Source: Streptomyces chrestomyceticus JCM 4735 (GTDB lineage Bacteria > Actinomycetota > Actinomycetes > Streptomycetales > Streptomycetaceae). Taken from it: DNA of 64,000 bases. The translations under genes were made by a program, and so were the position numbers. Numbering within the stretch: position 1 is the stretch's first letter; every line of letters begins with the position of its first letter. The notes beneath the pieces were generated by a model. The model saw only the letters and a program-made list of their open reading frames with translations, was not told where the DNA came from and did not search any database. The stretch spans positions 4,464,001 through 4,528,000 of the forward strand of contig NZ_BHZC01000001.1 in NCBI RefSeq assembly GCF_003865135.1. The letters are read 5' to 3'. Below, in pieces: positions 1 to 64,000 of this stretch.

Positions 1-192
1 TGCGTGCTGCCGTACGTCGGGGTCACGGACGTCCGGCGGCACGTCTTCCGTACGGTCTCCGACTCGACCGAGGTGGAGCGGTCGGTGTGGCTGCGTGAGG
101 CGCGGAGGCAGGCGGCCGGGCTGCTGGCCCGATTGCGGGCGGGCGCACGGGAGTACGGCCCATACGGGTTACGGGGATACGTGCGGCCGTGA
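1..192 (+). CDS. C-terminal end of an unidentified protein (partial)
   Basis: The frame is open from the first base and stops at 192, so only the last 63 residues of a gene that begins upstream are visible. The tail is rich in Arg and Ala (VERSVWLREARRQAAGLLAR), probably helical, with no motif I recognise. It contains an in-frame TTA leucine codon at 169-171, rare in Streptomyces and normally read by the bldA tRNA, so its expression may be development-linked. The ECF sigma gene follows after 32 bases. Function unknown. Confidence 0.5.
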   Translation, partial: CVLPYVGVTDVRRHVFRTVSDSTEVERSVWLREARRQAAGLLARLRAGAREYGPYGLRGYVRP

Positions 193-224
193 ACCGGACG
201 GTACTGCCGTGGCGATAAAGGGGC

Positions 225-866
225 GTGAGACTGTTCCGCCCCGTGGGGGCAGACCGAGACGACGGTGTCGGCAGCAGCGACAGCGGCAGCAGCGATGACG
301 ACGCCGTGCTGTTGCGTGCCGTCGCGCGCGGTGACCAGGCCGCGCTGGCCGCATACTACGACCGGCACGCGGGGTGGCTGCACGCGCGGCTGACGCGTCG
401 CTGCGCGGACCCGGAGACCGTGCGCGAGGTGCTTCAGGACACCTTCGTCACGGTGTGGCGGTCCGCGGACTCGTACCGTCGGCCGCACCGTGGGGGCACG
501 TCCGGCGGCTGGCTGTGGGTGATCGCCGCGCGCCGTCTGGTGGACGCGCAGCGGGCGCACGCGCGCGCCGAGCGCGTGGTGCACGTCGGGCAGGAGTCGC
601 CGGCCCCCGCTCCGTCCGCCGAAGAACATGCCCTGGCCGGTCTGGAGTACGGGGATGTGGGCACCGCCCTGCGCCGGATCTCGCCCGAACTGCGTGACGT
701 ACTGCGCGCCACGGTGGTCGACGGCCTGACCACCCGCGAGACCGCACACCTGCTCGGCATACCGGAGGGCACGGTCAAGACCCGCGCCATGCGCGCCCGG
801 CGCGAACTGCGCGCCGCGCTGGCTCAGTTGCACGGCAGCGACGTTTCGTTGGGAGGGCTCGCGTGA
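225..866 (+). CDS. ECF-type RNA polymerase sigma factor
   Basis: A 213-residue sigma-70 family protein of extracytoplasmic-function size. Region 2 spans about residues 37-100 (core-binding helix with YYDRHAGWLHARL, then VLQDTFVTVWRSADSY and an RRLVDAQRAHAR helix for -10 recognition). Region 4 is at about 141-202 with the helix-turn-helix TTRETAHLLGIPEGTVKTR. The first 26 residues are low-complexity Ser/Asp. The GTG start at 225 gives the full region 2. The stop overlaps the next gene as GTGA, and that gene encodes a zf-HC2 membrane protein, the usual anti-sigma arrangement. The operon continues with an ABC ATPase and a membrane protein. Family assignment is firm; target promoters are unknown. 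Confidence 0.93.
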   Translation: MRLFRPVGADRDDGVGSSDSGSSDDDAVLLRAVARGDQAALAAYYDRHAGWLHARLTRRCADPETVREVLQDTFVTVWRSADSYRRPHRGGTSGGWLWVIAARRLVDAQRAHARAERVVHVGQESPAPAPSAEEHALAGLEYGDVGTALRRISPELRDVLRATVVDGLTTRETAHLLGIPEGTVKTRAMRARRELRAALAQLHGSDVSLGGLA

Positions 867-1912
867 AGGGCGGATGGTTCGGAAGGCGGGGGAGGTCGAC
901 AGGGCCGGGGGGCCCGGAGGGGTCCGTCTCCGCGCGCGCTCCGTGGCACGTGGATGCGGCGGTGGCGGCGCGGTATGCCGAGGCGGCGCTTACGGAGCCC
1001 GAGGCGTGGTCGCTGGAGAAGCATGTGGAGGGCTGCTCCCGGTGCGCGGCCACAGTGTCGGCTGCGGTCCGGGCCACGGTGCCTGCGGGGGCGGTACTGG
1101 AGAACGTACGGGGGTCGGTGCTGGAGAAGGTGCGGGGGACAGTGCTGGACGAGGTACAGGGGACAGTGCTGGATGCGGTGGGAGGGACGCCGCTGGGCGA
1201 GGCACGGGGGATGCTGCTGCCCGGTGGCGCGGAAGGCGCGGGCCCTCGGCCCTCCTCCGCCCCGCTCCCCCATCGTCTCGTGCGGATGCTCTGGTCCGCG
1301 GGGCCTGCTCTCCGCGGCTCCTGGCTGATCGCGTTGCTGGTGGTGTGCGCCGGCGCCGCCGTACTCGGGTACGGGGCCGGATTCGCCGGTGCGCGGCCGC
1401 TGCTGCTGGCGCTCGCGCCCGTACTGCCGGTGGCCGGGGTGGCGTTCTCGTACGGGCCGCGCGCCGACCCGATGTACGAGATCGGCGCCGCGTCACCGTC
1501 CGGCGGGCTGCGGCTGCTCCTGACCAGGAGCGCGGCCGTACTCGGGGTGAGTCTGCCGCTGCTCACGGCGGTGAGCGCGCTCCTGCCGGGTACGCCCGGG
1601 CTCCCGGCCGCTCCGGCCTGGCTGCTGCCCGGACTGGCGCTGACGCTGGGCGCTCTCGCGCTCGGCTCGTACGTCAGGTGCCGTACGGCCGCCGGGGTCG
1701 TCGCGGCGGGCTGGGCGTCCGCCGTCCTGCTGCCGGTGATCGCGGCGCAGCCCGGGGGCGGTGGCGGCGCCGGGACGTTTCCGGTGACGGCGCTCGCGGA
1801 GCAACTGGCCCGCTACCTGTCCGGGGGCGCGGCGCAAAGTGCCTGGGCCGCGGCCGCCGTCCTGGGCGCGGGGCTCGTCCTCGTACGCCGCGACCGGCTG
1901 GAGAAGCTGTGA
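863..1912 (+). CDS. zf-HC2 domain membrane protein (putative anti-sigma factor / ABC-associated)
   Basis: 349 residues. The N-terminal part has a zinc-finger-like HxxxCxxC motif (H54, C58, C61 in HVEGCSRC), typical of ZAS-type anti-sigma factors that hold an ECF sigma. Residues 78-117 form five tandem 8-residue units of type VLExVRGT (24-bp units from 1094), an unusual linker. About six hydrophobic segments follow between residues 153 and 342, so the rest is a polytopic membrane domain, not the single helix of a minimal anti-sigma. It overlaps the sigma gene (GTGA at 863) and the ABC ATPase (GTGA at 1909), so the four genes are very probably co-translated. It could serve both as sigma inhibitor and as a transporter membrane subunit. 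Confidence 0.8.
   Translation: MKGGWFGRRGRSTGPGGPEGSVSARAPWHVDAAVAARYAEAALTEPEAWSLEKHVEGCSRCAATVSAAVRATVPAGAVLENVRGSVLEKVRGTVLDEVQGTVLDAVGGTPLGEARGMLLPGGAEGAGPRPSSAPLPHRLVRMLWSAGPALRGSWLIALLVVCAGAAVLGYGAGFAGARPLLLALAPVLPVAGVAFSYGPRADPMYEIGAASPSGGLRLLLTRSAAVLGVSLPLLTAVSALLPGTPGLPAAPAWLLPGLALTLGALALGSYVRCRTAAGVVAAGWASAVLLPVIAAQPGGGGGAGTFPVTALAEQLARYLSGGAAQSAWAAAAVLGAGLVLVRRDRLEKL
1094..1213 (+). repeat. Five 24-bp in-frame tandem repeats in the zf-HC2 gene
   Basis: Five consecutive 24-bp units encode VLENVRGS, VLEKVRGT, VLDEVQGT, VLDAVGGT and PLGEARGM. The first four are closely related and the last is degenerate. They lie between the zinc finger and the first membrane segment. Length variation between strains is plausible. 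Confidence 0.75.
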
Positions 1913-2775
1913 ACTCGACACAGAAACAGATACAGCCGCAGGAGAACGCAACGACCGGCACCGTGCACGTCTCCGGGCTCACCGTCCGACACCGCCGGAC
2001 CGTCGCCCTCGACGGGATCGACCTCGACCTCGGCCCGGGAGTGCACGGGCTGCTCGGCCCGAACGGGGCCGGAAAGACCTCACTGATACGGGTACTGGCC
2101 ACCGTCTCCCGGCCCGCCGCCGGCCGCGTCACCCTTCTGGGCCACGAACTGTCGGGCCACCCGGAGCTGACGGCCACCCGGCGCCGGATCGGGTACCTGC
2201 CGCAGGACTTCGGGTACTACCCGGGGTTCACCGTGCGGGACTTTGTGGCGTACGTGGCGTGGCTGAAGCAGGTGCCGGGCGGTGCGGCCGGAGCGGCGGT
2301 CGAACGGGCGGTGGCGCGGGTCGGGCTGGCCGACCGTATCGACGCGAAGCTGAAGACGCTGTCCGGCGGCACGGTACGGCGGGCCGGCATCGCGCAGGCC
2401 ATCGTCAACGACCCGGACGTCCTGCTGCTCGACGAGCCGACCGCCGGGCTGGACCCGGAGCAGCGGGTCGCGTTCCGGGAGCTGGTCAGGGAGTTGGGGA
2501 AGGAGGCGACGGTGATCGTCTCCACGCATCTGGTGGAGGACGTGGCCGTGGCGTGCACCGGGGTCACGCTCCTCGAAGGCGGGCGGGTGGTCTACCGGGG
2601 TACGCCGGAGTCGCTCGCGGTGGAGGGAGCCGTTAAGACAGCGGCGGAGGGAGCGACGCGGGCGGGCGGGCTGGGCGGCAGTCCTGTCGAGCGCGGCTAC
2701 CTGGCCGTTCTCCGTCATCACCGCGCCGCCTCCGTCGGCTCCTCCTCCGCCACCCCCAGAGGAGCGAATCGATGA
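1909..2775 (+). CDS. ABC transporter ATP-binding protein
   Basis: 288 residues, one nucleotide-binding domain. Walker A is GPNGAGKTS at 50-58, the Q-loop region is LPQDFGYYP at about 97-105, the signature is LSGGTVRRAGIAQA at 151-164, and Walker B with its glutamate is VLLLDEPT at 171-178 followed by a D-loop and STHLVED near 205-211. This resembles the NatA/CcmA class of exporter ATPases. The GTG start at 1909 overlaps the upstream stop as GTGA. The frame stays open far upstream, but that part overlaps the zf-HC2 gene and is a shadow. The stop overlaps the next ATG (2772). It should pair with the neighbouring membrane proteins; substrate unknown. Confidence 0.93.
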   Translation: MNSTQKQIQPQENATTGTVHVSGLTVRHRRTVALDGIDLDLGPGVHGLLGPNGAGKTSLIRVLATVSRPAAGRVTLLGHELSGHPELTATRRRIGYLPQDFGYYPGFTVRDFVAYVAWLKQVPGGAAGAAVERAVARVGLADRIDAKLKTLSGGTVRRAGIAQAIVNDPDVLLLDEPTAGLDPEQRVAFRELVRELGKEATVIVSTHLVEDVAVACTGVTLLEGGRVVYRGTPESLAVEGAVKTAAEGATRAGGLGGSPVERGYLAVLRHHRAASVGSSSATPRGANR

Positions 2776-4093
2776 CCGCCCCTGCCCCGCACCCCCTCCG
2801 CGCCGAAGCGCGCGGCAGCGTCGCGCCCTGGGCCGGGCTCGCCGTCTTCCTCACCCTCGCGGCGGCGATGGCGGTAAAGGCGGACAGGTGGCAGGGCAGT
2901 TGGGGTGAGACGTCGCTCGCACTGCACGCCGCGGCCACCCTGCTCGGCGGCCCCCTCGCCGCCGCCATCGGCTGCTGGCACGGCGGTCGGGAGCGCCGTT
3001 CCCGTACGGCCGACCTCTGGCTCTCCGCCGCCAGGAGCGCGCTCGCGCAGTTCGTGGTCGCCGCGCTGCCTGTCGTCCTCGCCGTGGTGCTCGGGTACGC
3101 GCTCGCCGCCGCCGGCGCGCTGCTGGCGTCGGCACCTTACGTGTCGGCCGGGCGGCCCCTCGTACTGCCGGTGGTGGCGGACGCGGTGTTCCTGGCCGCG
3201 ACGGTCGCCGTGGCTATGGCCGTCGGGCGGTGGGTGCGGTGGCGCCCTGCGGCGCCCGTGCTGGCCGGTCTCACCTACCTGGCACTGAGCCTCTCTCTGG
3301 ACCGGGGCTCGGCGGCCCGCTTCCTCAGTCCGGCCGTCGACGGAGGTATCGGTGAAGCGCTGCCCGCCTGGTGGCAGCCGGTGGCTATGGCCGGTTGGAC
3401 GGGCGGGCTCGCGGTGGTGGTGGTCGTGACGTACGCCGCTCGCCGGGCGCGCGGGCGGTGGGCCGCGCTGCTTCCGCTGACCGCCGCGGTCTGCGCCGCC
3501 GTGGTCCTCGTGCAGGCGGGGGAACGCGCGTGGCGCCCGGACCCGGCCGCCGGGCGCCAGGTGTGCGACGGCGGGTCGCCGCAGGTGTGTGTCAATGCCC
3601 TGGAAGAGGACCTGCTGCCGCAGGTGTCCCGGGCTCTGTCCGGCATCACGGGCCGGCTGGCCGGCGTGCCGGACGCGCCGGTCCGCTTCGAGGACCTGCC
3701 GCGCGGGACACACCGCGACGAGGCCGAGCTGCCGCAGCTCCTCCGGGGCAGAGTGTCGTACGGGGGCGACTGGCCGACCCGGAACGTTTCGCCTGGGAGG
3801 CCGCGGCAGGGCTGGCGGGCCGCCGCGACTGCGGCGGTACGGCCCCGTTCCTGCGCGTCGACGAAGCCGTACGGGACTGGCTGGTGTCGAACGGGCTCAG
3901 CGAGCGCCGGCGGGCGTCCTGGGCGCGGTACGCCCGGGAAGGGGGCGACCAGGCGGCCGTCGCCGCCGCCGAGGCCGGCGACCGGGCCCTGCGGCACCTC
4001 GCGTCCATGGGCGACGACCGGCGGCGTGCCTGGCTGGGCCGGTACTTCCGATCGGTGGAGAGCTGCGACGCGCGGAAGGTTCCTCAGTTGTGA
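2772..4093 (+). pseudogene. Putative ABC permease/membrane protein with soluble tail, frameshifted
   Basis: The first ~245 residues from ATG 2772 contain about six hydrophobic segments, then a soluble region starts (AGERAWRPDPAAGRQVC). Coding character then jumps frame: before about 3765 the protein reads LLRGRVSYGG, and after it the sensible frame continues LADPERFAWEAAAGLAGRRDCGG to a stop at 4093, with residues such as RASWARYAREGGDQAAVAAAEAG. The shift is -1 and is most simply explained by one missing G in the G run at 3762-3766. Without repair the frame runs on in low-quality sequence to 4187. It is the last gene of the sigma/zf-HC2/ATPase operon and probably the transporter's membrane partner. 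It may be a true pseudogene or an assembly error. Confidence 0.7.
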
Positions 4094-4141
4094 CCCGGGG
4101 AGGGCGGGTGTGAAGGGCCCGAGTCCAGCCGCCTGCTTCAC

Positions 4142-5500
4142 CTACCTCGCCGCGTCCCGCTCGTACGCCATCCGACCGCCCGTGTAGGTGGCCCGTACGG
4201 CCCGGTCGTCGCCGAGGATGGCGAGGGCGAAGAGGAGGTCCTCGATGGTTTCGGCGCGGGCGGTGCGGTCGGCCAGGAGGGGGGTGGCGCGGGGGTCGAG
4301 GACGGTGAAGTCGGCTTCCTGGCCCGGGGTCAAGGAGCCGATCGTGTCGGCCAGGCCCAGGGCCTCCGCGCCGCCGCGGGTGGCGAGGTAGAACGCCCGC
4401 ACGGCGTCGAGGGCGTGGTCGCGCAGCTTGGCGACCTGGTGGGCGTCGCGCATGGTCTGGAGGAGGGAGAAGCTGGTGCCGGCGCCGATGTCAGTGCCGA
4501 GGGCTACGGTGAGCGGGTGGTCGCCTTCCTTGGCCTCGCGGAGGGGGAAGAGGCCGCTGCCGAGGAAGAGGTTCGAGGACGGGCAGTGGGCCACGGCGGT
4601 GCCGGTACGGGCGCAGTGGTCGCGTTCGGAGGGGGTGAGGTGGATGCCGTGTGCGAGGACGGTGCGGGGGCCGAGCAGGCCGTAGTGGTCGTAGACGTCC
4701 AGGTAGCCGTCGCGGTCGGGGAAGAGGGAGCGGACCCAGGGGATCTCGTCGCGGTGTTCGGAGATGTGGGTGTGCAGGAGGGTGTCGGGATGGGCCGCGC
4801 GTAGGGCGCGGGCGGCTTCGAGCTGGGCGGGGGTGCTGGTGGGGGCGAAGCGGGGAGTGACGGCGTAGAGGTTACGGCCCTTGCCGTGCCAGCGCTGGAT
4901 CAGGTCGAGGGATTCGTCGTAGGCGCGCTGGGCGGTGTCGAGCAGGCTGTCGGGGGCGTTGCGGTCCATCAGGACCTTGCCGGCGGCGATGCGCAGGTCG
5001 CGCCGAGTGGCCTCTTCGAACAGGGCGTCGGCCGAGTCGGGGTGCACGGAGGCGAAGGCCAGGGCGGTGGTGGTGCCGTTGCGCAGCAGTTCGTCGCAGA
5101 AGGCGGCGGCGACGCGGCGGGCGTGGGTGCCGTCGGCGAACCGTTCCTCGGTGTCGTAGGTGTGGCCGAGCCAGTCGGGCAACTGGGCGCCGAAGCGGGC
5201 GACGGCCTCCAACTGCACGTAGTGCGTGTGGGCGTCGACGAAACCGGCGGTGATCAGGTGGCCGGGGTAGTGGACGGGTTCGGTGCCGGGCGGCAGCCGG
5301 TCGCGGAGGGACGCGTACGGGCCTGCGGCGGTGATACGGCCCGCCTCGCAGATCAGCAGCCCGTCGGGGTCGTGGACGAGGGCTTCCGCGGTGCCGGTGC
5401 GGAAGGGGTCGGCGCGGAAGCGGACGAGGGGACCGCGGACGGCGGAGGGAGGGGTGGGAAGGGTGGGGGCCGGGGCCGGGGTGGGCGAGCTGGTGGTCAT
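4142..5500 (-). CDS. guaD: Guanine deaminase
   Basis: 452 residues, amidohydrolase superfamily. It hydrolyses guanine to xanthine and ammonia in purine salvage or nitrogen recycling. Metal-binding motifs are in order: VDAHTHY (H91, H93), HTHISEHRDE in the middle, HGIHL, and the late aspartate in GTDIGAGTSF. PCSSNLFLGSGLF-like sequence (HCPSSNLFLGSG) is characteristic of guanine deaminases, as is the overall length. The N-terminal ~20 residues are Pro/Thr-rich, so a slightly later start cannot be excluded. It is convergent with the preceding operon. A 14-bp palindrome lies 36-49 bases upstream of the start. Confident for the family; 8-oxoguanine deaminase is a less likely alternative. Confidence 0.9.
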   Translation of the reverse strand: MTTSSPTPAPAPTLPTPPSAVRGPLVRFRADPFRTGTAEALVHDPDGLLICEAGRITAAGPYASLRDRLPPGTEPVHYPGHLITAGFVDAHTHYVQLEAVARFGAQLPDWLGHTYDTEERFADGTHARRVAAAFCDELLRNGTTTALAFASVHPDSADALFEEATRRDLRIAAGKVLMDRNAPDSLLDTAQRAYDESLDLIQRWHGKGRNLYAVTPRFAPTSTPAQLEAARALRAAHPDTLLHTHISEHRDEIPWVRSLFPDRDGYLDVYDHYGLLGPRTVLAHGIHLTPSERDHCARTGTAVAHCPSSNLFLGSGLFPLREAKEGDHPLTVALGTDIGAGTSFSLLQTMRDAHQVAKLRDHALDAVRAFYLATRGGAEALGLADTIGSLTPGQEADFTVLDPRATPLLADRTARAETIEDLLFALAILGDDRAVRATYTGGRMAYERDAAR

Positions 5501-5535
5501 GGGTGGCGGGTACCCGCTTTCGGGCGGGGATGGAT

Positions 5536-5549
5536 CTGACGTACGTCAG
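5536..5549. promoter_or_regulatory. Perfect 14-bp palindrome upstream of guaD
   Basis: CTGACGTACGTCAG is its own reverse complement and lies 36-49 bases before the guaD ATG, where a repressor could block transcription. It has the look of a GntR- or TetR-family site. No regulator gene for it is next to guaD. Confidence 0.45.
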
Positions 5550-5722
5550 CGGGCGGCCGGCCCGTACAGCCGAACGGGTCGGGTATCGGCCGCGGACGAC
5601 AGACGCGGGCGCGCGGACGGCAAGACTGTCACCGGGCCGGCTGCCAGGTACGGCGCCGACCGGGTGACGGCCGGGGGACGACCGGCCGCCACCACCGCTG
5701 ACAGTCGAGGAACAGGGGCCGA

Positions 5723-6493
5723 ATGGGCGGGAGTACGGGCAGGAGTACGGGTGGGGGCACGGGTGGACGTCAGGGCCGGAGCACGGGCGGGAGTACGGAT
5801 GTGCTCGCGGGCCGGGGCGCGGTGGCGGGGGCGCGCGGGTGCCGGGGACGCGGAGCGGGCCGGCGGACCGGGTGGTACGCGGTGCGGGCGGTGGTGGCGG
5901 TACTGGTCCTGGCGGGGCTGACGGTGGGCGGGTCCGCCGTCGCGACGCCTCCGGACGGGAAGCCGGAAGAGCTGCCGAACACCGCGTACACCGTCTTTGC
6001 GTCCCACGGGGCTCTGCTGGAACACCCGGCCCTGCCCCCCTACGCCGCCCCGGCCGCACAGACGCTGCGGGCGCCGGGCTCCGCCCGCACCCCCCGTAAC
6101 GCCGCGGCGATCAGGGCGGCCGTCATCCAGCTCGTCAACCGGGAACGGATGGCGGCCGGCTGCCGTTCCGTACGGGCGCACCGTACGGTCACCGAGGCCG
6201 CTCAGCGGCACAGTGACCACATGGCCCGGGAGGACTCGCTCTCGCACCGGGAACGCGGCGGATCGGGGCCCGGCAGCCGGCTCTCGGCCGTCGGATACGA
6301 CTGGCGCCGTGCGGGCGAGAACATCGCGCGCGGGCAGCGTGACGCCGCGGAGGTGGTGCGGGCGTGGGCGCACAGTCCGGAGCACCGGGTGGTGCTGGCC
6401 GACTGCGCGTTCCGGCACGCGGGGGTGGGGATCAACAGCGGTACGGGCGATCGCGGCCCTTGGTGGACGCTGCTGCTGGCCCGTCCTTCCTGA
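5723..6493 (+). CDS. Secreted or membrane-anchored CAP (SCP/PR-1) domain protein
   Basis: 256 residues. The first ~50 are Gly/Arg-rich and unlike a normal signal peptide N-region, then a hydrophobic helix at about 52-74 acts as anchor or signal. The CAP domain spans about 120-254: AIRAAVIQLVNRERMAAGC, a His-containing AAQRHSDHMAREDSLSHRE, GENIARGQRDAAEVVRAWAHSPEHR, and the final GPWWTLLLAR. The HRE, GENIA and SPEHR motifs define the bacterial YkwD-like family, which acts outside the cell; the reaction is unknown. A later start nearer the membrane segment is possible. Confidence 0.8.
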   Translation: MGGSTGRSTGGGTGGRQGRSTGGSTDVLAGRGAVAGARGCRGRGAGRRTGWYAVRAVVAVLVLAGLTVGGSAVATPPDGKPEELPNTAYTVFASHGALLEHPALPPYAAPAAQTLRAPGSARTPRNAAAIRAAVIQLVNRERMAAGCRSVRAHRTVTEAAQRHSDHMAREDSLSHRERGGSGPGSRLSAVGYDWRRAGENIARGQRDAAEVVRAWAHSPEHRVVLADCAFRHAGVGINSGTGDRGPWWTLLLARPS

Positions 6494-6512
6494 GGCGACG
6501 TCACCCGCCGTC

Positions 6513-6609
6513 CGGCCAGGCGTATGCCACCCGTCCCGGCCATGCGTATGCCACCCGTCCCGGCCAGGTATATGCCACCCCACCCCGGCCAGGCGTACGC
6601 CACCCGACG
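6513..6609 (+). repeat. Four 24-bp tandem repeats
   Basis: Units begin at 6513, 6537, 6561 and 6586 with consensus CGGCCAGGCGTATGCCACCC plus four more bases; unit 3 is one base longer. They lie in the gap between the convergent CAP and cbtA genes. No protein is evident. Confidence 0.8.
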
Positions 6610-6659
6610 CACACGGCTCCGGAGCGCGGCACCTGCCCGCGTTCCGGAGCCGCGCCACG

Positions 6660-6745
6660 ACAGCGCCTCGGATCAGGGCGGCGACAGCGCTCCGGATCAA
6701 TGCGCCGACAGCGCTCAACCTCACCGCGCCGACGGCACCACTCCC
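6660..6745 (+). repeat. Second degenerate 24-bp repeat set
   Basis: About three and a half units starting GACAGCGC followed by CGGATCA-like sequence, period 24 bp, in the same intergenic gap. They run into the 3' end of cbtA at 6721. Confidence 0.55.
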
Positions 6746-7482
6746 CCGTCCGCCCCTCGCGGAGCAGCATCTGCCCGTACCTCCACGGCCCGTTCGGCCA
6801 GTTCGCCGAAGAGCAGGCCGAAGACGGTCCACAGGGTGAGCTGCACGCCGAGTGCGGAGAGGCGGAACTTCCAGAGCAGCAGGGCCGGGAAGTCGGCGGG
6901 GAGTTCGTTGACGGCCGGGAGGAACGCGTAGGCGAGGCCGACGGCCGCGGCGAAGGCGGCCAGGGCGGCGACCGTCGCGTACCAGGTGCCCAGGCGGGGT
7001 GCGAGCCGCTTGCCGAGGACGACGGCGGCGACGGCCAGCAGCACGCTGAGGGCGATCATCAGGAAGTACAGCGCGGTGCGGGTGCCGATGGAGTCGGGGT
7101 CGCCGACGGACGGCGGGTTGGCCGGGTACTTCAGGAACGGTACGAGGTAGACCGCGCCGAAGGCGGCGCCGGAGAGCAGCAGGGCGGTGGCGCGGGGGCC
7201 GAAGCGGCCGACGCGCCCGAGGGCGAAACAGTAGGCCAGGGCGGCGATCCCGCCCAGGGCGACGCCGTAGACCAGGACGCCGGTGGCCAGGCCGGCGGTG
7301 GACTGCACCGCGCGGCTGACGACCTCGGCCCCGTGTTCGTGGGCGTGCGCGTCCTCGAAGGCGATGGCGGCGTCGACCTGCGGTTCGCCGAGCAGGTAGG
7401 CGACGAGCAGGGCGAGCAGGCCGGCGGCGAGGCCGGCCAGCATGCCGCGCACCAGGAGGGATCTGACGGTGGCGGAGTTCAT
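6721..7482 (-). CDS. cbtA: Cobalt transporter subunit CbtA
   Basis: 253 residues with about five or six membrane segments. Typical CbtA features are the N-terminal LLVRGMLAGLAAGLLALLVAY helix, a conserved extracytoplasmic histidine stretch (EDAHAHEHGAE, about residues 39-49), LVPFLKYPANPP in the middle, and a C-terminal LWTVFGLLFGELAER helix. ATG at 7482 (MNSATVRS) fits the family N-terminus better than longer in-frame alternatives. It lies 16 bases downstream of cbtB in one operon under a cobalamin riboswitch. The family is predicted to import cobalt for B12 synthesis. Confidence 0.9.
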   Translation of the reverse strand: MNSATVRSLLVRGMLAGLAAGLLALLVAYLLGEPQVDAAIAFEDAHAHEHGAEVVSRAVQSTAGLATGVLVYGVALGGIAALAYCFALGRVGRFGPRATALLLSGAAFGAVYLVPFLKYPANPPSVGDPDSIGTRTALYFLMIALSVLLAVAAVVLGKRLAPRLGTWYATVAALAAFAAAVGLAYAFLPAVNELPADFPALLLWKFRLSALGVQLTLWTVFGLLFGELAERAVEVRADAAPRGADGGVVPSAR

Positions 7483-7498
7483 GTGCGGGCGCCCCCGG

Positions 7499-7717
7499 TC
7501 AGTGGCAGGGGAAGCCGAGCAGGTGGCGTCCGTCGTGGACCCACTCGTGCACGCCGGTGCCGGAGAGCAGCGCGGTGGCGCCCTGCTCGGCACCGACGAA
7601 GTAGAGCAGGACGAGCATGAGGATGCCGCCGAAGACCGCCCACGGCAGGACCGTCCGGACGGGGAGGGGGGCGGGTGCGGCGCGGCCGGTGGCCGGCGGT
7701 GCGACGGAGTGGGCCAT
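7499..7717 (-). CDS. cbtB: Cobalt transporter subunit CbtB
   Basis: 72 residues: a short Pro/Ala-rich N-terminus, one membrane helix (about 22-43) and the diagnostic C-terminal His-rich motif HEWVHDGRHLLGFPCH at 57-72, proposed to bind cobalt. The ATG at 7717 is preceded by an AGGAGG-like ribosome site at good spacing. First gene of the cbtBA operon. Confidence 0.93.
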   Translation of the reverse strand: MAHSVAPPATGRAAPAPLPVRTVLPWAVFGGILMLVLLYFVGAEQGATALLSGTGVHEWVHDGRHLLGFPCH

Positions 7718-7724
7718 GTCGGGA

Positions 7725-7860
7725 ACCTCCTGGGGAACTCGCGTCCCGGTCGGGGAGTCGTGACGACAGGACGGGTCTGGCTCGCCCGTCGGCCCCGTAC
7801 GGGCCCGGTGCGGGTTCACAGTGGCGCGACCGCGCCGGAATTCCACCGGCTTCCGTCATG
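7725..7860 (-). promoter_or_regulatory. Cobalamin (AdoCbl) riboswitch
   Basis: The leader of cbtB, read on the minus strand, contains hallmark B12-riboswitch parts in order: GGAAGCCGGTGGAATTCCGG (near 7835-7854), GCGCGGTCGCGCCACTGTG (near 7817-7835), and a B12-box-like GAGCCAGACCCGTCC (near 7769-7783), then GC-rich sequence before the ribosome site. Expected effect: B12 represses cbtBA. Outer limits are approximate. Confidence 0.88.
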
Positions 7861-8004
7861 TCATCGTCAATAGCATCGGGAACGTACCGCGTGGCGGCGG
7901 CCGGGCCAAGGCCCCGCGGGAGGCGCCGGGGGCGCACGGCGGCGGGCGTACGCCGGGACGTTCCCCTGGTGCGCCCGTAGTTATCCGCGTCGAAAGAGGT
8001 GCTC

Positions 8005-8601
8005 ATGACAACCCGGGTGATGTTGGTCTCACCGTCCTTCGACGACGCTCTGGGCGCGGTGCGCTTCCCGGCCGACGAACCTCTGACACCGGACGGCCTG
8101 CGCAGGGCCCGCGCCGCCCGCCCCGCTGCCGCCGCTCTGCCCGCCGACCGGGCCCTGACCTCACCTTCCGCGCGCTGCCGGGAGACGGCCGAGGCGCTCG
8201 GCCTGCGCGCGGAACCGGCTCCGGGGGCGGCGGGCCGCGCGATGGGCCGCTGGCGGGGGCTGGCCCTGGAGGACGTGCTGGCCGCCGAGCCCGAGGCAGT
8301 CTCGGCCTGGCTGTCCGACGCGGACAGCGCGCCGCACGGCGGCGAGACGTCGGCGCAGTTCCTCGGCCGGGTGGCGGACTGGCTGGCGGGCCTCGCGGCG
8401 GAGGGCGGCCGGGTCGTGGCCGTAGTGGAACCGGACGTCGTACGTGCGTGCGTGGTGTGTGCGCTGGGGGCCCCGCCCTCGTCCTTCTGGCGGGTGGACG
8501 TACCGCCGCTGACCGTGACGGCGCTGAGCGGGCGGGACGGCCGGTGGAACGCCCGGGTGGCGGGGGAACTCGGCGGGCCGGCGGCTCCCGAGAGGCCGTG
8601 A
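8005..8601 (+). CDS. Degenerate histidine phosphatase family protein
   Basis: 198 residues with the phosphoglycerate-mutase fold pattern but without the key catalytic residues. The N-terminal RHGE position reads VSPSFDDA, and the second His motif reads EPDVVRA in place of HGGVxRA. The middle SPSARCRETAEAL matches the family's SPLxRARQTA signature, and GETSAQFLGRVADWL is conserved. ATG at 8005 has AAAGAGG upstream. It is divergent from the cbtBA operon; CobC-type phosphatases act in B12 synthesis, so a B12-linked role is plausible. Probably catalytically inactive. Confidence 0.72.
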   Translation: MTTRVMLVSPSFDDALGAVRFPADEPLTPDGLRRARAARPAAAALPADRALTSPSARCRETAEALGLRAEPAPGAAGRAMGRWRGLALEDVLAAEPEAVSAWLSDADSAPHGGETSAQFLGRVADWLAGLAAEGGRVVAVVEPDVVRACVVCALGAPPSSFWRVDVPPLTVTALSGRDGRWNARVAGELGGPAAPERP

Positions 8602-8771
8602 CCGCCTGCGCGGACACCGTCCAGCGGCCCTTCCCGGGCGGCATCGGAGAGGCGCCGGTCCCGACCGGAGCGGCGTCGGCCCCCGATTCAGGCCACGTGC
8701 GGCTTCGCCCGGACCGCGCGCTGCCCCACCCGGGCCGCCCGCGCCCCCGCCCGGCCCGGTACGCGCCGCCG

Positions 8772-8777
8772 TATCCT
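8772..8777 (+). promoter_or_regulatory. Likely -10 element for tsaD-alaS
   Basis: TATCCT lies 14 bases before the 23-bp palindrome and about 100 bases before the tsaD start. No good -35 is obvious. Confidence 0.4.
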
Positions 8778-8790
8778 GGTCGGAGACGGG

Positions 8791-8813
8791 TTGTTGCACA
8801 TGACTTGCAACAA
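8791..8813. promoter_or_regulatory. 23-bp palindromic operator near the tsaD-alaS promoter
   Basis: TTGTTGCA, 7 bases, TGCAACAA: a perfect 8-bp inverted repeat. Just downstream of the predicted -10 it would lie around the transcription start, a repressing position. The inner TTGCAC-N5-TTGCAA resembles the Streptomyces Nur (nickel Fur) pattern TTGCAA-N5-TTGCAA, so a Fur-family repressor is a reasonable guess. Confidence 0.55.
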
Positions 8814-8878
8814 GGCGGCTCAGGTGCCCCGAGGCGGCGACGGAGCCGGGTACGGAACGGGTACGAAGGAGCGGTGCG

Positions 8879-9964
8879 GTGGCATCTCCAGGCTCTCCAG
8901 TGGTGCTGGGGATCGAGTCCTCCTGCGACGAGACCGGCGCGGGCCTGGTCCGCGACGGGAAGCTGCTCGGGCACGCGGTGGCGTCCAGCATGGACGAGCA
9001 CGCGCGCTACGGCGGCGTCGTCCCGGAGATCGCGGCCCGCGCGCACGTGCACTCCCTCACCCCCGTCGTGCACCGCGCCCTCGACGAGGCGGGCCTGACC
9101 ATGGCCGACATCGGCGCGGTGGCCGTGACCACCGGCCCCGGCCTGTCCGGCGCCCTCCAGGTCGGCCTGGCCGGCGCCAAGGGCCTGGCGTACGGGCTGG
9201 GCGTGCCGCTGTACGGGGTGCACCACCTCGCCGGGCACGTCGCCGCCGACACCCTGGAGCACGGCCCGCTGCCGAATCCCTGCATGGTGCTGATCGTCTC
9301 CGGCGGGCACACCTCCCTCCTCCTCGTACGGGACCTGGCGCGTGATCCGATCGTGCACCTGGGCGACACCCTCGACGACGCCGCCGGGGAGTGCTTTGAC
9401 AAGGTCGCGCGGGTCTTCGGCCTGCCGTACCCGGGCGGCCCCGCGATCGACCGGGCCGCGCGCGAGGGCGACCCGAAGGCCGTCGCGTTCCCGCGGCCGC
9501 TGACCGGGCCGCGTGACGACCCGTACGGCTTCTCCTTCTCCGGCCTCAAGACGGCCGCCGCGCGCTGGGCCGAACGGCACACCGGCCAGGAGCTGCCCGT
9601 GGCGGACGGTGCGGCCTCCCTCCAGGAGGCCGTGGCCGACGTACTGACCCGCAAGGCCGTCGCGGCCTGCAAGGAGCACGGTGTGGGCACCCTGGTGGTG
9701 GTGGGCGGCGTCGCCGCCAACTCGCGCGTCCGGTCCCTCGCCGAGGAGCGCTGCCAGAAGGCGGGCATCACCCTGCGCGTACCGCCCCTGCGGCTGTGCA
9801 CGGACAACGGCGCGATGATCGCCGCCGTCGGCGACCTGCTCGTACGGGCGGGCGCCGCACCGGCCCCGCTGGACCTCTCGATCGACCCGTCGGCGCCGCT
9901 GGAGTACGCGGCCCTGCACCCCGTCGCCAGGGCGGCGCGGGCCGCGGCGGCGACCGCAGCCTGA
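8879..9964 (+). CDS. tsaD: tRNA N6-threonylcarbamoyladenosine transferase
   Basis: 361 residues, full length. TsaD transfers the threonylcarbamoyl group to A37 of ANN-decoding tRNAs, working with TsaB and TsaE. Visible motifs are [10 protein letters not shown] at 11-20, the metal-binding HHLAGH (H116 and H120), [24 protein letters not shown], and near the end [10 protein letters not shown] and [12 protein letters not shown] at 8879 has AAGGAGC upstream at good spacing. Unusually, no rimI/tsaB precedes it and no groES follows; an alanyl-tRNA synthetase gene comes 57 bases downstream. Either a second copy or a relocated gene. Confidence 0.95.
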
Positions 9965-10021
9965 CGGCCCGCCGGCCGACCGCCCCGCACCCTTCCGCCA
10001 CCGACCGCCCCGGAGTCCCCT

Positions 10022-12673
10022 TTGCGTACCGCCGAGATCCGCGCCCGCTTCCTCGACTTCTTCGCCGAGCGCGGCCACACCGTCGTCCCCAGCGCGCCGC
10101 TGCCGACGCCGGACCCGACCCTGCTGTTCGTCAACGCGGGCATGGTGCCCTTCAAGCCGTACCTGACCGGTGAGGCGGCGGCGCCCTGGCCGCGGGCGAC
10201 CAGCGTGCAGAAGTGCGTGCGGACCCTGGACATCGAAGAGGTCGGCAAGACCACCCGGCACGGCTCGTTCTTCCAGATGAACGGCAACTTCTCGTTCGGC
10301 GACTACTTCAAGGAAGACGCCATCCGGTTCGCCTGGGAGCTGTCCACCAAGTCCGTCGACGACGGCGGGTACGGCCTGGACCCCGAGCGGATCTGGGTCA
10401 CCGTGCACCACTCCGACGACGAGGCGCGCACCCTCTGGCGGGAGATCTCCGGGCTTCCGGAGGAGCGCATCGTCTCGCGCGGCGACGAGGACAACTTCTG
10501 GTCGATGGGCGTGCCGGGCCCGTGCGGCCCCTGCTCGGAGCTGTACTACGACCGGGGGCCCAAGTTCGGGCGGGCGGGCGGCCCGGAGGTCGACGAGGAC
10601 CGGTACATGGAGTTCTGGAACCTCGTCTTCATGCAGTACGAGCGCGGCGAGGGCACCGGCAAGTCCGGCTACCCGATCCTCGGCGAACTCCCCCGCCGGA
10701 ACATCGACACCGGCATGGGCCTGGAGCGGATGGCCACCCTCCTCCAGGGCGTCGACAACCTCTACGAGATCGACGAGACCCGCCCCATCCTGGACCGCGC
10801 CGCCGCCCTCGCCGGAGTCCGCTACGGCGACGACGAGCAGTACGACGTACGGCTGCGCGTGGTCGCCGACCACGTCCGCACGGCCCTGATGCTGCTCGCC
10901 GACGGCACCACCCCCGGCAACGAGGGCCGCGGTTACGTGCTGCGCCGCATCCTGCGCCGCGCCGTCCGCTCCATGCGTCAGCTCGGCTACGAGGACCGGG
11001 CCCTGCCGGAACTCCTGCCGGTCGCCCGCGACTGCATGGCGCCCAGCTACCCGGAGGTCGCCGAGTCCTACGAGCGGATCGCCGGCCAGGCGGCCGGCGA
11101 GGAGGACGCCTTCCGCGCGACGCTGCGCCAGGGCACCGCCGTCCTGGACACCGCCGTCACCAAGGTCAAGGTCGAGGGCGGCCGTTCGCTGCCCGGCAAG
11201 CAGGCGTTCCTCCTCCACGACACGTACGGCTTCCCCATCGACCTCACCCTGGAGATGGCCGCCGAACAGGGCGTCGAGGTGGACCGCGAGGGCTTCGCCG
11301 CGCTGATGCGGGAGCAGCGCGAACGGGCCCGCGCCGACGCCCGTGCCCGCAAGTCCGGCGGCACGGTGGACACCTCCGCGCTGCGCACGGTCCTGGACGA
11401 GCACGGGCCCACCGACTGGCGCGCCTGGGACACCCTGGAGACCGACTCCAAGGTGCTGGCCCTGCTCGGCGCCCAGGGCCCGGTGCCGGTGGCCCGTGAG
11501 GGCGAGATCGTCACCGTGGTCCTCGACCGGACCCCGTTCTACGCCGAGTCCGGCGGCCAGGACAGCGACGCCGGCCGGCTGTCCGGCACCTCCGTCGAGG
11601 CCGAGGTGCTGGACGTGCAGCGGCCGGTGCCCGGCCTGGTCGCCCACCAGGTCCGGATCACCGCCGGCGAACTCGCCCCGGGCGACGCGCTGCACGCGGC
11701 CGTCGACCCCGAGTGGCGGCTCGGCGCCCGCCAGGCCCACTCGGGTACGCACGTCCTGCACGCCGCGCTGCGCGAGATCCTCGGCCCGACGGCCCTGCAG
11801 TCCGGCTCGTACAACCGCCCCGGCTACCTGCGCCTGGACTTCCCGTGGCGCGGCGGCCTCTCCGCCACCACCCGCAGCGAGGTCGAGGAGGCCGCCAACC
11901 GGGCGCTCCGCCGCGACCTGCCGGTGGGCGTGAAGTGGATGACGCTCCCGGAGGCCAAGGAACTGGGCGCGCTCGCGCTCTTCGACGAGACGTACGGCGA
12001 GAAGGTACGGGTCGTCGAGATCGGCGGCGCCTGGTCGCGCGAGCTGTGCGGCGGTACGCACGTCTCGCACGCCTCGCAGGTCGGGGTCGTCGCCCTGACC
12101 GCGGAGTCGTCCGTCGGCGCCGGCATGCGCCGCCTGGAGGCGTCCGTCGGCATCGAGGGCTTCGGCTACCTCGCCCGCGAACGCGACCTGGTCAGCCAGA
12201 TCGCCGAACAGATCCAGGCGCCGCGCGCCGAACTGTCCGACCGGGTGGCCGGGCTGCTGGAGCGCCTGAAGGCGAGCGACCGGGAGAACCAGCGGCTGCG
12301 GCAGCAGGCCACCGTGGCGCGCGCGGCGGAGCTGGCCGGCTCCGCCGTACGGGCCGCCGGTTTCCTGGTGGTCACCGCCACCGCGGACGGCGGCGCCGAC
12401 GCGGCCCGCGCGCTGGCCATGGCCGTACGGGACCGGATGCCGGCGGGGCAGCCCGCCGCCGTGGCCGTCGGTTCGGCCACGGACGGGAAGGCAGCTCTGG
12501 TGGTCGCCCTGAACAAGGCCGGCAAGGACGCCGGGGGTTCGGCGTCGGACCTGGTCAAGCGCCTGCTGAACGGGCGGGGCGGCGGCTCCCCCGAACTCGC
12601 CCAGGGCGGCGGCCTGGCCGCCGACCAACTGCCGCAGACGCTGGGCGCGTTGGCGGGGCTGCTCGGGGAGTAG
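10022..12673 (+). CDS. alaS: Alanyl-tRNA synthetase (probable second copy)
   Basis: 883 residues, full length for AlaRS. Motifs: TLLFVNAGMVPFKPY, RATSVQKCVRTLDIEEVGKT and FFQMNGNFSFGDYF in the catalytic core; RNIDTGMGLERMATLLQG; editing-domain zinc ligands in HSGTHVLHAAL and CGGTHVSHA; SVGAGMRRLEA; and a C-terminal C-Ala/DHHA1-type region. All catalytic and editing motifs look intact. TTG at 10022 is the only start giving the family N-terminus. The usual Streptomyces neighbours (rpsD upstream; ruvX, mltG, aroE downstream) are absent, so a duplicate, perhaps stress- or resistance-linked, is likely. It sits behind tsaD in the same orientation. Confidence 0.95.
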   Translation: MRTAEIRARFLDFFAERGHTVVPSAPLPTPDPTLLFVNAGMVPFKPYLTGEAAAPWPRATSVQKCVRTLDIEEVGKTTRHGSFFQMNGNFSFGDYFKEDAIRFAWELSTKSVDDGGYGLDPERIWVTVHHSDDEARTLWREISGLPEERIVSRGDEDNFWSMGVPGPCGPCSELYYDRGPKFGRAGGPEVDEDRYMEFWNLVFMQYERGEGTGKSGYPILGELPRRNIDTGMGLERMATLLQGVDNLYEIDETRPILDRAAALAGVRYGDDEQYDVRLRVVADHVRTALMLLADGTTPGNEGRGYVLRRILRRAVRSMRQLGYEDRALPELLPVARDCMAPSYPEVAESYERIAGQAAGEEDAFRATLRQGTAVLDTAVTKVKVEGGRSLPGKQAFLLHDTYGFPIDLTLEMAAEQGVEVDREGFAALMREQRERARADARARKSGGTVDTSALRTVLDEHGPTDWRAWDTLETDSKVLALLGAQGPVPVAREGEIVTVVLDRTPFYAESGGQDSDAGRLSGTSVEAEVLDVQRPVPGLVAHQVRITAGELAPGDALHAAVDPEWRLGARQAHSGTHVLHAALREILGPTALQSGSYNRPGYLRLDFPWRGGLSATTRSEVEEAANRALRRDLPVGVKWMTLPEAKELGALALFDETYGEKVRVVEIGGAWSRELCGGTHVSHASQVGVVALTAESSVGAGMRRLEASVGIEGFGYLARERDLVSQIAEQIQAPRAELSDRVAGLLERLKASDRENQRLRQQATVARAAELAGSAVRAAGFLVVTATADGGADAARALAMAVRDRMPAGQPAAVAVGSATDGKAALVVALNKAGKDAGGSASDLVKRLLNGRGGGSPELAQGGGLAADQLPQTLGALAGLLGE

Positions 12674-12702
12674 GGGTAGAGCAGGAGTAGGCGAGAGGTG
12701 TT

Positions 12703-12736
12703 GCGGCGGGTGGCTCCTGGAGGGGCCGCCCGCCGC
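12703..12736. terminator. Hairpin between convergent alaS and nitrilase genes
   Basis: GCGGCGGGTGGC pairs with GCCGCCCGCCGC (one G-T pair) around a short loop, 30 bases after the alaS stop. No long U tract; a bidirectional terminator is likely. Confidence 0.6.
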
Positions 12737-12755
12737 TGTTCTCGGGGGAGAACGG

Positions 12756-13751
12756 TCAGTCCGTCGCCGTCGCCGTCGCCGTGGCCGTGGCCGTGGCTGC
12801 GGCCGTCAGCGGGCCGTAGGCGTCCGGGCGGCGGGTGGCGAGGAACGGGAACAGCTCCAGCCAGTCGCGGCGGGCGTCCAGGTCGAGGTCGGCCACCAGG
12901 ACGGCGGGTTCGTCGCGGGGCGCCTGGGCCAGGACACGGCCGTACGGGTCGACGACGAAAGAGCTGCCGTAGAACGTCAGCGGGCCCTCGGTGCCGATAC
13001 GGTTCGGCACGATCATGAAGGTGGCGTTGGCGACGGCATTGCCGGTGATCACCTTCTGCCACAGCGGCTGGGTGTCGAAGCCGGGGTGGCCCGGCTCGGA
13101 GCCGATGGCCGTCGGGTAGACCAGCACGTCCGCGCCGGCCAGCGAGTAGGCGCGGGCCAGCTCGGGGAACCACTGGTCCCAGCAGGTGGGCAGGCCGAGG
13201 ACGGCGTTCTCCACGGCATAGGTCGGAAAGGCGTCGGCACCGGCCGGGCCCGGGCGGAACCAGTGGTGCTCGTAGTAGCCCTCGGTGACGGGGATGTGGG
13301 TCTTGCGCGTACGGGCCACGAGGGTGCCGTCCGGGGCGACCAGGACGGCCGTGTTGTAGCCGAGGCCGTCGGGCGTCACCGTGCCGTCCGGGCCCGGTTC
13401 GGGGTCGGCCCGCTCGTACAGCGAGGCGTGCACGTACACGCCGTGGGCACGGGCGGCCTCGGCGGCGAAGGTGACCGTGGGCCCGGTGCGCAGGTCCTCC
13501 GGCTCGGCGGGCTCGGGGTGGTCGGCCTTGCGGACCACCGCGAAGTACGGCGAGAGCGTCAGCTCCTGGAGGCAGACGACGCGCGCGCCCTCCGCCGCGG
13601 CCAGCCGGATGCCCTCGTGCAGGGCGGCACGGTGCTCGGCGGGGTCGCGGTGCCAGCGCTCCTGCACGAGCGCGACGCGCAGCGGGGCACGGTCGGCAGG
13701 CCGGGTACGGGCCGGTGAGGCGGGCGGGGTGAGGGCCGTGATCACACGCAT
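12756..13751 (-). CDS. Carbon-nitrogen hydrolase (nitrilase superfamily, N-carbamoylputrescine amidase-like)
   Basis: 331 residues. The nitrilase triad is visible: E63 in CLQELTLSPYF, K150 in TRKTHIPVTEGYYE, and C190 in LPTCWDQWFPELAR. The GYYEHHWFRPG, CWDQWFPE and YPTAIGSEP strings match AguB, which hydrolyses N-carbamoylputrescine in agmatine-to-putrescine conversion; other amide substrates remain possible. ATG at 13751 follows an AGGAG site. The C-terminus ends in an Ala-Thr repeat from a GCCGTC microsatellite. Upstream is a clear promoter overlapped by two LacI-type palindromes, and the divergent gene is a LacI regulator, so it is probably repressed and induced by its substrate. Confidence 0.87.
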   Translation of the reverse strand: MRVITALTPPASPARTRPADRAPLRVALVQERWHRDPAEHRAALHEGIRLAAAEGARVVCLQELTLSPYFAVVRKADHPEPAEPEDLRTGPTVTFAAEAARAHGVYVHASLYERADPEPGPDGTVTPDGLGYNTAVLVAPDGTLVARTRKTHIPVTEGYYEHHWFRPGPAGADAFPTYAVENAVLGLPTCWDQWFPELARAYSLAGADVLVYPTAIGSEPGHPGFDTQPLWQKVITGNAVANATFMIVPNRIGTEGPLTFYGSSFVVDPYGRVLAQAPRDEPAVLVADLDLDARRDWLELFPFLATRRPDAYGPLTAAATATATATATATD

Positions 13752-13846
13752 GGGGGCTCCTGGGGCGCGGGAGGTCGCGGGGGTGTGGGTGGATGCGGGG
13801 CGGAACGGGACGGATACGGCGGGCCGTGGAGGCGGGCGCTGCCGCG

Positions 13847-13864
13847 TGCCGGAACGTTCCGGCA
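13847..13864. promoter_or_regulatory. LacI-type operator 1 (downstream of the nitrilase -10)
   Basis: TGCCGGAACGTTCCGGCA is a perfect 18-bp palindrome with the central CG typical of LacI/GalR sites. On the minus strand it starts 6 bases after the -10, around the transcription start. Confidence 0.72.
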
Positions 13865-13870
13865 GAGAGC

Positions 13871-13899
13871 AATGTACGAGCGCCGGAACGTTCCGGCAA
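13871..13899 (-). promoter_or_regulatory. Promoter of the nitrilase gene
   Basis: Minus-strand -35 TTGCCG (13894-13899), 17-base spacer, -10 TACATT (13871-13876). Both flanks overlap or abut palindromic operators. Confidence 0.65.
13882..13897. promoter_or_regulatory. LacI-type operator 2 (over the -35 and spacer)
   Basis: GCCGGAACGTTCCGGC is a perfect 16-bp palindrome, the same core as operator 1, with centres 34 bases apart. Occupancy of either would block the promoter. Confidence 0.7.
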
Positions 13900-13939
13900 G
13901 GGGTGGCCGATGTGTGGGACGGGAACGGGTCGGCCTGCC

Positions 13940-14204
13940 CCGTAGCGACGGGTCGGTTCCGTAGCGACGAGCCGTCACCGTGGCGACGAGCCCGCCCCGT
14001 AACGACGAACCGTGACCGTAACGACGCGACCGCCCCGTAACGACGAACCGGCCCCGTATCGACGGGTCGCCACCGCGCCGACGCTACGCACCCGTACCAA
14101 CGAGTCATTGGCGTAGCGACGCAACGTCCCCGCATCAACGAGTCACAGCCGTACCGACGCCCCGCCCCCGTATCAACGAACCGCCCCGTAACGACGCGAC
14201 ACCC
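13940..14204 (+). repeat. Array of fourteen degenerate 19-bp tandem repeats
   Basis: Units start at 13940, 13959, 13978, 13997, 14016, 14035, 14054, 14073, 14092, 14111, 14130, 14149, 14168 and 14186; all are 19 bp except the 13th (18 bp). The consensus is CCGTANCGACGANNCGNCC with CGTA-CGACG best conserved; a weaker unit follows at 14205. The period is not a multiple of three, so it is not a peptide repeat. There are no unique spacers, so it is not CRISPR. It fills the gap between the operators and the lacI-type gene. Confidence 0.85.
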
Positions 14205-14262
14205 CCGTCCCATCGCCCCGCACGACGCGCCCCGCACCCCGGACGGCCCGCCCCCGTAGGTC

Positions 14263-14268
14263 TAGACT
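14263..14268 (+). promoter_or_regulatory. -10 element of the LacI-type gene (leaderless)
   Basis: TAGACT ends 8 bases before the GTG start at 14277, so the transcript probably begins at or next to the start codon. Confidence 0.55.
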
Positions 14269-14276
14269 TGCGCCCC

Positions 14277-15299
14277 GTGACCAGCCGCCGCACCGTGACC
14301 CTGCTCGATGTGGCGCGGGCCGCCGGGGTCTCCAAGAGCACCGTTTCCGATGCGCTCCAAGGGTCCGGCCGGGTGGCCGAGGAGACCCGTCGCCGGGTCA
14401 GGGACACCGCTGACCGGCTGGGCTACCGGCCCAACAGCGCCGCCCAGCGGCTGCGCCGGGCCAGTACCGGGGCGATCGGCCTGCACCTGCCCCGTACCGC
14501 GACCCGGCTGGACTACTACATGACCCTCGCCTTCGGGGCGGTGACCCGCGCCCAGGAGGACGGCCTGGACGTGGTGCTGCTGGCCCCGGGAGGCGAGGCG
14601 GCAGGGCGGCTCGCCTCCCGCGTGGACGGCCTGCTCGTGATCGACCCGGAGGCGACCGACACGGATGTGGCCGGCCTGCTCGACGCGGGCGTACCCGTCG
14701 TCACGGGTGAGCGCTACCTCGGTACGGGCGCCACCCCCGCCGGTGCCGTGGTCTGCGACAACGCCGCCTCGCTGACCGCGCTGCTGGACCATGTGCGCGC
14801 GTCCGGCGCCCGCCGCCCGGCGCTGCTCGCGCCCGCCGGCACCTCCGCGTGGGCCACCGCGCTGCGCGAGACGGCGGACGCCTGGAGCCGTACGCACGAA
14901 CTGCCCGTCACCGTACGGACCGTGCCGTTCGCCGCCACCCCCGACGAGGCCGCGCAGGCCACCGTGGACCTGCTCGCGGCCGTACCCGCCGTCGACGCGG
15001 TGGTCTGCGCGCCCGACGGAGCCGCCGCCGGAGTCCTGCGCGCCACCTCCGGACTCGGCCGTACGGCCGGGCGGGACCTCCTCGTCGCCTCCTGCGTGGA
15101 CGGCCCGGCCCTGCGCGCCTGCGCGCCGCCCGTGACGGCGATCGACCTGCGTCCGGACGCGTACGGGCGGGCCTGCGCCGCCCTGCTCTGCGACATCCTG
15201 GCCGGCCGCGCCGGGCCACGGACCGTACGCCATCACGGCTGGTCCCTCCGGGTACGGGCGTCCAGCCACTCGGGGGCGGCGACGGAAGGGCCGCAGTAA
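14277..15299 (+). CDS. LacI family transcriptional regulator
   Basis: 340 residues. The N-terminal HTH and hinge are classical: VTLLDVARAAGVSKSTVSDAL, then RVAEETRRRVRDTADRLGYRPN and AAQRLR. A periplasmic-binding-type sensor follows (AIGLHLPRTATRLDYYMTLAFGA, VDGLLVIDPEATD, VPVVTGERYL, CDNAASLTALLDHV). GTG at 14277 is preferred over TTG at 14268 because the TAGACT -10 places the transcript start there. It is divergent from the nitrilase-family gene whose promoter holds two LacI-style palindromes, so it is the likely repressor of that gene. The ligand is unknown; the pocket does not point to a sugar. Confidence 0.9.
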   Translation: MTSRRTVTLLDVARAAGVSKSTVSDALQGSGRVAEETRRRVRDTADRLGYRPNSAAQRLRRASTGAIGLHLPRTATRLDYYMTLAFGAVTRAQEDGLDVVLLAPGGEAAGRLASRVDGLLVIDPEATDTDVAGLLDAGVPVVTGERYLGTGATPAGAVVCDNAASLTALLDHVRASGARRPALLAPAGTSAWATALRETADAWSRTHELPVTVRTVPFAATPDEAAQATVDLLAAVPAVDAVVCAPDGAAAGVLRATSGLGRTAGRDLLVASCVDGPALRACAPPVTAIDLRPDAYGRACAALLCDILAGRAGPRTVRHHGWSLRVRASSHSGAATEGPQ

Positions 15300-15558
15300 G
15301 GGTCGCCGTAAGGGCCGGGTGGCACGTCCGCCGCGCACACCACTTGTCCCGCCGCCCGCCACCGCCACCACCTCCTGCCGCCCACCACCTCCCGCCACCA
15401 CACAGCGCCCCGACCGATCCGGACCGGTCGGCCCCGGGCACATTACGGACACGCCGCGATCGCGTTCCGCCGGCATCCGGCGGATCGTGACCCCGTCGCG
15501 GCACCTCGGCCCCTGCCGCGAAGTCGCCGCTACCTTGAGCCTCCCCGCATGGACGGTG

Positions 15559-17976
15559 ATGCACATGGCGTTCAGCTCCGCCCGGCCACCCGGCGGCAAA
15601 CTGCCCGCCGACGTCACGAGCTTCATCGGACGCGAGCCCGAACTGGCCGCTCTGAGCGCTCTGCTGGAGCGGGCCCGACTGGTGACCGTGCTGGGCCCCG
15701 GCGGAGTGGGCAAAACCCGGCTGGCGCTGCGGGCCGCCGCACAGGCGGCCGGAAACTACGCGCACGGCGCCCGCTGCGTCGAACTGTCGGACCTCCGGGA
15801 CCCCCGCCTGCTGCCACAGGCCGTCGCCGACGCGCTCGGCGTGGCCGTGCAGGCGTCCCGCCCCCCCCTGGACGCGCTCGCCGCGTACCTGGCCGAGTGC
15901 GAACTGCTGCTGGTCCTGGACACCTGCGAGCACCTGCTCGACGCCTGCGCCGCGCTGACCGGACCGCTGCTGGCGCGGTCCCACGGCCTGACGGTCCTGG
16001 CCACCAGCCGCCAAGCCCTGGACATACCCGGCGAACACGTCCTGCCCCTACCGCCCCTGCCCCTCCCGGCGCCCGACGCCGCGGGGGACGGCGACGCGCT
16101 GACCCTGCTCGTCCAGCGGGCGGCCGCCGTCGCGCCCGGCTTCGCCCTGACCGACGCCAACCGCGCGCAGGCCGCCGCGCTCTGCCACCGCCTGGACGGC
16201 CTGCCCCTGGCCATCGAGCTGGCCGCCGTACGCCTGCGGGCCCTGCCGCTCGACCGGCTCCCGGCGCAGGCCGGTGACACGTTGGCGCTACTCGGGCCCG
16301 GCCGGTCGACGAGTCCGGCGCGGCACCGGACGCTGCGGGCGGCCGTGGACTGGAGCCACGAGCTGTGCACACCCGCCGAACGGCTGCTGTGGGCGCGGCT
16401 GTCCGTCTTCGCCGGCCCCTTCGGCCTGACCGCCGCCGACGCGGTGGCCCGGGACGCGGAACTGCCCGCGCCCGTCCTCCTGACGGCTCTGGTCGGGCTC
16501 ACCGAGAAGTCGGTCGTGCAGCGTCTGGACGAACGGCGCGACCGCTACCGACTGCCCGCCCTCCTGCGCGAATACGGGGCCGAGCGGCTGCGGGAGCGCG
16601 AGGGGCGTGAGGCGTGCAGGCGCCGATTCGTCGCTCACTACCGTGCACAACTGGTCGACTTCGTAGCCGAATTCGCCACTCCCGCGCAGCTCGCCCGCTA
16701 CCGCGCGCTGGCGCGCGAACGCCAGAACCTGTACGCCGCCATCGAATACGCCTCCGCCGACGCCGGGTTGCAGGAACTGACCGCCGTCATGTGGGCCTAC
16801 TGGCTCTGCGCCGGGCAGCCCGCCGAAGCCACCACCTGGATGACCAGAGCCCTGCGGGAGCGGCGGGAGCCGTCGCAGGACCGGGTGATGACGCTCGCCT
16901 GGTGCTCGATGTTCACCGGCAACCAGGGCGACCGGGCCGGCGCGTCGGCCCTCGCCGACGAAGCGGTCGCCACGGCGGACCGCCTGCGGGACACCCGCGC
17001 CTCCGCATGGGCCGCGCTCGCCGCCTCCGCGACCCGCTTCCACGACGGCGGACCGTCCCACGGGCCCGTACTCGTCCGGGCCGCCGGCACCCTGATGCAC
17101 CAGGCAGGAGACCGAACGGGCCGCCGGATCGCCGCCCTGCACCTGAGCTTCGCGCATCTCCTGGCCGGGCAGCCCGCAGCGACGCTCGACACCGCGCGCA
17201 CGACCCTGGAACTGCTCGGCGAGGACGGTACGGAGCCAGTCGATCAAGGCGGTGAAGGCGGTAAAGGCGGTAAAGGCGACCAGAACGGTCACATCGACCA
17301 GGACAGTACGGAGTGCTACGTCCACGGCTCCCAGCTCTCCACCTGCGGCCTCGCGCACCTGATGCTCGGCGCGCCCGCCGAGGCGGCGGACGCGCTGCGC
17401 CGCGCCGTTCTCCTCAAGGGCAGCCTGGAGGACGTACTGGGCGTCGCGTCGGCGACGGAACTGCTCGCCTGGCTCGCGGCCGACGAGGGCCGGGCCCGGC
17501 GGGCGGCCCGGCTGTTCGGGGCCACCGCCGCGCTGTGGCGGCGGGTCGGGCCGCACCCGATGGTCGGGAACGCGCAGTTGCAGACCCTGCACGACGCGTA
17601 CGAGCGGCAGGCCCGTACCGCCCTGGGCGCCCGGCGGTTCGCCGCGCTGGCCGCGGAAGGCGCGTCGCTGACGCTCGCCCAGGCCGTCCGGTACGCCGCC
17701 GAGGACGACCGGCCCGCCTCCGGCACGGGCCGCCGCGCCCTCCCGGCCCGCACCGCCCCCGCCTCCGCCGCCCTGACCCGGCGCGAACGCGAGGTCGCGG
17801 GCCTGGTGGCCGCCGGTCTGTCCAACCGCCGGATCGCCGAACGCCTCGTCATCTCCAAACGCACCGTCGACGCCCACGTCGAACACATCCTCGGCAAACT
17901 CGGCTACGCGTCGCGGGCCCAGATCACGGCGCTGCTGCGGGAGGAGGGGGCGCCGGGGGCGGGCGGGGAGGGCTGA
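15559..17976 (+). CDS. AfsR/LuxR-type NTPase transcriptional regulator
   Basis: 805 residues from ATG 15559. An STAND-type NTPase follows a short lead: Walker A VLGPGGVGKTRLAL, LLLVLDTCEHLLDA as Walker B, TSRQALDIPGEHVLPLPPL and CHRLDGLPLAIELAA as sensor motifs. A helical TPR-like middle region follows, then a C-terminal LuxR HTH (LTRREREVAGLVAAGLSNRRIAERL split across about 740-800, ending VDAHVEHILGKLG). An in-frame ATG at 15565 is equally possible, and an upstream start at 15319 would add a Pro-rich stretch of poor quality. A Gly/Lys-rich insert lies near 17245-17285. Likely a pathway-specific or stress activator. Its paralogue lies directly downstream. Confidence 0.88.
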   Translation: MHMAFSSARPPGGKLPADVTSFIGREPELAALSALLERARLVTVLGPGGVGKTRLALRAAAQAAGNYAHGARCVELSDLRDPRLLPQAVADALGVAVQASRPPLDALAAYLAECELLLVLDTCEHLLDACAALTGPLLARSHGLTVLATSRQALDIPGEHVLPLPPLPLPAPDAAGDGDALTLLVQRAAAVAPGFALTDANRAQAAALCHRLDGLPLAIELAAVRLRALPLDRLPAQAGDTLALLGPGRSTSPARHRTLRAAVDWSHELCTPAERLLWARLSVFAGPFGLTAADAVARDAELPAPVLLTALVGLTEKSVVQRLDERRDRYRLPALLREYGAERLREREGREACRRRFVAHYRAQLVDFVAEFATPAQLARYRALARERQNLYAAIEYASADAGLQELTAVMWAYWLCAGQPAEATTWMTRALRERREPSQDRVMTLAWCSMFTGNQGDRAGASALADEAVATADRLRDTRASAWAALAASATRFHDGGPSHGPVLVRAAGTLMHQAGDRTGRRIAALHLSFAHLLAGQPAATLDTARTTLELLGEDGTEPVDQGGEGGKGGKGDQNGHIDQDSTECYVHGSQLSTCGLAHLMLGAPAEAADALRRAVLLKGSLEDVLGVASATELLAWLAADEGRARRAARLFGATAALWRRVGPHPMVGNAQLQTLHDAYERQARTALGARRFAALAAEGASLTLAQAVRYAAEDDRPASGTGRRALPARTAPASAALTRREREVAGLVAAGLSNRRIAERLVISKRTVDAHVEHILGKLGYASRAQITALLREEGAPGAGGEG

Positions 17977-18179
17977 CGGGTGCGAAGGGGCGCGCGAGGA
18001 GGGTGTGGGGCGCGCGGCGGGGACCGGGAGCGTGGAACGGCGCGGAACGTCGGGTGCGCGCCGCACCTAGGTATACCGATTCCGTGCGTCTACCGATGCC
18101 CGGACGGTTCCGGCCGTTTCAGGCTTACGGTCCCTCGCGTACCGCCGTACGCCGGACCCCACCACGGAGGCACGACCCC

Positions 18180-19274
18180 ATGCCGAAGTCCCGGCACCCC
18201 CGGCCGGCCGGACCAACTGGCCCCTATGGGCTGCCCGGCCCCTCCGGACTGTCCGGCCGGGACGCCGTGGCCGACGCGCTCGAAGCGCTGCTGCGGGCCA
18301 CGCGCCTGGTCACGGTGACCGGGCCCGGCGGCGTGGGCAAGAGCGCCCTGGCCGCCGAGGTCGCCCACCGCATGGCGGGCGACCGGTGGGACACCGTCGG
18401 CTTCGGCGACCTGGCCGAGCTGGACGACCCCGCCCCGGTGCCGCACCACCTCGCGCGGGCCCTCCGGCTCGACGTCGCCCACGGCCGCCCGCAACTCGAC
18501 GACCTGGTACGGGCGGTGGGCACCCGCCCCGTACTGCTCGTCGTGGACACCTGCGAACGGCTCGCCGGCCCCTGCGCCGAGATCTTCGCGCGGCTGGTGA
18601 CGGCGTGCCCCGGCCTCCACATCCTGGCCACCAGCCGCCGCAGCGCACCGCACGCGCCGGACGGAACGTTCCCGCTGCGCCCGCTCCCGCTCGGCGCGGC
18701 CACCGCCCTGTTCCGGACGCGGGCCCGGGAGTACGGCGCCGAGGACATCGGCTCGGAAGCCGCCCGCGAGATCTGCCGCCTCCTGGACGGGCTGCCGCTC
18801 GCCGTACACATCGCGGCGGCGCAGTTGGCCCGGCGGACCGCGGCGGACCTGCTGTCCTGTCTGTCCCGGCCGGAGTACGTCCTCGACCTGCCCGTCCCGC
18901 TCCCCGGCCGGCCCGAACGGCAGCGCACCCTGCGCGGTTCGCTGGGCTGGAGCCTCCAGCTCTGCACGCCGCTGGAACGGCTGCTGTGGGCCCGGTGCAG
19001 CGTCTTCCCGTCGGCCTTCACGGCGTCCGACGCCGACGTGGTGTGCGGGGACGAGCGGCTGCCGCCCGAATCCCTGGCCGTCGCCTTCGGGGAGCTCGAA
19101 CGGCAGTCGCTGATCCTGCGGGAGGCAGCGCCGCCGGGCACACGGGCGGCGCCCGACGCGCCCTTCCACATGCCCCGGGGCGCCCGCGCTTACGGCAGAC
19201 AGTGGCTGGTGGACCTGGGCGAGGAACGGGAGTTGCTGCGGCGCTGCCTGGCGTGGTCCCTCAGCCGCGCGTGA
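18180..19274 (+). CDS. NTPase paralogue lacking a DNA-binding domain
   Basis: 364 residues. It repeats the NTPase half of the preceding gene: VTGPGGVGKSALAAEVAHRM (Walker A), VLLVVDTCERLAGPC, LATSRRSAPHAPDGTFPLRPL, CRLLDGLPLAVHIAA, and GSLGWSLQLCTPLERLLWARCSVF. It then ends about 30 residues after FHMPRGARAYG with no TPR region and no LuxR HTH. ATG at 18180 has GGAGG a few bases upstream. It may be a truncated duplicate or an adaptor that forms mixed oligomers with its neighbour. Confidence 0.8.
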   Translation: MPKSRHPRPAGPTGPYGLPGPSGLSGRDAVADALEALLRATRLVTVTGPGGVGKSALAAEVAHRMAGDRWDTVGFGDLAELDDPAPVPHHLARALRLDVAHGRPQLDDLVRAVGTRPVLLVVDTCERLAGPCAEIFARLVTACPGLHILATSRRSAPHAPDGTFPLRPLPLGAATALFRTRAREYGAEDIGSEAAREICRLLDGLPLAVHIAAAQLARRTAADLLSCLSRPEYVLDLPVPLPGRPERQRTLRGSLGWSLQLCTPLERLLWARCSVFPSAFTASDADVVCGDERLPPESLAVAFGELERQSLILREAAPPGTRAAPDAPFHMPRGARAYGRQWLVDLGEERELLRRCLAWSLSRA

Positions 19275-19301
19275 CGCCCGCACACAGCCTCCTCCCTCCC
19301 G

Positions 19302-19940
19302 TCACTCCGGCCAGTCGGACCCCAGGATCACCTCCACGAAGTCGCCGCGCTCGAACCCGGGGACGAAGTGGTCGAGGACATCGGCCTTCACGTTCCCGAA
19401 GGTGGTGTCGGGCCGGTCCTTGATGCCGTCGGTGAAGGCGGCCAGGATGCGGTTCTTGAGGTCGGGCCTCGGGTGCGCCGCGACCACGGCGGCCCGCTGC
19501 TCGTCGGATACGGCGTCGTAGCCGATGCCGAGGACGTCCAGTTCCACGCCCCGGGTGACCAGGGCCACCTCGGGGGCCATGTGCAGCGGGATCTCCGGCG
19601 TGGTGTGCAGGGCGATCGCCGTCCAGACGCGGTCGGCCGGTTCGCCGGTGATGCCGTGCCGGTGCAGGAAGGCGCGGGCCTCGTCGGCACCGTCGATCTC
19701 GAAGCGCTGGTCGGTGCGGCGGTACCGCTCGGTCAGCCCGAGATCGTGGAACATCGCTCCCACGTAGAGCAGTTCCGGGTCGAACTCCAGCTTCTGCTCC
19801 CGTCCGCGCAGCGCCCCGAACAGGAACACCCGGCGGGAGTGGTCGAACAGCAGCGGCGACGCGGCCTCGCGCACCAGCTCGGTCGCCTCCCGCGCCAGGG
19901 CGCTGTCCGGGATCCGCACATCGGCGATCACCTCGCTCAC
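19302..19940 (-). CDS. HD domain metal-dependent hydrolase (cyanamide hydratase-like)
   Basis: 212 residues. HD-domain ligands: H in DHSRRVFLFGALRG, HD in LYVGAMFHDLGLTERY, a further H in AIALHTTPEIPLH, and D in RGVELDVLGIGYD. The pattern resembles the cyanamide-hydratase branch of HD proteins, but the substrate is unproven. GTG at 19940 is preferred because AAGGAGGAGG sits just upstream; ATG at 19958 is in frame but would place that site inside the gene. It is monocistronic, with 645 non-coding bases upstream on its 5' side. Confidence 0.8.
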   Translation of the reverse strand: MSEVIADVRIPDSALAREATELVREAASPLLFDHSRRVFLFGALRGREQKLEFDPELLYVGAMFHDLGLTERYRRTDQRFEIDGADEARAFLHRHGITGEPADRVWTAIALHTTPEIPLHMAPEVALVTRGVELDVLGIGYDAVSDEQRAAVVAAHPRPDLKNRILAAFTDGIKDRPDTTFGNVKADVLDHFVPGFERGDFVEVILGSDWPE

Positions 19941-20224
19941 GATGTCCTCCTCCTTCATCTCGGTCCCAGGGCTCCGGCCCCTCGACCCGCAGGTTCCGGC
20001 CCACGGCTTCCGGCCTCTCGGCCCAGGGCTTGCGGCCTCTCGGTCGGCTTCCACCTTCGCCCGCCGGCGCACCCGGCGCCATGGCCGTACGGACAGGAGG
20101 CCCACACATCCGGACACGCGCCGTACACCCCGACGGCCTCCTCGGCCGGTGGCGTACATGCGTACACCTCGCCCGGGCGGCTGGATTGGTCCGCCGAAGG
20201 TCGCGGTGGTCACCGTAGGGGCTC

Positions 20225-20255
20225 TGCCGCAGTAAATTCGGTATTCACTGCGGCA
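20225..20255. promoter_or_regulatory. Inverted repeat TGCCGCAGT-N13-ACTGCGGCA
   Basis: Perfect 9-bp arms separated by 13 AT-richer bases in the gap upstream of the HD gene. It could be an operator or a hairpin; the loop is AT-rich relative to the region. Confidence 0.5.
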
Positions 20256-20303
20256 TCTCTCACCGCCGCCCTGAGCATCAGGCAGTGCTACACGCCACCT
20301 GGT

Positions 20304-20326
20304 CGTAGCTATACGAGAACAGGGCC
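20304..20326 (+). repeat. 23-bp direct repeat, copy 1
   Basis: CGTAGCTATACGAGAACAGG plus GCC; identical to 22833-22855 in the same orientation. The two copies bracket the AraC-cupin-GDSL genes. Confidence 0.85.
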
Positions 20327-20479
20327 AGAACGGAAGGCGCCTGCTGGCACTCGGCAACGGCGGGTCGGGGCTGCACCCTGCGCCCGTAGCCGGCGCTTCT
20401 GTCCCGGGTCTCGGGTCGCGGTCGACGACAGCGGCCGCCACGGGACCGGACCCAGGTGCCCTCGCGGTGGTCGCGCAGC

Positions 20480-20545
20480 CGGACGAGCCGGATGTCGTAG
20501 GCGTTGACCGCCCGGACGAGCCGGATGTCGTAGGCGTTGACCGCC
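20480..20545 (+). repeat. Perfect 33-bp tandem duplication
   Basis: Two identical units (20480-20512 and 20513-20545) beginning CGGACGAGCCGGATGTCGTA. In one minus-strand frame they read as an 11-residue duplication containing AVNAYDIRLVR, possibly a remnant of a coding region. I see no convincing gene here. Confidence 0.8.
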
Positions 20546-20604
20546 TGGATCGGATGCCACCTCCGCGCGGTAGACGGCACCCGACTGGCCGGCGCCGGAA
20601 CCGG

Positions 20605-21324
20605 CTACGCGCTCTGGGCCGGCAGGCCGGCGTGGATGACCTCGGCGATGAGGGTGGCGCCGCGGCTGTTCTGGTGGATGTGGTCGGTCGTGAGAACGAG
20701 ACCTCGCCGCCGCGAGATCGTGTCGAGGCTGCGGCGCAGCACTGCGTGCTGGACGAGGACGCCGAGGCCCGCTGCGGGCGTCACCTCCCGGTATGAAATC
20801 GGCGGCGGGTCCGCTTGGCGCAGTTCCTCGATCTGGCGTTCGTGGAGCGGAAGGTAGGCCACCTCCTCGGTGGCGGCGACCTCGGCAATCATCCGGCTGT
20901 ACGCCTGCGATGCCTGTGCCGCTGCTCCGTCGAGTTGTTGGCCGAGTACCGGTAGGGACAGCAGACCGATCGTCGCGTCGGTCTCCGCTCGCAGCCGTGC
21001 GACGACGGCTCCCAGGCACTGTTGGAACCAGCCTGCCGACGGCCGATCGGGGAGCTGTTTGCGCCTCATGGCCTGCTCGACGGGGTAGCCGGCAAGGCTC
21101 GCTCGGGCGTCGTTGGTCCCGATCAACACGGTGATCACATCGGGTGGGTTCGTGACGACGGCATCGAGGCGCTGCAAGAGGTCGTAGGCGAAGTCGCCGT
21201 TGGCGCCGAATCGGGCGAGCCGCACGTCACCGGGAGGGTGGCGTCGTCCGAGAAGATCCAGGTAGTCGACGCTGAACTGCGCGCGGGTGAGGCTGTCGCC
21301 GAGGCACGCGATGCGTGTCGTCAC
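20605..21324 (-). CDS. SGNH/GDSL-family hydrolase
   Basis: 239 residues. Four SGNH blocks are visible: ACLGDSLTRAQ (nucleophile Ser) at about 7-17, RFGANGDFAYDLLQRL (Gly), VLIGTNDARASLAG (Asn), and TTDHIHQNSRGATLIAE (Asp and His) near the end. No signal peptide, so cytoplasmic. GTG at 21324 overlaps the cupin stop as GTGA, so the two are co-translated. Esterase or lipase-like activity is expected; the substrate is unknown. Last gene of the AraC-cupin-GDSL module. Confidence 0.88.
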   Translation of the reverse strand: MTTRIACLGDSLTRAQFSVDYLDLLGRRHPPGDVRLARFGANGDFAYDLLQRLDAVVTNPPDVITVLIGTNDARASLAGYPVEQAMRRKQLPDRPSAGWFQQCLGAVVARLRAETDATIGLLSLPVLGQQLDGAAAQASQAYSRMIAEVAATEEVAYLPLHERQIEELRQADPPPISYREVTPAAGLGVLVQHAVLRRSLDTISRRRGLVLTTDHIHQNSRGATLIAEVIHAGLPAQSA

Positions 21325-21791
21325 GGCGCTTCGTCCGGGCTGGGCGTGCCGACGCGTTCGGTCGGGCGGGTGTCGGTCCGAGGACGGTGGTCGGTGCCGA
21401 GGGTCGCAGTGATGGCCAGGATGGACGTCGGCCCCTCCATGTCGACCACGTGCCATACCCCGGCCGGGTTGATGGTGGCCTCGCCCGGCCCGAGCAGCAC
21501 GCGGTCGGGCACCCCGTCCACGTCGCGGGTGACCGTCACGGACCCGCTGAGGCAAACGACCAGTTCGTCGCCTGCAGGGTGGCTCTCCCAATGGTCGCCG
21601 AGCCCGTCGCCGTCGAAGATCATCACCATCCGGCCCTCGGCGCCGTCTGCCGCGACCGCGGCGCTGTAGGCCTGGAGCACCTCCGGGTCCCAGGCGAAGC
21701 CCTCGACGGGTTTCGCGCTCGATCCCAGTCCGAGGTGCACGGGGGTGGTCCGCAGGTCCATGGCATTGCGTTCGTGGTTGACGAGTCTCAT
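21321..21791 (-). CDS. Cupin domain protein
   Basis: 156 residues, one cupin_2 barrel. Motif 1 is GDHWESHPAGDELVVCLSGSVTV and motif 2 is LGPGEATINPAGVWHVVD (key strings only partly conserved as metal ligands: H, E, H). It is likely a small-molecule binding or isomerase-type protein. ATG at 21791 is chosen for length; an internal ATG ten codons later (MDLRTT) is possible. It lies between an AraC regulator and a GDSL hydrolase on the same strand and overlaps the latter. Confidence 0.8.
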   Translation of the reverse strand: MRLVNHERNAMDLRTTPVHLGLGSSAKPVEGFAWDPEVLQAYSAAVAADGAEGRMVMIFDGDGLGDHWESHPAGDELVVCLSGSVTVTRDVDGVPDRVLLGPGEATINPAGVWHVVDMEGPTSILAITATLGTDHRPRTDTRPTERVGTPSPDEAP

Positions 21792-21873
21792 GCCGACGAT
21801 CGTCCACGACAGCGATCGGGCGGTCTTGAAGAAAAGGGAAGAGAAGCCGACGGGACGGGCAGACGGTTGGCGG

Positions 21874-22710
21874 CTACCCGGCTCCGAGGAGGACCTCGCT
21901 GCGACGCCAGGCCGTCGGCGACCGGCCCGTGAACTCGCGCCAGTCCCGGACGAGATGGGCCTGGTCGGCGTAGCCGGAGACGGTTGCCACATCACCCCAC
22001 GGGAGCGGGTCCTGCGCCGACGCCAGTTCGTGCGCGTGCTCGAAGCGCAAGACTCGGGCGAAGGTCTTCGGTGACAGGCCCACCTCACCGTGAAACCGCT
22101 CGGTGAGGTACCGACGGCTCCAGCCGAGTTCCGCGGCGACCGCACCGACCTGGACGCAACCCCGCGCGGCGACGAGGCGGCGCCATGCCTCGGCCACCTC
22201 GGGGCGCACCCAGCGCACAGGTTCGCCGCAGGCGCCACGGCCGACAGCCCGGAGGAGCAATTCGTCCAGCGCGGTGAACCGCGTCGCCCATGTTGTCGCC
22301 GATCGGAGCCGGTCGACCAGTTCGACGGCAAGCGCTCCGAGAAGCTCGTCAAGTGGGACCAGTCGGTGGGCGAGCTCGGCGGCGGGCATGCCGTAGATGG
22401 CCCGGGCCCCGAGCGGAGTCAGCGATACCTGAACGCCTTGCTGGCGTCCGTCGTGGTGAATCGCGACGGACCGGCACATCAGACCGCCGGCCACGCTGCC
22501 GAATCGGGTGACCGGCGACCCGTCGTCAACGCCCGCCGCCACCTCCAAGGGATCTGACAGGCTGATCACCGCGGTGAGCGCGCGGCTCGGCGGGCCGCAG
22601 TGCACCCCCGTCGGGAGTCCGCGGAGGTCGAAGCCGACATACGAGTCGACGTACTGCCGCAAGAGGGGCGCCGGACGTGCACCGACCCCCGTGGCCGTGT
22701 GGTCCTCCAT
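21874..22710 (-). CDS. AraC family transcriptional regulator
   Basis: 278 residues. The N-terminal sensor has the pattern seen in DUF6597-type AraC proteins (LRQYVDSYVGFDLRGLPTG, ALTAVISLSDPLEV). The C-terminal double HTH reads VAAELGWSRRYLTERFHGEVG and DVATVSGYADQAHLVRDWREFTGRSPTAWRR. ATG at 22710 is preferred because a TACACT -10 lies just upstream (22718-22723), implying a leaderless transcript; an in-frame ATG at 22767 would extend it. It probably controls the cupin and GDSL genes downstream. Confidence 0.87.
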   Translation of the reverse strand: MEDHTATGVGARPAPLLRQYVDSYVGFDLRGLPTGVHCGPPSRALTAVISLSDPLEVAAGVDDGSPVTRFGSVAGGLMCRSVAIHHDGRQQGVQVSLTPLGARAIYGMPAAELAHRLVPLDELLGALAVELVDRLRSATTWATRFTALDELLLRAVGRGACGEPVRWVRPEVAEAWRRLVAARGCVQVGAVAAELGWSRRYLTERFHGEVGLSPKTFARVLRFEHAHELASAQDPLPWGDVATVSGYADQAHLVRDWREFTGRSPTAWRRSEVLLGAG

Positions 22711-22832
22711 TTTCGTCAGTGTACGAGCCGACCGGCCCAGGAAGATCACCATCCAAGGACTGATCACCGCCGCTTGCGGCCGCTGACGCGGTTCTTACCG
22801 ACCCCGTCACGCAGCGCCACATGTCCGTTGGC

Positions 22833-22855
22833 CGTAGCTATACGAGAACAGGGCC
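22833..22855 (+). repeat. 23-bp direct repeat, copy 2
   Basis: Identical to 20304-20326. It lies between the GlxA-type gene and the AraC gene, about 120 bases upstream of the AraC start. Confidence 0.85.
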
Positions 22856-22907
22856 GAGGAGGACGCCCCGGCACCGCACTCTGAGGGCCGTGCGGCGGGG
22901 GCCACCG

Positions 22908-23909
22908 TCAGGCCCGTGCATCCGTACGGGAAGCGGCGGTCGACCGGAACGCCCTCCGATAGGCCGAGGGTGTGGTGTCCAAAGTGACCCGCATGTGCTG
23001 CCGCAGATTGGTGCCGCTTCCCAAGCCGGTGCGGGCGGCGATGTCGTCCACGGGCAGTTCCGTCGACTCCAGCAGATGGCGGGCGTGCTTCAGGCGGGCG
23101 GAGGTCAGCCATTCCGCCGGTGACGTGCCGGTCTCCTGGCGGAACCGCCGGGTGAACGACCGTACGCTCATGTGGCAGTGCGCCGCGAGCTCCTTGAGGG
23201 ACAGCCGTCGGTCCAGATGCTCGGACATCAGCGCGCGGGCCGCGGCCGTCGACGTCCCGGCGTCCTCCGCGACCGGATGGTCGATGTACTGCGCCTGCCC
23301 GCCGTCCCGCATGGGCGCGACGACGTTGTACCGGGCCACTTGGTTGGCCACGGAACTGCCGTGGTCCTCCCGGATCAGGTGCAGGCACAGGTCGATGGCG
23401 GCCGCGCCGCCGGCCGAGGTCAGCATGCCGCGGTCGGCGACGTAGAGCGGGTCGGTGTCGAGGCCGACCGACGGGAAGAGTCGCCGGAACTGGTCCGCGT
23501 AGCGCCAGTGCGTCGCGGCCCGGCGGCCTTCCAGCAGGCCGGCGGCCGCGAGCACGAACGAGCCGGTGCACAGGGACACCATCCGGGCGCGGCGCCGGGT
23601 GGCCGCGCGCAGCGCGTCCGTGACCCGGGGGTCCACCACGCCGCCGTCGAGCACGTCCGGGCAGCGGGTGCCGGCGACGATCACGGTGTCGGCGTGCTCC
23701 AGCAGGGACAGGTCGCCCTGGGGCAGGACGCCGTATCCGTTCACCGTCGCCACCGCGGAACCGTCCGGCGTGACGGCCCGCACCTCGTACGCCGCGCGTC
23801 CGGGCCGTGGGGTGACCATGGCGAGCATCTGGGCGGGGATGCTCAGGTCGAACGCGACCACCGGGGCGAGGGCGAGCACCGTCACCCGGTGCGGGGCTGC
23901 GACAGTCAT
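22908..23909 (-). CDS. GlxA-type regulator (DJ-1/PfpI amidase-like domain plus AraC HTH)
   Basis: 333 residues. The N-terminal half is a DJ-1/PfpI-like domain (VVAFDLSIPAQMLAMV, DTVIVAGTRCPD, and the nucleophile-elbow MVSLCTGSFVLAAAGLLEGRRAATHW). The C-terminal half is an AraC HTH (LSLKELAAHCHMSVRSFTRRF, then VDDIAARTGLGSGTNLRQHM). ATG at 23909 (MTVAAPHRVTVLAL) fits the family. Relatives respond to small amino or glycine-type metabolites; the inducer here is unknown. It is divergent from the frameshifted hydrolase at 24022 and may regulate it. Confidence 0.9.
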   Translation of the reverse strand: MTVAAPHRVTVLALAPVVAFDLSIPAQMLAMVTPRPGRAAYEVRAVTPDGSAVATVNGYGVLPQGDLSLLEHADTVIVAGTRCPDVLDGGVVDPRVTDALRAATRRRARMVSLCTGSFVLAAAGLLEGRRAATHWRYADQFRRLFPSVGLDTDPLYVADRGMLTSAGGAAAIDLCLHLIREDHGSSVANQVARYNVVAPMRDGGQAQYIDHPVAEDAGTSTAAARALMSEHLDRRLSLKELAAHCHMSVRSFTRRFRQETGTSPAEWLTSARLKHARHLLESTELPVDDIAARTGLGSGTNLRQHMRVTLDTTPSAYRRAFRSTAASRTDARA

Positions 23910-24021
23910 GGCCCGATAGTTTCACATGCTGGCCCCCGGGCCACTTCTGTCACTCCCGTAAAACGGAGAGGCTGGGGCCACCTCCACTTCCGCACTCCCA
24001 CCCGAAAGGTGGCGGCCCGCC

Positions 24022-24971
24022 ATGACCGTTCCCGCTGTCGATGCCGAGATCCGGACGCTGCTCGACACCGCCGACACCGGCGTCTTCCCCGTATACGGCC
24101 TGGACGCCGTCCTCGCCGACCCCGAGCGTTACGCGCTGCTGCGGGAGCGCCCCGACACCCCCGCCGACGACCGGGTGCAGGTCCGGGACCTGTTCATCCC
24201 GGGGCCCGGCGGACAACTGCGGCTGCGCGTCTACCGCCCCGACACCCGCCCTGACACCCGCGACAACCTGCCGATGATCCTCTACGTGCACGGCGGAGCC
24301 TTCACCTACGGCTCCCCGAGGCCGAGGAGGAGCGCTCCCTGCGGTACGCCCGGGACGTCGAGGCCGTCGTCGTCTCCGTCGACTACCGCCTCGCGCCCGA
24401 ACACCCCTACCCGGCCGCGGCCGACGACGCCTACGCGGCCCTGACCTGGATCGCGGCCAACGCGGCGCAGCTCGGCGGCGACCCCGAGCGCATCGCCGTC
24501 GCGGGCGGCAGCGCCGGCGGCAACATCGCGGCCTCCACCGCGCTGCGCGCCCGCGACCTCGGCGGGCCGCACCTCGTCTTCCAGGCGCTGACCTACCCGG
24601 GCGTGGACGGCAGCCTGACGAGCGCCTCGGTACGCGAGTTCACCGACACCCCGGTCCTCGACCGGGCCGCGATGGAGCTGGCCTGGCGCTACTACGCGGA
24701 AGAGCGCCACCCCGAGCCGTACGCCTCCCCGATCCGGGCCGCCGATCTCGGCGGCCTGCCGCCCGCCTACATCGCCGTGGCGGAGGTCGACCCGCTGCGC
24801 GACGAGGGCCTCGCCTACGCCGGACGCCTGGGCGCCGCCGGGGTCACCACCGAGCTGGTGCAGGTCCCGGGCGCCGTGCACGGCTTCGACCTGCTGTTCC
24901 CGAAGGCCCGGGTCAGCGAACGCAGCCTGGCGGACCAGGTGCGCGCCCTGCGCGAAGCCCTCCACCCGTAA
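24022..24971 (+). pseudogene. Alpha/beta hydrolase (hormone-sensitive lipase family), frameshifted
   Basis: Residues up to YVHGGAFTYGSP carry the HSL oxyanion motif HGGAF. The sensible reading then continues in another frame as EAEEERSLRYARDVEAVVVS, DYRLAPEHPYPAA, the nucleophile elbow AGGSAGGN, AEVDPLRDEG and PGAVHGFD to the stop at 24971. The join is at the C run 24314-24317, where one missing C explains the shift. Repaired, it is about 316 residues, normal for an HSL-type esterase. ATG at 24022 follows GAAAGGTGG. It is either a young pseudogene or a base-call error. Confidence 0.8.
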
Positions 24972-25058
24972 GGCCGGACCGAACACCATCCTCCCCCACT
25001 CACCGCAAACCACCAAAATACGTAGCAAATCCACACCGCCCCCTGAGACGATCCCCCC

Positions 25059-25823
25059 ATGACCACACGCACCTTCGACGACCTGGTGGCCGAGGCGGAA
25101 TCCGTATCCGTCGAAGGCTGGGACTTCTCCTGGCTGGACGGCCGGGCCACCGAGCAGCGCCCCTCCTGGGGATACCAGCGCCGCCTGGGCGAGCGGCTGG
25201 CCTCCGCCCGGGCGGCACTGGACATCCAGACCGGCGGCGGTGAAGTCCTTGCGGGCGCCGGTCCGTTGCCGCCCGTCATGGCGGCCACCGAGTCCTGGCC
25301 GCCCAACGTCGCGAAGGCGACCACGCTGCTGCATCCGCTCGGCGCGGTCGTCGTCGCCGATCCGGACGAGCCGCCGCTGCCCTTCGCCGACGGCGCCTTC
25401 GACCTCGTCACCAGCCGTCACCCGGCCACCGTGTGGTGGCCGGAGATCGCCCGGGTGCTGCGGCCCGGCGGCACGTACTTCGCCCAGCACGTCGGCCCGG
25501 CCAGCGTCTTCGAGCTGGTCGAGTACTTCCTCGGCCCGCAGCCCGAGGAAGTACGGCGCCGGCGCCACCCCGACGACGAGAGCCGGGACGCCGAGGCGGC
25601 CGGTCTGGAGGTCACCGGCCTGCGCGCCGAATCCCTCCGTACGGAGTTCTTCGACATCGGCGCGGTGATCTACTTCCTGCGCAAGGTGATCTGGATGGTC
25701 CCGGGATTCACGGTGGACCGCTACCGCGACCGGCTGCGGGAACTGGACGCGAAGATCCGGGCGGAGGGCCCATTCGTGGCCCACTCCACCCGTTTCCTCA
25801 TCGAGGCCCGCAAGCCCGCCTGA
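25059..25823 (+). CDS. SAM-dependent methyltransferase (class I)
   Basis: 254 residues. The Rossmann signature is partly degenerate: LDIQTGGGEVLAGAG (motif I), then VADPDEPPLPFADGAFDLVTSRH, the motif-II/III region typical of UbiE-like enzymes, and IARVLRPGGTYFAQHVG. The N-terminal ~30 residues include GWDFSWLDGRA, seen in many actinobacterial homologues. ATG at 25059 lacks a strong ribosome site and may be leaderless. Substrate unknown; convergent with the ABC-F gene. Confidence 0.85.
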   Translation: MTTRTFDDLVAEAESVSVEGWDFSWLDGRATEQRPSWGYQRRLGERLASARAALDIQTGGGEVLAGAGPLPPVMAATESWPPNVAKATTLLHPLGAVVVADPDEPPLPFADGAFDLVTSRHPATVWWPEIARVLRPGGTYFAQHVGPASVFELVEYFLGPQPEEVRRRRHPDDESRDAEAAGLEVTGLRAESLRTEFFDIGAVIYFLRKVIWMVPGFTVDRYRDRLRELDAKIRAEGPFVAHSTRFLIEARKPA

Positions 25824-25845
25824 CGGCGGGGCAACGACTGCCCCC

Positions 25846-27447
25846 TCACGCCAGATCCACCAACTCCGCATACTCCCGCCCCCACAGATCCTCCGTCCCG
25901 TCCGGCAGCACCAGCACCCGGTCGGGCCGGAGGGCCTCGACGGCGCCCGGGTCGTGGCTGACCATCACGATCGCGCCGGGGTAGGTACCGACCGCGCCCA
26001 GCACCTCGTCCCGGGAGGCCGGGTCGAGGTTGTTGGTCGGCTCGTCCAGGAGCAGGACGTTGGCGCGCGAGTGGACCAGTCCGGCCAGTGCCAGCCGGGT
26101 CTTCTCGCCGCCGGAGAGCACCCGTACCGGCTTGTCCGCGTCGTCCCCGGAGAACAGGAACGAGCCGAGGACGTGCCGGGCCTCGCCGTCACTCAGGTGC
26201 GGCGCCGCGGCGGCCAGGTTCTCCCGGACCGTACGGGACGGGTCCAGCGTGTCGTGCTCCTGCGCGAAGTACCCCAGCCGCAGGCCGTGCCCGGCGACGA
26301 CCCGGCCCGCGTCGGGCGTCTCCCGCCCGGCCAGCAGCCGCAGCAGCGTCGTCTTGCCCGCCCCGTTGAGGCCGAGCACGACCAGCCGGCTTCCCCGGTC
26401 GACGGCCAGGTCCACACCGTCCAGCACCTGTTGCTCCCCATACGCCTTGGCCAGGCTCACGGCCCCCAGCGGCACCCGGCCGCACGGCGCGGGCTCGGGC
26501 AGCCGGATGCGCGCGGTCTTCTCGCTGCGGCGCGCCGGCTCCAGTGCGGCCAGCATGCGGTCGGCGCGGCGGGCCATGTTCTTCGCGGAGACGGCCGTCG
26601 CGACGTTCGCGCGCATCTTGTCGGCCTGGCTGTGCAGCGCCGCCGCCTTGCGCTCGGCGTTGGCGCGCTCCCGGGCCCGGCGCCGGTCGTCGGCCGCGCG
26701 CCGGGCGAGGTACTCGTGCCACCCGGTGTTGTGCACGTCGAGGGTGGCACGCGACGGTTCCACGTGAAACACCCGATTGACGGTGTCGGCGAGCAGCCCG
26801 GTGTCGTGGCTGATCAGCACCAGGCCGCCCCGGTGAGCGGCCAGGTAGCCGCGCAGCCAGGCGACCGAGTCGGCGTCGAGGTGGTTGGTCGGCTCGTCCA
26901 GCAGCAGCATGCCGTGCCCGGCGAACAGGATGCGGGCCAGCTCCACCCGCCGCCGCTGCCCGCCCGACAGCCCGCCGACCGGCTGCCGCAGCACCCGCTC
27001 GGGCAGCCCCAGCCCGTCCGCGACCCGCGCCGCCTCGGCCTCCGCCGCGTACCCGCCACGCGCCTGAAAGGCGTCCTCGGCCCGCGCGTACGCGGCCATC
27101 GCCTTCTCCTGCGCCCCCGGCCCCACGGCCGCGGCCAGCGCGTCCCCGGCCCGCCGCAGCTCCGCCACGGCCCGGTCCAGCCCGCGCGCGGACAGGATGC
27201 GGTCGGTGACGGTGACGGCCGGGTCGGCCGCGCGGGAGTCCTGCGGCAGATGGCCGAGACTCCCCGTCCGCACGATCTCCCCGGCAGCGGGCGGCACCCG
27301 CCCCGCCAGGACGTCGAGCAAAGTCGTCTTTCCCGCCCCGTTACGGCCCACCAGACCGACCCGGTCACCGGGCCCCACATGGAAGGACACATCGGACAGC
27401 AGAAGCCGGGCACCGACGCGCACGTCGGCACCACGAACGGTAATCAT
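25846..27447 (-). CDS. ABC-F family ATPase (ribosome-associated, possible antibiotic-resistance type)
   Basis: 533 residues, two nucleotide-binding domains without membrane segments. NBD1: Walker A GRNGAGKTT, signature LSGGQRRRVELARIL, LLLDEPTNHLD. NBD2: GLNGAGKTT, LSGGEKTRLALAGLV, LLLDEPTNNLD. The charged linker (about 230-310) has the ABC-F helical-hairpin composition (RRARERANAERKAAALHSQ). Members either act as ribosome-protection proteins against antibiotics or as translation factors; which applies is not visible. ATG at 27447 follows CCGGAG. A 386-base gap upstream could hold an attenuating leader. Confidence 0.9.
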   Translation of the reverse strand: MITVRGADVRVGARLLLSDVSFHVGPGDRVGLVGRNGAGKTTLLDVLAGRVPPAAGEIVRTGSLGHLPQDSRAADPAVTVTDRILSARGLDRAVAELRRAGDALAAAVGPGAQEKAMAAYARAEDAFQARGGYAAEAEAARVADGLGLPERVLRQPVGGLSGGQRRRVELARILFAGHGMLLLDEPTNHLDADSVAWLRGYLAAHRGGLVLISHDTGLLADTVNRVFHVEPSRATLDVHNTGWHEYLARRAADDRRRARERANAERKAAALHSQADKMRANVATAVSAKNMARRADRMLAALEPARRSEKTARIRLPEPAPCGRVPLGAVSLAKAYGEQQVLDGVDLAVDRGSRLVVLGLNGAGKTTLLRLLAGRETPDAGRVVAGHGLRLGYFAQEHDTLDPSRTVRENLAAAAPHLSDGEARHVLGSFLFSGDDADKPVRVLSGGEKTRLALAGLVHSRANVLLLDEPTNNLDPASRDEVLGAVGTYPGAIVMVSHDPGAVEALRPDRVLVLPDGTEDLWGREYAELVDLA

Positions 27448-27833
27448 GATTTGACACTCCGGAACAGCTCAAGGACACACGGGTGGCGTGGAAGCGGGTG
27501 TCCGAGCTAGGAGATCCGGGGGGTCGACATGGTGGCGAGGGTAGGGGGTGGTGCGGTGGGAGTGCACATGGTTTTCCGGCACGGGGCGCCTGCCGCGGTC
27601 TTCACCGGCAGTGAGGCAGGCCTGCGGGTGAGGTGGCACGGTGTCCGACGTCCGCAGGTCGTCCCGCATCCGGAAGATCCGGACTTCCGCCGGTCCCGGC
27701 ACCTCCCGAAACACCTGATACGGGTCTAAGGTTCGCGGCGTACACACTGAGTTGTGCTGCATCGCAGGTCACCACGTAGCAGCCTGCCGGGTGTGCCCGT
27801 GCCCCTGGATGCGGCGGCATTTGTGGGGGCTCC
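27448..27833. other. Divergent intergenic region between ABC-F and TerD-nuclease genes
   Basis: 386 bases. It must hold both promoters. A minus-strand frame of 97 codons (27469-27762) exists in the ABC-F leader, and a GGACAC/GTGTCC pair could form a hairpin about 30-60 bases upstream of the ABC-F start. I found no firm attenuator or operator. Confidence 0.35.
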
Positions 27834-29921
27834 ATGCACGAGATGACCAAGGGTGGCAACGTCGGACTTGCGACCCTGAGCGAGGACACCGGTTCACTGA
27901 TGGTGAGCCTGAGCTGGAGCAGCGCGTCGGGGGACGGCGACGCGGACGTCTCCGTTCTGCTGCTGGGCGCCGACGGCAAGGTGCGCGGCGACGCGGACTT
28001 CTTCTTCTACAACAATCCGGCCGCCGCCGACGGCAGCGTGCAGTTACTGGGCAAGACGCCCACGGCCAACGGCACTGAGGACCGGGTCAGCATCGACCTG
28101 ACCGCCGTACCGGACGATATCGAGAGCCTGGTGGTGGCGGCCAGCCAGTACGGTACGGGCCGCTTCGGGGAACTGGACGACCTGCGGGTGACGGTCGCCG
28201 ACCGTACGGGCGAGACGCTGCTGGGCTTCACCATCGCCGACGCCGGGGAGGAGAGCGCGTTCATCTTCGGTGAGCTGTACCGGCGGGCCGGGGAGTGGAA
28301 GTTCCGCGCGGTCGGACAGGGCTACGCGACGGGCCTGGCGGGGCTGGCCACGGACTTCGGCATATCCGTGGACGAGGAGGAAGAGCCGGCGCCCGCGGAC
28401 GAGGAAGAGACCGGAGCGGACGCGGCGCGCCCCGAGGCCGCGGAGGGAGCGGGAGCGGCTGCGGCGCCGACGTCCGCCGGCCCGGTGGCAGCGCCCGTAC
28501 CGGTGGTCGAGATACCCGCGCCGTCAGCCGGACCGGACCCGGCTCCCGCACGGCGCCCCCGTGGGCCGCGTACGGCGAAGAAGAAGGTCACCCTGCCCAT
28601 GGTGGCGAAGAAGTCCCTCGCCGAGAACGACTCCTGGCGCCAGGCCCGGCTGTTCCCCGCGCCCACGCTGAAGAGCGACCGGGAACGCGAGATGCGCGCG
28701 ACGTCGGTCCTGCTGGCCGTGATGGCGCAGGTCCCGGAGTTCGGGCGGCGGCTGACCGCGGGCTTCGGCGCCCCGGCCGGCCGGATGCAGACGTTCACCG
28801 AGGTCACGCTGCCGAACGGGGACACGCCCCGGCGCCCGGACGGCGTGATCCGGGTGGAGCGGGCCGGCAAGCTGTGGACCGCGCTGGTCGAGACGAAGAC
28901 CAACGGCAATCCCCTCAGGTCCGAGCAGGTCCAGGACTACATGGACATCGCGGCCCGGCGCGGCTACGAAGCGGTGATCACCCTCTCCAACGACGTGGCG
29001 CTGGAGGGCAGCCCGCTGGTCGAGGTGAAGACCGACGGCCGCCGCAAGCACAAGGTGACACTGTGGCACCTGTCCTGGGCCGAGGTGGCGCACCAGGCTC
29101 AGTTGCTGATCCGCCACGAGGGCGTGGGCAACGCGGCGCACGCCTGGCTGCTCCAGGAGTTGCTGCACTACCTCCAGCACGAGAACTCCGGCTGCCACGG
29201 TTTCCAGAACATGGGCCCGGCGTGGGTGCCGGTGCGCAACGGCATCGACACGGACACGCTCTGCCAGGGTGACGAGCGCGCCGTGGCCGTCGTCGAGAGC
29301 TGGGAGCGGCTCATCCGCCAGGTCTGCCTGCGGCTGGGCGGGGAACTGGGCCAGAAGGTGCTGCCCGTGCAGCGCGCCAAGCGCGGGACCGACCAGGCGA
29401 GCCGTCGCGCGGCGCTCGCCGACCGGCTCTGCGAGGAGGGGCGCCTCTCCGCCGAGCTGCGCATCGACACCACGCCCGGCATCCTCGCGATCGCCGCGGA
29501 CCTGCGGACGGGGAAGCTGCGTACGTCCATCGAGATCCCGGCGCCGGAGCAGGGTTATCCCCTCAGTTGGGTCAAGCGCCTGGTCAGGCAGCTCGCCGAA
29601 GCGCCGGCGGACCTACATGTGGAGACGCTGGTGGAGGGCAACAGGGGGCCGCGCGGCACGCTGGAGCGGCTGCGCCCGGAGCCCGGAGACCTCCTGCCCA
29701 AGGACGGGGTGGCCATCAACGGGTTCCGGCTGTCCCTGTTCAAGGGAATGGGCAGTACCCGCGGCAACGCCGAGTCCGGGTTCATCCGCAGCGCCGACGA
29801 GGCCGTGGACCGGTTCTACGCGGGTGTCGTCGCCCATCTCGCGCAGCCCGGCAGCACGGAGCGCCGGTCAGCGCGCCGCACCTCCGCACCGGACCCGGCC
29901 GAGGCCGCTGTCCTGAGCTGA
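27834..29921 (+). CDS. TerD domain fused to a PD-(D/E)XK nuclease-like domain
   Basis: 695 residues. Residues 1-180 are a TerD/calcium-binding stress domain ([63 protein letters not shown]). A Glu/Ala/Pro linker (about 180-260) leads to a C-terminal region with nuclease-like [10 protein letters not shown] and ALVETKTN (D...ExK), plus [23 protein letters not shown], as in restriction-endonuclease-fold proteins. The rest (about 380-690) is uncharacterised but well-formed. Codon 71 is a TTA (28044-28046), implying bldA dependence. Known for TerD: metal/stress and phage-linked tellurite-resistance systems. A nucleic-acid-directed stress or defence effector is inference. Confidence 0.8.
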
Positions 29922-29940
29922 TCCGCCCGGCGGACGTCCT

Positions 29941-29992
29941 CCCCACTCCCACCGGCCCCCGCAGAATTTCCGCGGAGGCCGGCGGGTGGGGC
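29941..29992. terminator. Bidirectional hairpin between convergent genes
   Basis: CCCACC, GGCC and CGC segments on the left pair with GCG, GGCC and GGTGGG on the right across an AGAATTT loop, 19 bases after the TerD-nuclease stop and just before the stop of the convergent small gene. Confidence 0.65.
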
Positions 29993-29999
29993 CCTGGTG

Positions 30000-30311
30000 T
30001 CACGTCTCGGCGGCAATCCAGGCGATGTGCCAGCCGTTCTTGGCGGCGTATTCGGGGTCGATGGGCTGGCGGTCGACGCGGCGGACGTAGATGCGGAAGC
30101 CGGTGGGGGTGGCGGCGTAGACCGTGTTTCCGCCGGTGGTCATCCACATGCGGTCGTCGCCGGTGAGGGCGGCGATATAGGCGGGGGTGTCGGTGAATTC
30201 CCCGGCGCTGGTGTCGACGTCGATGTAGACGCCGTCGCCATTGCGGTCGGGATAGTTCTGCCAGCCTTCACCGGGGGCGGTCCTGCCGGAAAGGAACTTG
30301 CCGTTCTGCAT
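30000..30311 (-). CDS. Small uncharacterised beta-rich protein
   Basis: 103 residues, no signal peptide or membrane segment. It is rich in aromatic and beta-forming residues: GWQNYPDRNGDGVYIDVDTS, FTDTPAYIAALTGDDRMWMTTGG, TPTGFRIYVRRVD, and a C-terminal GWHIAWIA. The spacing of aromatic and Asp/Asn residues recalls small H-type-lectin-like or cell-surface beta-sandwich domains that also occur in eukaryotes, but I cannot name the family with confidence. ATG at 30311 has a CAGGAG site upstream. It is convergent with the TerD-nuclease gene, and 465 non-coding bases precede it. Confidence 0.7.
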   Translation of the reverse strand: MQNGKFLSGRTAPGEGWQNYPDRNGDGVYIDVDTSAGEFTDTPAYIAALTGDDRMWMTTGGNTVYAATPTGFRIYVRRVDRQPIDPEYAAKNGWHIAWIAAET

Positions 30312-30776
30312 TGCCTGCTCCTGTCGCGTCCTCGTAGGAATGCGAACCGGCGATCAACTGATCGGCGGCTAGGGCAGTTTGTGCCCGGACCTCCGGGACT
30401 AGCAAGGGCGTTCGACAACGTTGGCCAGATGTGGGGAGTGCCCGCCGGACCCGGGGCCGCTGGCCGGAATGGAGGGTTGACCGGACGGCGGGGCGGGCGT
30501 AGCCGGGGGCGGCGACGGGGAGCGCGACGGGTGCATGATTCTTTTTTCGGGAGGGTTGACAGTCTCCTGCCACCTCACAAATCTAGGACTCAGCCTTTCC
30601 GGCGGCCCCGGTACGTCGACGCATGAGGAATTCGCGATCCGGGCCTCGCGATCATCAACTCTCCGGTGACACGGCGCACTCCGCCGCTCCGGAGCGGGCC
30701 TCTGCGTCGAACGCCGACGACCTTTTCGCGCCGCGCTCGTCGCAACCCTTCCCGGGCACGAGGCCGATGACAGCCT
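30312..30776. other. Divergent regulatory gap before the biosynthetic cluster
   Basis: 465 bases with no convincing gene. A plus-strand TTGACA at 30556-30561 followed 17-18 bases later by AAATCT/AATCTA is a candidate promoter about 200 bases upstream of the Eis-like gene. A run of T at 30541-30547 precedes it. Confidence 0.45.
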
Positions 30777-30788
30777 TTGGAGAGGAAA

Positions 30789-32111
30789 GTGGAGAACGTG
30801 GCGGACGTGGGAGCGCCGAAGGACGTGCGGCCGGGGACCGGAACGGCCGCGCGGACCGGTGCGGGCGGCGGCCGGGCCACCGCGGGTTACACCTTCCGGG
30901 CCGCCGCGGAATGGGCGGAATTCGGGGCGGTGCTCGACCTCGCGTACGGCGGCCATCCGCACTCGCCGGCCCACAGCGCCGTGGTCGGGGCCCTCTTCGA
31001 ACCGAAGCGTTCCCTGGTCGCGTGCTACGGCGGGCGCCCGTGTGCCACCCTCGCCGGGTACGCGCTGGAGATGACGCTGCCGGGCGGCCCGGCCCCGGTG
31101 GCCGGCATCGGGTACGTGGCGGTCGCGCCGCCGCACCGGCGCCGCGGGCTGATGCGGGAGCTGCTGCGCAAGGCGCTCACCGCGCTGCACGAGGAGCGGA
31201 CCGAGCCGGTCGCGGTCCTGCACTCGACCGAACCGGGGATCTACGGGCGGTTCGGGTTCGGGCTCGCCTCCCAGGCCGTCGAGGTGTCCGTGCCGCCCGA
31301 GGCGCGGGCGTTCGCGGGGGAGGTGGCCGCCTCGGGGCTGACGCTGGACGTCGTCTCACCCGATGAGGCGCACGCTGCCGTCGCGGACGTCTACCGCGCC
31401 TGCCTGTCCCAGCGGCCCGGTCTGCTGCGCAGGGACGCCGCCTGGCAGCGCCGCGCCGTCGAGGACGAGCCGGCCGGCCGGAACGGCGCGGGACGGCTGC
31501 TGTGCATGGTCGTCTCGGGGCCCGGCGGTGACGCGCGCGCGTACGCGCTGTACCGGCTGCGGCCCGCCTGGGAGCGGTCCCGGCCGCGCTATGCCCTCTC
31601 CGTCCGGGAGGTGTTCGCGTGCGACCCCGCCGCGTACGCCTTCGTGTGGCGGTCACTGCTCGACACCGACCTGGCAGGGGCCGTCACCGCGGCATGCTGC
31701 CCGGTCGACGACCCGCTGCTGGCGCTGCTCGACGACCCGCGCAGCGCCGCACCGACCGTACGTGATCAGTTGTACGCCCGTGCCGTGGACCTGGACCGCG
31801 CCCTCACCGCGCGTACCTACAGTGCGCCGGTGGATGTGGTGCTTGAGGTGCGGGACGTGATGTGCCCCTGGAACGAAGGTCGTTGGCGGTTGTGTGCGGA
31901 GCCCGGGGGCGGTGCCGTCTGTGTGCGGACGGGAGCCGCCGCCGATCTCGCGCTGGGCGCCCGTGACGTCGGCGCGGTGCTGCTCGGCGGCGGTTCGTTG
32001 GCCCAGCTCGCGCTCGCGGGCCGGGTCGCGGAGCTGCGGCCGGGCGCGCTGCGCGCCGCCTCCGCCGCCTTCCGCCACGATCCGGCGCCGTACTGTCCGA
32101 CGGCTTTCTGA
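30789..32111 (+). CDS. Eis-type GNAT N-acetyltransferase
   Basis: 440 residues, the length of Eis proteins, with two GNAT-like halves and a sterol-carrier-like C-terminus. The N-terminal GNAT shows AGIGYVAVAPPHRRRGLMRELL (acetyl-CoA loop) and LHSTEPGIYGRFGFGLAS, both diagnostic. The C-terminus ends in a short DPAPYCPTAF, like the Eis C-terminal carboxylate motif. Eis enzymes acetylate amines, including aminoglycosides, at several positions. GTG at 30789 follows GGAGAGG; GTG 30798 is an alternative. It lies just upstream of and co-directional with a set of amino-sugar type genes, so self-protection of a producer is plausible. Confidence 0.87.
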   Translation: MENVADVGAPKDVRPGTGTAARTGAGGGRATAGYTFRAAAEWAEFGAVLDLAYGGHPHSPAHSAVVGALFEPKRSLVACYGGRPCATLAGYALEMTLPGGPAPVAGIGYVAVAPPHRRRGLMRELLRKALTALHEERTEPVAVLHSTEPGIYGRFGFGLASQAVEVSVPPEARAFAGEVAASGLTLDVVSPDEAHAAVADVYRACLSQRPGLLRRDAAWQRRAVEDEPAGRNGAGRLLCMVVSGPGGDARAYALYRLRPAWERSRPRYALSVREVFACDPAAYAFVWRSLLDTDLAGAVTAACCPVDDPLLALLDDPRSAAPTVRDQLYARAVDLDRALTARTYSAPVDVVLEVRDVMCPWNEGRWRLCAEPGGGAVCVRTGAAADLALGARDVGAVLLGGGSLAQLALAGRVAELRPGALRAASAAFRHDPAPYCPTAF

Positions 32112-32232
32112 GGCCGGTGCCCGGCGGTCCCCCGACCGCTGCCCGGCCGGCGGAAGCCGCGCGGTTCCGGCCCCGTGACCATGAGGACGGCTGCCGGTGG
32201 CCGCGTCGTCCATCTTTCTGCGAGGAGTCCCC

Positions 32233-33468
32233 ATGCCCGGACCCGGTTATGCCTTCTTCGGCGACGAGGAGCGCGACAACGTGCAGCAGGTGCTGGACGC
32301 TTGGGCGCGCACGACCGCCGCGCACTCCTACCCGCTCGGTGACCTGACCCAGACCCGCCTGTTCGAGCAGGCCGCGGCGCACCGGCTGGGCAGCCCGTAC
32401 TGCCTGTCCGTCAACAGCGGCACGTCCGCGCTGCAGGCGGGCCTCGCGGCGCTCGGCATCGGGCCCGGTGACGAGATCATCGTGCCCGGGTACATGTACG
32501 GCGCGTGCCTCGCCGCCGTGGCGTACAGCGGGGCGACGCCGGTGCTGGCCGAGGTGGACGCCTCGCTCACCCTCGATCCCGCCGACGTACGGCAGCGGAT
32601 CACGCCGCGCACGAAGGCGCTGATGCCGGTGCACATGCTCGGCGCGGCCTGTGACATGACGGCGCTGCGGCGGACCGCGGACGAGCACGGGCTGCTGGTG
32701 CTGGAGGACGCCGCGCAGGCGTGCGGCGGTACGTACCGGGGCCAGGCGCTGGGCACCTTCGGGCACGCGGGGGCCTTCTCCCTCAACATGTTCAAGGTGA
32801 TCACGGGCGGGGACGGCGGTTTCCTGCTCACCGCCGACGAGCGGATCTTCCAGCGGGCGTACGGCTTCCACGACCACGGCTGGTTCCCGTACCGCCGCGA
32901 GGACGGCCCCGGCGACCGGCTGTGGGGCCTCAACCTGCGGATGACGGAGCTGACGGCGGCCGTGGCGCGCGCCCAGCTCGGCCGGCTGGACGCCGTGCTG
33001 GCCCGTACCCGGGAGCTGCGGGACGACCTGCTGGCGCAGATCCCCGTACGGGACGGGCTGGTCCGCCGCCCCCTGCACGACGCGGCGGGCGACTGCGCGA
33101 CCCTCCTGGTGCACGTCTTCGACGAGCGGGCGGACGCCGAGGCCGTCGCGAAGCGCCTCGGCACCAAGACGCTGCTGCACTCGCCCAAGCACTACTACGG
33201 CGGGATCCCCGAACTGGCCGCGCTGGCCGCCCCGGACGGCTCCTCCTGCCCGTTCCGCCCGGCCGTGGAGTCCTGGCGGCGGGACGGCTGGCGGGCGGGC
33301 GCGCTGCCGCGCACCGACGACGTGCTGAGCCGGTCGCTGGCCATGACCGTCGGCACCACCGACACCTACCTGGGCGCCGACTTCGGGGTCACCGTCTTCA
33401 GCGGTACGGACGAGGTCGCCGAGGTCGCCGAACGGTTCCGCGAGACGGTCGCGGAAGTGCTCGGCTGA
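32233..33468 (+). CDS. DegT/DnrJ/EryC1/StrS family aminotransferase
   Basis: 411 residues. PLP-dependent sugar or cyclitol aminotransferase. Visible: SVNSGTSALQAGLAALGIGPGDEI, VLEDAAQACGGTYRG (PLP Asp), and the lysine in SLNMFKVITGGDGGF (family pattern FKxxxxGEGG, here GDGG). ATG at 32233 with CGAGGAG upstream is preferred over an upstream in-frame GTG at 32197. Relatives transaminate keto-sugars or scyllo-inosose. First gene of the core cluster; the glycosyltransferase follows 52 bases later. Confidence 0.92.
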   Translation: MPGPGYAFFGDEERDNVQQVLDAWARTTAAHSYPLGDLTQTRLFEQAAAHRLGSPYCLSVNSGTSALQAGLAALGIGPGDEIIVPGYMYGACLAAVAYSGATPVLAEVDASLTLDPADVRQRITPRTKALMPVHMLGAACDMTALRRTADEHGLLVLEDAAQACGGTYRGQALGTFGHAGAFSLNMFKVITGGDGGFLLTADERIFQRAYGFHDHGWFPYRREDGPGDRLWGLNLRMTELTAAVARAQLGRLDAVLARTRELRDDLLAQIPVRDGLVRRPLHDAAGDCATLLVHVFDERADAEAVAKRLGTKTLLHSPKHYYGGIPELAALAAPDGSSCPFRPAVESWRRDGWRAGALPRTDDVLSRSLAMTVGTTDTYLGADFGVTVFSGTDEVAEVAERFRETVAEVLG

Positions 33469-33520
33469 CCCCCGGCCCATGCTCCCCCTGCCCTGACCAC
33501 CCACCGACCTAAGGACCGTC

Positions 33521-34531
33521 ATGCCCGCGACCCGAACGCCCGCGCAGCTCACCGCCGTGGCCGCCAGGCCCCTGGTCAGCGTCGTGGTGCCGTGCTTCGA
33601 CGAGGCCGCCGTCATCGGGGAGACGCACCGCCGGCTCCGCGCCGTACTGCGCGGCCTGCCGGAGTGCGAGTACGAGGTCGTGTACGTGGACGACGGCAGC
33701 CGGGACGGGACCTGGGACCGGCTCACGGCGCTCGCCGCCGCCGACGCGCGGGTCCGGCTGGTCCGGCTGACCCGCAACTTCGGGCACCAGCCGGCCGTCC
33801 TCGCGGGCCTGCGCGAGGCGGCCGGGGACGCCGTGGTGACCATCGACGCGGACCTCCAGGACCCGCCCGGCCTCATCGCCGACATGGTCGAACGCTGGCG
33901 CGCGGGCTGGCCCGTGGTCTCCGCGCGGCGCACCGGCCGGGAGGGCGAGAGCCGCTTCAAGACCGGCACCGCGCACGTCTTCTACCGGCTGCTGGCGGCG
34001 GTCGCCGACCACCCCGTGAAGCTCGACACCGGCGACTTCCGGCTGCTGGACCGCGAGGTCGTCCGCACCCTCACGCTGCTCCCGGAGAGCGAGCTGTATC
34101 TGCGCGGCTCGGTGTGCTGGGCGGGCTTCCCCGAGACGAGCCTGGAGTACGGGCGGGGACCGCGGCTCGCCGGGCGGACGAAGTACACGCTGCGCAAGAT
34201 GGCGGGCCTGTCCCGGCGCGGCCTGCTCGCCTGCTCCTCGGCCCCGGCCCGGGTGCCCGCCGCCGTCGGCCTGGCCTGGCTCGGCGGTACGGCCGTCACC
34301 TCGGCCGTGCGGCGCCGCCCGCTGCCGCTCGCCGCGTGGACCTTCGGCTGCGAGGCGGTGCTGCTCGGGGTGCTGGGCGAGTACCTGCTGCTGGTCCACC
34401 GCGAGGTGCGCGGCAGGCCGCCGTACGTGGTCCGCCAGCGGTGGGCGGCCGGCGTCCCGGCACCGGCGGAGCTGACGGCCGCCGGCATGGCCGGGCCCCG
34501 GGAGGCGTGGACCGCCGGGAGCCCTCGGTGA
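33521..34531 (+). CDS. Family 2 glycosyltransferase, ArnC/DPM-like, membrane anchored
   Basis: 336 residues. GT2 fold: VVPCFDEAAVIGETHRRL, YVDDGSRDGTWDRL, LTRNFGHQPAVLAGL, and a DAD metal motif in VTIDADLQDPPGL. Two hydrophobic segments at the C-terminal side (about 240-300) suggest a membrane anchor, as in dolichyl/undecaprenyl-phosphate glycosyltransferases. The R-rich ending (REVRGRPPYVVRQRW) is typical. It overlaps the next gene as GTGA at 34528, so translation is coupled. Donor and acceptor are unknown. Confidence 0.9.
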   Translation: MPATRTPAQLTAVAARPLVSVVVPCFDEAAVIGETHRRLRAVLRGLPECEYEVVYVDDGSRDGTWDRLTALAAADARVRLVRLTRNFGHQPAVLAGLREAAGDAVVTIDADLQDPPGLIADMVERWRAGWPVVSARRTGREGESRFKTGTAHVFYRLLAAVADHPVKLDTGDFRLLDREVVRTLTLLPESELYLRGSVCWAGFPETSLEYGRGPRLAGRTKYTLRKMAGLSRRGLLACSSAPARVPAAVGLAWLGGTAVTSAVRRRPLPLAAWTFGCEAVLLGVLGEYLLLVHREVRGRPPYVVRQRWAAGVPAPAELTAAGMAGPREAWTAGSPR

Positions 34532-35967
34532 CGGCCGTGAACGGCGACCGGGAGGTACGGGACGCACACCCCGGCGACGCGGACTGGGACGTCATCGTCG
34601 TCGGGGCCGGATTCACGGGCCTGGCCGCCGCCCACGAACTCGGCCGGGCCGGGCTGCGCTGCCTCGTCCTGGAGGCCGACGCCCAGGTGGGCGGCCTCGC
34701 GGGCACGTTCACCGTCGGCGGCCGGCAGTTGGAGCGCTTCTACCACCACTGGTTCGCCTCCGACACGGGCATCTTCCGGCTCTGCGCCGACCTCGGCCGC
34801 GCCGACCTCGTCCAGCGCCACCACGGCCGCACCGGCTTCTACTACGCGGGCGGCATCCACCGCCTCTCCACCCCGCTCGACGTGCTGCGCTTCGCGCCGC
34901 TGCCACCCGTCGACCGGCTGCGCCTGGGCCGCTCGGTGCTGCGCGCGGGCCGGGTCCGGCACTGGCGCGAGCTGGAGGCGCTGACCGCCGAGGAGTGGCT
35001 GGTCGGGCTGGGCGGGCGGCGGGTCTACGACCGGGTGTGGCGGCCGCTGCTGGAGGGCAAGTTCGGCCCGTACGCGCCCGAGGTCGGCGCCACCTGGATG
35101 TGGACCAAGCTGCACCTGCGGGGCGGCAGCCGCAGCCGGTCGGGCCGCGAGGTCCTGCACTACCTGCGCGGGGGCTGCGGCGCCCTGCTGGACGCCTGGC
35201 TGCCCCGGCTGGCCGGGCTGGGCGTACGGATACGGACCGGCAGCCCGGTGACGGAGGTGCTGACCGGGCCGGAGGGCGTACGCGGCGTGCGCTGCGGTGG
35301 TGAGGTGACGCGCGCCCCGCGCGTGCTGGTGACCTGCGCCCCCGGGCCCGCCGCCGCAATGCTCGACCGGTCCGCGCACCCCGCCGCCCCGGCCCTGCGC
35401 CGCCGCCTCACGGCGATCCCGTACCTGGCCAACCTCTGCCTGGTGCTGGAGAACGACCGGCCTCTGTCCGACACGTACTGGCTCAACGTCACCGACCCGC
35501 ACTTCCCGTACGTCGGCGTCATCGAGCACACCAACCTCGACGCCCCGGAGCACTACGGCGGGCGGCACCTCGTCTACCTGTCCACGTACCTGCCGGCGGA
35601 CGCCCCGCTCTACCGGATGAGCGACCCGGAGGTCTACCGGTACAGCCTTCCCCACCTGCGGCGGATGTTCCCGGCGTTCCGCACGGAGTGGGTGCGCGCC
35701 CACCACGTCTGGCGCGCCCGGTACGCGCAGCCGGTCATCACCCGGCACTACTCGCGGACCGTGCCCGGCGTCGAGAACGGCGTACCCGGGCTCTACCTCG
35801 CCGGAATGGCCCAGGTCTTCCCCGAGGACCGGGGCACCAACTACGCGCTGCGGGGCGGGCAGCGCGCCGGCCGGCTGATCGCCGACCGCATCCGTACGGC
35901 GGAGCGCCGCACCGCCGGCGCCACCCCCGCCCACCCCATCCACCGGACCGGAGAGGACCATGACTGA
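34528..35967 (+). CDS. FAD-dependent oxidoreductase (amine oxidase / UDP-galactopyranose mutase-like)
   Basis: 479 residues. N-terminal dinucleotide-binding motif VIVVGAGFTGLAAAHELG (about 16-33) with LVLEADAQVGGLAGTF, typical of protoporphyrinogen oxidase/UGM-like enzymes. The C-terminal FAD motif is VPGLYLAGMAQVFPEDRGTNYAL. ERFYHHWFASD and YDRVWRPLLEGKFG recur in homologues that pair with ArnC-like GT2 genes. GTG at 34528 overlaps the GT2 stop. The stop overlaps the aminotransferase ATG (35960) by eight bases. Role likely a redox or mutase step on a sugar; exact reaction unknown. Confidence 0.87.
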   Translation: MTAVNGDREVRDAHPGDADWDVIVVGAGFTGLAAAHELGRAGLRCLVLEADAQVGGLAGTFTVGGRQLERFYHHWFASDTGIFRLCADLGRADLVQRHHGRTGFYYAGGIHRLSTPLDVLRFAPLPPVDRLRLGRSVLRAGRVRHWRELEALTAEEWLVGLGGRRVYDRVWRPLLEGKFGPYAPEVGATWMWTKLHLRGGSRSRSGREVLHYLRGGCGALLDAWLPRLAGLGVRIRTGSPVTEVLTGPEGVRGVRCGGEVTRAPRVLVTCAPGPAAAMLDRSAHPAAPALRRRLTAIPYLANLCLVLENDRPLSDTYWLNVTDPHFPYVGVIEHTNLDAPEHYGGRHLVYLSTYLPADAPLYRMSDPEVYRYSLPHLRRMFPAFRTEWVRAHHVWRARYAQPVITRHYSRTVPGVENGVPGLYLAGMAQVFPEDRGTNYALRGGQRAGRLIADRIRTAERRTAGATPAHPIHRTGEDHD

Positions 35968-37480
35968 CCCCCGCGCCCAGCAGGCGCAGCGGACCCGGCA
36001 GCCCCGGAGACCGCGGCAGACCCTGTTCAGCGCCGACGACTGCGAGCGGATGCCCGCCCGCCAGGTGCACGACCTCTACCGGCAGTACGTCAGCCGCGCC
36101 CAGGTCTCGCTGCTCGGCTCCTTCGGCTTCGGCCAGGACCTGGTCGACCACGCCGAAGGATGCTGGATCACCCTGCGCGACGGGCGGCGCATCCTGGACT
36201 TCACCGGCGGGATCGGCGTCCTCAACCACGGCCACAACCACCCCCGGCTGCTCGCCGCGCGCCGCCGCTTCGCCGACCGGCGCGCCATGGAGGTCCACAA
36301 GAACTTCCTGTCCCCGTACGTGGCCGCGCTCAGCCACAATCTGGCCCGGCTGCTCCCCGGCGACCTGAACATCAGCTACTTCCCCAACTCCGGCGCGGAG
36401 GCCGTCGAAGGCGCCGTGAAACTCGCGTACAAGTACCACGGGGGCCACCGCGGCACCGTGCTGCACAGCGACATCTCCTTCCACGGCAAGCTCCTCGGCG
36501 CGGGCAGCCTCACCGCCTCCCCCGAGGTCGACTTCCCGTACCCCGGCCTGCCGGGCACCGACCACTTCGCCTACGACGACCCGGAGTCCTTCGCCCTCGC
36601 CCTGGAACGGCACCGGACCGGGGACGGCGGCAGCGACGTGTACGCGGTGGTGCTGGAGCCGTTCAGCGCGTCGAGCGTGCGCGCATGCTCGGCGGAGTTC
36701 TTGTACGAGGTGCGCCGGCTCTGCACGGAACGGGACATCGTGCTGATCTTCGACGAGGTGTACACCGGCTGGGGACGGACCGGCACGCTCTTCCACTTCA
36801 TGCGCCACCCCGGCCTGCTGCCCGACGTCCTGACCACCTCGAAGTCGTTCGGCGGCGGCAAGGCGTCCATCTCCGGCTACGTCGCGCGCGAACCGGTCTT
36901 CCGCGCCGCGTACGACAACCTCGCCGACGCGACGCTGCACAGCACCACCTACTACGGCTTCGGCGAGGAGACCGCGACCGCGCTGGAAGCCGTCGCCGTC
37001 GCCGTCGAGGACGACTACCCGGCGCGCGCCGTACGGATCGGCGAGCGGCTGGGCGGGGGCCTCACCGCCCTCGCCGCCCGCCACCGCTCCCTGGTGGCCG
37101 GCACCTGCGGCCAGGGCGCACTGCACGGCCTGTTCCTCAACGACGGCAACCCCGCACTGGACCGGCTGCTGCGCCTGGTCCCCTCCTCCTTCGTCCGCGA
37201 CCCGCGGGCCCGCCGCAAGCTCATCACGGCCGCCGTGATCGCCTCTCTCTACCGCGACTTCGGCGTCCTGGCCTACTACGGCTCCAACCACGGCCTGCCA
37301 CTCATCGCCTCGCCGCCGCTGGTCGCCGGGGAGACCGAGGTCGAGCTGTTCCTCCAGGCTCTGGACTCGGTGCTCCAGCAGGGGGCCGGACGGCTGCTGA
37401 CCCGCTTCGCCAAGGACGTACTGGCGCAGCAGGTGCCCGTGCGGGGCAAGGAGGCCAGGGAGCAGGCGGTGGCGCGGTGA
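35960..37480 (+). CDS. Class III aminotransferase (PLP)
   Basis: 506 residues. Class III signature: YFPNSGAEAVEGAVKLAYKY (phosphate-binding), HGKLLGAGSLTAS, IFDEVYTGWGRTG (PLP Asp), and the catalytic Lys in DVLTTSKSFGGGKAS. It resembles putrescine/omega-amino-acid aminotransferases and the 6'-aminotransferases of aminoglycoside clusters. A GMC oxidoreductase pair just downstream would supply the aldehyde, giving a -CH2OH to -CH2NH2 conversion as in neomycin-type biosynthesis (inference). Overlaps neighbours at both ends. Confidence 0.92.
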   Translation: MTDPRAQQAQRTRQPRRPRQTLFSADDCERMPARQVHDLYRQYVSRAQVSLLGSFGFGQDLVDHAEGCWITLRDGRRILDFTGGIGVLNHGHNHPRLLAARRRFADRRAMEVHKNFLSPYVAALSHNLARLLPGDLNISYFPNSGAEAVEGAVKLAYKYHGGHRGTVLHSDISFHGKLLGAGSLTASPEVDFPYPGLPGTDHFAYDDPESFALALERHRTGDGGSDVYAVVLEPFSASSVRACSAEFLYEVRRLCTERDIVLIFDEVYTGWGRTGTLFHFMRHPGLLPDVLTTSKSFGGGKASISGYVAREPVFRAAYDNLADATLHSTTYYGFGEETATALEAVAVAVEDDYPARAVRIGERLGGGLTALAARHRSLVAGTCGQGALHGLFLNDGNPALDRLLRLVPSSFVRDPRARRKLITAAVIASLYRDFGVLAYYGSNHGLPLIASPPLVAGETEVELFLQALDSVLQQGAGRLLTRFAKDVLAQQVPVRGKEAREQAVAR

Positions 37481-37833
37481 GCGGCGCGCACGCGGAGAAG
37501 GGCAGCCGGATGGCGCGGGCACTGCGCGCGAGCGGACTGCCCCGCCGGTGGGCGGCCCGCTACCCGGCCCTCGCCGGGCCGCGCGCGAGCGCGCGCGCTG
37601 CCGCGCATGTCAGCGGGACGCTGGAGCGGCTGCCGAGGTCGTACCGGTTCGGTGCCGAGATCGCGCTGCGGATCGCCGGGCTGGCACTGCGGGGCGCCGG
37701 GCCGGCGCCGGCGGGGAGTTCCGCACCCGCCGGGCACGACCGGCTCGCGCGGATCCCCGGATTCGGCCGCTTCCTCGACCTCGTCGACGCCCTCGCGCTG
37801 TACGGCGCTCTGGACGGTGAGCGGGACACATGA
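37477..37833 (+). CDS. Small protein associated with GMC oxidoreductases
   Basis: 118 residues from GTG 37477 (GTGA overlap with the aminotransferase) to a stop overlapping the GMC ATG at 37830. Arg/Ala-rich N-terminus (ARALRASGLPRRWAARYPAL), then RIPGFGRFLDLVDALALYGALDGE. No catalytic motif. Its position directly before a GMC gene suggests a helper or small subunit, like the extra subunits of gluconate dehydrogenases; this is inference. ATG at 37510 is an alternative start. Confidence 0.65.
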   Translation: MSGAHAEKGSRMARALRASGLPRRWAARYPALAGPRASARAAAHVSGTLERLPRSYRFGAEIALRIAGLALRGAGPAPAGSSAPAGHDRLARIPGFGRFLDLVDALALYGALDGERDT

Positions 37834-39377
37834 CCCGACGCCGCCCCCCGCCCCGCACCGTCCCCTGTGACGCCCTGGTCATCGGCTCCGGCGCCGGTGG
37901 CGCGGTCGCCGCGCTGGAACTGGCGCGGGCCGGCCACCGTACCGTCGTCCTGGAGGAAGGCCCCCGGACCAGCACCGCCGAGATCGCCGCGGCGGCACCC
38001 GCCGAGAACCTGCGCCGCCTCTACCGCGACGCCGGGCTCACCCCGGTCTTCGGCAGCCCGGTCATCCCGTACGGCGAGGGCCGCTGCGTGGGCGGCAGCA
38101 CGGTCGTCAACGGCGGGGTCCTGTGGGCGCCGCCGGACGTGCTGCTGGAGAGCTGGGCGCAGGAGATGGGCACCACCGACTACCGCGCCGGCCGGCTGGC
38201 GGAGCACGTCCGTACGGTGTCCGAGCGCCTCGGCGTCGGCGAGCAGCCGCACGGCGACGGCAACGCGGACTCCCGGCTGCTGGCGGGCGCGGCCGACACC
38301 CTGGGCTGGCGCTGGGCCGCCGCCCGGCGGGCCGCCCCCGGCTGCCGGCACCGCAACCGCTGCCCGACCGGCTGCCCGAGCGGCGCCAAGCGCAGCATGC
38401 TCGTCAGCTACCTCCCGGAGGCCGAGCGGTACGGCGCCCGGATCGTATCCGGGACGCGGGCCGTGCTGCTGCGGCACGACGGCCGGACCGTGTACGGGGT
38501 GACGGCCATCGGCGGGTCAGAAGGGGTGGGTGGGACGGACGGACCGGACGCCCGCACCCGTATCGACTACCGCCCGCGCACGGTCTTCCTCGCCGCCGGA
38601 GCCGTCGGCAGCGCCCTCCTCCTCCAGCGCAGCGGCATCCACCGCCGCCGGGCCGGGCGCGCCATGGGCTTCCACGTCAACTTCCGCCTGGTGGCCTGCT
38701 TCCCGGACCCGGTGCACGCCACACGCGGCACCATCTTCACCGCGCAACTACGGGAATTCGACGGGCTGGGCATCCACCTGATGCCCGCCAACCTCACCGC
38801 CGGATCACTGGCGGCGGCCCTCACCGGACACGGCCCCGCGGTGCTGGACACACTGCTGGCCGACCTGGGCAGAGTCGCCGTGTACACGGTGCAGGTACGG
38901 ATGGCCGGACGCGTAGCCGTACGCCAACTGCGCGGCGGCACCCGGCTTCTGCGGCACCACCTCACCCCGCACGACCACGCCCTGCTGCGCTTCGCGCTCG
39001 GCCGGGCGGCGCGGCTGCTCTTCCGGGCGGGCGCCGTGGAGCTCTACCCGCCGTGCCCGGGTGTGCTGCGCTCGGACCGTACGGCGCAGGAGTTCGCCGC
39101 CCGGTCGGACCCGCGCGGCTGGAACCTGGTCTCCGTCCACGCCATGGCGTCCTGCCCGATGGGGCGGCCCGCACGCGGCGGGGTGTGCGACCAGGACGGC
39201 CGACCGTACGGTTTCACCAACCTCCGGCTGTGCGACGCGTCGGTGCTGCCGGGTCCGGCCGGCATCAGCCCCCAGGGCACGGTCATGGCCTTCGCGCACG
39301 AGATCGTCGCCCGCCACCTCTCCTCCGCACCACAGGTCCCCACGAGGAGGCACTGTGACAGCGACACCACCCCCTGA
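37830..39377 (+). CDS. GMC-family FAD oxidoreductase 1
   Basis: 515 residues. FAD-binding GSGAGGAVAALELARAGH with VVLEEGP, the GGSTVVNGGVLW loop, a Cys-rich segment CRHRNRCPTGCPSGAKRSM, and the catalytic-site SVHAMASCPMG with the late C-terminal DASVLPGPAGISPQGTVMAFA. These are features of GMC alcohol dehydrogenases of the gluconate/cholesterol-oxidase-like branch. It should oxidise a primary or secondary alcohol. It overlaps its neighbours: ATGA at 37830, and its last 23 bases run past the next start at 39355. One of two non-identical GMC genes in tandem. Confidence 0.9.
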   Translation: MTRRRPPPRTVPCDALVIGSGAGGAVAALELARAGHRTVVLEEGPRTSTAEIAAAAPAENLRRLYRDAGLTPVFGSPVIPYGEGRCVGGSTVVNGGVLWAPPDVLLESWAQEMGTTDYRAGRLAEHVRTVSERLGVGEQPHGDGNADSRLLAGAADTLGWRWAAARRAAPGCRHRNRCPTGCPSGAKRSMLVSYLPEAERYGARIVSGTRAVLLRHDGRTVYGVTAIGGSEGVGGTDGPDARTRIDYRPRTVFLAAGAVGSALLLQRSGIHRRRAGRAMGFHVNFRLVACFPDPVHATRGTIFTAQLREFDGLGIHLMPANLTAGSLAAALTGHGPAVLDTLLADLGRVAVYTVQVRMAGRVAVRQLRGGTRLLRHHLTPHDHALLRFALGRAARLLFRAGAVELYPPCPGVLRSDRTAQEFAARSDPRGWNLVSVHAMASCPMGRPARGGVCDQDGRPYGFTNLRLCDASVLPGPAGISPQGTVMAFAHEIVARHLSSAPQVPTRRHCDSDTTP

Positions 39378-41049
39378 CGCCACGGGGCGCCCGCGCGGCC
39401 TGCTGCGCCCCGCCGGGCCCGTCGTCGACTGCGACATCGCCGTGCTCGGCTCGGGCATGGGCGGCGCGACCCTGGCGTACGCCCTGTGCGGCACCGGCGC
39501 GCGGGTCCTGGTCGTGGAGCGCGGCGACTTCCTGCCGAGGGAATGGCAGAACTGGTCGGCGCCCGACGTCTTCACCGCCGCGCGCTACCGCAACGCCGAA
39601 CCCTGGTACGACGCCGCGTCCGGCCGGTTCTTCTCCCCGGGCGTGCACTACTACGTCGGCGGCAACACCAAGGTCTTCGGCGCCACCCTGCCACGCTTCC
39701 GCGAGGCCGACTTCGGGCCGCTGGAGCACGCCGAGGGCGTCTCGCCCGGCTGGCCGTTCCCGTACGGCGTGCTCGAACCGCACTACGCGCGCGCCGAACG
39801 CCTCTACCGGGTGCACGGCGCCCGCGCCGCCGACCCGACCGACCCGTGGCGCTCCGGCGACTACCCCTGGCCGGCCGTACCGCACGAACCCGCCGTCGCC
39901 ACGCTCGCCGCGTCGCTGCGCGACCAGGGCCTGACCCCGTTCGCCCTGCCCACCGGCGTGGACCTCCGGGAAGACGGCGGGTGCCTGCGCTGCGGCACCT
40001 GCGACGGCTTCCCCTGCCTGGTCGAGGCCAAGAGCGACGCCGACGTGTGCGCGCTGCGGCCCGCGCTGGCCTCCGGCAACGTCTCGCTGCTCACCCGGGC
40101 CACGGTCACCCGGCTCGTCACCGGCGCGTCCGGGCGGCGGGTCACCGAGGCGCTGGCCCAGTACGAGGGCCGTGAGCTGCGCATTCGCGCGGACCGCTTC
40201 GTCCTGGCCTGCGGCGCGGTCAACACGGCGGCGCTGCTGCTGCGTTCGGAGCCCGGCTCCCTGCGTACGGGGCCGGTGCGGACCACGGGCCTGGCGAACG
40301 GGTCCGGGCAGGCCGGGCGCAACTACATGGTGCACAACAGCACCTTCCTCATGGCCGTCGCCCCGCGCCACGCCAACGACGTGGTGTTCCAGAAGACGCT
40401 GGGCGTCAACGACTGGTACCTGGGCAACGGCTCGCGCGGGCCCCTCGGCAACATCCAGGCCCTGGGCAAGCTGCGTCCCCCGTCGGCGGGCGGACTGTGG
40501 CCCCGGACACCGCGCCCGCTGCTCGCCGCCGCCACCCGGCGCAGCTTCGACCTGTACCTCACCAGCGAGGACCTGCCGGTGCCGGGGAACCGGGTGGCCG
40601 TCGGCCCCGGGGACCGGATCGAGGTGCACTGGCGGCCGGTGAACCTGCCGCCGCACCGCGAACTGGCGCGCCGCGCCGTACAGATGATGCGCCGCGCGGG
40701 CTTCCCCCTGATCCGCACCCGGCGGATGGGCATCGCGGTCAACTCGCACCAGTGCGGCACGGCGGTGGCCGGGGACGACCCGGCGGCCAGCGTCGTCGAC
40801 CCGGGGTGCAAGGCCCACGAGCTGGACAACCTCTGGGTCGCGGACAGCTCCTGGTTCCCGTCGTCGGCGGCGGTCAACCCGGCGCTGACGATCGCCGCCA
40901 ACGCGCTGCGCATCGCGCCGGGCGTGGCGGGGGTGCCGGAGGAGACGTACGGCATCCACGCGGCCGGTACGCCCCGCGAGGCCGGTGCGGCCCGCGCCGC
41001 CGACACGGCGCGCGGCGGCTCCGGGGACGGAGGGACCGCGGGCCCATGA
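39355..41049 (+). CDS. GMC-family FAD oxidoreductase 2 (BtrQ/NeoQ-like)
   Basis: 564 residues. GSGMGGATLAYALCG (FAD), YYVGGNTKVFGATLPRFREADF, Cys-rich LRCGTCDGFPCLVEAKSDAD, and C-terminal NSHQCGTAVAGDDPAASVVD with SSWFPSSAAVNPALTIAANALR. The QCGT and SSAAVNPALTI pattern recalls the 6'-dehydrogenases of aminoglycoside pathways. GTG at 39355 follows CGAGGAGG. Stop overlaps the next ATG (41046). The last 40 residues are Ala/Gly-rich. Likely partner of the class III aminotransferase. Confidence 0.9.
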   Translation: MTATPPPDATGRPRGLLRPAGPVVDCDIAVLGSGMGGATLAYALCGTGARVLVVERGDFLPREWQNWSAPDVFTAARYRNAEPWYDAASGRFFSPGVHYYVGGNTKVFGATLPRFREADFGPLEHAEGVSPGWPFPYGVLEPHYARAERLYRVHGARAADPTDPWRSGDYPWPAVPHEPAVATLAASLRDQGLTPFALPTGVDLREDGGCLRCGTCDGFPCLVEAKSDADVCALRPALASGNVSLLTRATVTRLVTGASGRRVTEALAQYEGRELRIRADRFVLACGAVNTAALLLRSEPGSLRTGPVRTTGLANGSGQAGRNYMVHNSTFLMAVAPRHANDVVFQKTLGVNDWYLGNGSRGPLGNIQALGKLRPPSAGGLWPRTPRPLLAAATRRSFDLYLTSEDLPVPGNRVAVGPGDRIEVHWRPVNLPPHRELARRAVQMMRRAGFPLIRTRRMGIAVNSHQCGTAVAGDDPAASVVDPGCKAHELDNLWVADSSWFPSSAAVNPALTIAANALRIAPGVAGVPEETYGIHAAGTPREAGAARAADTARGGSGDGGTAGP

Positions 41050-42047
41050 TCGTCGACCACGCCTACGAACTGATCACCGACGACGTCTTCCTGCGCCTGC
41101 ACGGGCTGCTGCCGCACGCCGAACTCTTCCTCAAGCTGGAAGGGCTCAACCCGGCCGGATCGGTCAAGCTCAAGACCGCCACCGGCCTGGTCGAGGACGC
41201 CGAACGCCGCGGCCTGCTGCACCCCGGCGGCTCGCTGATCGAGTCCTCCTCCGGCAACCTGGGCATCGCCCTGAGCGCCGTCTGCGCGGCCAAGGGCTAC
41301 ACCTTCACCTGCGTCACCGACCCGCACGTACCGCGGCAGAGCGTCGCGCTGATGCGCGCGTTCGGCGCCCATGTGTGCGTCGCGGACACCCCGGACGGCA
41401 ACGGCGGCTACCTCGGCAGCCGGATCGCCCTGATCCGCAGCGCCCTGGACCTCGACCCGTCCCTGACCTGGCTCAACCAGTACGCCAACGCCGCCAACCC
41501 GGCCGTGCACGCGGCGCGCACCGCCGCCGCCGTGCTGCGCGAGATCCGCACCGTGGACTACCTCTTCGTCGGCGCCGGCACCACCGGCACCGTCATGGGC
41601 TGCGCCGCGCACTTCCGCCGCCGCTCGCCCCGGACCACCGTGGTCGCCGTGGACGCCGCGGGCTCGGTGACCTTCGGCGGCCCGCCCGGCGCCCGCCGCA
41701 TCCCGGGCCTGGGCACCAGCCGGGTGCCGGAGCTCTGCCGCCCGCGCGCCGTGCACCGGGTGGTCGCCGTACCCGAGCGGGACGCCGTACGGATGTGCCG
41801 CCGCCTCGCCCGCTCCCACGGCCTGGCCGTCGGCGGCTCCACCGGCTCCGTGCTCTGCGCCGTCCTGCGGCTGCGGTCCGGCATCCCGCCGGGCGCCCGG
41901 GTGGTGGCGCTCTCCGCCGACCTCGGGGACCGCTACCTGGACACCGTGTACGACGACGCCTGGGTCACCGAGCACTTCGGCGCCGCGGCGGCCGGCCGCC
42001 CCCGGACGCCCGGCACCGCGCAGTCCGCCCCAGAGGAGGTGCGTTGA
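41046..42047 (+). CDS. SbnA-like PLP synthase (diaminopropionate-type, cysteine synthase fold)
   Basis: 333 residues, fold type II PLP enzyme. Strings match SbnA more than CysK: NPAGSVKLKTA (catalytic Lys), IESSSGNLGIAL, VTDPHVPRQSVALMRAFGAH, NGGYLGSRIALI, LNQYANAANPAVHAARTA, GTTGTVMGC, VDAAGSVTFGGPPGARRIPGLG, and VGGSTGSVL. SbnA joins O-phosphoserine and glutamate to make N-(2-amino-2-carboxyethyl)-glutamate, the precursor of L-2,3-diaminopropionate. Its usual dehydrogenase partner SbnB is not in this cluster; the next gene is an iron oxygenase-like enzyme. Ends TGA directly before the following ATG. Confidence 0.85.
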   Translation: MIVDHAYELITDDVFLRLHGLLPHAELFLKLEGLNPAGSVKLKTATGLVEDAERRGLLHPGGSLIESSSGNLGIALSAVCAAKGYTFTCVTDPHVPRQSVALMRAFGAHVCVADTPDGNGGYLGSRIALIRSALDLDPSLTWLNQYANAANPAVHAARTAAAVLREIRTVDYLFVGAGTTGTVMGCAAHFRRRSPRTTVVAVDAAGSVTFGGPPGARRIPGLGTSRVPELCRPRAVHRVVAVPERDAVRMCRRLARSHGLAVGGSTGSVLCAVLRLRSGIPPGARVVALSADLGDRYLDTVYDDAWVTEHFGAAAAGRPRTPGTAQSAPEEVR

Positions 42048-43169
42048 ATGAACCCGCCCACCGCGAACGCCGCCCTGCCCCCCACCGCGAACGCCGCCCC
42101 GGCTCCCACCGCCCCGGACCGTGACGACGGCCTCCAGGATCTGTACTGGCCCCCCGTCCACCCCTTCCGCTCCCTCGACCCCGCGCTCGTCCGCTTCCTG
42201 GCCGCTCCCCCGCCCGCCCAGGCCGCCCACCTCGCCCGCCTGCGCGCCGACCCCGAGGCCCACGGCCGCTTCCTCCACGACCACCTGGCCACCCTCTACG
42301 CCCAGTCCTTCGGCTACCGCGACGGACCGGCCGCCCACGCCCCCGACGACGACCTGGAGATCGCCCTGTACGCGGCGCGCACCCGGCTGGAACACGAGTT
42401 CCTGACGTACGGCTGCACCCCCGCGCCCGTACCGGCCCTGCGGAACCAGGAAGCGGCCGCCGACCACCTGGAAGCGCTGGCCGCCCGCAACCCCGGCGCC
42501 TCCCACCCCCTCTTCCGCTTCCTCGCCACCGACGCCTCCCGCGAGCAGATCGAGTACTTCCTGCGCTGCGAACTGATCCGCAACGAAATCGTGGACGACG
42601 AGGTCGCCCTCCTCGTCGTCGGCCTCCAGGGACAGCAGAAGGCCGTCGCGGCGGCCAACCTGTGGGACGAGTGCGGGCGCGGACGGCTGGAGAACTTCCA
42701 CACGTACTGGCTGCGCCGCCAGCTCGGCTCCCCCGCCGGGTGGGAAGCGCTGGCCCGCTACCGCGGCGCCCACCCGTGGTTCGCCAAGCCGACATCGAAC
42801 CTCTTCGCCGCGCTGCTGCTGCGCCCGGCGCGCGTACAGGCCGCGTACGGCTGCTTCCTCGTCTTCGAAAGCTGGGTCGAACCGCACTTCACCCTCCTGC
42901 TGGAGGGAATGACGCGGGTGGGCATCCACGACGACGACATGCGCGTGTACTACACCGCCCACACCCGTATCGACCCCCGCCACAGCCGGGAACTGTGCGA
43001 CGGCCTGCGCGCCCAGCGCCCCCGCCTCACACCCCCGGAGGTACGGGCTGCCCTGTACGGCGCGCACCTCGCGGTCGACACGGGCGTGCGGCAGTACGAC
43101 CGCATCCTGCGTCACTTGGAGACCATGGGCCCGCGGAGCGCGCACGCACCGCGGCCCCAGGACCACTGA
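42048..43169 (+). CDS. Heme-oxygenase-like iron-containing redox enzyme (HDO type)
   Basis: 373 residues. N-terminal ~70 are Pro/Ala-rich; the all-helical core (about 140-360) has spaced acids and histidines typical of heme-oxygenase-like diiron enzymes: FLRCELIRNEIVDDEVALL, LWDECGRGRLENFHTYWL, FESWVEPHFTLLLEG, and YYTAHTRIDPRHSRELCDG. The family includes oxidases making N-O, N-N or decarboxylated products, so it may act on the product of the SbnA-like enzyme. Starts immediately after the preceding stop, so co-translated. Substrate unknown. Confidence 0.83.
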   Translation: MNPPTANAALPPTANAAPAPTAPDRDDGLQDLYWPPVHPFRSLDPALVRFLAAPPPAQAAHLARLRADPEAHGRFLHDHLATLYAQSFGYRDGPAAHAPDDDLEIALYAARTRLEHEFLTYGCTPAPVPALRNQEAAADHLEALAARNPGASHPLFRFLATDASREQIEYFLRCELIRNEIVDDEVALLVVGLQGQQKAVAAANLWDECGRGRLENFHTYWLRRQLGSPAGWEALARYRGAHPWFAKPTSNLFAALLLRPARVQAAYGCFLVFESWVEPHFTLLLEGMTRVGIHDDDMRVYYTAHTRIDPRHSRELCDGLRAQRPRLTPPEVRAALYGAHLAVDTGVRQYDRILRHLETMGPRSAHAPRPQDH

Positions 43170-43192
43170 GGCCGGCTGCGATCGGAGGACAC

Positions 43193-44254
43193 ATGACGGA
43201 CCCGGACCGGAGCGCCCACCAGCAGGCGGGGGCGGCCGACGCGGTACTGACCCTGCCCGGCACGATCCTCACCACGCCCGGACCCGGCCGGGCGAACGGC
43301 GGTCCCGGCGGCCCCGGCGGCTGCACCCTCGGCCTCGACATCGGCGGCACCTTCGTCAAGTCCGCGCTGGTCGCCGCCGACGGCACGGTCCGGCACGAGA
43401 GCCGCTGCCCGACCCGCAGCGCGGACGGCCCCGACGCCGTCCTGCGCGCCGTCCTCGACCACGCCGCCGAGACCCTGGCCGTGGCCCGCGACGCGGGCGA
43501 GGACGTCCGCGCGGTGGGTATCGCCTCCTGCGGGCTGGTGGACGAGGACGCGGGCACCGTCGTGTTCTCCGCCTCCATCCAGTGGCGCGACCTGCCGCTG
43601 CGGCGGCTGGCGGCCGAGCGCCTCGGACTGCCGGTCGCCCTCGGGCACGACGTACGGTCCGGCGGCCTGGCCGAAGCGCGGCTGGGCGCCGGGCGCGGCC
43701 ACCGGGTCGTCCTGTTCGTGCCCGTCGGTACGGGGGTGGGCGGCGCGCTGCTGCTGGACGGGAAGCCGTTCCCGGGCAGCCACTGGCGCTCGGCGGAGGT
43801 CGGGCACGTCGTCACCCGGCCGGACGGCGACGCGTGCCCGTGCGGCCAGCGCGGCTGCCTGGACACCATCGCGGGCGGCGTCGCCGTGGCCCGCCGCTAC
43901 AACCAGCGGTGCGGCGCGCTGCCCCCGGTCTCCGGCGCCGAGGAGGTGGCGCGGCGCGCGGCGGCCGGCGACCCGGCGGCCGTGCAGGTGTGGGAGGAGG
44001 CGGCCGACGCGATGGCCCAGACGCTGCTGACGGCGGTCACCCTCTTCGACCCGGCCGTCCTGGTGCTGGGCGGCGGGCTCAGCCAGGCGGGCGAGCAGTT
44101 GCGCGCGCCGCTGCGGCGCGGCCTCGAACAGCGGGCCGCCTTCCAGGCGCTGCCCGAGATCGTCTTCGCCCGGCTGGGTGAACGGGCGGGCCGGACCGGC
44201 GCCGGACTGCTGGCCTGGGACCTCCTCCACGCCCACGAAGGCGTACGGACATGA
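43193..44254 (+). CDS. ROK-family sugar kinase
   Basis: 353 residues. After a ~45-residue Gly-rich N-terminus comes the ATP-binding LGLDIGGTFVKSALV, then GVGGALLLDGKPFPGSHWRSAEVGH, and the ROK zinc motif: GH followed by CPCGQRGCLDTIAGG. C-terminal VLVLGGGLSQAGEQL is the second ATP site. ROK enzymes phosphorylate glucose, mannose or N-acyl-hexosamines; a cluster role in activating an amino sugar is plausible. ATG 43193 follows GGAGG. Last gene of the tightly spaced run. Confidence 0.9.
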   Translation: MTDPDRSAHQQAGAADAVLTLPGTILTTPGPGRANGGPGGPGGCTLGLDIGGTFVKSALVAADGTVRHESRCPTRSADGPDAVLRAVLDHAAETLAVARDAGEDVRAVGIASCGLVDEDAGTVVFSASIQWRDLPLRRLAAERLGLPVALGHDVRSGGLAEARLGAGRGHRVVLFVPVGTGVGGALLLDGKPFPGSHWRSAEVGHVVTRPDGDACPCGQRGCLDTIAGGVAVARRYNQRCGALPPVSGAEEVARRAAAGDPAAVQVWEEAADAMAQTLLTAVTLFDPAVLVLGGGLSQAGEQLRAPLRRGLEQRAAFQALPEIVFARLGERAGRTGAGLLAWDLLHAHEGVRT

Positions 44255-44491
44255 GCGGCCACGGCCGGGCACAAGCGGTCGCGCCCGTGCCCGTACGCGG
44301 GCACAGCCCGCCCCAGCCGCACACCCGCGTCGGCTGCCGACCCGGCCCTGACCGGCCGCGCGGCCCCCGCTGACCAGGTCTGCCCGCGGCGCGGCGGAGG
44401 TGGGGGAAACGGGCATGTACACCGCAGTGGGCGCGGCGGACCACCCCCGGAGGCCGTCCATCGGGTTCGCTCTTCCCAGCCGGGTTCTCCT

Positions 44492-44504
44492 CCCCTGAAA
44501 GGGG
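44492..44504 (+). promoter_or_regulatory. Ribosome site held in a short hairpin before the permease
   Basis: CCCCTGAAAGGGG can fold so that AGGGG, the likely Shine-Dalgarno for ATG 44512, pairs with CCCCT. It may tune translation. Confidence 0.35.
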
Positions 44505-44511
44505 CCCGACC

Positions 44512-46014
44512 ATGAAGCACCCCGCCCCCGGAGCCGGTCCCGCCGGCTCCGGAGCCCCCCACCCCGCCGCCACCGCCGGAACCGGCCCCCACGCCGGGTC
44601 CGGCGGCCCGGCCCACCACCTCGTCGAGGGCCGCACCATCGACGCCGTACCGGAGACCGAACGGCACGGCCGCCCCCGTGACCTGTTCGCCGTCTGGTTC
44701 GCCGCCAACATCAGCCCGCTGACCATCGTCTCCGGCACCATCGCCCCGCTCGTCTTCGGCCTCGGCCTGTGGCCCGCCGTCGCCGCCGTGACCCTCGGCA
44801 ACCTGCTCGGCGGCTTCCTGATGGCCCTGCACGCGGCGCAGGGCCCGCGGCTCGGCGTCCCCCAGATGATCCAGAGCCGCGGCCAGTTCGGCAGTCACGG
44901 CTCGCTGCTCGTCACGCTCGTCGTCGTCTTCATGTACGCGGGCTGGTTCGCGTCCAACCTGGTCATCGCCGGGCAGGCGCTGAACCGGTCGGTGCCCGCC
45001 GTGGACACCTCCGGCTGGCTGGTGCTGTGCGCGCTGGCCGGGCTGGTCGTCGCGGTCGTCGGCTACCGCCTGATCCACCGCGTCGGCCGCTGGGCCACCG
45101 TCGTCACCCTCGCCCTGCTCGCCCTGTGCGCCGTACGGGTGTTCCTGACCCCCGGCGTCCTCGAACGCGCCACGAACGCCACCGGCTTCACCCTCGCCGG
45201 CTTCGTCGGCATGACCGCGATCGGCATCCTGCTCCAGATCACCTACGCCCCGTACGTCTCGGACTACACCCGCTACATGCCCGCGCACGCCGCGTCCCGC
45301 CGCTCCACCCTGTGGTTCACCTACTGGGGCAGCGTCCTGGGCAGCGTGCTGCCGATGTTCCTCGGCATCGTCATGGGCATCGCGGTCGCGGACGACGCGA
45401 TCGCCGGACTGGACACCGTGCTCGGCGGCACCCTCTCCGCCGTCGTGCTGTGCTCCTTCGCCGTCATCGTCGTCCACGTCAACTCCATGAACCTGTACGG
45501 CACTTCCCTGTGCCTGGTGACCGCCGCCCAGACGTTCCGGCACACCTGGCTGCCGGGCCGCCTGACCCGTACGGCGCTGATCGCGGGCCCGCTCGCCCTC
45601 GGCCTCACCCTCGCCCTGGCCTTCCAGGACACCTTCCTCGCCTCGTACACCGACTTCCTGGCGATCCTCCAGTACGTCCTGATCCCGTGGACCGCCATCA
45701 ACCTCGTCGACTACTACCTGATCCGGCGCGGGAACTACCACGTACCGTCCTTCTTCGCCCCCGGCGGCGGCGTGTACGGACGCATCAACGGCCCCGCCGT
45801 CCTGGTCTACGCCGTCAGCTTCGCGCTGGAGATCCCCTTCATGCACACCTCGGCCTACACCGGGCCGGTCGCCTCGGCCCTCGACGGGATAGACCTCTCC
45901 TGGGCCGTGGGCCTGGCGGTCCCCACCGTCGCGTACTGGTTCATCGCCCGCCGCCGCACCGCACCCGACCTGCTCCCCACCACGGCCCCCGCCCTCCCCC
46001 AGGAAGGCTCCTGA
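44512..46014 (+). CDS. NCS1-family nucleobase/cytosine permease
   Basis: 500 residues with about 12 hydrophobic segments after a ~60-residue Pro/Gly-rich N-terminus. NCS1 features: FAVWFAANISPLTIVSGTIAP, LGVPQMIQSRGQFG (signature), YAPYVSDYTRYMP, and LIPWTAINLVDYYLIRRGNY. Substrates in the family are cytosine, purines, allantoin, hydantoins or thiamine-precursor pyrimidines. It follows the cluster after 257 bases and is in an operon with the PNPOx-like gene (2-base gap). Whether it belongs to the cluster is unclear. Confidence 0.92.
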   Translation: MKHPAPGAGPAGSGAPHPAATAGTGPHAGSGGPAHHLVEGRTIDAVPETERHGRPRDLFAVWFAANISPLTIVSGTIAPLVFGLGLWPAVAAVTLGNLLGGFLMALHAAQGPRLGVPQMIQSRGQFGSHGSLLVTLVVVFMYAGWFASNLVIAGQALNRSVPAVDTSGWLVLCALAGLVVAVVGYRLIHRVGRWATVVTLALLALCAVRVFLTPGVLERATNATGFTLAGFVGMTAIGILLQITYAPYVSDYTRYMPAHAASRRSTLWFTYWGSVLGSVLPMFLGIVMGIAVADDAIAGLDTVLGGTLSAVVLCSFAVIVVHVNSMNLYGTSLCLVTAAQTFRHTWLPGRLTRTALIAGPLALGLTLALAFQDTFLASYTDFLAILQYVLIPWTAINLVDYYLIRRGNYHVPSFFAPGGGVYGRINGPAVLVYAVSFALEIPFMHTSAYTGPVASALDGIDLSWAVGLAVPTVAYWFIARRRTAPDLLPTTAPALPQEGS

Positions 46015-46016
46015 CC

Positions 46017-46547
46017 ATGTCCACCATCCCCGACTTACGCGCCGAGGCGGCCCGCCTCCTGCACACCAACCGCTATCTCACCCTCGGGACCGCCGGACCC
46101 GACGGCACCCCCTGGGCCGTCCCCGTCACCTACGCCTGGGACGACGCGGACCACTTCTACTGGTGGTCCGCGTCGGACGCGGTGCACTCCCGCAACATCG
46201 CCGCCAATCCCGCCGTCTCGCTCCTGGTCTTCGACTCCCAGGTGGCCGACTCCGAGGCACAGGCCCTCTACGGGGAAGGCACCGCGCACGCCCTCGCCCC
46301 GGCCGACCTGCCGTCGGCCCTCGCGGTCTTCTACGCCCGCCGCTACCCCGACCCCGCCGTCCGCGCCCGCCGGGCCCGCGAACCCGCCGAGTTCCAGGAC
46401 GGCTCCCCCAAACGCTTCTACTGCGCCACCGTCCACGCCTACTCGGCCCTGACCCCCGACCCCCACCCGGTCCACGGCAACACGGTGCCCCACCGGGTCA
46501 CCTTTCCGTTCACCACGGCGTGGGCGAAGGCGTACGAGCCGGGGTGA
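46017..46547 (+). CDS. Pyridoxamine 5'-phosphate oxidase-family flavoprotein
   Basis: 176 residues, split beta-barrel FMN/F420-binding fold: NRYLTLGTAGPDGTPWAVPVTYAW, HSRNIAANPAVSLLVFDS, then GEGTAHAL. It is not the full PdxH enzyme, so a general flavin or F420 oxidoreductase. Codon 7 is TTA (46035-46037), so expression is probably bldA-dependent, unusual for housekeeping genes and in keeping with secondary metabolism. ATG 46017 lies two bases after the permease stop. Confidence 0.87.
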   Translation: MSTIPDLRAEAARLLHTNRYLTLGTAGPDGTPWAVPVTYAWDDADHFYWWSASDAVHSRNIAANPAVSLLVFDSQVADSEAQALYGEGTAHALAPADLPSALAVFYARRYPDPAVRARRAREPAEFQDGSPKRFYCATVHAYSALTPDPHPVHGNTVPHRVTFPFTTAWAKAYEPG

Positions 46548-46582
46548 GGCGGAGGATCAGAACCCCACGAACGGGCGTCGCC

Positions 46583-46810
46583 TCACAGGCACTTACGCCG
46601 CCAGGTGAGCAGCCCCGCCAGCGCGATCGGCCCGAAGACGGCGGCCTTGACGGCCAGCTTCGTCGACAGCCACGCGAAGCCGGGCGCCCACAGCCCCAGC
46701 CACCAGGCCAGCAGCAGGGCCAGGCCCACCACCAGGACGGCACACACCACGGACACCGCTATGCGGGCCGCCCGGTTGCCGAGCTGTTCCGCACTCTCCC
46801 CCTCGCTCAT
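46583..46810 (-). CDS. Small membrane protein
   Basis: 75 residues with two hydrophobic segments (about 15-38 and 47-66: SVVCAVLVVGLALLLAWWLGL and KAAVFGPIALAGLLTW, shown in part) and a basic RRKCL end. ATG 46810 (MSEGESAEQL). Actinobacterial small membrane proteins of this kind are common; function unknown. Convergent with the PNPOx-like gene. Confidence 0.7.
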   Translation of the reverse strand: MSEGESAEQLGNRAARIAVSVVCAVLVVGLALLLAWWLGLWAPGFAWLSTKLAVKAAVFGPIALAGLLTWRRKCL

Positions 46811-46849
46811 GCGTGTGATTCTAGGGACGAGGGGTGACCCGTCGCGGGC

Positions 46850-48378
<1,529 letters not shown>

Positions 48379-48382
<4 letters not shown>

Positions 48383-49278
48383 ACCCGCAACCCAACACCG
48401 TCCATCAGCGCCCCCACCACCCCCCGGGCCCGCCCGACGGCGTCCTCGTCCCCCGTCCGCACACCGCGCGCCCACGTCTCCGCGGCGTCCAGCGCGGCGA
48501 GCGCCGGCAGCGCGTACCGCTCCGCGTCCGTCAGCTCCCGCCCGTAACCGCGCAGGAAGGCGGCGCGCAGGCCCGGATCGCGCAGGCACGCGCCGTACGC
48601 CACCCGTACGAGATCCTCCGCCGCGCACCCGAGCCGCGCCTGCGCGAACCCGGCGAGCGCCAGGCGCCGGCCCGCCGCGTCCCACAGGAAGTGGTGCGCG
48701 CCGACGTCGCCGTGCAGGAAGCCCGCGGGCAGCGGCGGGAGCAGGTGGAGCACCGCGGCCCGGTCCAGAATGAACCGCCGCTCCGCCGCGTCCAGCACGC
48801 CCGCGTCCGACAGCTCGGCCACCTGCGCCTCGGCGGCGGCGTGCCGCTCGGCGGCCCACCGGTCCACGCCGCCCACCGGGCCCGCCGCGCCTCCCGGGCC
48901 GCACGCGTCGTGCAGACGGCGCAGCAGCCCGCCCGCCTGCCGGTACACCTCCGTACGGTCGGCACGGCCCGGCGCGGCGTCGGACACACCGGTCCCCGGC
49001 GCGGCGGTGAGCAGCAGCGCGAGACGGCCCGGGTCGCTGTCTACGAGGACCGGCGCGTGCGCGTGGCCGAGGGCGGGGACGGCGTGCCGGTACGCGTGCG
49101 TCTCGCGCGTGTAGCGGTCCGGCGTCGGCGCCACCTTGAGGAAGAACCGGGCCGCGTCCGCGCGCGTCAGCTCCCACACCCGCGCGCCGGTCCGCTGCCG
49201 CGAGACGTCGCGCACCTCGGTGATCTCACCGCCGGCCCGGCTGCGGGCCCAGGCGACGGGGTTCGGGACGGTTGGCAC
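48379..49278 (-). CDS. Aminoglycoside-phosphotransferase-like protein, degenerate
   Basis: 299 residues. APH-fold: LHGDVGAHHFLWD corresponds to the HGDxxxxN catalytic loop, but the Asn is His and the following DFG-like site reads LALAGFAQARLGCAAEDL, lacking the metal-binding Asp. N-terminal FFLKVAPTPDRYTRETHAYRH fits the kinase small lobe. GTG at 49278 follows GAGGAGG; longer in-frame starts exist but lack a site. It may be inactive or have changed substrate. Operon with the amidase. Confidence 0.75.
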
Positions 49279-49615
49279 AGTTCCTCCTCGGTTGACGCCG
49301 GTTCGGACGGGTGCTCGCAGAACGAGGCCCGCGGACCGTTCGTCACGGTCCCACGCGGGCGCCCTCTCGGTCGAAAGTTCGACCAGACCGTCAACGCGCT
49401 GCCCGGCACGGGTCGTGCGCGGCACGGTTCACCCGGCCGTGGCCGGCCACCCGATCCGGGGATTGCGGGCCGCCGACGGACTGCCGACGCACTGCCGGAT
49501 GGCTGGAAGTCGGCAGCGGCGGGACGGTCACCACCCTACGGAGTTGTACAGTTGCGCAATCCAGCAACTTAATCAGCGCTGCGCGGGAGCGCACCGACCC
49601 GCCGGGGGGATCCCC
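49279..49615. other. Intergenic region with AGTTGC/GCAACT inverted repeat
   Basis: 337 bases between divergent genes. AGTTGC (49550-49555) and GCAACT (49564-49569) flank 8 bases about 50 bases upstream of the next start, overlapping TTGCGCAA. A MarR- or Fur-like operator is possible. Otherwise nothing evident. Confidence 0.4.
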
Positions 49616-50401
49616 ATGCCAGGCACCGACTCCCTACGGACCGAGGTGGACGCCGCCTTCGCGCACGCCCTCGGCCAGGCACTCGACTCCCCGGAGCTCG
49701 GAGAGGCGCTGCGCCGCACCCCGGGAGCCGCCGACCGCGAACAGCTCCGCACCCGGGCCCACCGGGAACGCGACACCCTCTGCGCCGCCGCGGCACCCGA
49801 GTACGAGACGTACGCCCGGCTACGCTCCGCGAACGCCGCGCCGCCTCCCGACGCGGAGTCCCGTACGGCCGCGGACTCCGGCGGCGGCCTGCTGCCCGCC
49901 CTCGGCGTCCTCGTACCGAGCCTGGGCGCGGTGGCCGCCGTCCTCTTCCTCGCGATCGGCTTCGGCATGCGGCTGGTCGGCTTCCACCGGCAGTTCGCCG
50001 ACGAGCTGGTGTACGCGGGCTGGCTCGCCGCGGGCATCGCGGCGGCGGCGACCGTCGCCGGTCTCGCCTGGATGCTGGTGACCGCGGCCCGCAACCGCTC
50101 GGCGGACGGCGCCCCTGGCGCCGATGCCGCTACCGGGGACCTGGATCCCGAGGTGGCGCAGGCCCGCGCGGCCTGGCAGCGCGCACTACTGGAGCGCGGC
50201 ATCCTCCCGTTCCTCCTGAACCACATCCGCACCCAGGAGGAGACACACACCACCCCGCCGGCAGCCCCGACACCCCGCACCCGCCCCGGCTACTCCGCCC
50301 CCGAATACGGCAGCCCGGAGTACGCCAGCCCCGAGTACGCCAGCCCGGGTTACGGAAGGCCCGCCTACGGGAGCCCGGCGTACGAGAGTCCGGATCGCTA
50401 G
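49616..50401 (+). CDS. Membrane protein with Tyr/Ser/Pro repeat tail
   Basis: 261 residues: soluble charged N-terminus (RTEVDAAFAHALGQALDSPEL), two hydrophobic segments (about 98-118 and 135-158), a cytoplasmic helix ERGILPFLLNHIR, and a C-terminal tail of YxSP units (YGSPEYASPEYASPGYG, YGSPAYESP). ATG 49616 sits after GGGGGA. No recognised domain; the tail may bind partners. Function unknown. Confidence 0.72.
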   Translation: MPGTDSLRTEVDAAFAHALGQALDSPELGEALRRTPGAADREQLRTRAHRERDTLCAAAAPEYETYARLRSANAAPPPDAESRTAADSGGGLLPALGVLVPSLGAVAAVLFLAIGFGMRLVGFHRQFADELVYAGWLAAGIAAAATVAGLAWMLVTAARNRSADGAPGADAATGDLDPEVAQARAAWQRALLERGILPFLLNHIRTQEETHTTPPAAPTPRTRPGYSAPEYGSPEYASPEYASPGYGRPAYGSPAYESPDR

Positions 50402-50413
50402 GGGCGATCCGAG

Positions 50414-50422
50414 TTATCCACA
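50414..50422 (+). promoter_or_regulatory. Isolated consensus DnaA box
   Basis: TTATCCACA matches the DnaA box exactly, 40 bases upstream of the next start. A single box is not an origin; it could be a DnaA titration or regulatory site, or chance. Confidence 0.4.
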
Positions 50423-50462
50423 GGGCTGGATGTGAGCCACGCCACAAAGGCACTATGGGTAC

Positions 50463-51985
50463 ATGACCAGGGCCACCGGCCGTGCGCCGTCGGGTCCGCC
50501 GCAGCCGTCGCCGCGGCGGTACAACGCCGTGCTGCGGCTGTACGACGCACCCCTGCGCCGGGACTGGGCGTTCTGGCTCACCGTCGGCCTCGCCGTCATG
50601 GTGGCGTTCAGCATCGGCACGAGCCAGGAGCAGTCGAGCGGCCTGCCCCGCTGGCTGGACACACTGCTCGCGGTGCTCACCTTCACCCTGCTCTTCGGGG
50701 TGGTCCCCGCCTGGATCCGGCTGGGCATCCGCAGGTGGCGGTGGGGTGAACGGCCGAGCGACCCGAAGCCGTCACCCGTCGCGGCCCCGAACCCGAGCCC
50801 GCCCCTGAACCCGGGCACATCCCCTCCCCGAACCCGGGCACATCCCCTCCCCCGCACACCGCCACAGCCCCTCGCACCACCGAGCCCCCTCGTGCCACCC
50901 CTCCCCCACACACCGCTACGACCCCGCCCCAGACCCCGCACACCACTCCACCCCCACGCTCCACCCCCGCCCCACGCACCACCCCAGCCCCCCACACCGA
51001 CCCACCACCCCCACGCACCCCCACCCCACCGAGACGCACGCCCCCACCGCCGCCCCACGGCCCCGCCCGCCCCGAGACCGCGTACCCGACGGCCCCCGAT
51101 CCCCTGGCCGCCGCCCGCCGGGGCTTTCCGCACCCCGTGGCGCGGACCGTGCACGAGATGCAGCGGGCGCACACCGCCAAGGACCGCCACGAGGCGCTGC
51201 TCGAAGCCGGTGAGACGCTCGCCGCCACCGTCGCCGTCACCGCGGCGGGACTGCTCACGGCACACGGCGCCGGGGAGCGCAACCTCGCGGAACTGCGCAC
51301 CGCCCTCGCCGGCACGGGCACCACCTTCGGCACCTGGACGGTGTGGCTCCACCACCTGTGCCGGGTCGCGCGGGAGCGTACGGACGTGGTGCCCGGCCTC
51401 GCGGAGGCCCTCCGGGACGACGCCGAGATGGCGGCCCGGCCGGACGATCCCGGGCTCGCCCAGTTCCTCGACCGTCTCAAGGGCGAACGCAACCGCACCT
51501 CGCACGGCGACAAGCCGCGGACGCAGGAGGAAGCCGCCCTGCGCGTCGCCGAGCACCGGCTCACCCTCGAACAGGCGCTGATGTCCGCCCAGTTCCTCAC
51601 CGGACTGCCCTGGCTGCTCACGGTGTCCTGCGCCTACCAGCGCCGTACCGGCACGTTCGAGGTCGTGGCGGACCACCTGATGGGCGACCACCCGGACTTC
51701 GACCGGATGACCTTCTCCTGCCCGGCGCCGGTCGCCGACGACACGGTGTACGTCCTCAGCCCGGCGGGCCCGGTCGCCCTGTCGCCGTTCGTCGCCAGCC
51801 TGTACTGCCCACAGTGCGGGCGCCGCGAGATATGCCACGCCAACAACGCGGGACGCCGCAACCGCCCGGCGGCCTACAAGAGCTTCGGCCGCGGGCACGT
51901 CATCCCGTACCCCGAGCTGGACGAGGAGATAGCCGCCCTGCCCGGGTCGCGGCCGTCACCCCGTCCGGGACGCCGTACCCCTTAG
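50463..51985 (+). pseudogene. Membrane protein with Pro-rich linker and zinc-ribbon-like C-terminus, frameshifted
   Basis: The frame from ATG 50463 gives two membrane helices (AFWLTVGLAVMVAFSIG and LDTLLAVLTFTLLFGVVPAW), then a very Pro-rich stretch. The good reading resumes in another frame by about 51070 (ETAYPTAPDPLAAARRGF) and runs to 51985 through [20 protein letters not shown] and [14 protein letters not shown], a likely zinc site. The shift is again -1, somewhere in C-rich sequence between about 50760 and 51070. GTG 51137 could start a separate gene, but it has no ribosome site. Function unknown; the C-terminal part resembles no family I know. Confidence 0.6.
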
Positions 51986-51992
51986 CTCGTAA

Positions 51993-52007
51993 TGGGATTC
52001 ATTTTCA
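51993..52007. promoter_or_regulatory. Zur-like box before the alternative L32 gene
   Basis: TGGGATTCATTTTCA has the imperfect 7-1-7 form of actinobacterial Zur boxes (type TGAAAATGATTTTCA), strongest in the right half. A TATAGC -10 (52009-52014) abuts it, so binding would block transcription. Confidence 0.7.
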
Positions 52008-52116
52008 TATAGCCTCGTCCGGAACCGGCACCGGCACGGGTCCGCGCCCGCCCACGGCGGCGCGGCACCACCGCGTGCCCGTCAGCACCCCCGCGCCCAG
52101 GAGAGGTTCCCGGACC

Positions 52117-52287
52117 ATGGCCGTTCCCAAGCGGAAGATGTCCCGCAGCAACACCCGCCACCGCCGCGCCCAGTGGAAGGCCCGCACGCCCGCCCTGGTC
52201 CCGGTGACCGTGGACGGTTCCGTCTACCAGGTGCCGCGCCGCCTGGTGAAGGCGTACCGGCTCGGCCTGCTGCGCCCGGAGGACTGA
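52117..52287 (+). CDS. rpmF: 50S ribosomal protein L32, cysteine-free paralogue
   Basis: 56 residues: [20 protein letters not shown] is the L32 N-terminus, but the usual CxxC...CxxC zinc ribbon is replaced by [21 protein letters not shown] with no cysteine. This is the zinc-free type that replaces the zinc-binding form under zinc starvation. GGAGAGG precedes ATG 52117. A Zur-like box lies at the promoter and a COG0523 GTPase gene starts six bases downstream. Confidence 0.92.
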
Positions 52288-52293
52288 CCGCCC

Positions 52294-53501
<1,208 letters not shown>

Positions 53502-53517
<16 letters not shown>

Positions 53518-53897
53518 CCCGACAGCGCGCCGCCGTGCTGCGCGTCCTGGCCGGGTGCCAAGACTTCGTCTCGGCACAGGAGTTGCACCTGCGCCTGGAC
53601 GCCGCCGACGTACCCGTCGGCCTGTCCACCGTCTACCGGGCCCTGCACGCCCTGGAGCGGACCGGACAGGTCGACGTCGTACGGGACGAGGCGGGCGAGC
53701 GCCTCTACCGGCCGCGGCCCGCCGACGGGCACCGCCACTACCTGCTCTGCCGCCGCTGCGGCCGCAGCCGCCCGCTGGACTCCGACGTGGTGGAGCGCTG
53801 GGCGGAGCGGGTGGGCGCGGAGAGCGGCTTCAGCGCCGTCGAGCACACCGTGGAACTCAGCGGCATCTGCGCCCGCTGCACCGGGGCACGCGCGTAA
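53502..53897 (+). CDS. Fur-family metal regulator (Zur-like)
   Basis: 131 residues: winged helix (LTRQRAAVLRVLAGCQDFVSAQELHLRL, VGLSTVYRALHALE) and a dimer/metal domain with GHRHYLLCRRCGR and a C-terminal CARC, so a structural CxxC...CxxC zinc site is present. GTG 53502 overlaps the GTPase stop by 16 bases; it gives the right N-terminus. Probably represses this locus through the Zur-like box, but the main Zur could lie elsewhere. Confidence 0.87.
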
Positions 53898-53900
53898 TTC

Positions 53901-53939
53901 CGTAGCCCATGGCCACATGCTCCGGGGGCACGGGCTACG
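53901..53939 (+). terminator. Hairpin after the Fur-family gene
   Basis: CGTAGCCC pairs with GGGCTACG over a 23-base loop starting 3 bases after the stop. No U tract, so terminator or processing site. Confidence 0.5.
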
Positions 53940-54080
53940 CGGCCCGTACCGCGATGCGCCCGGCGCCGGGCGGCGGGAGACTCGAAGAGGGGGCGCGCAT
54001 CCCGGGCGAATCCGCGGCCGATCCGCCGCGCATCCGCGACAAGGGGGGGAAGCGGCGAGGAAGGAAAGAAGGCGCCCGCC

Positions 54081-54380
54081 ATGACAGCCACCACCCACAC
54101 ACCGCATCCGCACCACACCCACGAGCACGGCACCGGCTGCGGCCACGTCGCCGTACCCCACGACGATCACGTCGACTACGTCCACGACGGCCACCTCCAC
54201 CGCCCGCACGGCGACCACGCCGACGAGTGCGAGCCTGCCGCCCACACCGTTCACGAAGGTCACGCCCACGACCACCGCCCCGGCTGCGGCCACGTCTCCG
54301 TACCGCACGGCACCCATGTCGACTTCGTCCACGACGGCCACCGGCACGCGGCGCACGAGGACCACTGGGACGACCACTGA
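54081..54380 (+). CDS. His-rich metal-binding protein with two repeats
   Basis: 99 residues, about a quarter His. Two ~40-residue repeats share CGHVAVPHDDHVDYVHDGH and CGHVSVPHGTHVDFVHDGH. It could store or buffer zinc. ATG 54081 follows GGAAGG-type purines. It lies in the zinc locus, separated from the Fur gene by a hairpin, so probably has its own promoter. Confidence 0.8.
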   Translation: MTATTHTPHPHHTHEHGTGCGHVAVPHDDHVDYVHDGHLHRPHGDHADECEPAAHTVHEGHAHDHRPGCGHVSVPHGTHVDFVHDGHRHAAHEDHWDDH

Positions 54381-54491
54381 GACGCGGCCCGCGAAAATTT
54401 CCCGCCCCACCGGCAACCCCCGCGACTCCCGCACGTCGTGACGGGTGAGGGCGCCGTCCGGCGCCGTCCCGCCGATCGTGGAGCAGCCATC

Positions 54492-55031
54492 GTGAACGAC
54501 TCTCGTACCTCCGCCTCGTCCTCCTCGTCCGCCACCTCGTACGCGCTGTCCGGCGGCGCCGGGCGCGGGGCCCGCCGCAGGGTACGGAGCGCCGTGACCG
54601 CCGGGCTGCTGGTCGCGGTCGCCCTGCCCGCGCTCTCCCTGACCGGTACGGCACACGCCGAAGAGCGGACCCCGCAGGCGAGCGCCCCCAGCGCCGCCCC
54701 GGAGGCGGGCCGCACCGCCCCCAAGCCGGTCCCCGAGACGAGCAGTCCGTCCGCCTCGCGCCCGAGCGCCGAGCCCAGCCGCGCGCCGCACCCCGTGCCG
54801 AGCGCGAGCAGGGTGCCCGGCCAGGGCTCCGGCGGCACCGATGCCGCCCAGCCGTCCGGCGACTCCTCCGCGAAGCCCGCCCCCGCGCCCTCGCACGCCA
54901 AGAAGGACGAACTCGCCGAGACCGGCACCTCCACCACCACCAACGTGGCGCTGGGCGCCGGAGCCGCCCTGTTGATCGCCGGGGGCGGTGGTGCCGTGTA
55001 CGCCGCCCGCCGCCGCAACAGCGCCGCCTGA
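54492..55031 (+). CDS. Secreted sortase substrate (LAETG anchor)
   Basis: 179 residues: signal peptide (about 32-60, SAVTAGLLVAVALPALSLTG then AHAEE), Ser/Pro/Ala-rich wall-spanning region, and a C-terminal sorting signal LAETG followed by a hydrophobic helix and RRRNSAA. LAxTG is the class E sortase motif in Streptomyces. GTG 54492 has GGAG upstream. Surface role unknown. Confidence 0.87.
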   Translation: MNDSRTSASSSSSATSYALSGGAGRGARRRVRSAVTAGLLVAVALPALSLTGTAHAEERTPQASAPSAAPEAGRTAPKPVPETSSPSASRPSAEPSRAPHPVPSASRVPGQGSGGTDAAQPSGDSSAKPAPAPSHAKKDELAETGTSTTTNVALGAGAALLIAGGGGAVYAARRRNSAA

Positions 55032-55065
55032 GCCACCCGCAGCGCCACCGACGGCCGAGGAACCG

Positions 55066-55770
55066 ATGGAGTTCGCCGCCGCGTCCCTCACCCCGGCACG
55101 GTCCGCCGTGCCGGGGCCTTGGCGCGCCCTGCGCCGGCGCCTGCTCACCCGCGCCACGGCGCCGCAGCACGTGGACGGCCCGGCGCCCGCCCAGCGGTCC
55201 GCCGCCCGGACCGGCCCCACCGGCCCCGTCGGCCCCACCGCGCACCTCCCCGGCGACGGCCCGGCCGCCCGCCTCCCCGACGAGAGCCCCACCATCACGG
55301 ACCTCTACCACGCCCACCGGCTGTCCATGGTGCGGCTGGCGGTGCTGCTGGTGGACGACCGGGCGACGGCCGAGGACGTCGTCCAGGACGCGTTCGCGGC
55401 CCTCTACAAGCGCCACGGCGAACGCCTCGACGAGGTCGACAACGCCCTCGCGTACCTGCGTACCGCCGTGGTCAACGCGGCCCGCTCGGTCCTGCGGCGC
55501 CGGCGCACGGCCCGCGACTACACACCCCCGCACGAGACGGACGCGCCCTCCGCCGAGGAACGCGTCGTGCTCGACGAGGAGCACCGCGAGGTCCTCGCCG
55601 CCCTCGGCCGCCTGACCACCCGCCGCCGCGAGGTCCTCGTCCTGCGGTACTGGGGCGAACTGACCGAGGCGCAGATCGCGGCCACGCTGGGCATCAGCCG
55701 CGGCGCGGTGAAGTCGATCGCCAGCCGCGCGCTGGACTCCCTGGAGAAGATGCTGGAGGCGCGGCCATGA
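55066..55770 (+). CDS. SigE-family (Actinobacterial ECF) sigma factor
   Basis: 234 residues. After ~70 residues of Ala/Pro-rich lead comes sigma region 2 (ITDLYHAHRLSMVRLAVLLV, AEDVVQDAFAALYKRH, LAYLRTAVVNAARSVLRRR) and region 4 (LTTRRREVLVLRYWGELTEAQIAATLGISRGAVKSIASRAL). ATG 55066 follows CGAGG. It overlaps the next gene (ATGA), which encodes a single-pass membrane protein, a sigma-regulator arrangement. Confidence 0.9.
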   Translation: MEFAAASLTPARSAVPGPWRALRRRLLTRATAPQHVDGPAPAQRSAARTGPTGPVGPTAHLPGDGPAARLPDESPTITDLYHAHRLSMVRLAVLLVDDRATAEDVVQDAFAALYKRHGERLDEVDNALAYLRTAVVNAARSVLRRRRTARDYTPPHETDAPSAEERVVLDEEHREVLAALGRLTTRRREVLVLRYWGELTEAQIAATLGISRGAVKSIASRALDSLEKMLEARP

Positions 55771-56453
55771 CACCGCACAGCCCAGGGGCCGGGCCCGCTC
55801 CCGGAGATCCCCGGGAGCCCGGAGACATCCGGCAGCCCGCAGAACCCCGACAGCCCGGTGCCCCCCAGCAGTCCACGGACGCCCACCCCGTAGAAGCACG
55901 GCTGCGCCTCGCCCTCGCGGCCCGTGCCGACCAGGTCGATCTCCGCGACCTCCGGCCCGCCGCACCCCCCCGCCCTCCGCACCTGCGCCGCGGCCCGTTC
56001 CTCAACCGACGGCTGCGGCGCCTCGTCCTGCCGCTGACGGCGGCGGCCACCGTGGCCGCCGCCGCGGTGGGCTACCTGGTCCTGGCCCCGGACACTCCGG
56101 TCTCGCCGCGCCCCGTGCCCGCGGCCACGCCCCACCCCGTACCGCCCCGCCCCACACCGACCGGTCCCGAATCCGCCGAACCCACCCCCACCCCGTCGCC
56201 CCCCGCCGGCGCGGCCACCTCTTCCCCTCCGAAGCACTCCCCGTCACCGGGCCTCACCGCGCGGCCCGGCGCGTCCGTTCCGAGCGCGGCCTCTCCCGGC
56301 CCGAGTGGCGGTGCCACCCCCTCGAAGGCCCGGCGGCAGACGTCCTCGCCGCCCCCGGCCGGGACGGGCCGTTCGGCGACGGTGGTGCCCGACACGCGGC
56401 CATCGCGGCCGTCGGGCCGGGCGGCGGACCCGAGCAGCGCATCCAGGCATTGA
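55767..56453 (+). CDS. Single-pass membrane protein, possible regulator of the SigE-type sigma
   Basis: 228 residues: soluble N-terminus (VEARLRLALAARADQVDLRDL), one membrane helix (about 91-113), and a long extracellular Pro/Ser/Thr/Arg-rich region without recognised domain. ATG 55767 overlaps the sigma stop. No zf-HC2 motif; anti-sigma function is inferred from position. Confidence 0.75.
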   Translation: MTPHSPGAGPAPGDPREPGDIRQPAEPRQPGAPQQSTDAHPVEARLRLALAARADQVDLRDLRPAAPPRPPHLRRGPFLNRRLRRLVLPLTAAATVAAAAVGYLVLAPDTPVSPRPVPAATPHPVPPRPTPTGPESAEPTPTPSPPAGAATSSPPKHSPSPGLTARPGASVPSAASPGPSGGATPSKARRQTSSPPPAGTGRSATVVPDTRPSRPSGRAADPSSASRH

Positions 56454-56941
56454 GGGGCGCGCAGCCAGACACACGCGCCTCGCCGTACGCACGTACTACG
56501 ACTGCGCGTACGGGCGGGACGGGAGGGGGACTCGGGAACGGGACGGACTTAGCACTCCCCCCGCCCGTCGTCCGCCCGGCGCGACGACCAGTACTCCGAT
56601 CGTGTCGAATTCCCCCACACCCCATCCTTCACGGACTTTGCGGAATTCGGCCTTCTTTACGCCCTGCCGCGCCCGCCCGCCCCGCCCACCGCACCCCGCC
56701 GAACGCTCAGTTCCAGCCGTCCTCGGACGTACGCCGCGCCACTTTTCCCGGGGCGGCGGCCGCCTTCCGGCGCCGGGAGCGGCCCTTTCCCGACCATGGC
56801 CGCGCGGGACGCGCGCCACCTCCCCGACGCCGCCCGTCAGCCGCCTTCTTCCCGCCCCACTCCGGAAATGCCCCTCTTTGCCGTCTTCGCTCTCCGGCCG
56901 CATGGCTGCGCCCGGAGCCGGTGGCCCGGTAGGCTTTCCGT
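56454..56941. other. 488-base intergenic region
   Basis: No gene recognised. Contains TTAGCACTC at 56549-56557, the left half of a CIRCE element, without the right half. Confidence 0.4.
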
Positions 56942-57238
56942 GTGATCTTCAAGCGCATCGGAAATGGGCGGCCGTACCCGGACCACGGCCGGGAAAGCAC
57001 CCGCCAGTGGGCGGACGTCGCCCCTCGTCCGGTACGCCTCGACCAGTTGGTGACGACCAAGCAGCAGCTCGACCTGGAGACGCTGCTCGCCGAGGACTCC
57101 ACCTTCTACGGCGACCTCTTCGCCCATGTCGTGAAGTGGCAGGGCGACCTCTACCTGGAGGACGGGCTGCACCGCGCCGTGCGCGCCGCCCTCCAGCAGC
57201 GCCAGGTGCTGCACGCCCGCGTCCTGGAACTGGGCTGA
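56942..57238 (+). CDS. Conserved ParB/Srx-like small protein
   Basis: 98 residues. RPVRLDQLVTTKQQLDLETLL (partial) and LYLEDGLHRAVRAALQQRQVLHARVL: the DGxHR turn is the ParB/sulfiredoxin-fold signature. Streptomyces homologues are often labelled VapB-type antitoxins, without evidence here; no toxin gene is adjacent. GTG 56942. Followed by the LytR_C gene, a common pairing. Confidence 0.75.
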   Translation: MIFKRIGNGRPYPDHGRESTRQWADVAPRPVRLDQLVTTKQQLDLETLLAEDSTFYGDLFAHVVKWQGDLYLEDGLHRAVRAALQQRQVLHARVLELG

Positions 57239-57416
57239 CGTACCGGCCGGCCCACCCGGGACAGGCGGTCCGCGTACGGGGCCGCGGGCCCCGCAGCCGC
57301 CGTCCGACACGGCCCGCCACCTGATCGGCGCACGGTATTGGCCCTTTCGGGTGGGCCTCACGACGCGTATTGATCATTTGATAGGCACGGGACCGGCCCC
57401 GCACTACGCTGCGAAC

Positions 57417-58076
57417 ATGAGCATGCTGACGCCCCCTGGCATGGGCGGTAAGAAGTACCGCATCACGGGCGACAGATATCCACGGATGCGCCGCCCCCGT
57501 CACCGCCGGCGGATCGCCCTCGCGATCACCGCCGCCGTCTGCGCCCTGGCCCTGGCCGGCTGGGGCACGTTGCAGCTCATCGACGTCTTCGGCGGCCGGG
57601 GCGGTACGGCCCAGGCCGCGCAGGACAAGAAGAAGTGCCCCGACAAGGGCGGGGACGGCACGAAGCCGGCCGGCGCCATGGCGGCCGGTACGGGCAAGTC
57701 GCTGCCGAAGCCCGCCGACGTCACCGTCAACGTCTTCAACGCGACCGCCCGCGGCGGACTCGCCAAGACGACCGCGGACGAGCTGAAGAAGCGCGGCTTC
57801 AAGGTCGGCAAGGTGGGCAACGCCCCGCCCGCCTACGACAAGAAGATCAAGGGCACCGGCGTACTGCTGGGCGCGCAGACGACGTCCGAGGGCGCCCAGA
57901 AGGTGCTGGGCACGCAGCTCGCCGGCGCGGAGCCGAAGACCGACACCCGTAAGACGGGCGACGTCGATCTGCTCATCGGCGACACGTTCAAGGCGCTGGC
58001 CGAGCCGGCCGCGGCCCAGAAGGCGCTCACCGCGCTGACGGCGCAGCCCAAGACGGACCCGCGCTGCCGCAAGTGA
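57417..58076 (+). CDS. LytR C-terminal domain membrane protein
   Basis: 219 residues: cytoplasmic basic N-terminus (RYPRMRRPRHRRRIALA), one membrane helix (about 35-58), and an extracellular LytR_C domain (DVTVNVFNATARGGLAKTTADELKKRGF, GTGVLLGAQTTSEGAQKVLGTQL). The domain occurs in wall-polymer transferases; here it stands alone. ATG 57417 lies just after a TACGCT-like -10, likely leaderless. Confidence 0.85.
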   Translation: MSMLTPPGMGGKKYRITGDRYPRMRRPRHRRRIALAITAAVCALALAGWGTLQLIDVFGGRGGTAQAAQDKKKCPDKGGDGTKPAGAMAAGTGKSLPKPADVTVNVFNATARGGLAKTTADELKKRGFKVGKVGNAPPAYDKKIKGTGVLLGAQTTSEGAQKVLGTQLAGAEPKTDTRKTGDVDLLIGDTFKALAEPAAAQKALTALTAQPKTDPRCRK

Positions 58077-58185
58077 CCGGCGCGGGCCGAGCGCCCGGCC
58101 GGGACGGGCACCGGCCCAGGGACGAGCGCCCGCCCGGGACAAACACCCGGCCCGGACGCCCACCCGCCTCCGAGGAGCGGCGGCC

Positions 58186-58821
58186 TCAGCCCGCCGTGCC
58201 GTACATCCGGTCGCCCGCGTCACCCAGGCCGGGGACGATGTAGCGGTCGGGGTCCAGGCACTCGTCCACGGCCGCCGTGACGACCGTCACCGGCGCGCCG
58301 GCCAGCTCGCGCTCCATCACCTCGACGCCCTCGGGCGCCGCCAGCAGGCAGATCGCGGTGACGTCGTCCGCACCGCGGTTGATCAGCTCGCGGATCGCCG
58401 CGACCAGCGTGCCGCCGGTGGCCAGCATCGGGTCGACCACGTACACCTGGCGGCCCGAGAGGTCGTCCGGCATCCGCGTGGCGTACGTGTGGGCCTCGTA
58501 CGTCTCCTCGTTGCGGACCATTCCCATGAAGCCGACCTCGGCCGTGGGCAGCAGCCGGACCATGCCGTCCAGCATCCCCAGACCGGCCCGCAGGATCGGT
58601 ACGACCAGCGGGCGGGGGTGGGACAGCCGCACTCCGGTGGTCGCCGTCACCGGGGTCTCGATGTCGACCTGCTCGGTCCGCACATCGCGGGTGGCCTCGT
58701 ACGCGAGCAGGGTGACCAGCTCGTCGGCGAGACGCCGGAAGGTCGGGGAATCGGTGCGCTTGTCGCGCAGGGTAGTGAGTTTGTGCGCCACCAGCGGGTG
58801 GTCGACGACGTGGATCCGCAT
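58186..58821 (-). CDS. upp: Uracil phosphoribosyltransferase
   Basis: 211 residues, full length. Converts uracil and PRPP to UMP. Motifs: [29 protein letters not shown], and the PRPP site [13 protein letters not shown] (uracil-type PRTases). ATG 58821 with TACTGT 6 bases upstream suggests a leaderless transcript. Confidence 0.95.
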
Positions 58822-59280
58822 GACATCGACAGTAGCCGAGGTCACGGGCGCCGGTGCCCGCCCGTCCGTGCCGTGCGGCCCGGAGAGCGATTCCGTTCCC
58901 GTTGGCATCGAACCACCGGTCCGGGGGAAAGTGGGCACAAACGCCCGGTACGCAGCACCGGTGCCGGGCACGGACCTCGTCCCAAGGCGGTGTACGGCGT
59001 GCCCGACGGGAATGGGAGCGGCAACGGACGCGGTGCCGGGCGCGGTACCGGACGCGGCGCGAGCGGCAGTAGCGGGACCGGTGGGCGCGGCGAAGGCTCC
59101 GCGAACCCACGCCGGACCGGCAGAGGCGTCGGCTCCCGCCCCGTACGACCGCCCCGGGCAGCCCCCGAACCCCAGAAACCCCGGGAAACAGCGGGCCGGA
59201 CGGCAGACCGGGCACCTGACCGGACCCCGGACCAGCCCCCGGCCCCGCGCCCGTCCGCGAAGCGCACCGCACCCCCGCTC

Positions 59281-59544
59281 ATGACCCCGGCCACCGACCC
59301 GCCCGGCAAGCCGGCCACCACCCCTGCACCACGCCCCTCCACCCCTCCCGACACAGACGCCCCCGCCGACCCCGTCGACGAAGGCGCCACCGGCGGCGAG
59401 AACGACGCGGCACGCCGACGGCGACGCGCCCAGTTCCTGCGCGAGCTCAACGAGGCCAAGGAGCTGCGCGACCGCGTCCAGCCGCGCCGCGCCCGGGCCG
59501 CGCGGATGCGGCAGGCCATGAGAATGCGCACGTTCCGCTGGTAG
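59281..59544 (+). CDS. Small conserved basic protein
   Basis: 87 residues with Pro/Thr-rich N-terminus and a strongly charged C-terminus [20 protein letters not shown] followed by [18 protein letters not shown], likely a nucleic-acid-binding helix. The C-terminus looks conserved; the start is uncertain (GTG 58990 or 58999 would add a Gly/Arg/Ser-rich part). Function unknown. Confidence 0.6.
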
Positions 59545-59743
59545 CCGAACGTCACTTTTGCCCCATCAGAACCTCTCGTCCCACAAGACGTGAGCCACAT
59601 CTCTCATATCGCCCGCACGACGCAACGCCGAAGACCCCGCGCAATCGCGTTGTTTCTGCCACGATTCCGATGGGCGGGGACCTGCGGCGCCGAGGCGCCG
59701 CCCCGTCCGGCCCGGCACGCCTATGACCAGTGGGAGAGTCACG

Positions 59744-60286
59744 GTGTACTTCGCCGCACTGCTCGCGCGCACCGAAGACGGGTGGGAAGCGAGCGACACG
59801 GAGCTCGACAATGTGGAGACCCTGACCGATCTGGCCGACCTGGCCCGTGAGGCCGCGGTCGACGACGACACGGTGGTGGCATACATCGAGCAGGAAGGCA
59901 CGTGGTTCGGCGTCGTCCGTGTGGACGGCGAGGACGATCCACGGATCTTCGTCTCGAACGCCGCCGCCGCTGCCCGCAGCTCGTACGGAGCGATGCTCAC
60001 CGACGAACTGCTCGGCCGCGACGAGGACGGCACCGACGACCTCGACAGCCTCGACCTGGACGGTACCGAGGACGGCGAACCCGACCCGGCGGACGGTCCG
60101 GGCGAGGGCGACGGGACGGCGGCGGCCGCCGGCGCCCCCGCGCCACCGCCGGGACCGCTCGGCGACCCGGGCCTGCTGACCGACCTGGGCATCGGCGACA
60201 AGGAGCTGCTCGCGCTCGACACCGACGCGCTGTCCGAGATCGCCGACGCCCTCGGCTGCACGGATGTCCTGGAGGCCGTGAGGTAA
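59744..60286 (+). CDS. tRNA adenosine deaminase-associated protein
   Basis: 180 residues. VYFAALLARTEDGWEASDTEL, LADLAREAAVDDDTVVAYIEQ, then an acidic Asp/Gly/Ala linker and DLGIGDKELLALDTDALSEI. Always found upstream of tadA in streptomycetes; role unproven, possibly a partner of TadA. GTG 59744 with GGGAGAG upstream is preferred over ATG 59723. Confidence 0.88.
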   Translation: MYFAALLARTEDGWEASDTELDNVETLTDLADLAREAAVDDDTVVAYIEQEGTWFGVVRVDGEDDPRIFVSNAAAAARSSYGAMLTDELLGRDEDGTDDLDSLDLDGTEDGEPDPADGPGEGDGTAAAAGAPAPPPGPLGDPGLLTDLGIGDKELLALDTDALSEIADALGCTDVLEAVR

Positions 60287-60310
60287 CCCCCGTCACGGAC
60301 ACTGGGAGGC

Positions 60311-60859
60311 ATGACCGCCTCCTTGCCCGACCCCCTCCACACCCCGGCGCCCGACCCGCTGCGCGATCCCTGGACCGCGGCGATGCGACGGGCGCTGGAC
60401 GAGGCTGCCCGTGCCCCCGGGGCCGGTGACGTCCCGGTGGGCGCCGTCGTGCTGTCCCCCGACGGCACGGTCATCGGCACCGGCCGCAACGAACGCGAGG
60501 CCACCGGCGACCCGACCGCGCACGCCGAGGTCCTCGCCATCCGCGAGGCGGCCCGCACCCTGCGCGGCACCCGTTCCGACGGCACGCCTCCCGACGGCGG
60601 GCGGCAGGCCGGCGACTGGCGGCTGACCGGCTGCACCCTCGTCGTCACCCTGGAGCCGTGCACGATGTGCGCGGGCGCCATCGTCCTGTCCCGCCTGGAC
60701 CGCGTCGTCTACGGGGCGGCCGACGAGAAGGCGGGCGCCGCCGGCTCCCTGTGGGACGTCGTACGCGACCGCCGCCTCAACCACCGCCCCGAGGTGATCA
60801 CCGACGTCCTCGCCACCCCCTGCGCCGACCTCCTGACCACCTTCTTCCGCTCCCGCTGA
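60311..60859 (+). CDS. tadA: tRNA-specific adenosine deaminase
   Basis: 182 residues. Deaminates A34 to inosine in tRNA-Arg(ACG). Zinc-dependent cytidine-deaminase fold: TAHAEVLAI (HAE) and LEPCTMCAGAIV (PCxxC), plus VYGAADEKAGAAGSL. Starts 25 bases after the associated gene. Confidence 0.95.
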   Translation: MTASLPDPLHTPAPDPLRDPWTAAMRRALDEAARAPGAGDVPVGAVVLSPDGTVIGTGRNEREATGDPTAHAEVLAIREAARTLRGTRSDGTPPDGGRQAGDWRLTGCTLVVTLEPCTMCAGAIVLSRLDRVVYGAADEKAGAAGSLWDVVRDRRLNHRPEVITDVLATPCADLLTTFFRSR

Positions 60860-60927
60860 CCCCCGCACACCCCCACCACCGGATACCGATTTCGGCGTAC
60901 GGCCCCCCGTGGGCTAGAGTTCCTCTC

Positions 60928-61014
60928 GGTAGCGTGTCCGAGCGGCCGAAGGAGCGCGCCTCGAAAGCGCGTGAGGGGGCAACCTCTCCGTGGGTTCAAA
61001 TCCCACCGCTACCG
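60928..61014 (+). tRNA. tRNA-Ser (anticodon CGA)
   Basis: 87 bases with a long variable arm. Acceptor GGTAGCG pairs with CGCTACC, discriminator G, CCA not encoded. The anticodon stem-loop is GCGCGC-CTCGAAA-GCGCG with CGA; the T-loop is GGTTCAAATCC. Confidence 0.95.
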
Positions 61015-61020
61015 CTTGTA

Positions 61021-61063
61021 ACACCCCCCTGATCTGCGAAAACGCGGTCAGGGGGGTGTTTTG
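61021..61063 (+). terminator. Intrinsic terminator after tRNA-Ser
   Basis: ACACCCCCCTGA and TCAGGGGGGTGT form a perfect 12-bp stem followed by TTTT. Confidence 0.92.
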
Positions 61064-61090
61064 CGCGCGCTGCCCGCTCCGCAGGTCCCC

Positions 61091-61873
61091 TTACGCCCGC
61101 GCCCGCGAAGGCAGCGTGAGTATCTCGGCCCCGTCGTCGGTGATGGCGATGGTGTGCTCGCTGTGCGCGGTCCGGCAGCCCGTCGCGCTGCGCAGTGTCC
61201 AGCCGTCGGCGTCGGTGACGAGGGTGGCGGTGTCGGTCATGATCCAGGGCTCCAGGGCGAGCAGCAGTCCGGGGCGCAGCTTGTAGCCGCGGCCGGGGCG
61301 GCCGGTGTTCGCGACGTGCGGGTCCTGGTGCATGGTCGAGCCGATGCCGTGACCGCCGAACTCGGTGTTGATCGGGTAGCCCGCCTCGCTGAGGACGGTG
61401 CCGATGGCGTGCGAGAGGTCGCCGATGCGCGCCCCGGGCTCGGCGGCGGCGATGCCGGCGGCGAGTGCGCGTTCGGTCGTCTCGATCAGCGCGACGCTCT
61501 CCGCGGGCCGGGCCTCGCCCACCAGGAAGCTGATCGCGGCGTCCGCGGCCACCCCGCGCAGGGACACGGCGAGGTCGAGGGTCAGCAGATCCCCGTCCGC
61601 CAGCGTGTAGTTGTGCGGCCGGCCGTGGAGCACCCCGTCGTTGACGGCCGTGCAGATGTAGTGCCCGAACGGGCCGCGTCCGAAGGACGGCGCGTAGTCG
61701 ACGTAGCAGGACTGCGCCCCCGCCTCGGTGATCATCTCCTTGGCCCACTGGTCGATGTCCAGCAGGTTCGTCCCGACCGCGCTGCGCTGCTTCAGCGTGT
61801 GGAGGATGTCTCCGACCAGGGCGCCGGCGCCCCTCGCCCGGTCGAGCCGCGCGGCGTTCAGGATCTCGATCAT
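61091..61873 (-). CDS. map: Methionine aminopeptidase, type I
   Basis: 260 residues. Metal ligands in order: LDLAVSLRG, ADAAISF, GGHGIGSTMHQDP, LEPWI, and the final AHSEHT. Removes initiator Met. ATG 61873 (MIEILNAARL) after AAAGG is preferred over a longer start. Divergent from an XRE gene with shared direct repeats, unlike the housekeeping map beside secY/adk, so probably an extra copy. Confidence 0.92.
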   Translation of the reverse strand: MIEILNAARLDRARGAGALVGDILHTLKQRSAVGTNLLDIDQWAKEMITEAGAQSCYVDYAPSFGRGPFGHYICTAVNDGVLHGRPHNYTLADGDLLTLDLAVSLRGVAADAAISFLVGEARPAESVALIETTERALAAGIAAAEPGARIGDLSHAIGTVLSEAGYPINTEFGGHGIGSTMHQDPHVANTGRPGRGYKLRPGLLLALEPWIMTDTATLVTDADGWTLRSATGCRTAHSEHTIAITDDGAEILTLPSRARA

Positions 61874-61897
61874 GGGGGCCTTTCCCGTTGGTCCAAT

Positions 61898-61923
61898 AAC
61901 TATCCCGGTCAAACTATACCGGT
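61898..61923. promoter_or_regulatory. Direct repeats in the map/XRE divergent promoter
   Basis: AACTATCCCGGT (61898-61909) and AACTATACCGGT (61912-61923), centres 14 bases apart, just before the TAGAAT -10 of the XRE gene. Likely operator for the XRE protein. Confidence 0.55.
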
Positions 61924-61937
61924 ATTAGAATGGGGTC

Positions 61938-62270
61938 ATGGTCAGGTTGCCGCTCACCCCCGCCGAGGTAGCACGCGGACAGCGCCTCGGCGCCCTGCTC
62001 CGCCGAGCCCGGGGCTGCCGCTCGATGCTGGAGGTGGCGCTCGCCGCCCACATCTCGCCGGAGACCCTGCGGAAGATCGAATCCGGCCGGGTGGCCACCC
62101 CCGCCTTCCCGACCATCGCCGCGATCGCCGACACCCTCGGGCTGTCCCTCGACGCCGTCTGGGCCGAGATGAACCGGGTGGACGGGGTGGACCGGGTGGA
62201 CCGGGTGGAGGCGGCCGTCGATGAGGAGTCGGTGCTGCCGGTCACCCGGCATCCGTCGTTGGCCGTGTAG
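61938..62270 (+). CDS. XRE-type helix-turn-helix regulator
   Basis: 110 residues; HTH in MLEVALAAHISPETLRKIESGRV and TIAAIADTLGLSLDAVWAEM. A VDRVDRVE repeat follows. ATG 61938 lies seven bases after TAGAAT, so leaderless. Probable regulator of itself and map. Confidence 0.87.
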   Translation: MVRLPLTPAEVARGQRLGALLRRARGCRSMLEVALAAHISPETLRKIESGRVATPAFPTIAAIADTLGLSLDAVWAEMNRVDGVDRVDRVEAAVDEESVLPVTRHPSLAV

Positions 62271-62321
62271 CGAGCCGGGGCGGACCGACGCGGGCGTACG
62301 CACAGCGCGTACGGAAAGCGG

Positions 62322-63191
62322 TCAGCGCGCCGGGCCCGTGACTTCCTGGGTGCCGAGGACGGCCAGCAGGTCGAGGAGGCCGGCGCTGTCGGTGCCGGCC
62401 GCGGGGGTGAACCAGAGGAGGCGCTGGCGGCCGTCCTCACTGAACAGGTTGAGGCAGTTGACCTCGATCAGACCGAGTGCGGGGTGGACGAGGCGCTTGC
62501 GGTCGTCGCGCCGGAACGCCACGTCGTGGTCGGCCCACAGGGCGGCGAATTCGGCGGAGGCGGCGAGCAGCGAGCTGATCATCGAGCGGGCCTCGGTGTC
62601 CTTGGCGTCGCGCCGGGCGGCGGCCGCCCGCAGGTCGGCGACGAAGGCCCGGGACTGGGCCGGGTGGTCGGCCTCCGGGTACAACTGCCGGGCCTCGGGT
62701 TCGGTGAACCAGCGGTGGACGAAGCTGGCCCGGGCGCCGCGGAGGCCGGAGTGGTCGCCGAGCAGCGCCACCGCCAGTCGGTTCTGTACGAGGGTGACGT
62801 GCAGGTCGGTGATGACCTGGGCGGGTGTCGAGGGCAGACGGGTGAGCAGGTCGAGCATGCCGGGGTGGACGTGCGAGGCGGGTCCGCCGTGGGCGGGCAC
62901 CGGGCGGTCGGCCAGGCGGTAGAGGTAGTCGCGCTCGTCGGCGGTCAGGCGCAGGGCCCTGGCCAGCGCGGCGATCATCTGTTCGGAGGGCTGGGAGCCG
63001 GCGCCGCGTTCGAGTTCGTTGTAGTAGTCCGCCGACGCGCCGGCGAGCTGGGCGACCTCCTCCCGGCGCAGTCCGGGCACCCGGCGGCGCGGCCCCTGGG
63101 TGAGCCCCACGTCGGCCGGGCGGATACGGGCACGCCGCGAGCGCAGGAAGGCTCCCAGCTCGGTGTATTTCGCAGACCCCATGTCTCGCAT
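62322..63191 (-). CDS. XRE regulator with MmyB-like ligand-binding domain
   Basis: 289 residues. N-terminal HTH: RVPGLRREEVAQLAGASADYYNELERG, which is the MmyB-family form, then a C-terminal PAS-like MmyB_LBD (RADLRAAAARRDAKD-like, SFVHRWFTEPEARQLYPEADHPA, AEFAALWADHDV, RLVHPALGLIEVNC). Typical of fatty-acid-sensing regulators. ATG 63182 is an alternative. Divergent from the SDR gene it may control. Confidence 0.9.
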   Translation of the reverse strand: MRDMGSAKYTELGAFLRSRRARIRPADVGLTQGPRRRVPGLRREEVAQLAGASADYYNELERGAGSQPSEQMIAALARALRLTADERDYLYRLADRPVPAHGGPASHVHPGMLDLLTRLPSTPAQVITDLHVTLVQNRLAVALLGDHSGLRGARASFVHRWFTEPEARQLYPEADHPAQSRAFVADLRAAAARRDAKDTEARSMISSLLAASAEFAALWADHDVAFRRDDRKRLVHPALGLIEVNCLNLFSEDGRQRLLWFTPAAGTDSAGLLDLLAVLGTQEVTGPAR

Positions 63192-63269
63192 TGTGCGCCC
63201 GGCCGGGCCGGTGACCCAGGGGATGACATCCCCTGGTTGCGCCGCCCGGCACCGCGCATCGTGGGGGAC

Positions 63270-64000
63270 ATGACTGCCAACCACCCCCCTCCCGCCCATG
63301 TATCCGGCCCCGCTCCCGCACCCGCTCCCGGTCCCGCCGCGGCGGCCGGACGGGTCGCCGTCGTCACCGGCGGATCACGCGGCATCGGCCGGGCGGTCTG
63401 CCTCCGGCTCGCCCAGGACGGCCTGGCCGTCGTGGTGAACTACGCCCACGACGCGGCTGCCGCCGAGGAGACGGCGGCAGCGGTCGGCGCCGCCGGCGGG
63501 CGGGCGATCGCCGTGCGGGCGGACGTGGCGGACGAGGACGCGGTCGCCGCCCTGTTCGAGCGGGCGGAGCGGGAGTTCGGCGGCGTCGACGTCGTGGTGA
63601 ACTGCGCCGGCCGCCTCGCCCTGTCACCGGTCGCCGATCTCGACCTGGCGGTGCTCGACGCCGTACACCGCACCAACATCCGGGGCACCTTCGTCGTCGC
63701 CCAGCAGGCCGCCCGGCGGCTGCGCGCGGGCGGCGCGTTCGTGGGGTTCTCGACCTCCGTGGTCGGCACCCGGTTCCCTGCTTACGGCGCGTACGCGGCG
63801 AGCAAGGCGGCGGTCGAGGCGCTCACGCTGATCCTCGCCCGCGAGCTGCGCGGGCGGGACATCACCGTCAACACCGTCGCGCCCGGCCCCACGGCCACGG
63901 ACCTGTTCCTCGAAGGCAAGACGCCCGAGCAGGTCGACCAGCTCGCCGAGGCCCCGCCCCTGGAGCGGCTGGGCACTCCCGAGGACATCGCCCAGGTGGT
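63270..64000 (+). CDS. Short-chain dehydrogenase/reductase (partial at window end)
   Basis: 243 residues visible; continues past the edge. Classical SDR: VVTGGSRGIGRAV (NADP site), NCAGRLALSP, NIRGTFVVAQQAARR, catalytic Ser in FSTSVVGTRF, YxxxK in YGAYAASKAA, NTVAPGPTATDLF. ATG 63270 after GGGGG. Likely target of the divergent MmyB-type regulator. Confidence 0.9.
   Translation, partial: MTANHPPPAHVSGPAPAPAPGPAAAAGRVAVVTGGSRGIGRAVCLRLAQDGLAVVVNYAHDAAAAEETAAAVGAAGGRAIAVRADVADEDAVAALFERAEREFGGVDVVVNCAGRLALSPVADLDLAVLDAVHRTNIRGTFVVAQQAARRLRAGGAFVGFSTSVVGTRFPAYGAYAASKAAVEALTLILARELRGRDITVNTVAPGPTATDLFLEGKTPEQVDQLAEAPPLERLGTPEDIAQV

Follow-up and report, generated by a model that had tools for sequence, protein, structure and literature searches.

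In the KdnA/KdnB pathway to 8-amino-Kdo, a primary alcohol is oxidised and then aminated. SbnA, which forms a C-N bond, works with SbnB in the synthesis of 2,3-diaminopropionate (Dap) for staphyloferrin B, and also for other uses. ArnC and GtrB are glycosyltransferases of the polyprenyl-phosphate type. In the superfamily of haem-oxygenase-like diiron oxygenases (HDOs), of which approximately a dozen members have been characterised, the N-oxygenases HrmI and BelK convert a lysine side chain into a nitro group (PMC13108848), and the diiron ligands of SznF are E215/H225/E281/H311/D315/H318 (PMC11705231).

The locus described here combines genes related to all of these systems. Literature searches gave no matching described cluster, in agreement with the initial annotation, which could not place the gene order in any. 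That annotation did not notice that g9 is of the diaminopropionate-synthase type and apparently tied to the oxygenase, or that g3 is of a polyprenyl-phosphate type; what is new here is a g3-g7 cassette that recurs across Streptomyces and an HDO family apparently linked to SbnA- and SbnB-like genes.

Organisation and conservation of the locus

Positions 30789-46547 of the window (the whole stretch of DNA analysed, 64,000 nt) are filled by 13 genes on the + strand, with every frame intact (Table 1). The initial annotation was right about co-direction and counted twelve genes, a discrepancy that the small g6 may explain. Its chain of nine genes from the DegT aminotransferase to the iron oxygenase-like enzyme, followed by a ROK kinase, agrees with coordinates, strand, domains and spacings: these are 52, -4, -8, -4, -4, -23, -4 and 0 bp from g2 to g10, with 85 bp between g1 and g2 and, downstream of g10, 23 bp to g11, 257 bp to g12 and 2 bp to g13.

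Table 1. Genes of the locus, with positions in the window and the matches on which the assignments rest
Gene	Position	Strand	Assignment	Match
g1	30789..32111	+	Eis-like GNAT acetyltransferase, 440 aa, NCBIfam subfamily PRK01346.1-4	Pfam Acetyltransf_9 + Acetyltransf_17 + SCP2_2
g2	32197..33468	+	DegT/DnrJ/EryC1/StrS aminotransferase, KdnA-like	PF01041, 241 bits
g3	33521..34531	+	GT2, GtrB/ArnC/dolichol-P-mannose synthase type	PF00535
g4	34528..35967	+	FAD oxidoreductase, PRK07233 family, amine oxidase/phytoene desaturase fold	
g5	35960..37480	+	Class III aminotransferase, putrescine-aminotransferase/PigE-like	PF00202, 185 bits; 4uox, E 6.9e-51
g6	37477..37833	+	Helical 118-aa protein between g5 and g7	No Pfam match; conserved in alignment
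g7	37830..39377	+	GMC oxidoreductase 1, cholesterol-oxidase/cellobiose-dehydrogenase-like	PF00732 + PF05199
g8	39355..41049	+	GMC oxidoreductase 2, FAD glucose/fructose dehydrogenase-like	PF05199 + PF00732; 6a2u, E 2.2e-28
g9	41046..42047	+	SbnA-type 2,3-diaminopropionate biosynthesis PLP enzyme	TIGR03945; SbnA 5d87, E 4.8e-70
g10	42048..43169	+	Haem-oxygenase-like diiron oxygenase (HDO)	PF14518; 9n1a HrmI, E 6.3e-14
g11	43193..44254	+	ROK-family sugar kinase	PF00480, 200 bits; under NCBIfam cut-offs
g12	44512..46014	+	NCS1-family permease	PF02133, 181 bits
g13	46017..46547	+	PPOX-class (F420-type) flavoprotein, peripheral	PF01243

The genomes G036 and G361 and that of S. rimosus NRRL WC-3904 each carry the full set of 13 genes in unchanged order, with identities of 61-96%, and g2-g13 follow in order in S. 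monomycini, where the sequence examined begins within g2. Because the genes recur in order in relatives, the cluster is not a chance arrangement; it is an evolutionarily conserved, co-inherited unit, to which no product is assigned. In the S. niger clade the gene order is kept minus g9 and some end genes: g9 is missing from its place in 3/3 loci and g10 is retained directly after g8. The permease gene g12 is also present in the S. niger locus, and g13 is restricted to the rimosus-type loci among the synteny loci compared. S. violens (L037/L046) has an internal deletion and was left out of the complete-cluster count; pairs of loci from the same genome (L035/L043, L036/L044, L037/L046, L045/L101 and L038/L050) were counted once.

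Sugar-type enzymes and the g3-g7 cassette

The same genome carries a 2-deoxystreptamine-type cluster (L113-L114), which, to guess from the species, may be that of paromomycin and which provides a direct yardstick for g2, g5 and g8. Like the locus studied it contains a DegT aminotransferase, a GMC oxidoreductase and a class III aminotransferase; unlike it, it has a DOI synthase, at about 532.6 kb (the window lies at 4464-4528 kb), and a Zn-type ADH. Both g8 (31% over 530 aa) and g7 (27% over 546 columns) are related but distant to its GMC enzyme, g2 is distant kin of its DegT enzyme (41% over 244 aa), and g5 aligned with its class III aminotransferase (L114:4540-5790) at 29% over only 89 aa (E 0.001), the latter enzyme, unlike g5, scoring best with the glutamate-1-semialdehyde aminomutase model. 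Close neomycin-type homology was rejected on the g5, g7 and g8 comparisons, and the neomycin analogy drawn earlier for the class III aminotransferase is not supported. In profile searches none of the 13 genes was NDP-sugar-forming or, with Pfam/NCBIfam models, coded for a cyclitol-forming synthase; for lack of such a synthase an aminocyclitol product was rejected. Furthermore, g1 falls in an unnamed subfamily (NF002367, 437.8 bits, cut-off 259) and missed the cut-offs of both Eis equivalogs (191.5 bits against 576, and 110.6 against 701), so that its identity with Eis was rejected. The initial amino-sugar reading is thus partly supported: the genes do make up a biosynthetic unit in which PLP aminotransferases and GMC flavoenzymes each occur twice, whereas support is lacking for the aminocyclitol and for g1 as Eis.

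The nearest solved relative of g2 is the 8-amino-Kdo transaminase KdnA, matched over nearly the whole length (5k8b, E 8.2e-59, residues 16-386), and g2 carries an FKVITGGDGG motif. The resemblance to this 8-amino-Kdo transaminase is one of sequence; the candidate oxidiser here, unlike in the KdnA/KdnB pathway, is a GMC flavoenzyme, and there are no Kdo genes among the 13.

The genes g3, g4, g5 and g7 stand in identical order at 14/14 other Streptomyces loci examined, 13 of which also have g6, and the rest of the cluster is absent there within the stretches of 12-19.5 kb searched for neighbours (matches >45 bits). Matches to g5 occurred in 35 genomes, and the wider region was examined in 12 besides the source genome. 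Around distant g5 homologues (n=28), neither g3, g4 nor g7 was present at any of six loci examined; two such loci that were annotated hold lipid-linked-sugar-type genes, namely GT2, UbiA and LPG_synthase_TM at L107, and GT4, an epimerase and LPG_synthase_TM (at its cut-off) at L110. No assigned function for the five-gene cassette was found and, since the cassette recurs across Streptomyces, one deletion would inform many genomes.

As for the individual proteins, all seven distinct PDB sequences matching g3 at E<=1e-8 are GtrB sll0501, ArnC or DPMS, and the alignment with sll0501 (E 3.3e-54) covers residues 19-309, indicating full-length GtrB/ArnC homology. Since g3 is of this polyprenyl-phosphate type, a lipid carrier may be where the sugar is assembled. 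C-terminal transmembrane helices would be expected of the type, and a simple hydropathy scan of g3 gave a single hydrophobic stretch (about 267-293), which may count against it; in contrast to ArnC and GtrB systems, the 13 genes include neither a GT-C or flippase gene nor an Arn-type partner. The fold of g4 is nearest to phytoene desaturase and protoporphyrinogen oxidase, g5 scored 223 bits with the PigE model NF053554 (cut-off 850), and g7 has C-terminal His and SPQxT motifs that are conserved among its relatives. The g6 structure model (pLDDT 80) resembled none of the PDB folds at E<=0.001, and the Pfam and PDB searches gave no support to g6 as a candidate GMC small subunit. Taken together, g3-g7 apparently form a cassette by which a sugar would be loaded on a lipid carrier, oxidised and aminated.

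The SbnA-type enzyme g9 and the diiron oxygenase g10

With 391.3 bits, g9 is above the cut-off of the SbnA equivalog (349.95), and in the tree it groups with HDO-linked SbnAs with modest support (84/77). In contrast to SbnA/SbnB diaminopropionate synthesis, profile and homology searches found no SbnB-type partner among the 13 genes; an SbnA-SbnB pair is present elsewhere in the genome in 8/8 cluster bearers, and the source genome has two SbnB-like places, one near 1007 kb and another near 8274 kb that is split between two frames. SbnB also occurs in 26/61 relatives (21/37 within the genus, cluster bearers included), and its presence elsewhere is therefore only permissive.

HrmI (9n1a) is the nearest solved relative of g10, at a distant 55 bits. 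The candidate diiron ligands E208, H218, E274, H305, D309 and H312, a 3H/3C set, are invariant in 18/18 sequences, and their spacing equals that of SznF except that the second Glu and second His lie 31 apart in g10, against 30 in SznF. Beyond this distance, g10 differs from HrmI and BelK in the Dap-type gene neighbours of its own family: at 14 HDO loci outside this cluster, a set that covers g10 relatives only and is separate from the list of 127 HDO relatives, an SbnA-like gene is nearby in 13 (11 at >=45% identity) and an SbnB-like gene in 11. The weak SbnA-like neighbours are those at L029 (31%) and L058 (28%), and those at L057 and L059 are partial or broken. The cluster HDOs of the rimosus and niger lineages form one clade (100/98) and group with the 14 outside relatives in a tree that has no outgroups and is unrooted.

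Candidate pathway and alternative readings

Our best explanation, which as a whole we hold tentatively and at somewhat below even confidence, is an operon that has been kept vertically and assembled from two modules, a lipid-linked aminated-sugar core (g3-g7) and a Dap/HDO add-on. Gene content and order, conservation, families, candidate metal ligands and co-occurrence are observed; the substrates, order of steps and product that we infer are as follows. g3 would load a sugar onto polyprenyl phosphate or a lipid acceptor akin to it, the GMC enzyme g7 (with the linked small g6) and g4 would oxidise an alcohol, and g5 would convert the carbonyl to an amine. In the add-on, g8 and the KdnA-like g2 would bring about a second oxidation and amination, g9, with SbnB from another locus, would provide Dap or its precursor to g10, and g10 would N-oxygenate or rearrange it; g11 may phosphorylate a sugar intermediate, g1 N-acetylate and g12 transport. 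The product is likely a glycoside that has been aminated and carries an N-oxygenated unit derived from diaminopropionate. Counting against this scheme, no SbnB, peptide ligase, flippase or lipid-phosphate hydrolase was found among the 13 genes, the niger-clade loci have no g9 in place, and g2, g8 and g11 fit a soluble sugar pathway as well.

Such a pathway, in which GMC and class III enzymes make a 6-amino sugar, the DegT enzyme a ring amine and the ROK kinase a sugar phosphate, with protective Eis-like N-acetylation, would account for an operon that combines a pair of aminotransferases and a pair of GMCs with a ROK kinase and a GNAT, and for the identity of g8 (31%) and g2 (41% over 244 aa) to their 2-deoxystreptamine-type counterparts. 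We consider it unlikely, given a class III aminotransferase whose kinship ends at the level of the superfamily, a GT2 of the polyprenyl-phosphate type, the absence of an NDP-sugar- or cyclitol-forming gene from the 13 and a g1 under the Eis cut-offs, and it leaves g9 and g10 unexplained. Somewhat more doubtful is an amine on the lipid itself, whereby g4 and g7 would oxidise an isoprenoid or lipophilic alcohol, g5 yield a lipophilic amine and g3 glycosylate it: the GMC, FAD and class III folds are broad, their fold neighbours do not give substrates, and g8 is nearest to FAD glucose and fructose dehydrogenases.

Two further readings concern the add-on. The C-N bond formation by SbnA, and the position of g9 in a cluster without SbnB although every bearer has a separate SbnA-SbnB pair, would suit a g9 that couples the serine beta-carbon to an amine made by g2 or g5 in place of glutamate, with the HDO oxidising the N-linked unit; with g9 above the SbnA equivalog cut-off, and lost in S. 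niger clade loci that keep g10, this seems improbable. Least probable of all, g1-g8 would form an aminated-glycoside operon that happens to lie beside an independent unit of HDO, ROK kinase and permease, as might be suggested by HDOs found elsewhere without the core and by the absence of g9-g13 from the stretches examined at the 14 other core-module loci; against this, g8, g9 and g10 overlap or abut, g10 comes right after g8 in the niger lineage, and the HDOs of both lineages are one clade. Extending the favoured two-module scheme, a secreted product might be built on a polyprenyl-phosphate sugar, oxidised and transaminated while lipid-bound by the five-gene cassette, to which the rimosus/niger clade adds an N-oxygenated Dap unit by an HDO family that elsewhere perhaps makes cycloserine-like antimetabolites; we regard this as a long shot.

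For this oxygenase family, Dap is a concrete and cheap test substrate, and a new reaction would enlarge the small characterised set of HDOs. A plasmid search with the HDO returned 22 records, one of which, Sulfuriferula, spans most of the query.

A conserved thirteen-gene cluster

The cluster, carried in a single-contig host genome of 9.38 Mb (window at 4.464–4.528 Mb), is a real, conserved unit and is undescribed in the literature searched. Its genes, all intact, abut or overlap within g3–g10; the initial annotation had described it accurately apart from counting 12 genes, here 13.

Coordinates and gene content of the cluster, its flank and other HDO loci
Feature	Position	Strand	Description
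Cluster	window 30789–46547	+	13 genes, g1–g13
g1		+	Eis-like GNAT
g2		+	DegT aminotransferase
g3		+	GT2
g4		+	FAD oxidoreductase
g5		+	class III aminotransferase
g6		+	118-aa protein
g7		+	GMC1
g8		+	GMC2
g9		+	SbnA-type enzyme
g10		+	haem-oxygenase-like diiron oxygenase (HDO)
g11		+	ROK kinase
g12		+	NCS1 permease
g13		+	PPOX flavoprotein
Upstream gene	window 27834–29921		695-aa protein, N-terminal TerD domain
Flank	window 30000–30330		short stretch common to both lineages
S. violens remnant	L037:6005–7097		decayed copy
HDO loci of common order	L048:5836–11901; L051:5977–11904; L052:5992–11940; L059:5840–11891		SbnA-SbnB-EamA-2-hydroxyacid dehydrogenase-HDO-DcsG-like ATP-grasp
Minimal operons	L055:7926–12437; L060:7955–12459		SbnA-SbnB-HDO, then permease-like gene
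Burkholderiales MAG	L057:6863–10185		SbnA (partial), HDO, then permease-like gene
Sulfuriferula nivalis plasmid	L029:17962–29047		HDO, kinase, cysteine-synthase-family, two ATP-grasp, argininosuccinate lyase, PhzF-like, MFS (consecutive)

The closest genomes by g4 are S. paromomycinus (96%) and S. monomycini (95%); the latter has g2–g13 in a fetched stretch that starts within g2, and all 13 genes are kept in order in G036, G361 and S. rimosus NRRL WC-3904. The S. niger locus comprises g1–g8 and g10–g12 and that of S. ochraceiscleroticus g1–g8 and g10, with g11–g13 not found in the 10 kb fetched further on. S. violens lacks the segment from within g1 to within g4, and g9 is not in place in any of these last three loci. 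The flank shared by both lineages (seen in S. violens and S. niger) suggests that the cluster was inherited in place. A close HDO (E ≤ 1e-30) was found in 6 of 392 sampled genus genomes, five representing the cluster or the S. violens remnant and the sixth (G410) a separate locus with SbnA and none of the remaining cluster genes.

In the decayed S. violens copy, similarity to g1 stops near residue 191, and similarity to g4 is picked up again near residue 272. In the protein encoded directly upstream of the cluster, a Pfam scan found no domain besides TerD.

The five-gene core

In a search of an equal number of genus genomes (392), GMC1 was matched at E ≤ 1e-60 in 17, at 57% identity or more in 15, of which five are cluster bearers. 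Wide stretches were examined at 14 other core loci, made up of the ten non-bearer genomes and four loci found via g5. All 14 keep the order of g3, g4, g5 and g7, g6 was detected in 13, and none of g1, g2 and g8–g13 exceeded 45 bits within the stretch examined; the cluster thus extends a cassette that is also found on its own. At one core locus (L105) GMC1 is followed by an MFS gene, with BLAST homologues in four more of the 14.

All 7 sequences of solved structures matched by g3 at E ≤ 1e-8 are of GtrB, ArnC or dolichol-phosphate mannose synthase. The good g4 model (pLDDT 83.7) has phytoene desaturase and protoporphyrinogen oxidase as nearest folds, fold neighbours being no proof of substrate. 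The g5 protein is putrescine-aminotransferase/PigE-like, and g6 is helical and matches no known family. Out of 28 more distant g5 homologues, six loci were fetched (L107–L112, other Streptomyces); g3, g4 and g7 are absent from all six, and both Pfam-annotated loci contain lipid-linked-sugar-type genes. Around the L107 homologue lie GT2, UbiA, LPG_synthase_TM and two Exo_endo_phos genes, part of these families recurring by BLAST in the other loci of the set.

The diaminopropionate link and the proposed product

The g9 score lies above the SbnA equivalog cut-off. At 14 fetched loci of g10 relatives, all outside the present cluster, an SbnA-like gene was within the stretch in 13 (at least 45% identity in 11, two of these broken or partial) and an SbnB-like gene in 11, both SbnBs scanned exceeding their cut-off; the Kutzneria stretch (L054) contained neither. 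Six candidate metal ligands of the HDO are invariant in 18/18 sequences. In an unrooted tree, the rimosus-lineage and niger-lineage HDOs fall into a single clade (100/98) and group with diaminopropionate-linked HDOs, actinobacterial and one gammaproteobacterial (97/95, 14 rows). All eight cluster bearers have an SbnA-SbnB pair elsewhere in the genome; this is only permissive, as 26 of 61 relatives (21 of 37 within the genus) carry SbnB in any case.

We tentatively infer, with a confidence somewhat short of even, that the core would aminate a lipid-carried sugar and that the add-on genes would supply diaminopropionate or its precursor, which g10 would N-oxygenate or rearrange. The diamino sugar or aminocyclitol conjugate of the initial annotation is a less probable product class; its aminocyclitol and Eis claims failed the tests made. 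A 2-deoxystreptamine-type cluster, recognised from its DOI synthase (2d2x, E 1.5e-71), lies at 522–560 kb of this genome and also contains DegT, GMC and class III aminotransferase genes. Its GMC matches g8 at 31% over 530 aa and g7 at 27%, and its DegT matches g2 at 41% over 244 aa; analogy is possible for the steps of the flavoenzyme and DegT enzyme, and g5 (29% over 89 aa, E 0.001) is no close counterpart of its class III aminotransferase. The nearest solved relative of g2 is KdnA, which aminates a terminal aldehyde.

Other HDO loci

A homologue of one ATP-grasp gene adjoins the HDO in 5 of the 14 loci; the L051 copy, the sole one scanned, scored 176 bits with the D-cycloserine synthetase DcsG (cut-off 360). 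Hosts of the common SbnA-to-ATP-grasp order are Kitasatospora, Saccharothrix, Solihabitans and Streptacidiphilus (frames broken in the last), and such loci possibly encode a cycloserine-like antimetabolite pathway starting at N-oxygenated diaminopropionate. No SbnB was detected in the fetched stretch of the Burkholderiales MAG. A distantly lactate-permease-like gene is present in 3 of the 14 loci, following the HDO in this MAG and in the minimal operons of Glycomyces and Zooshikella.
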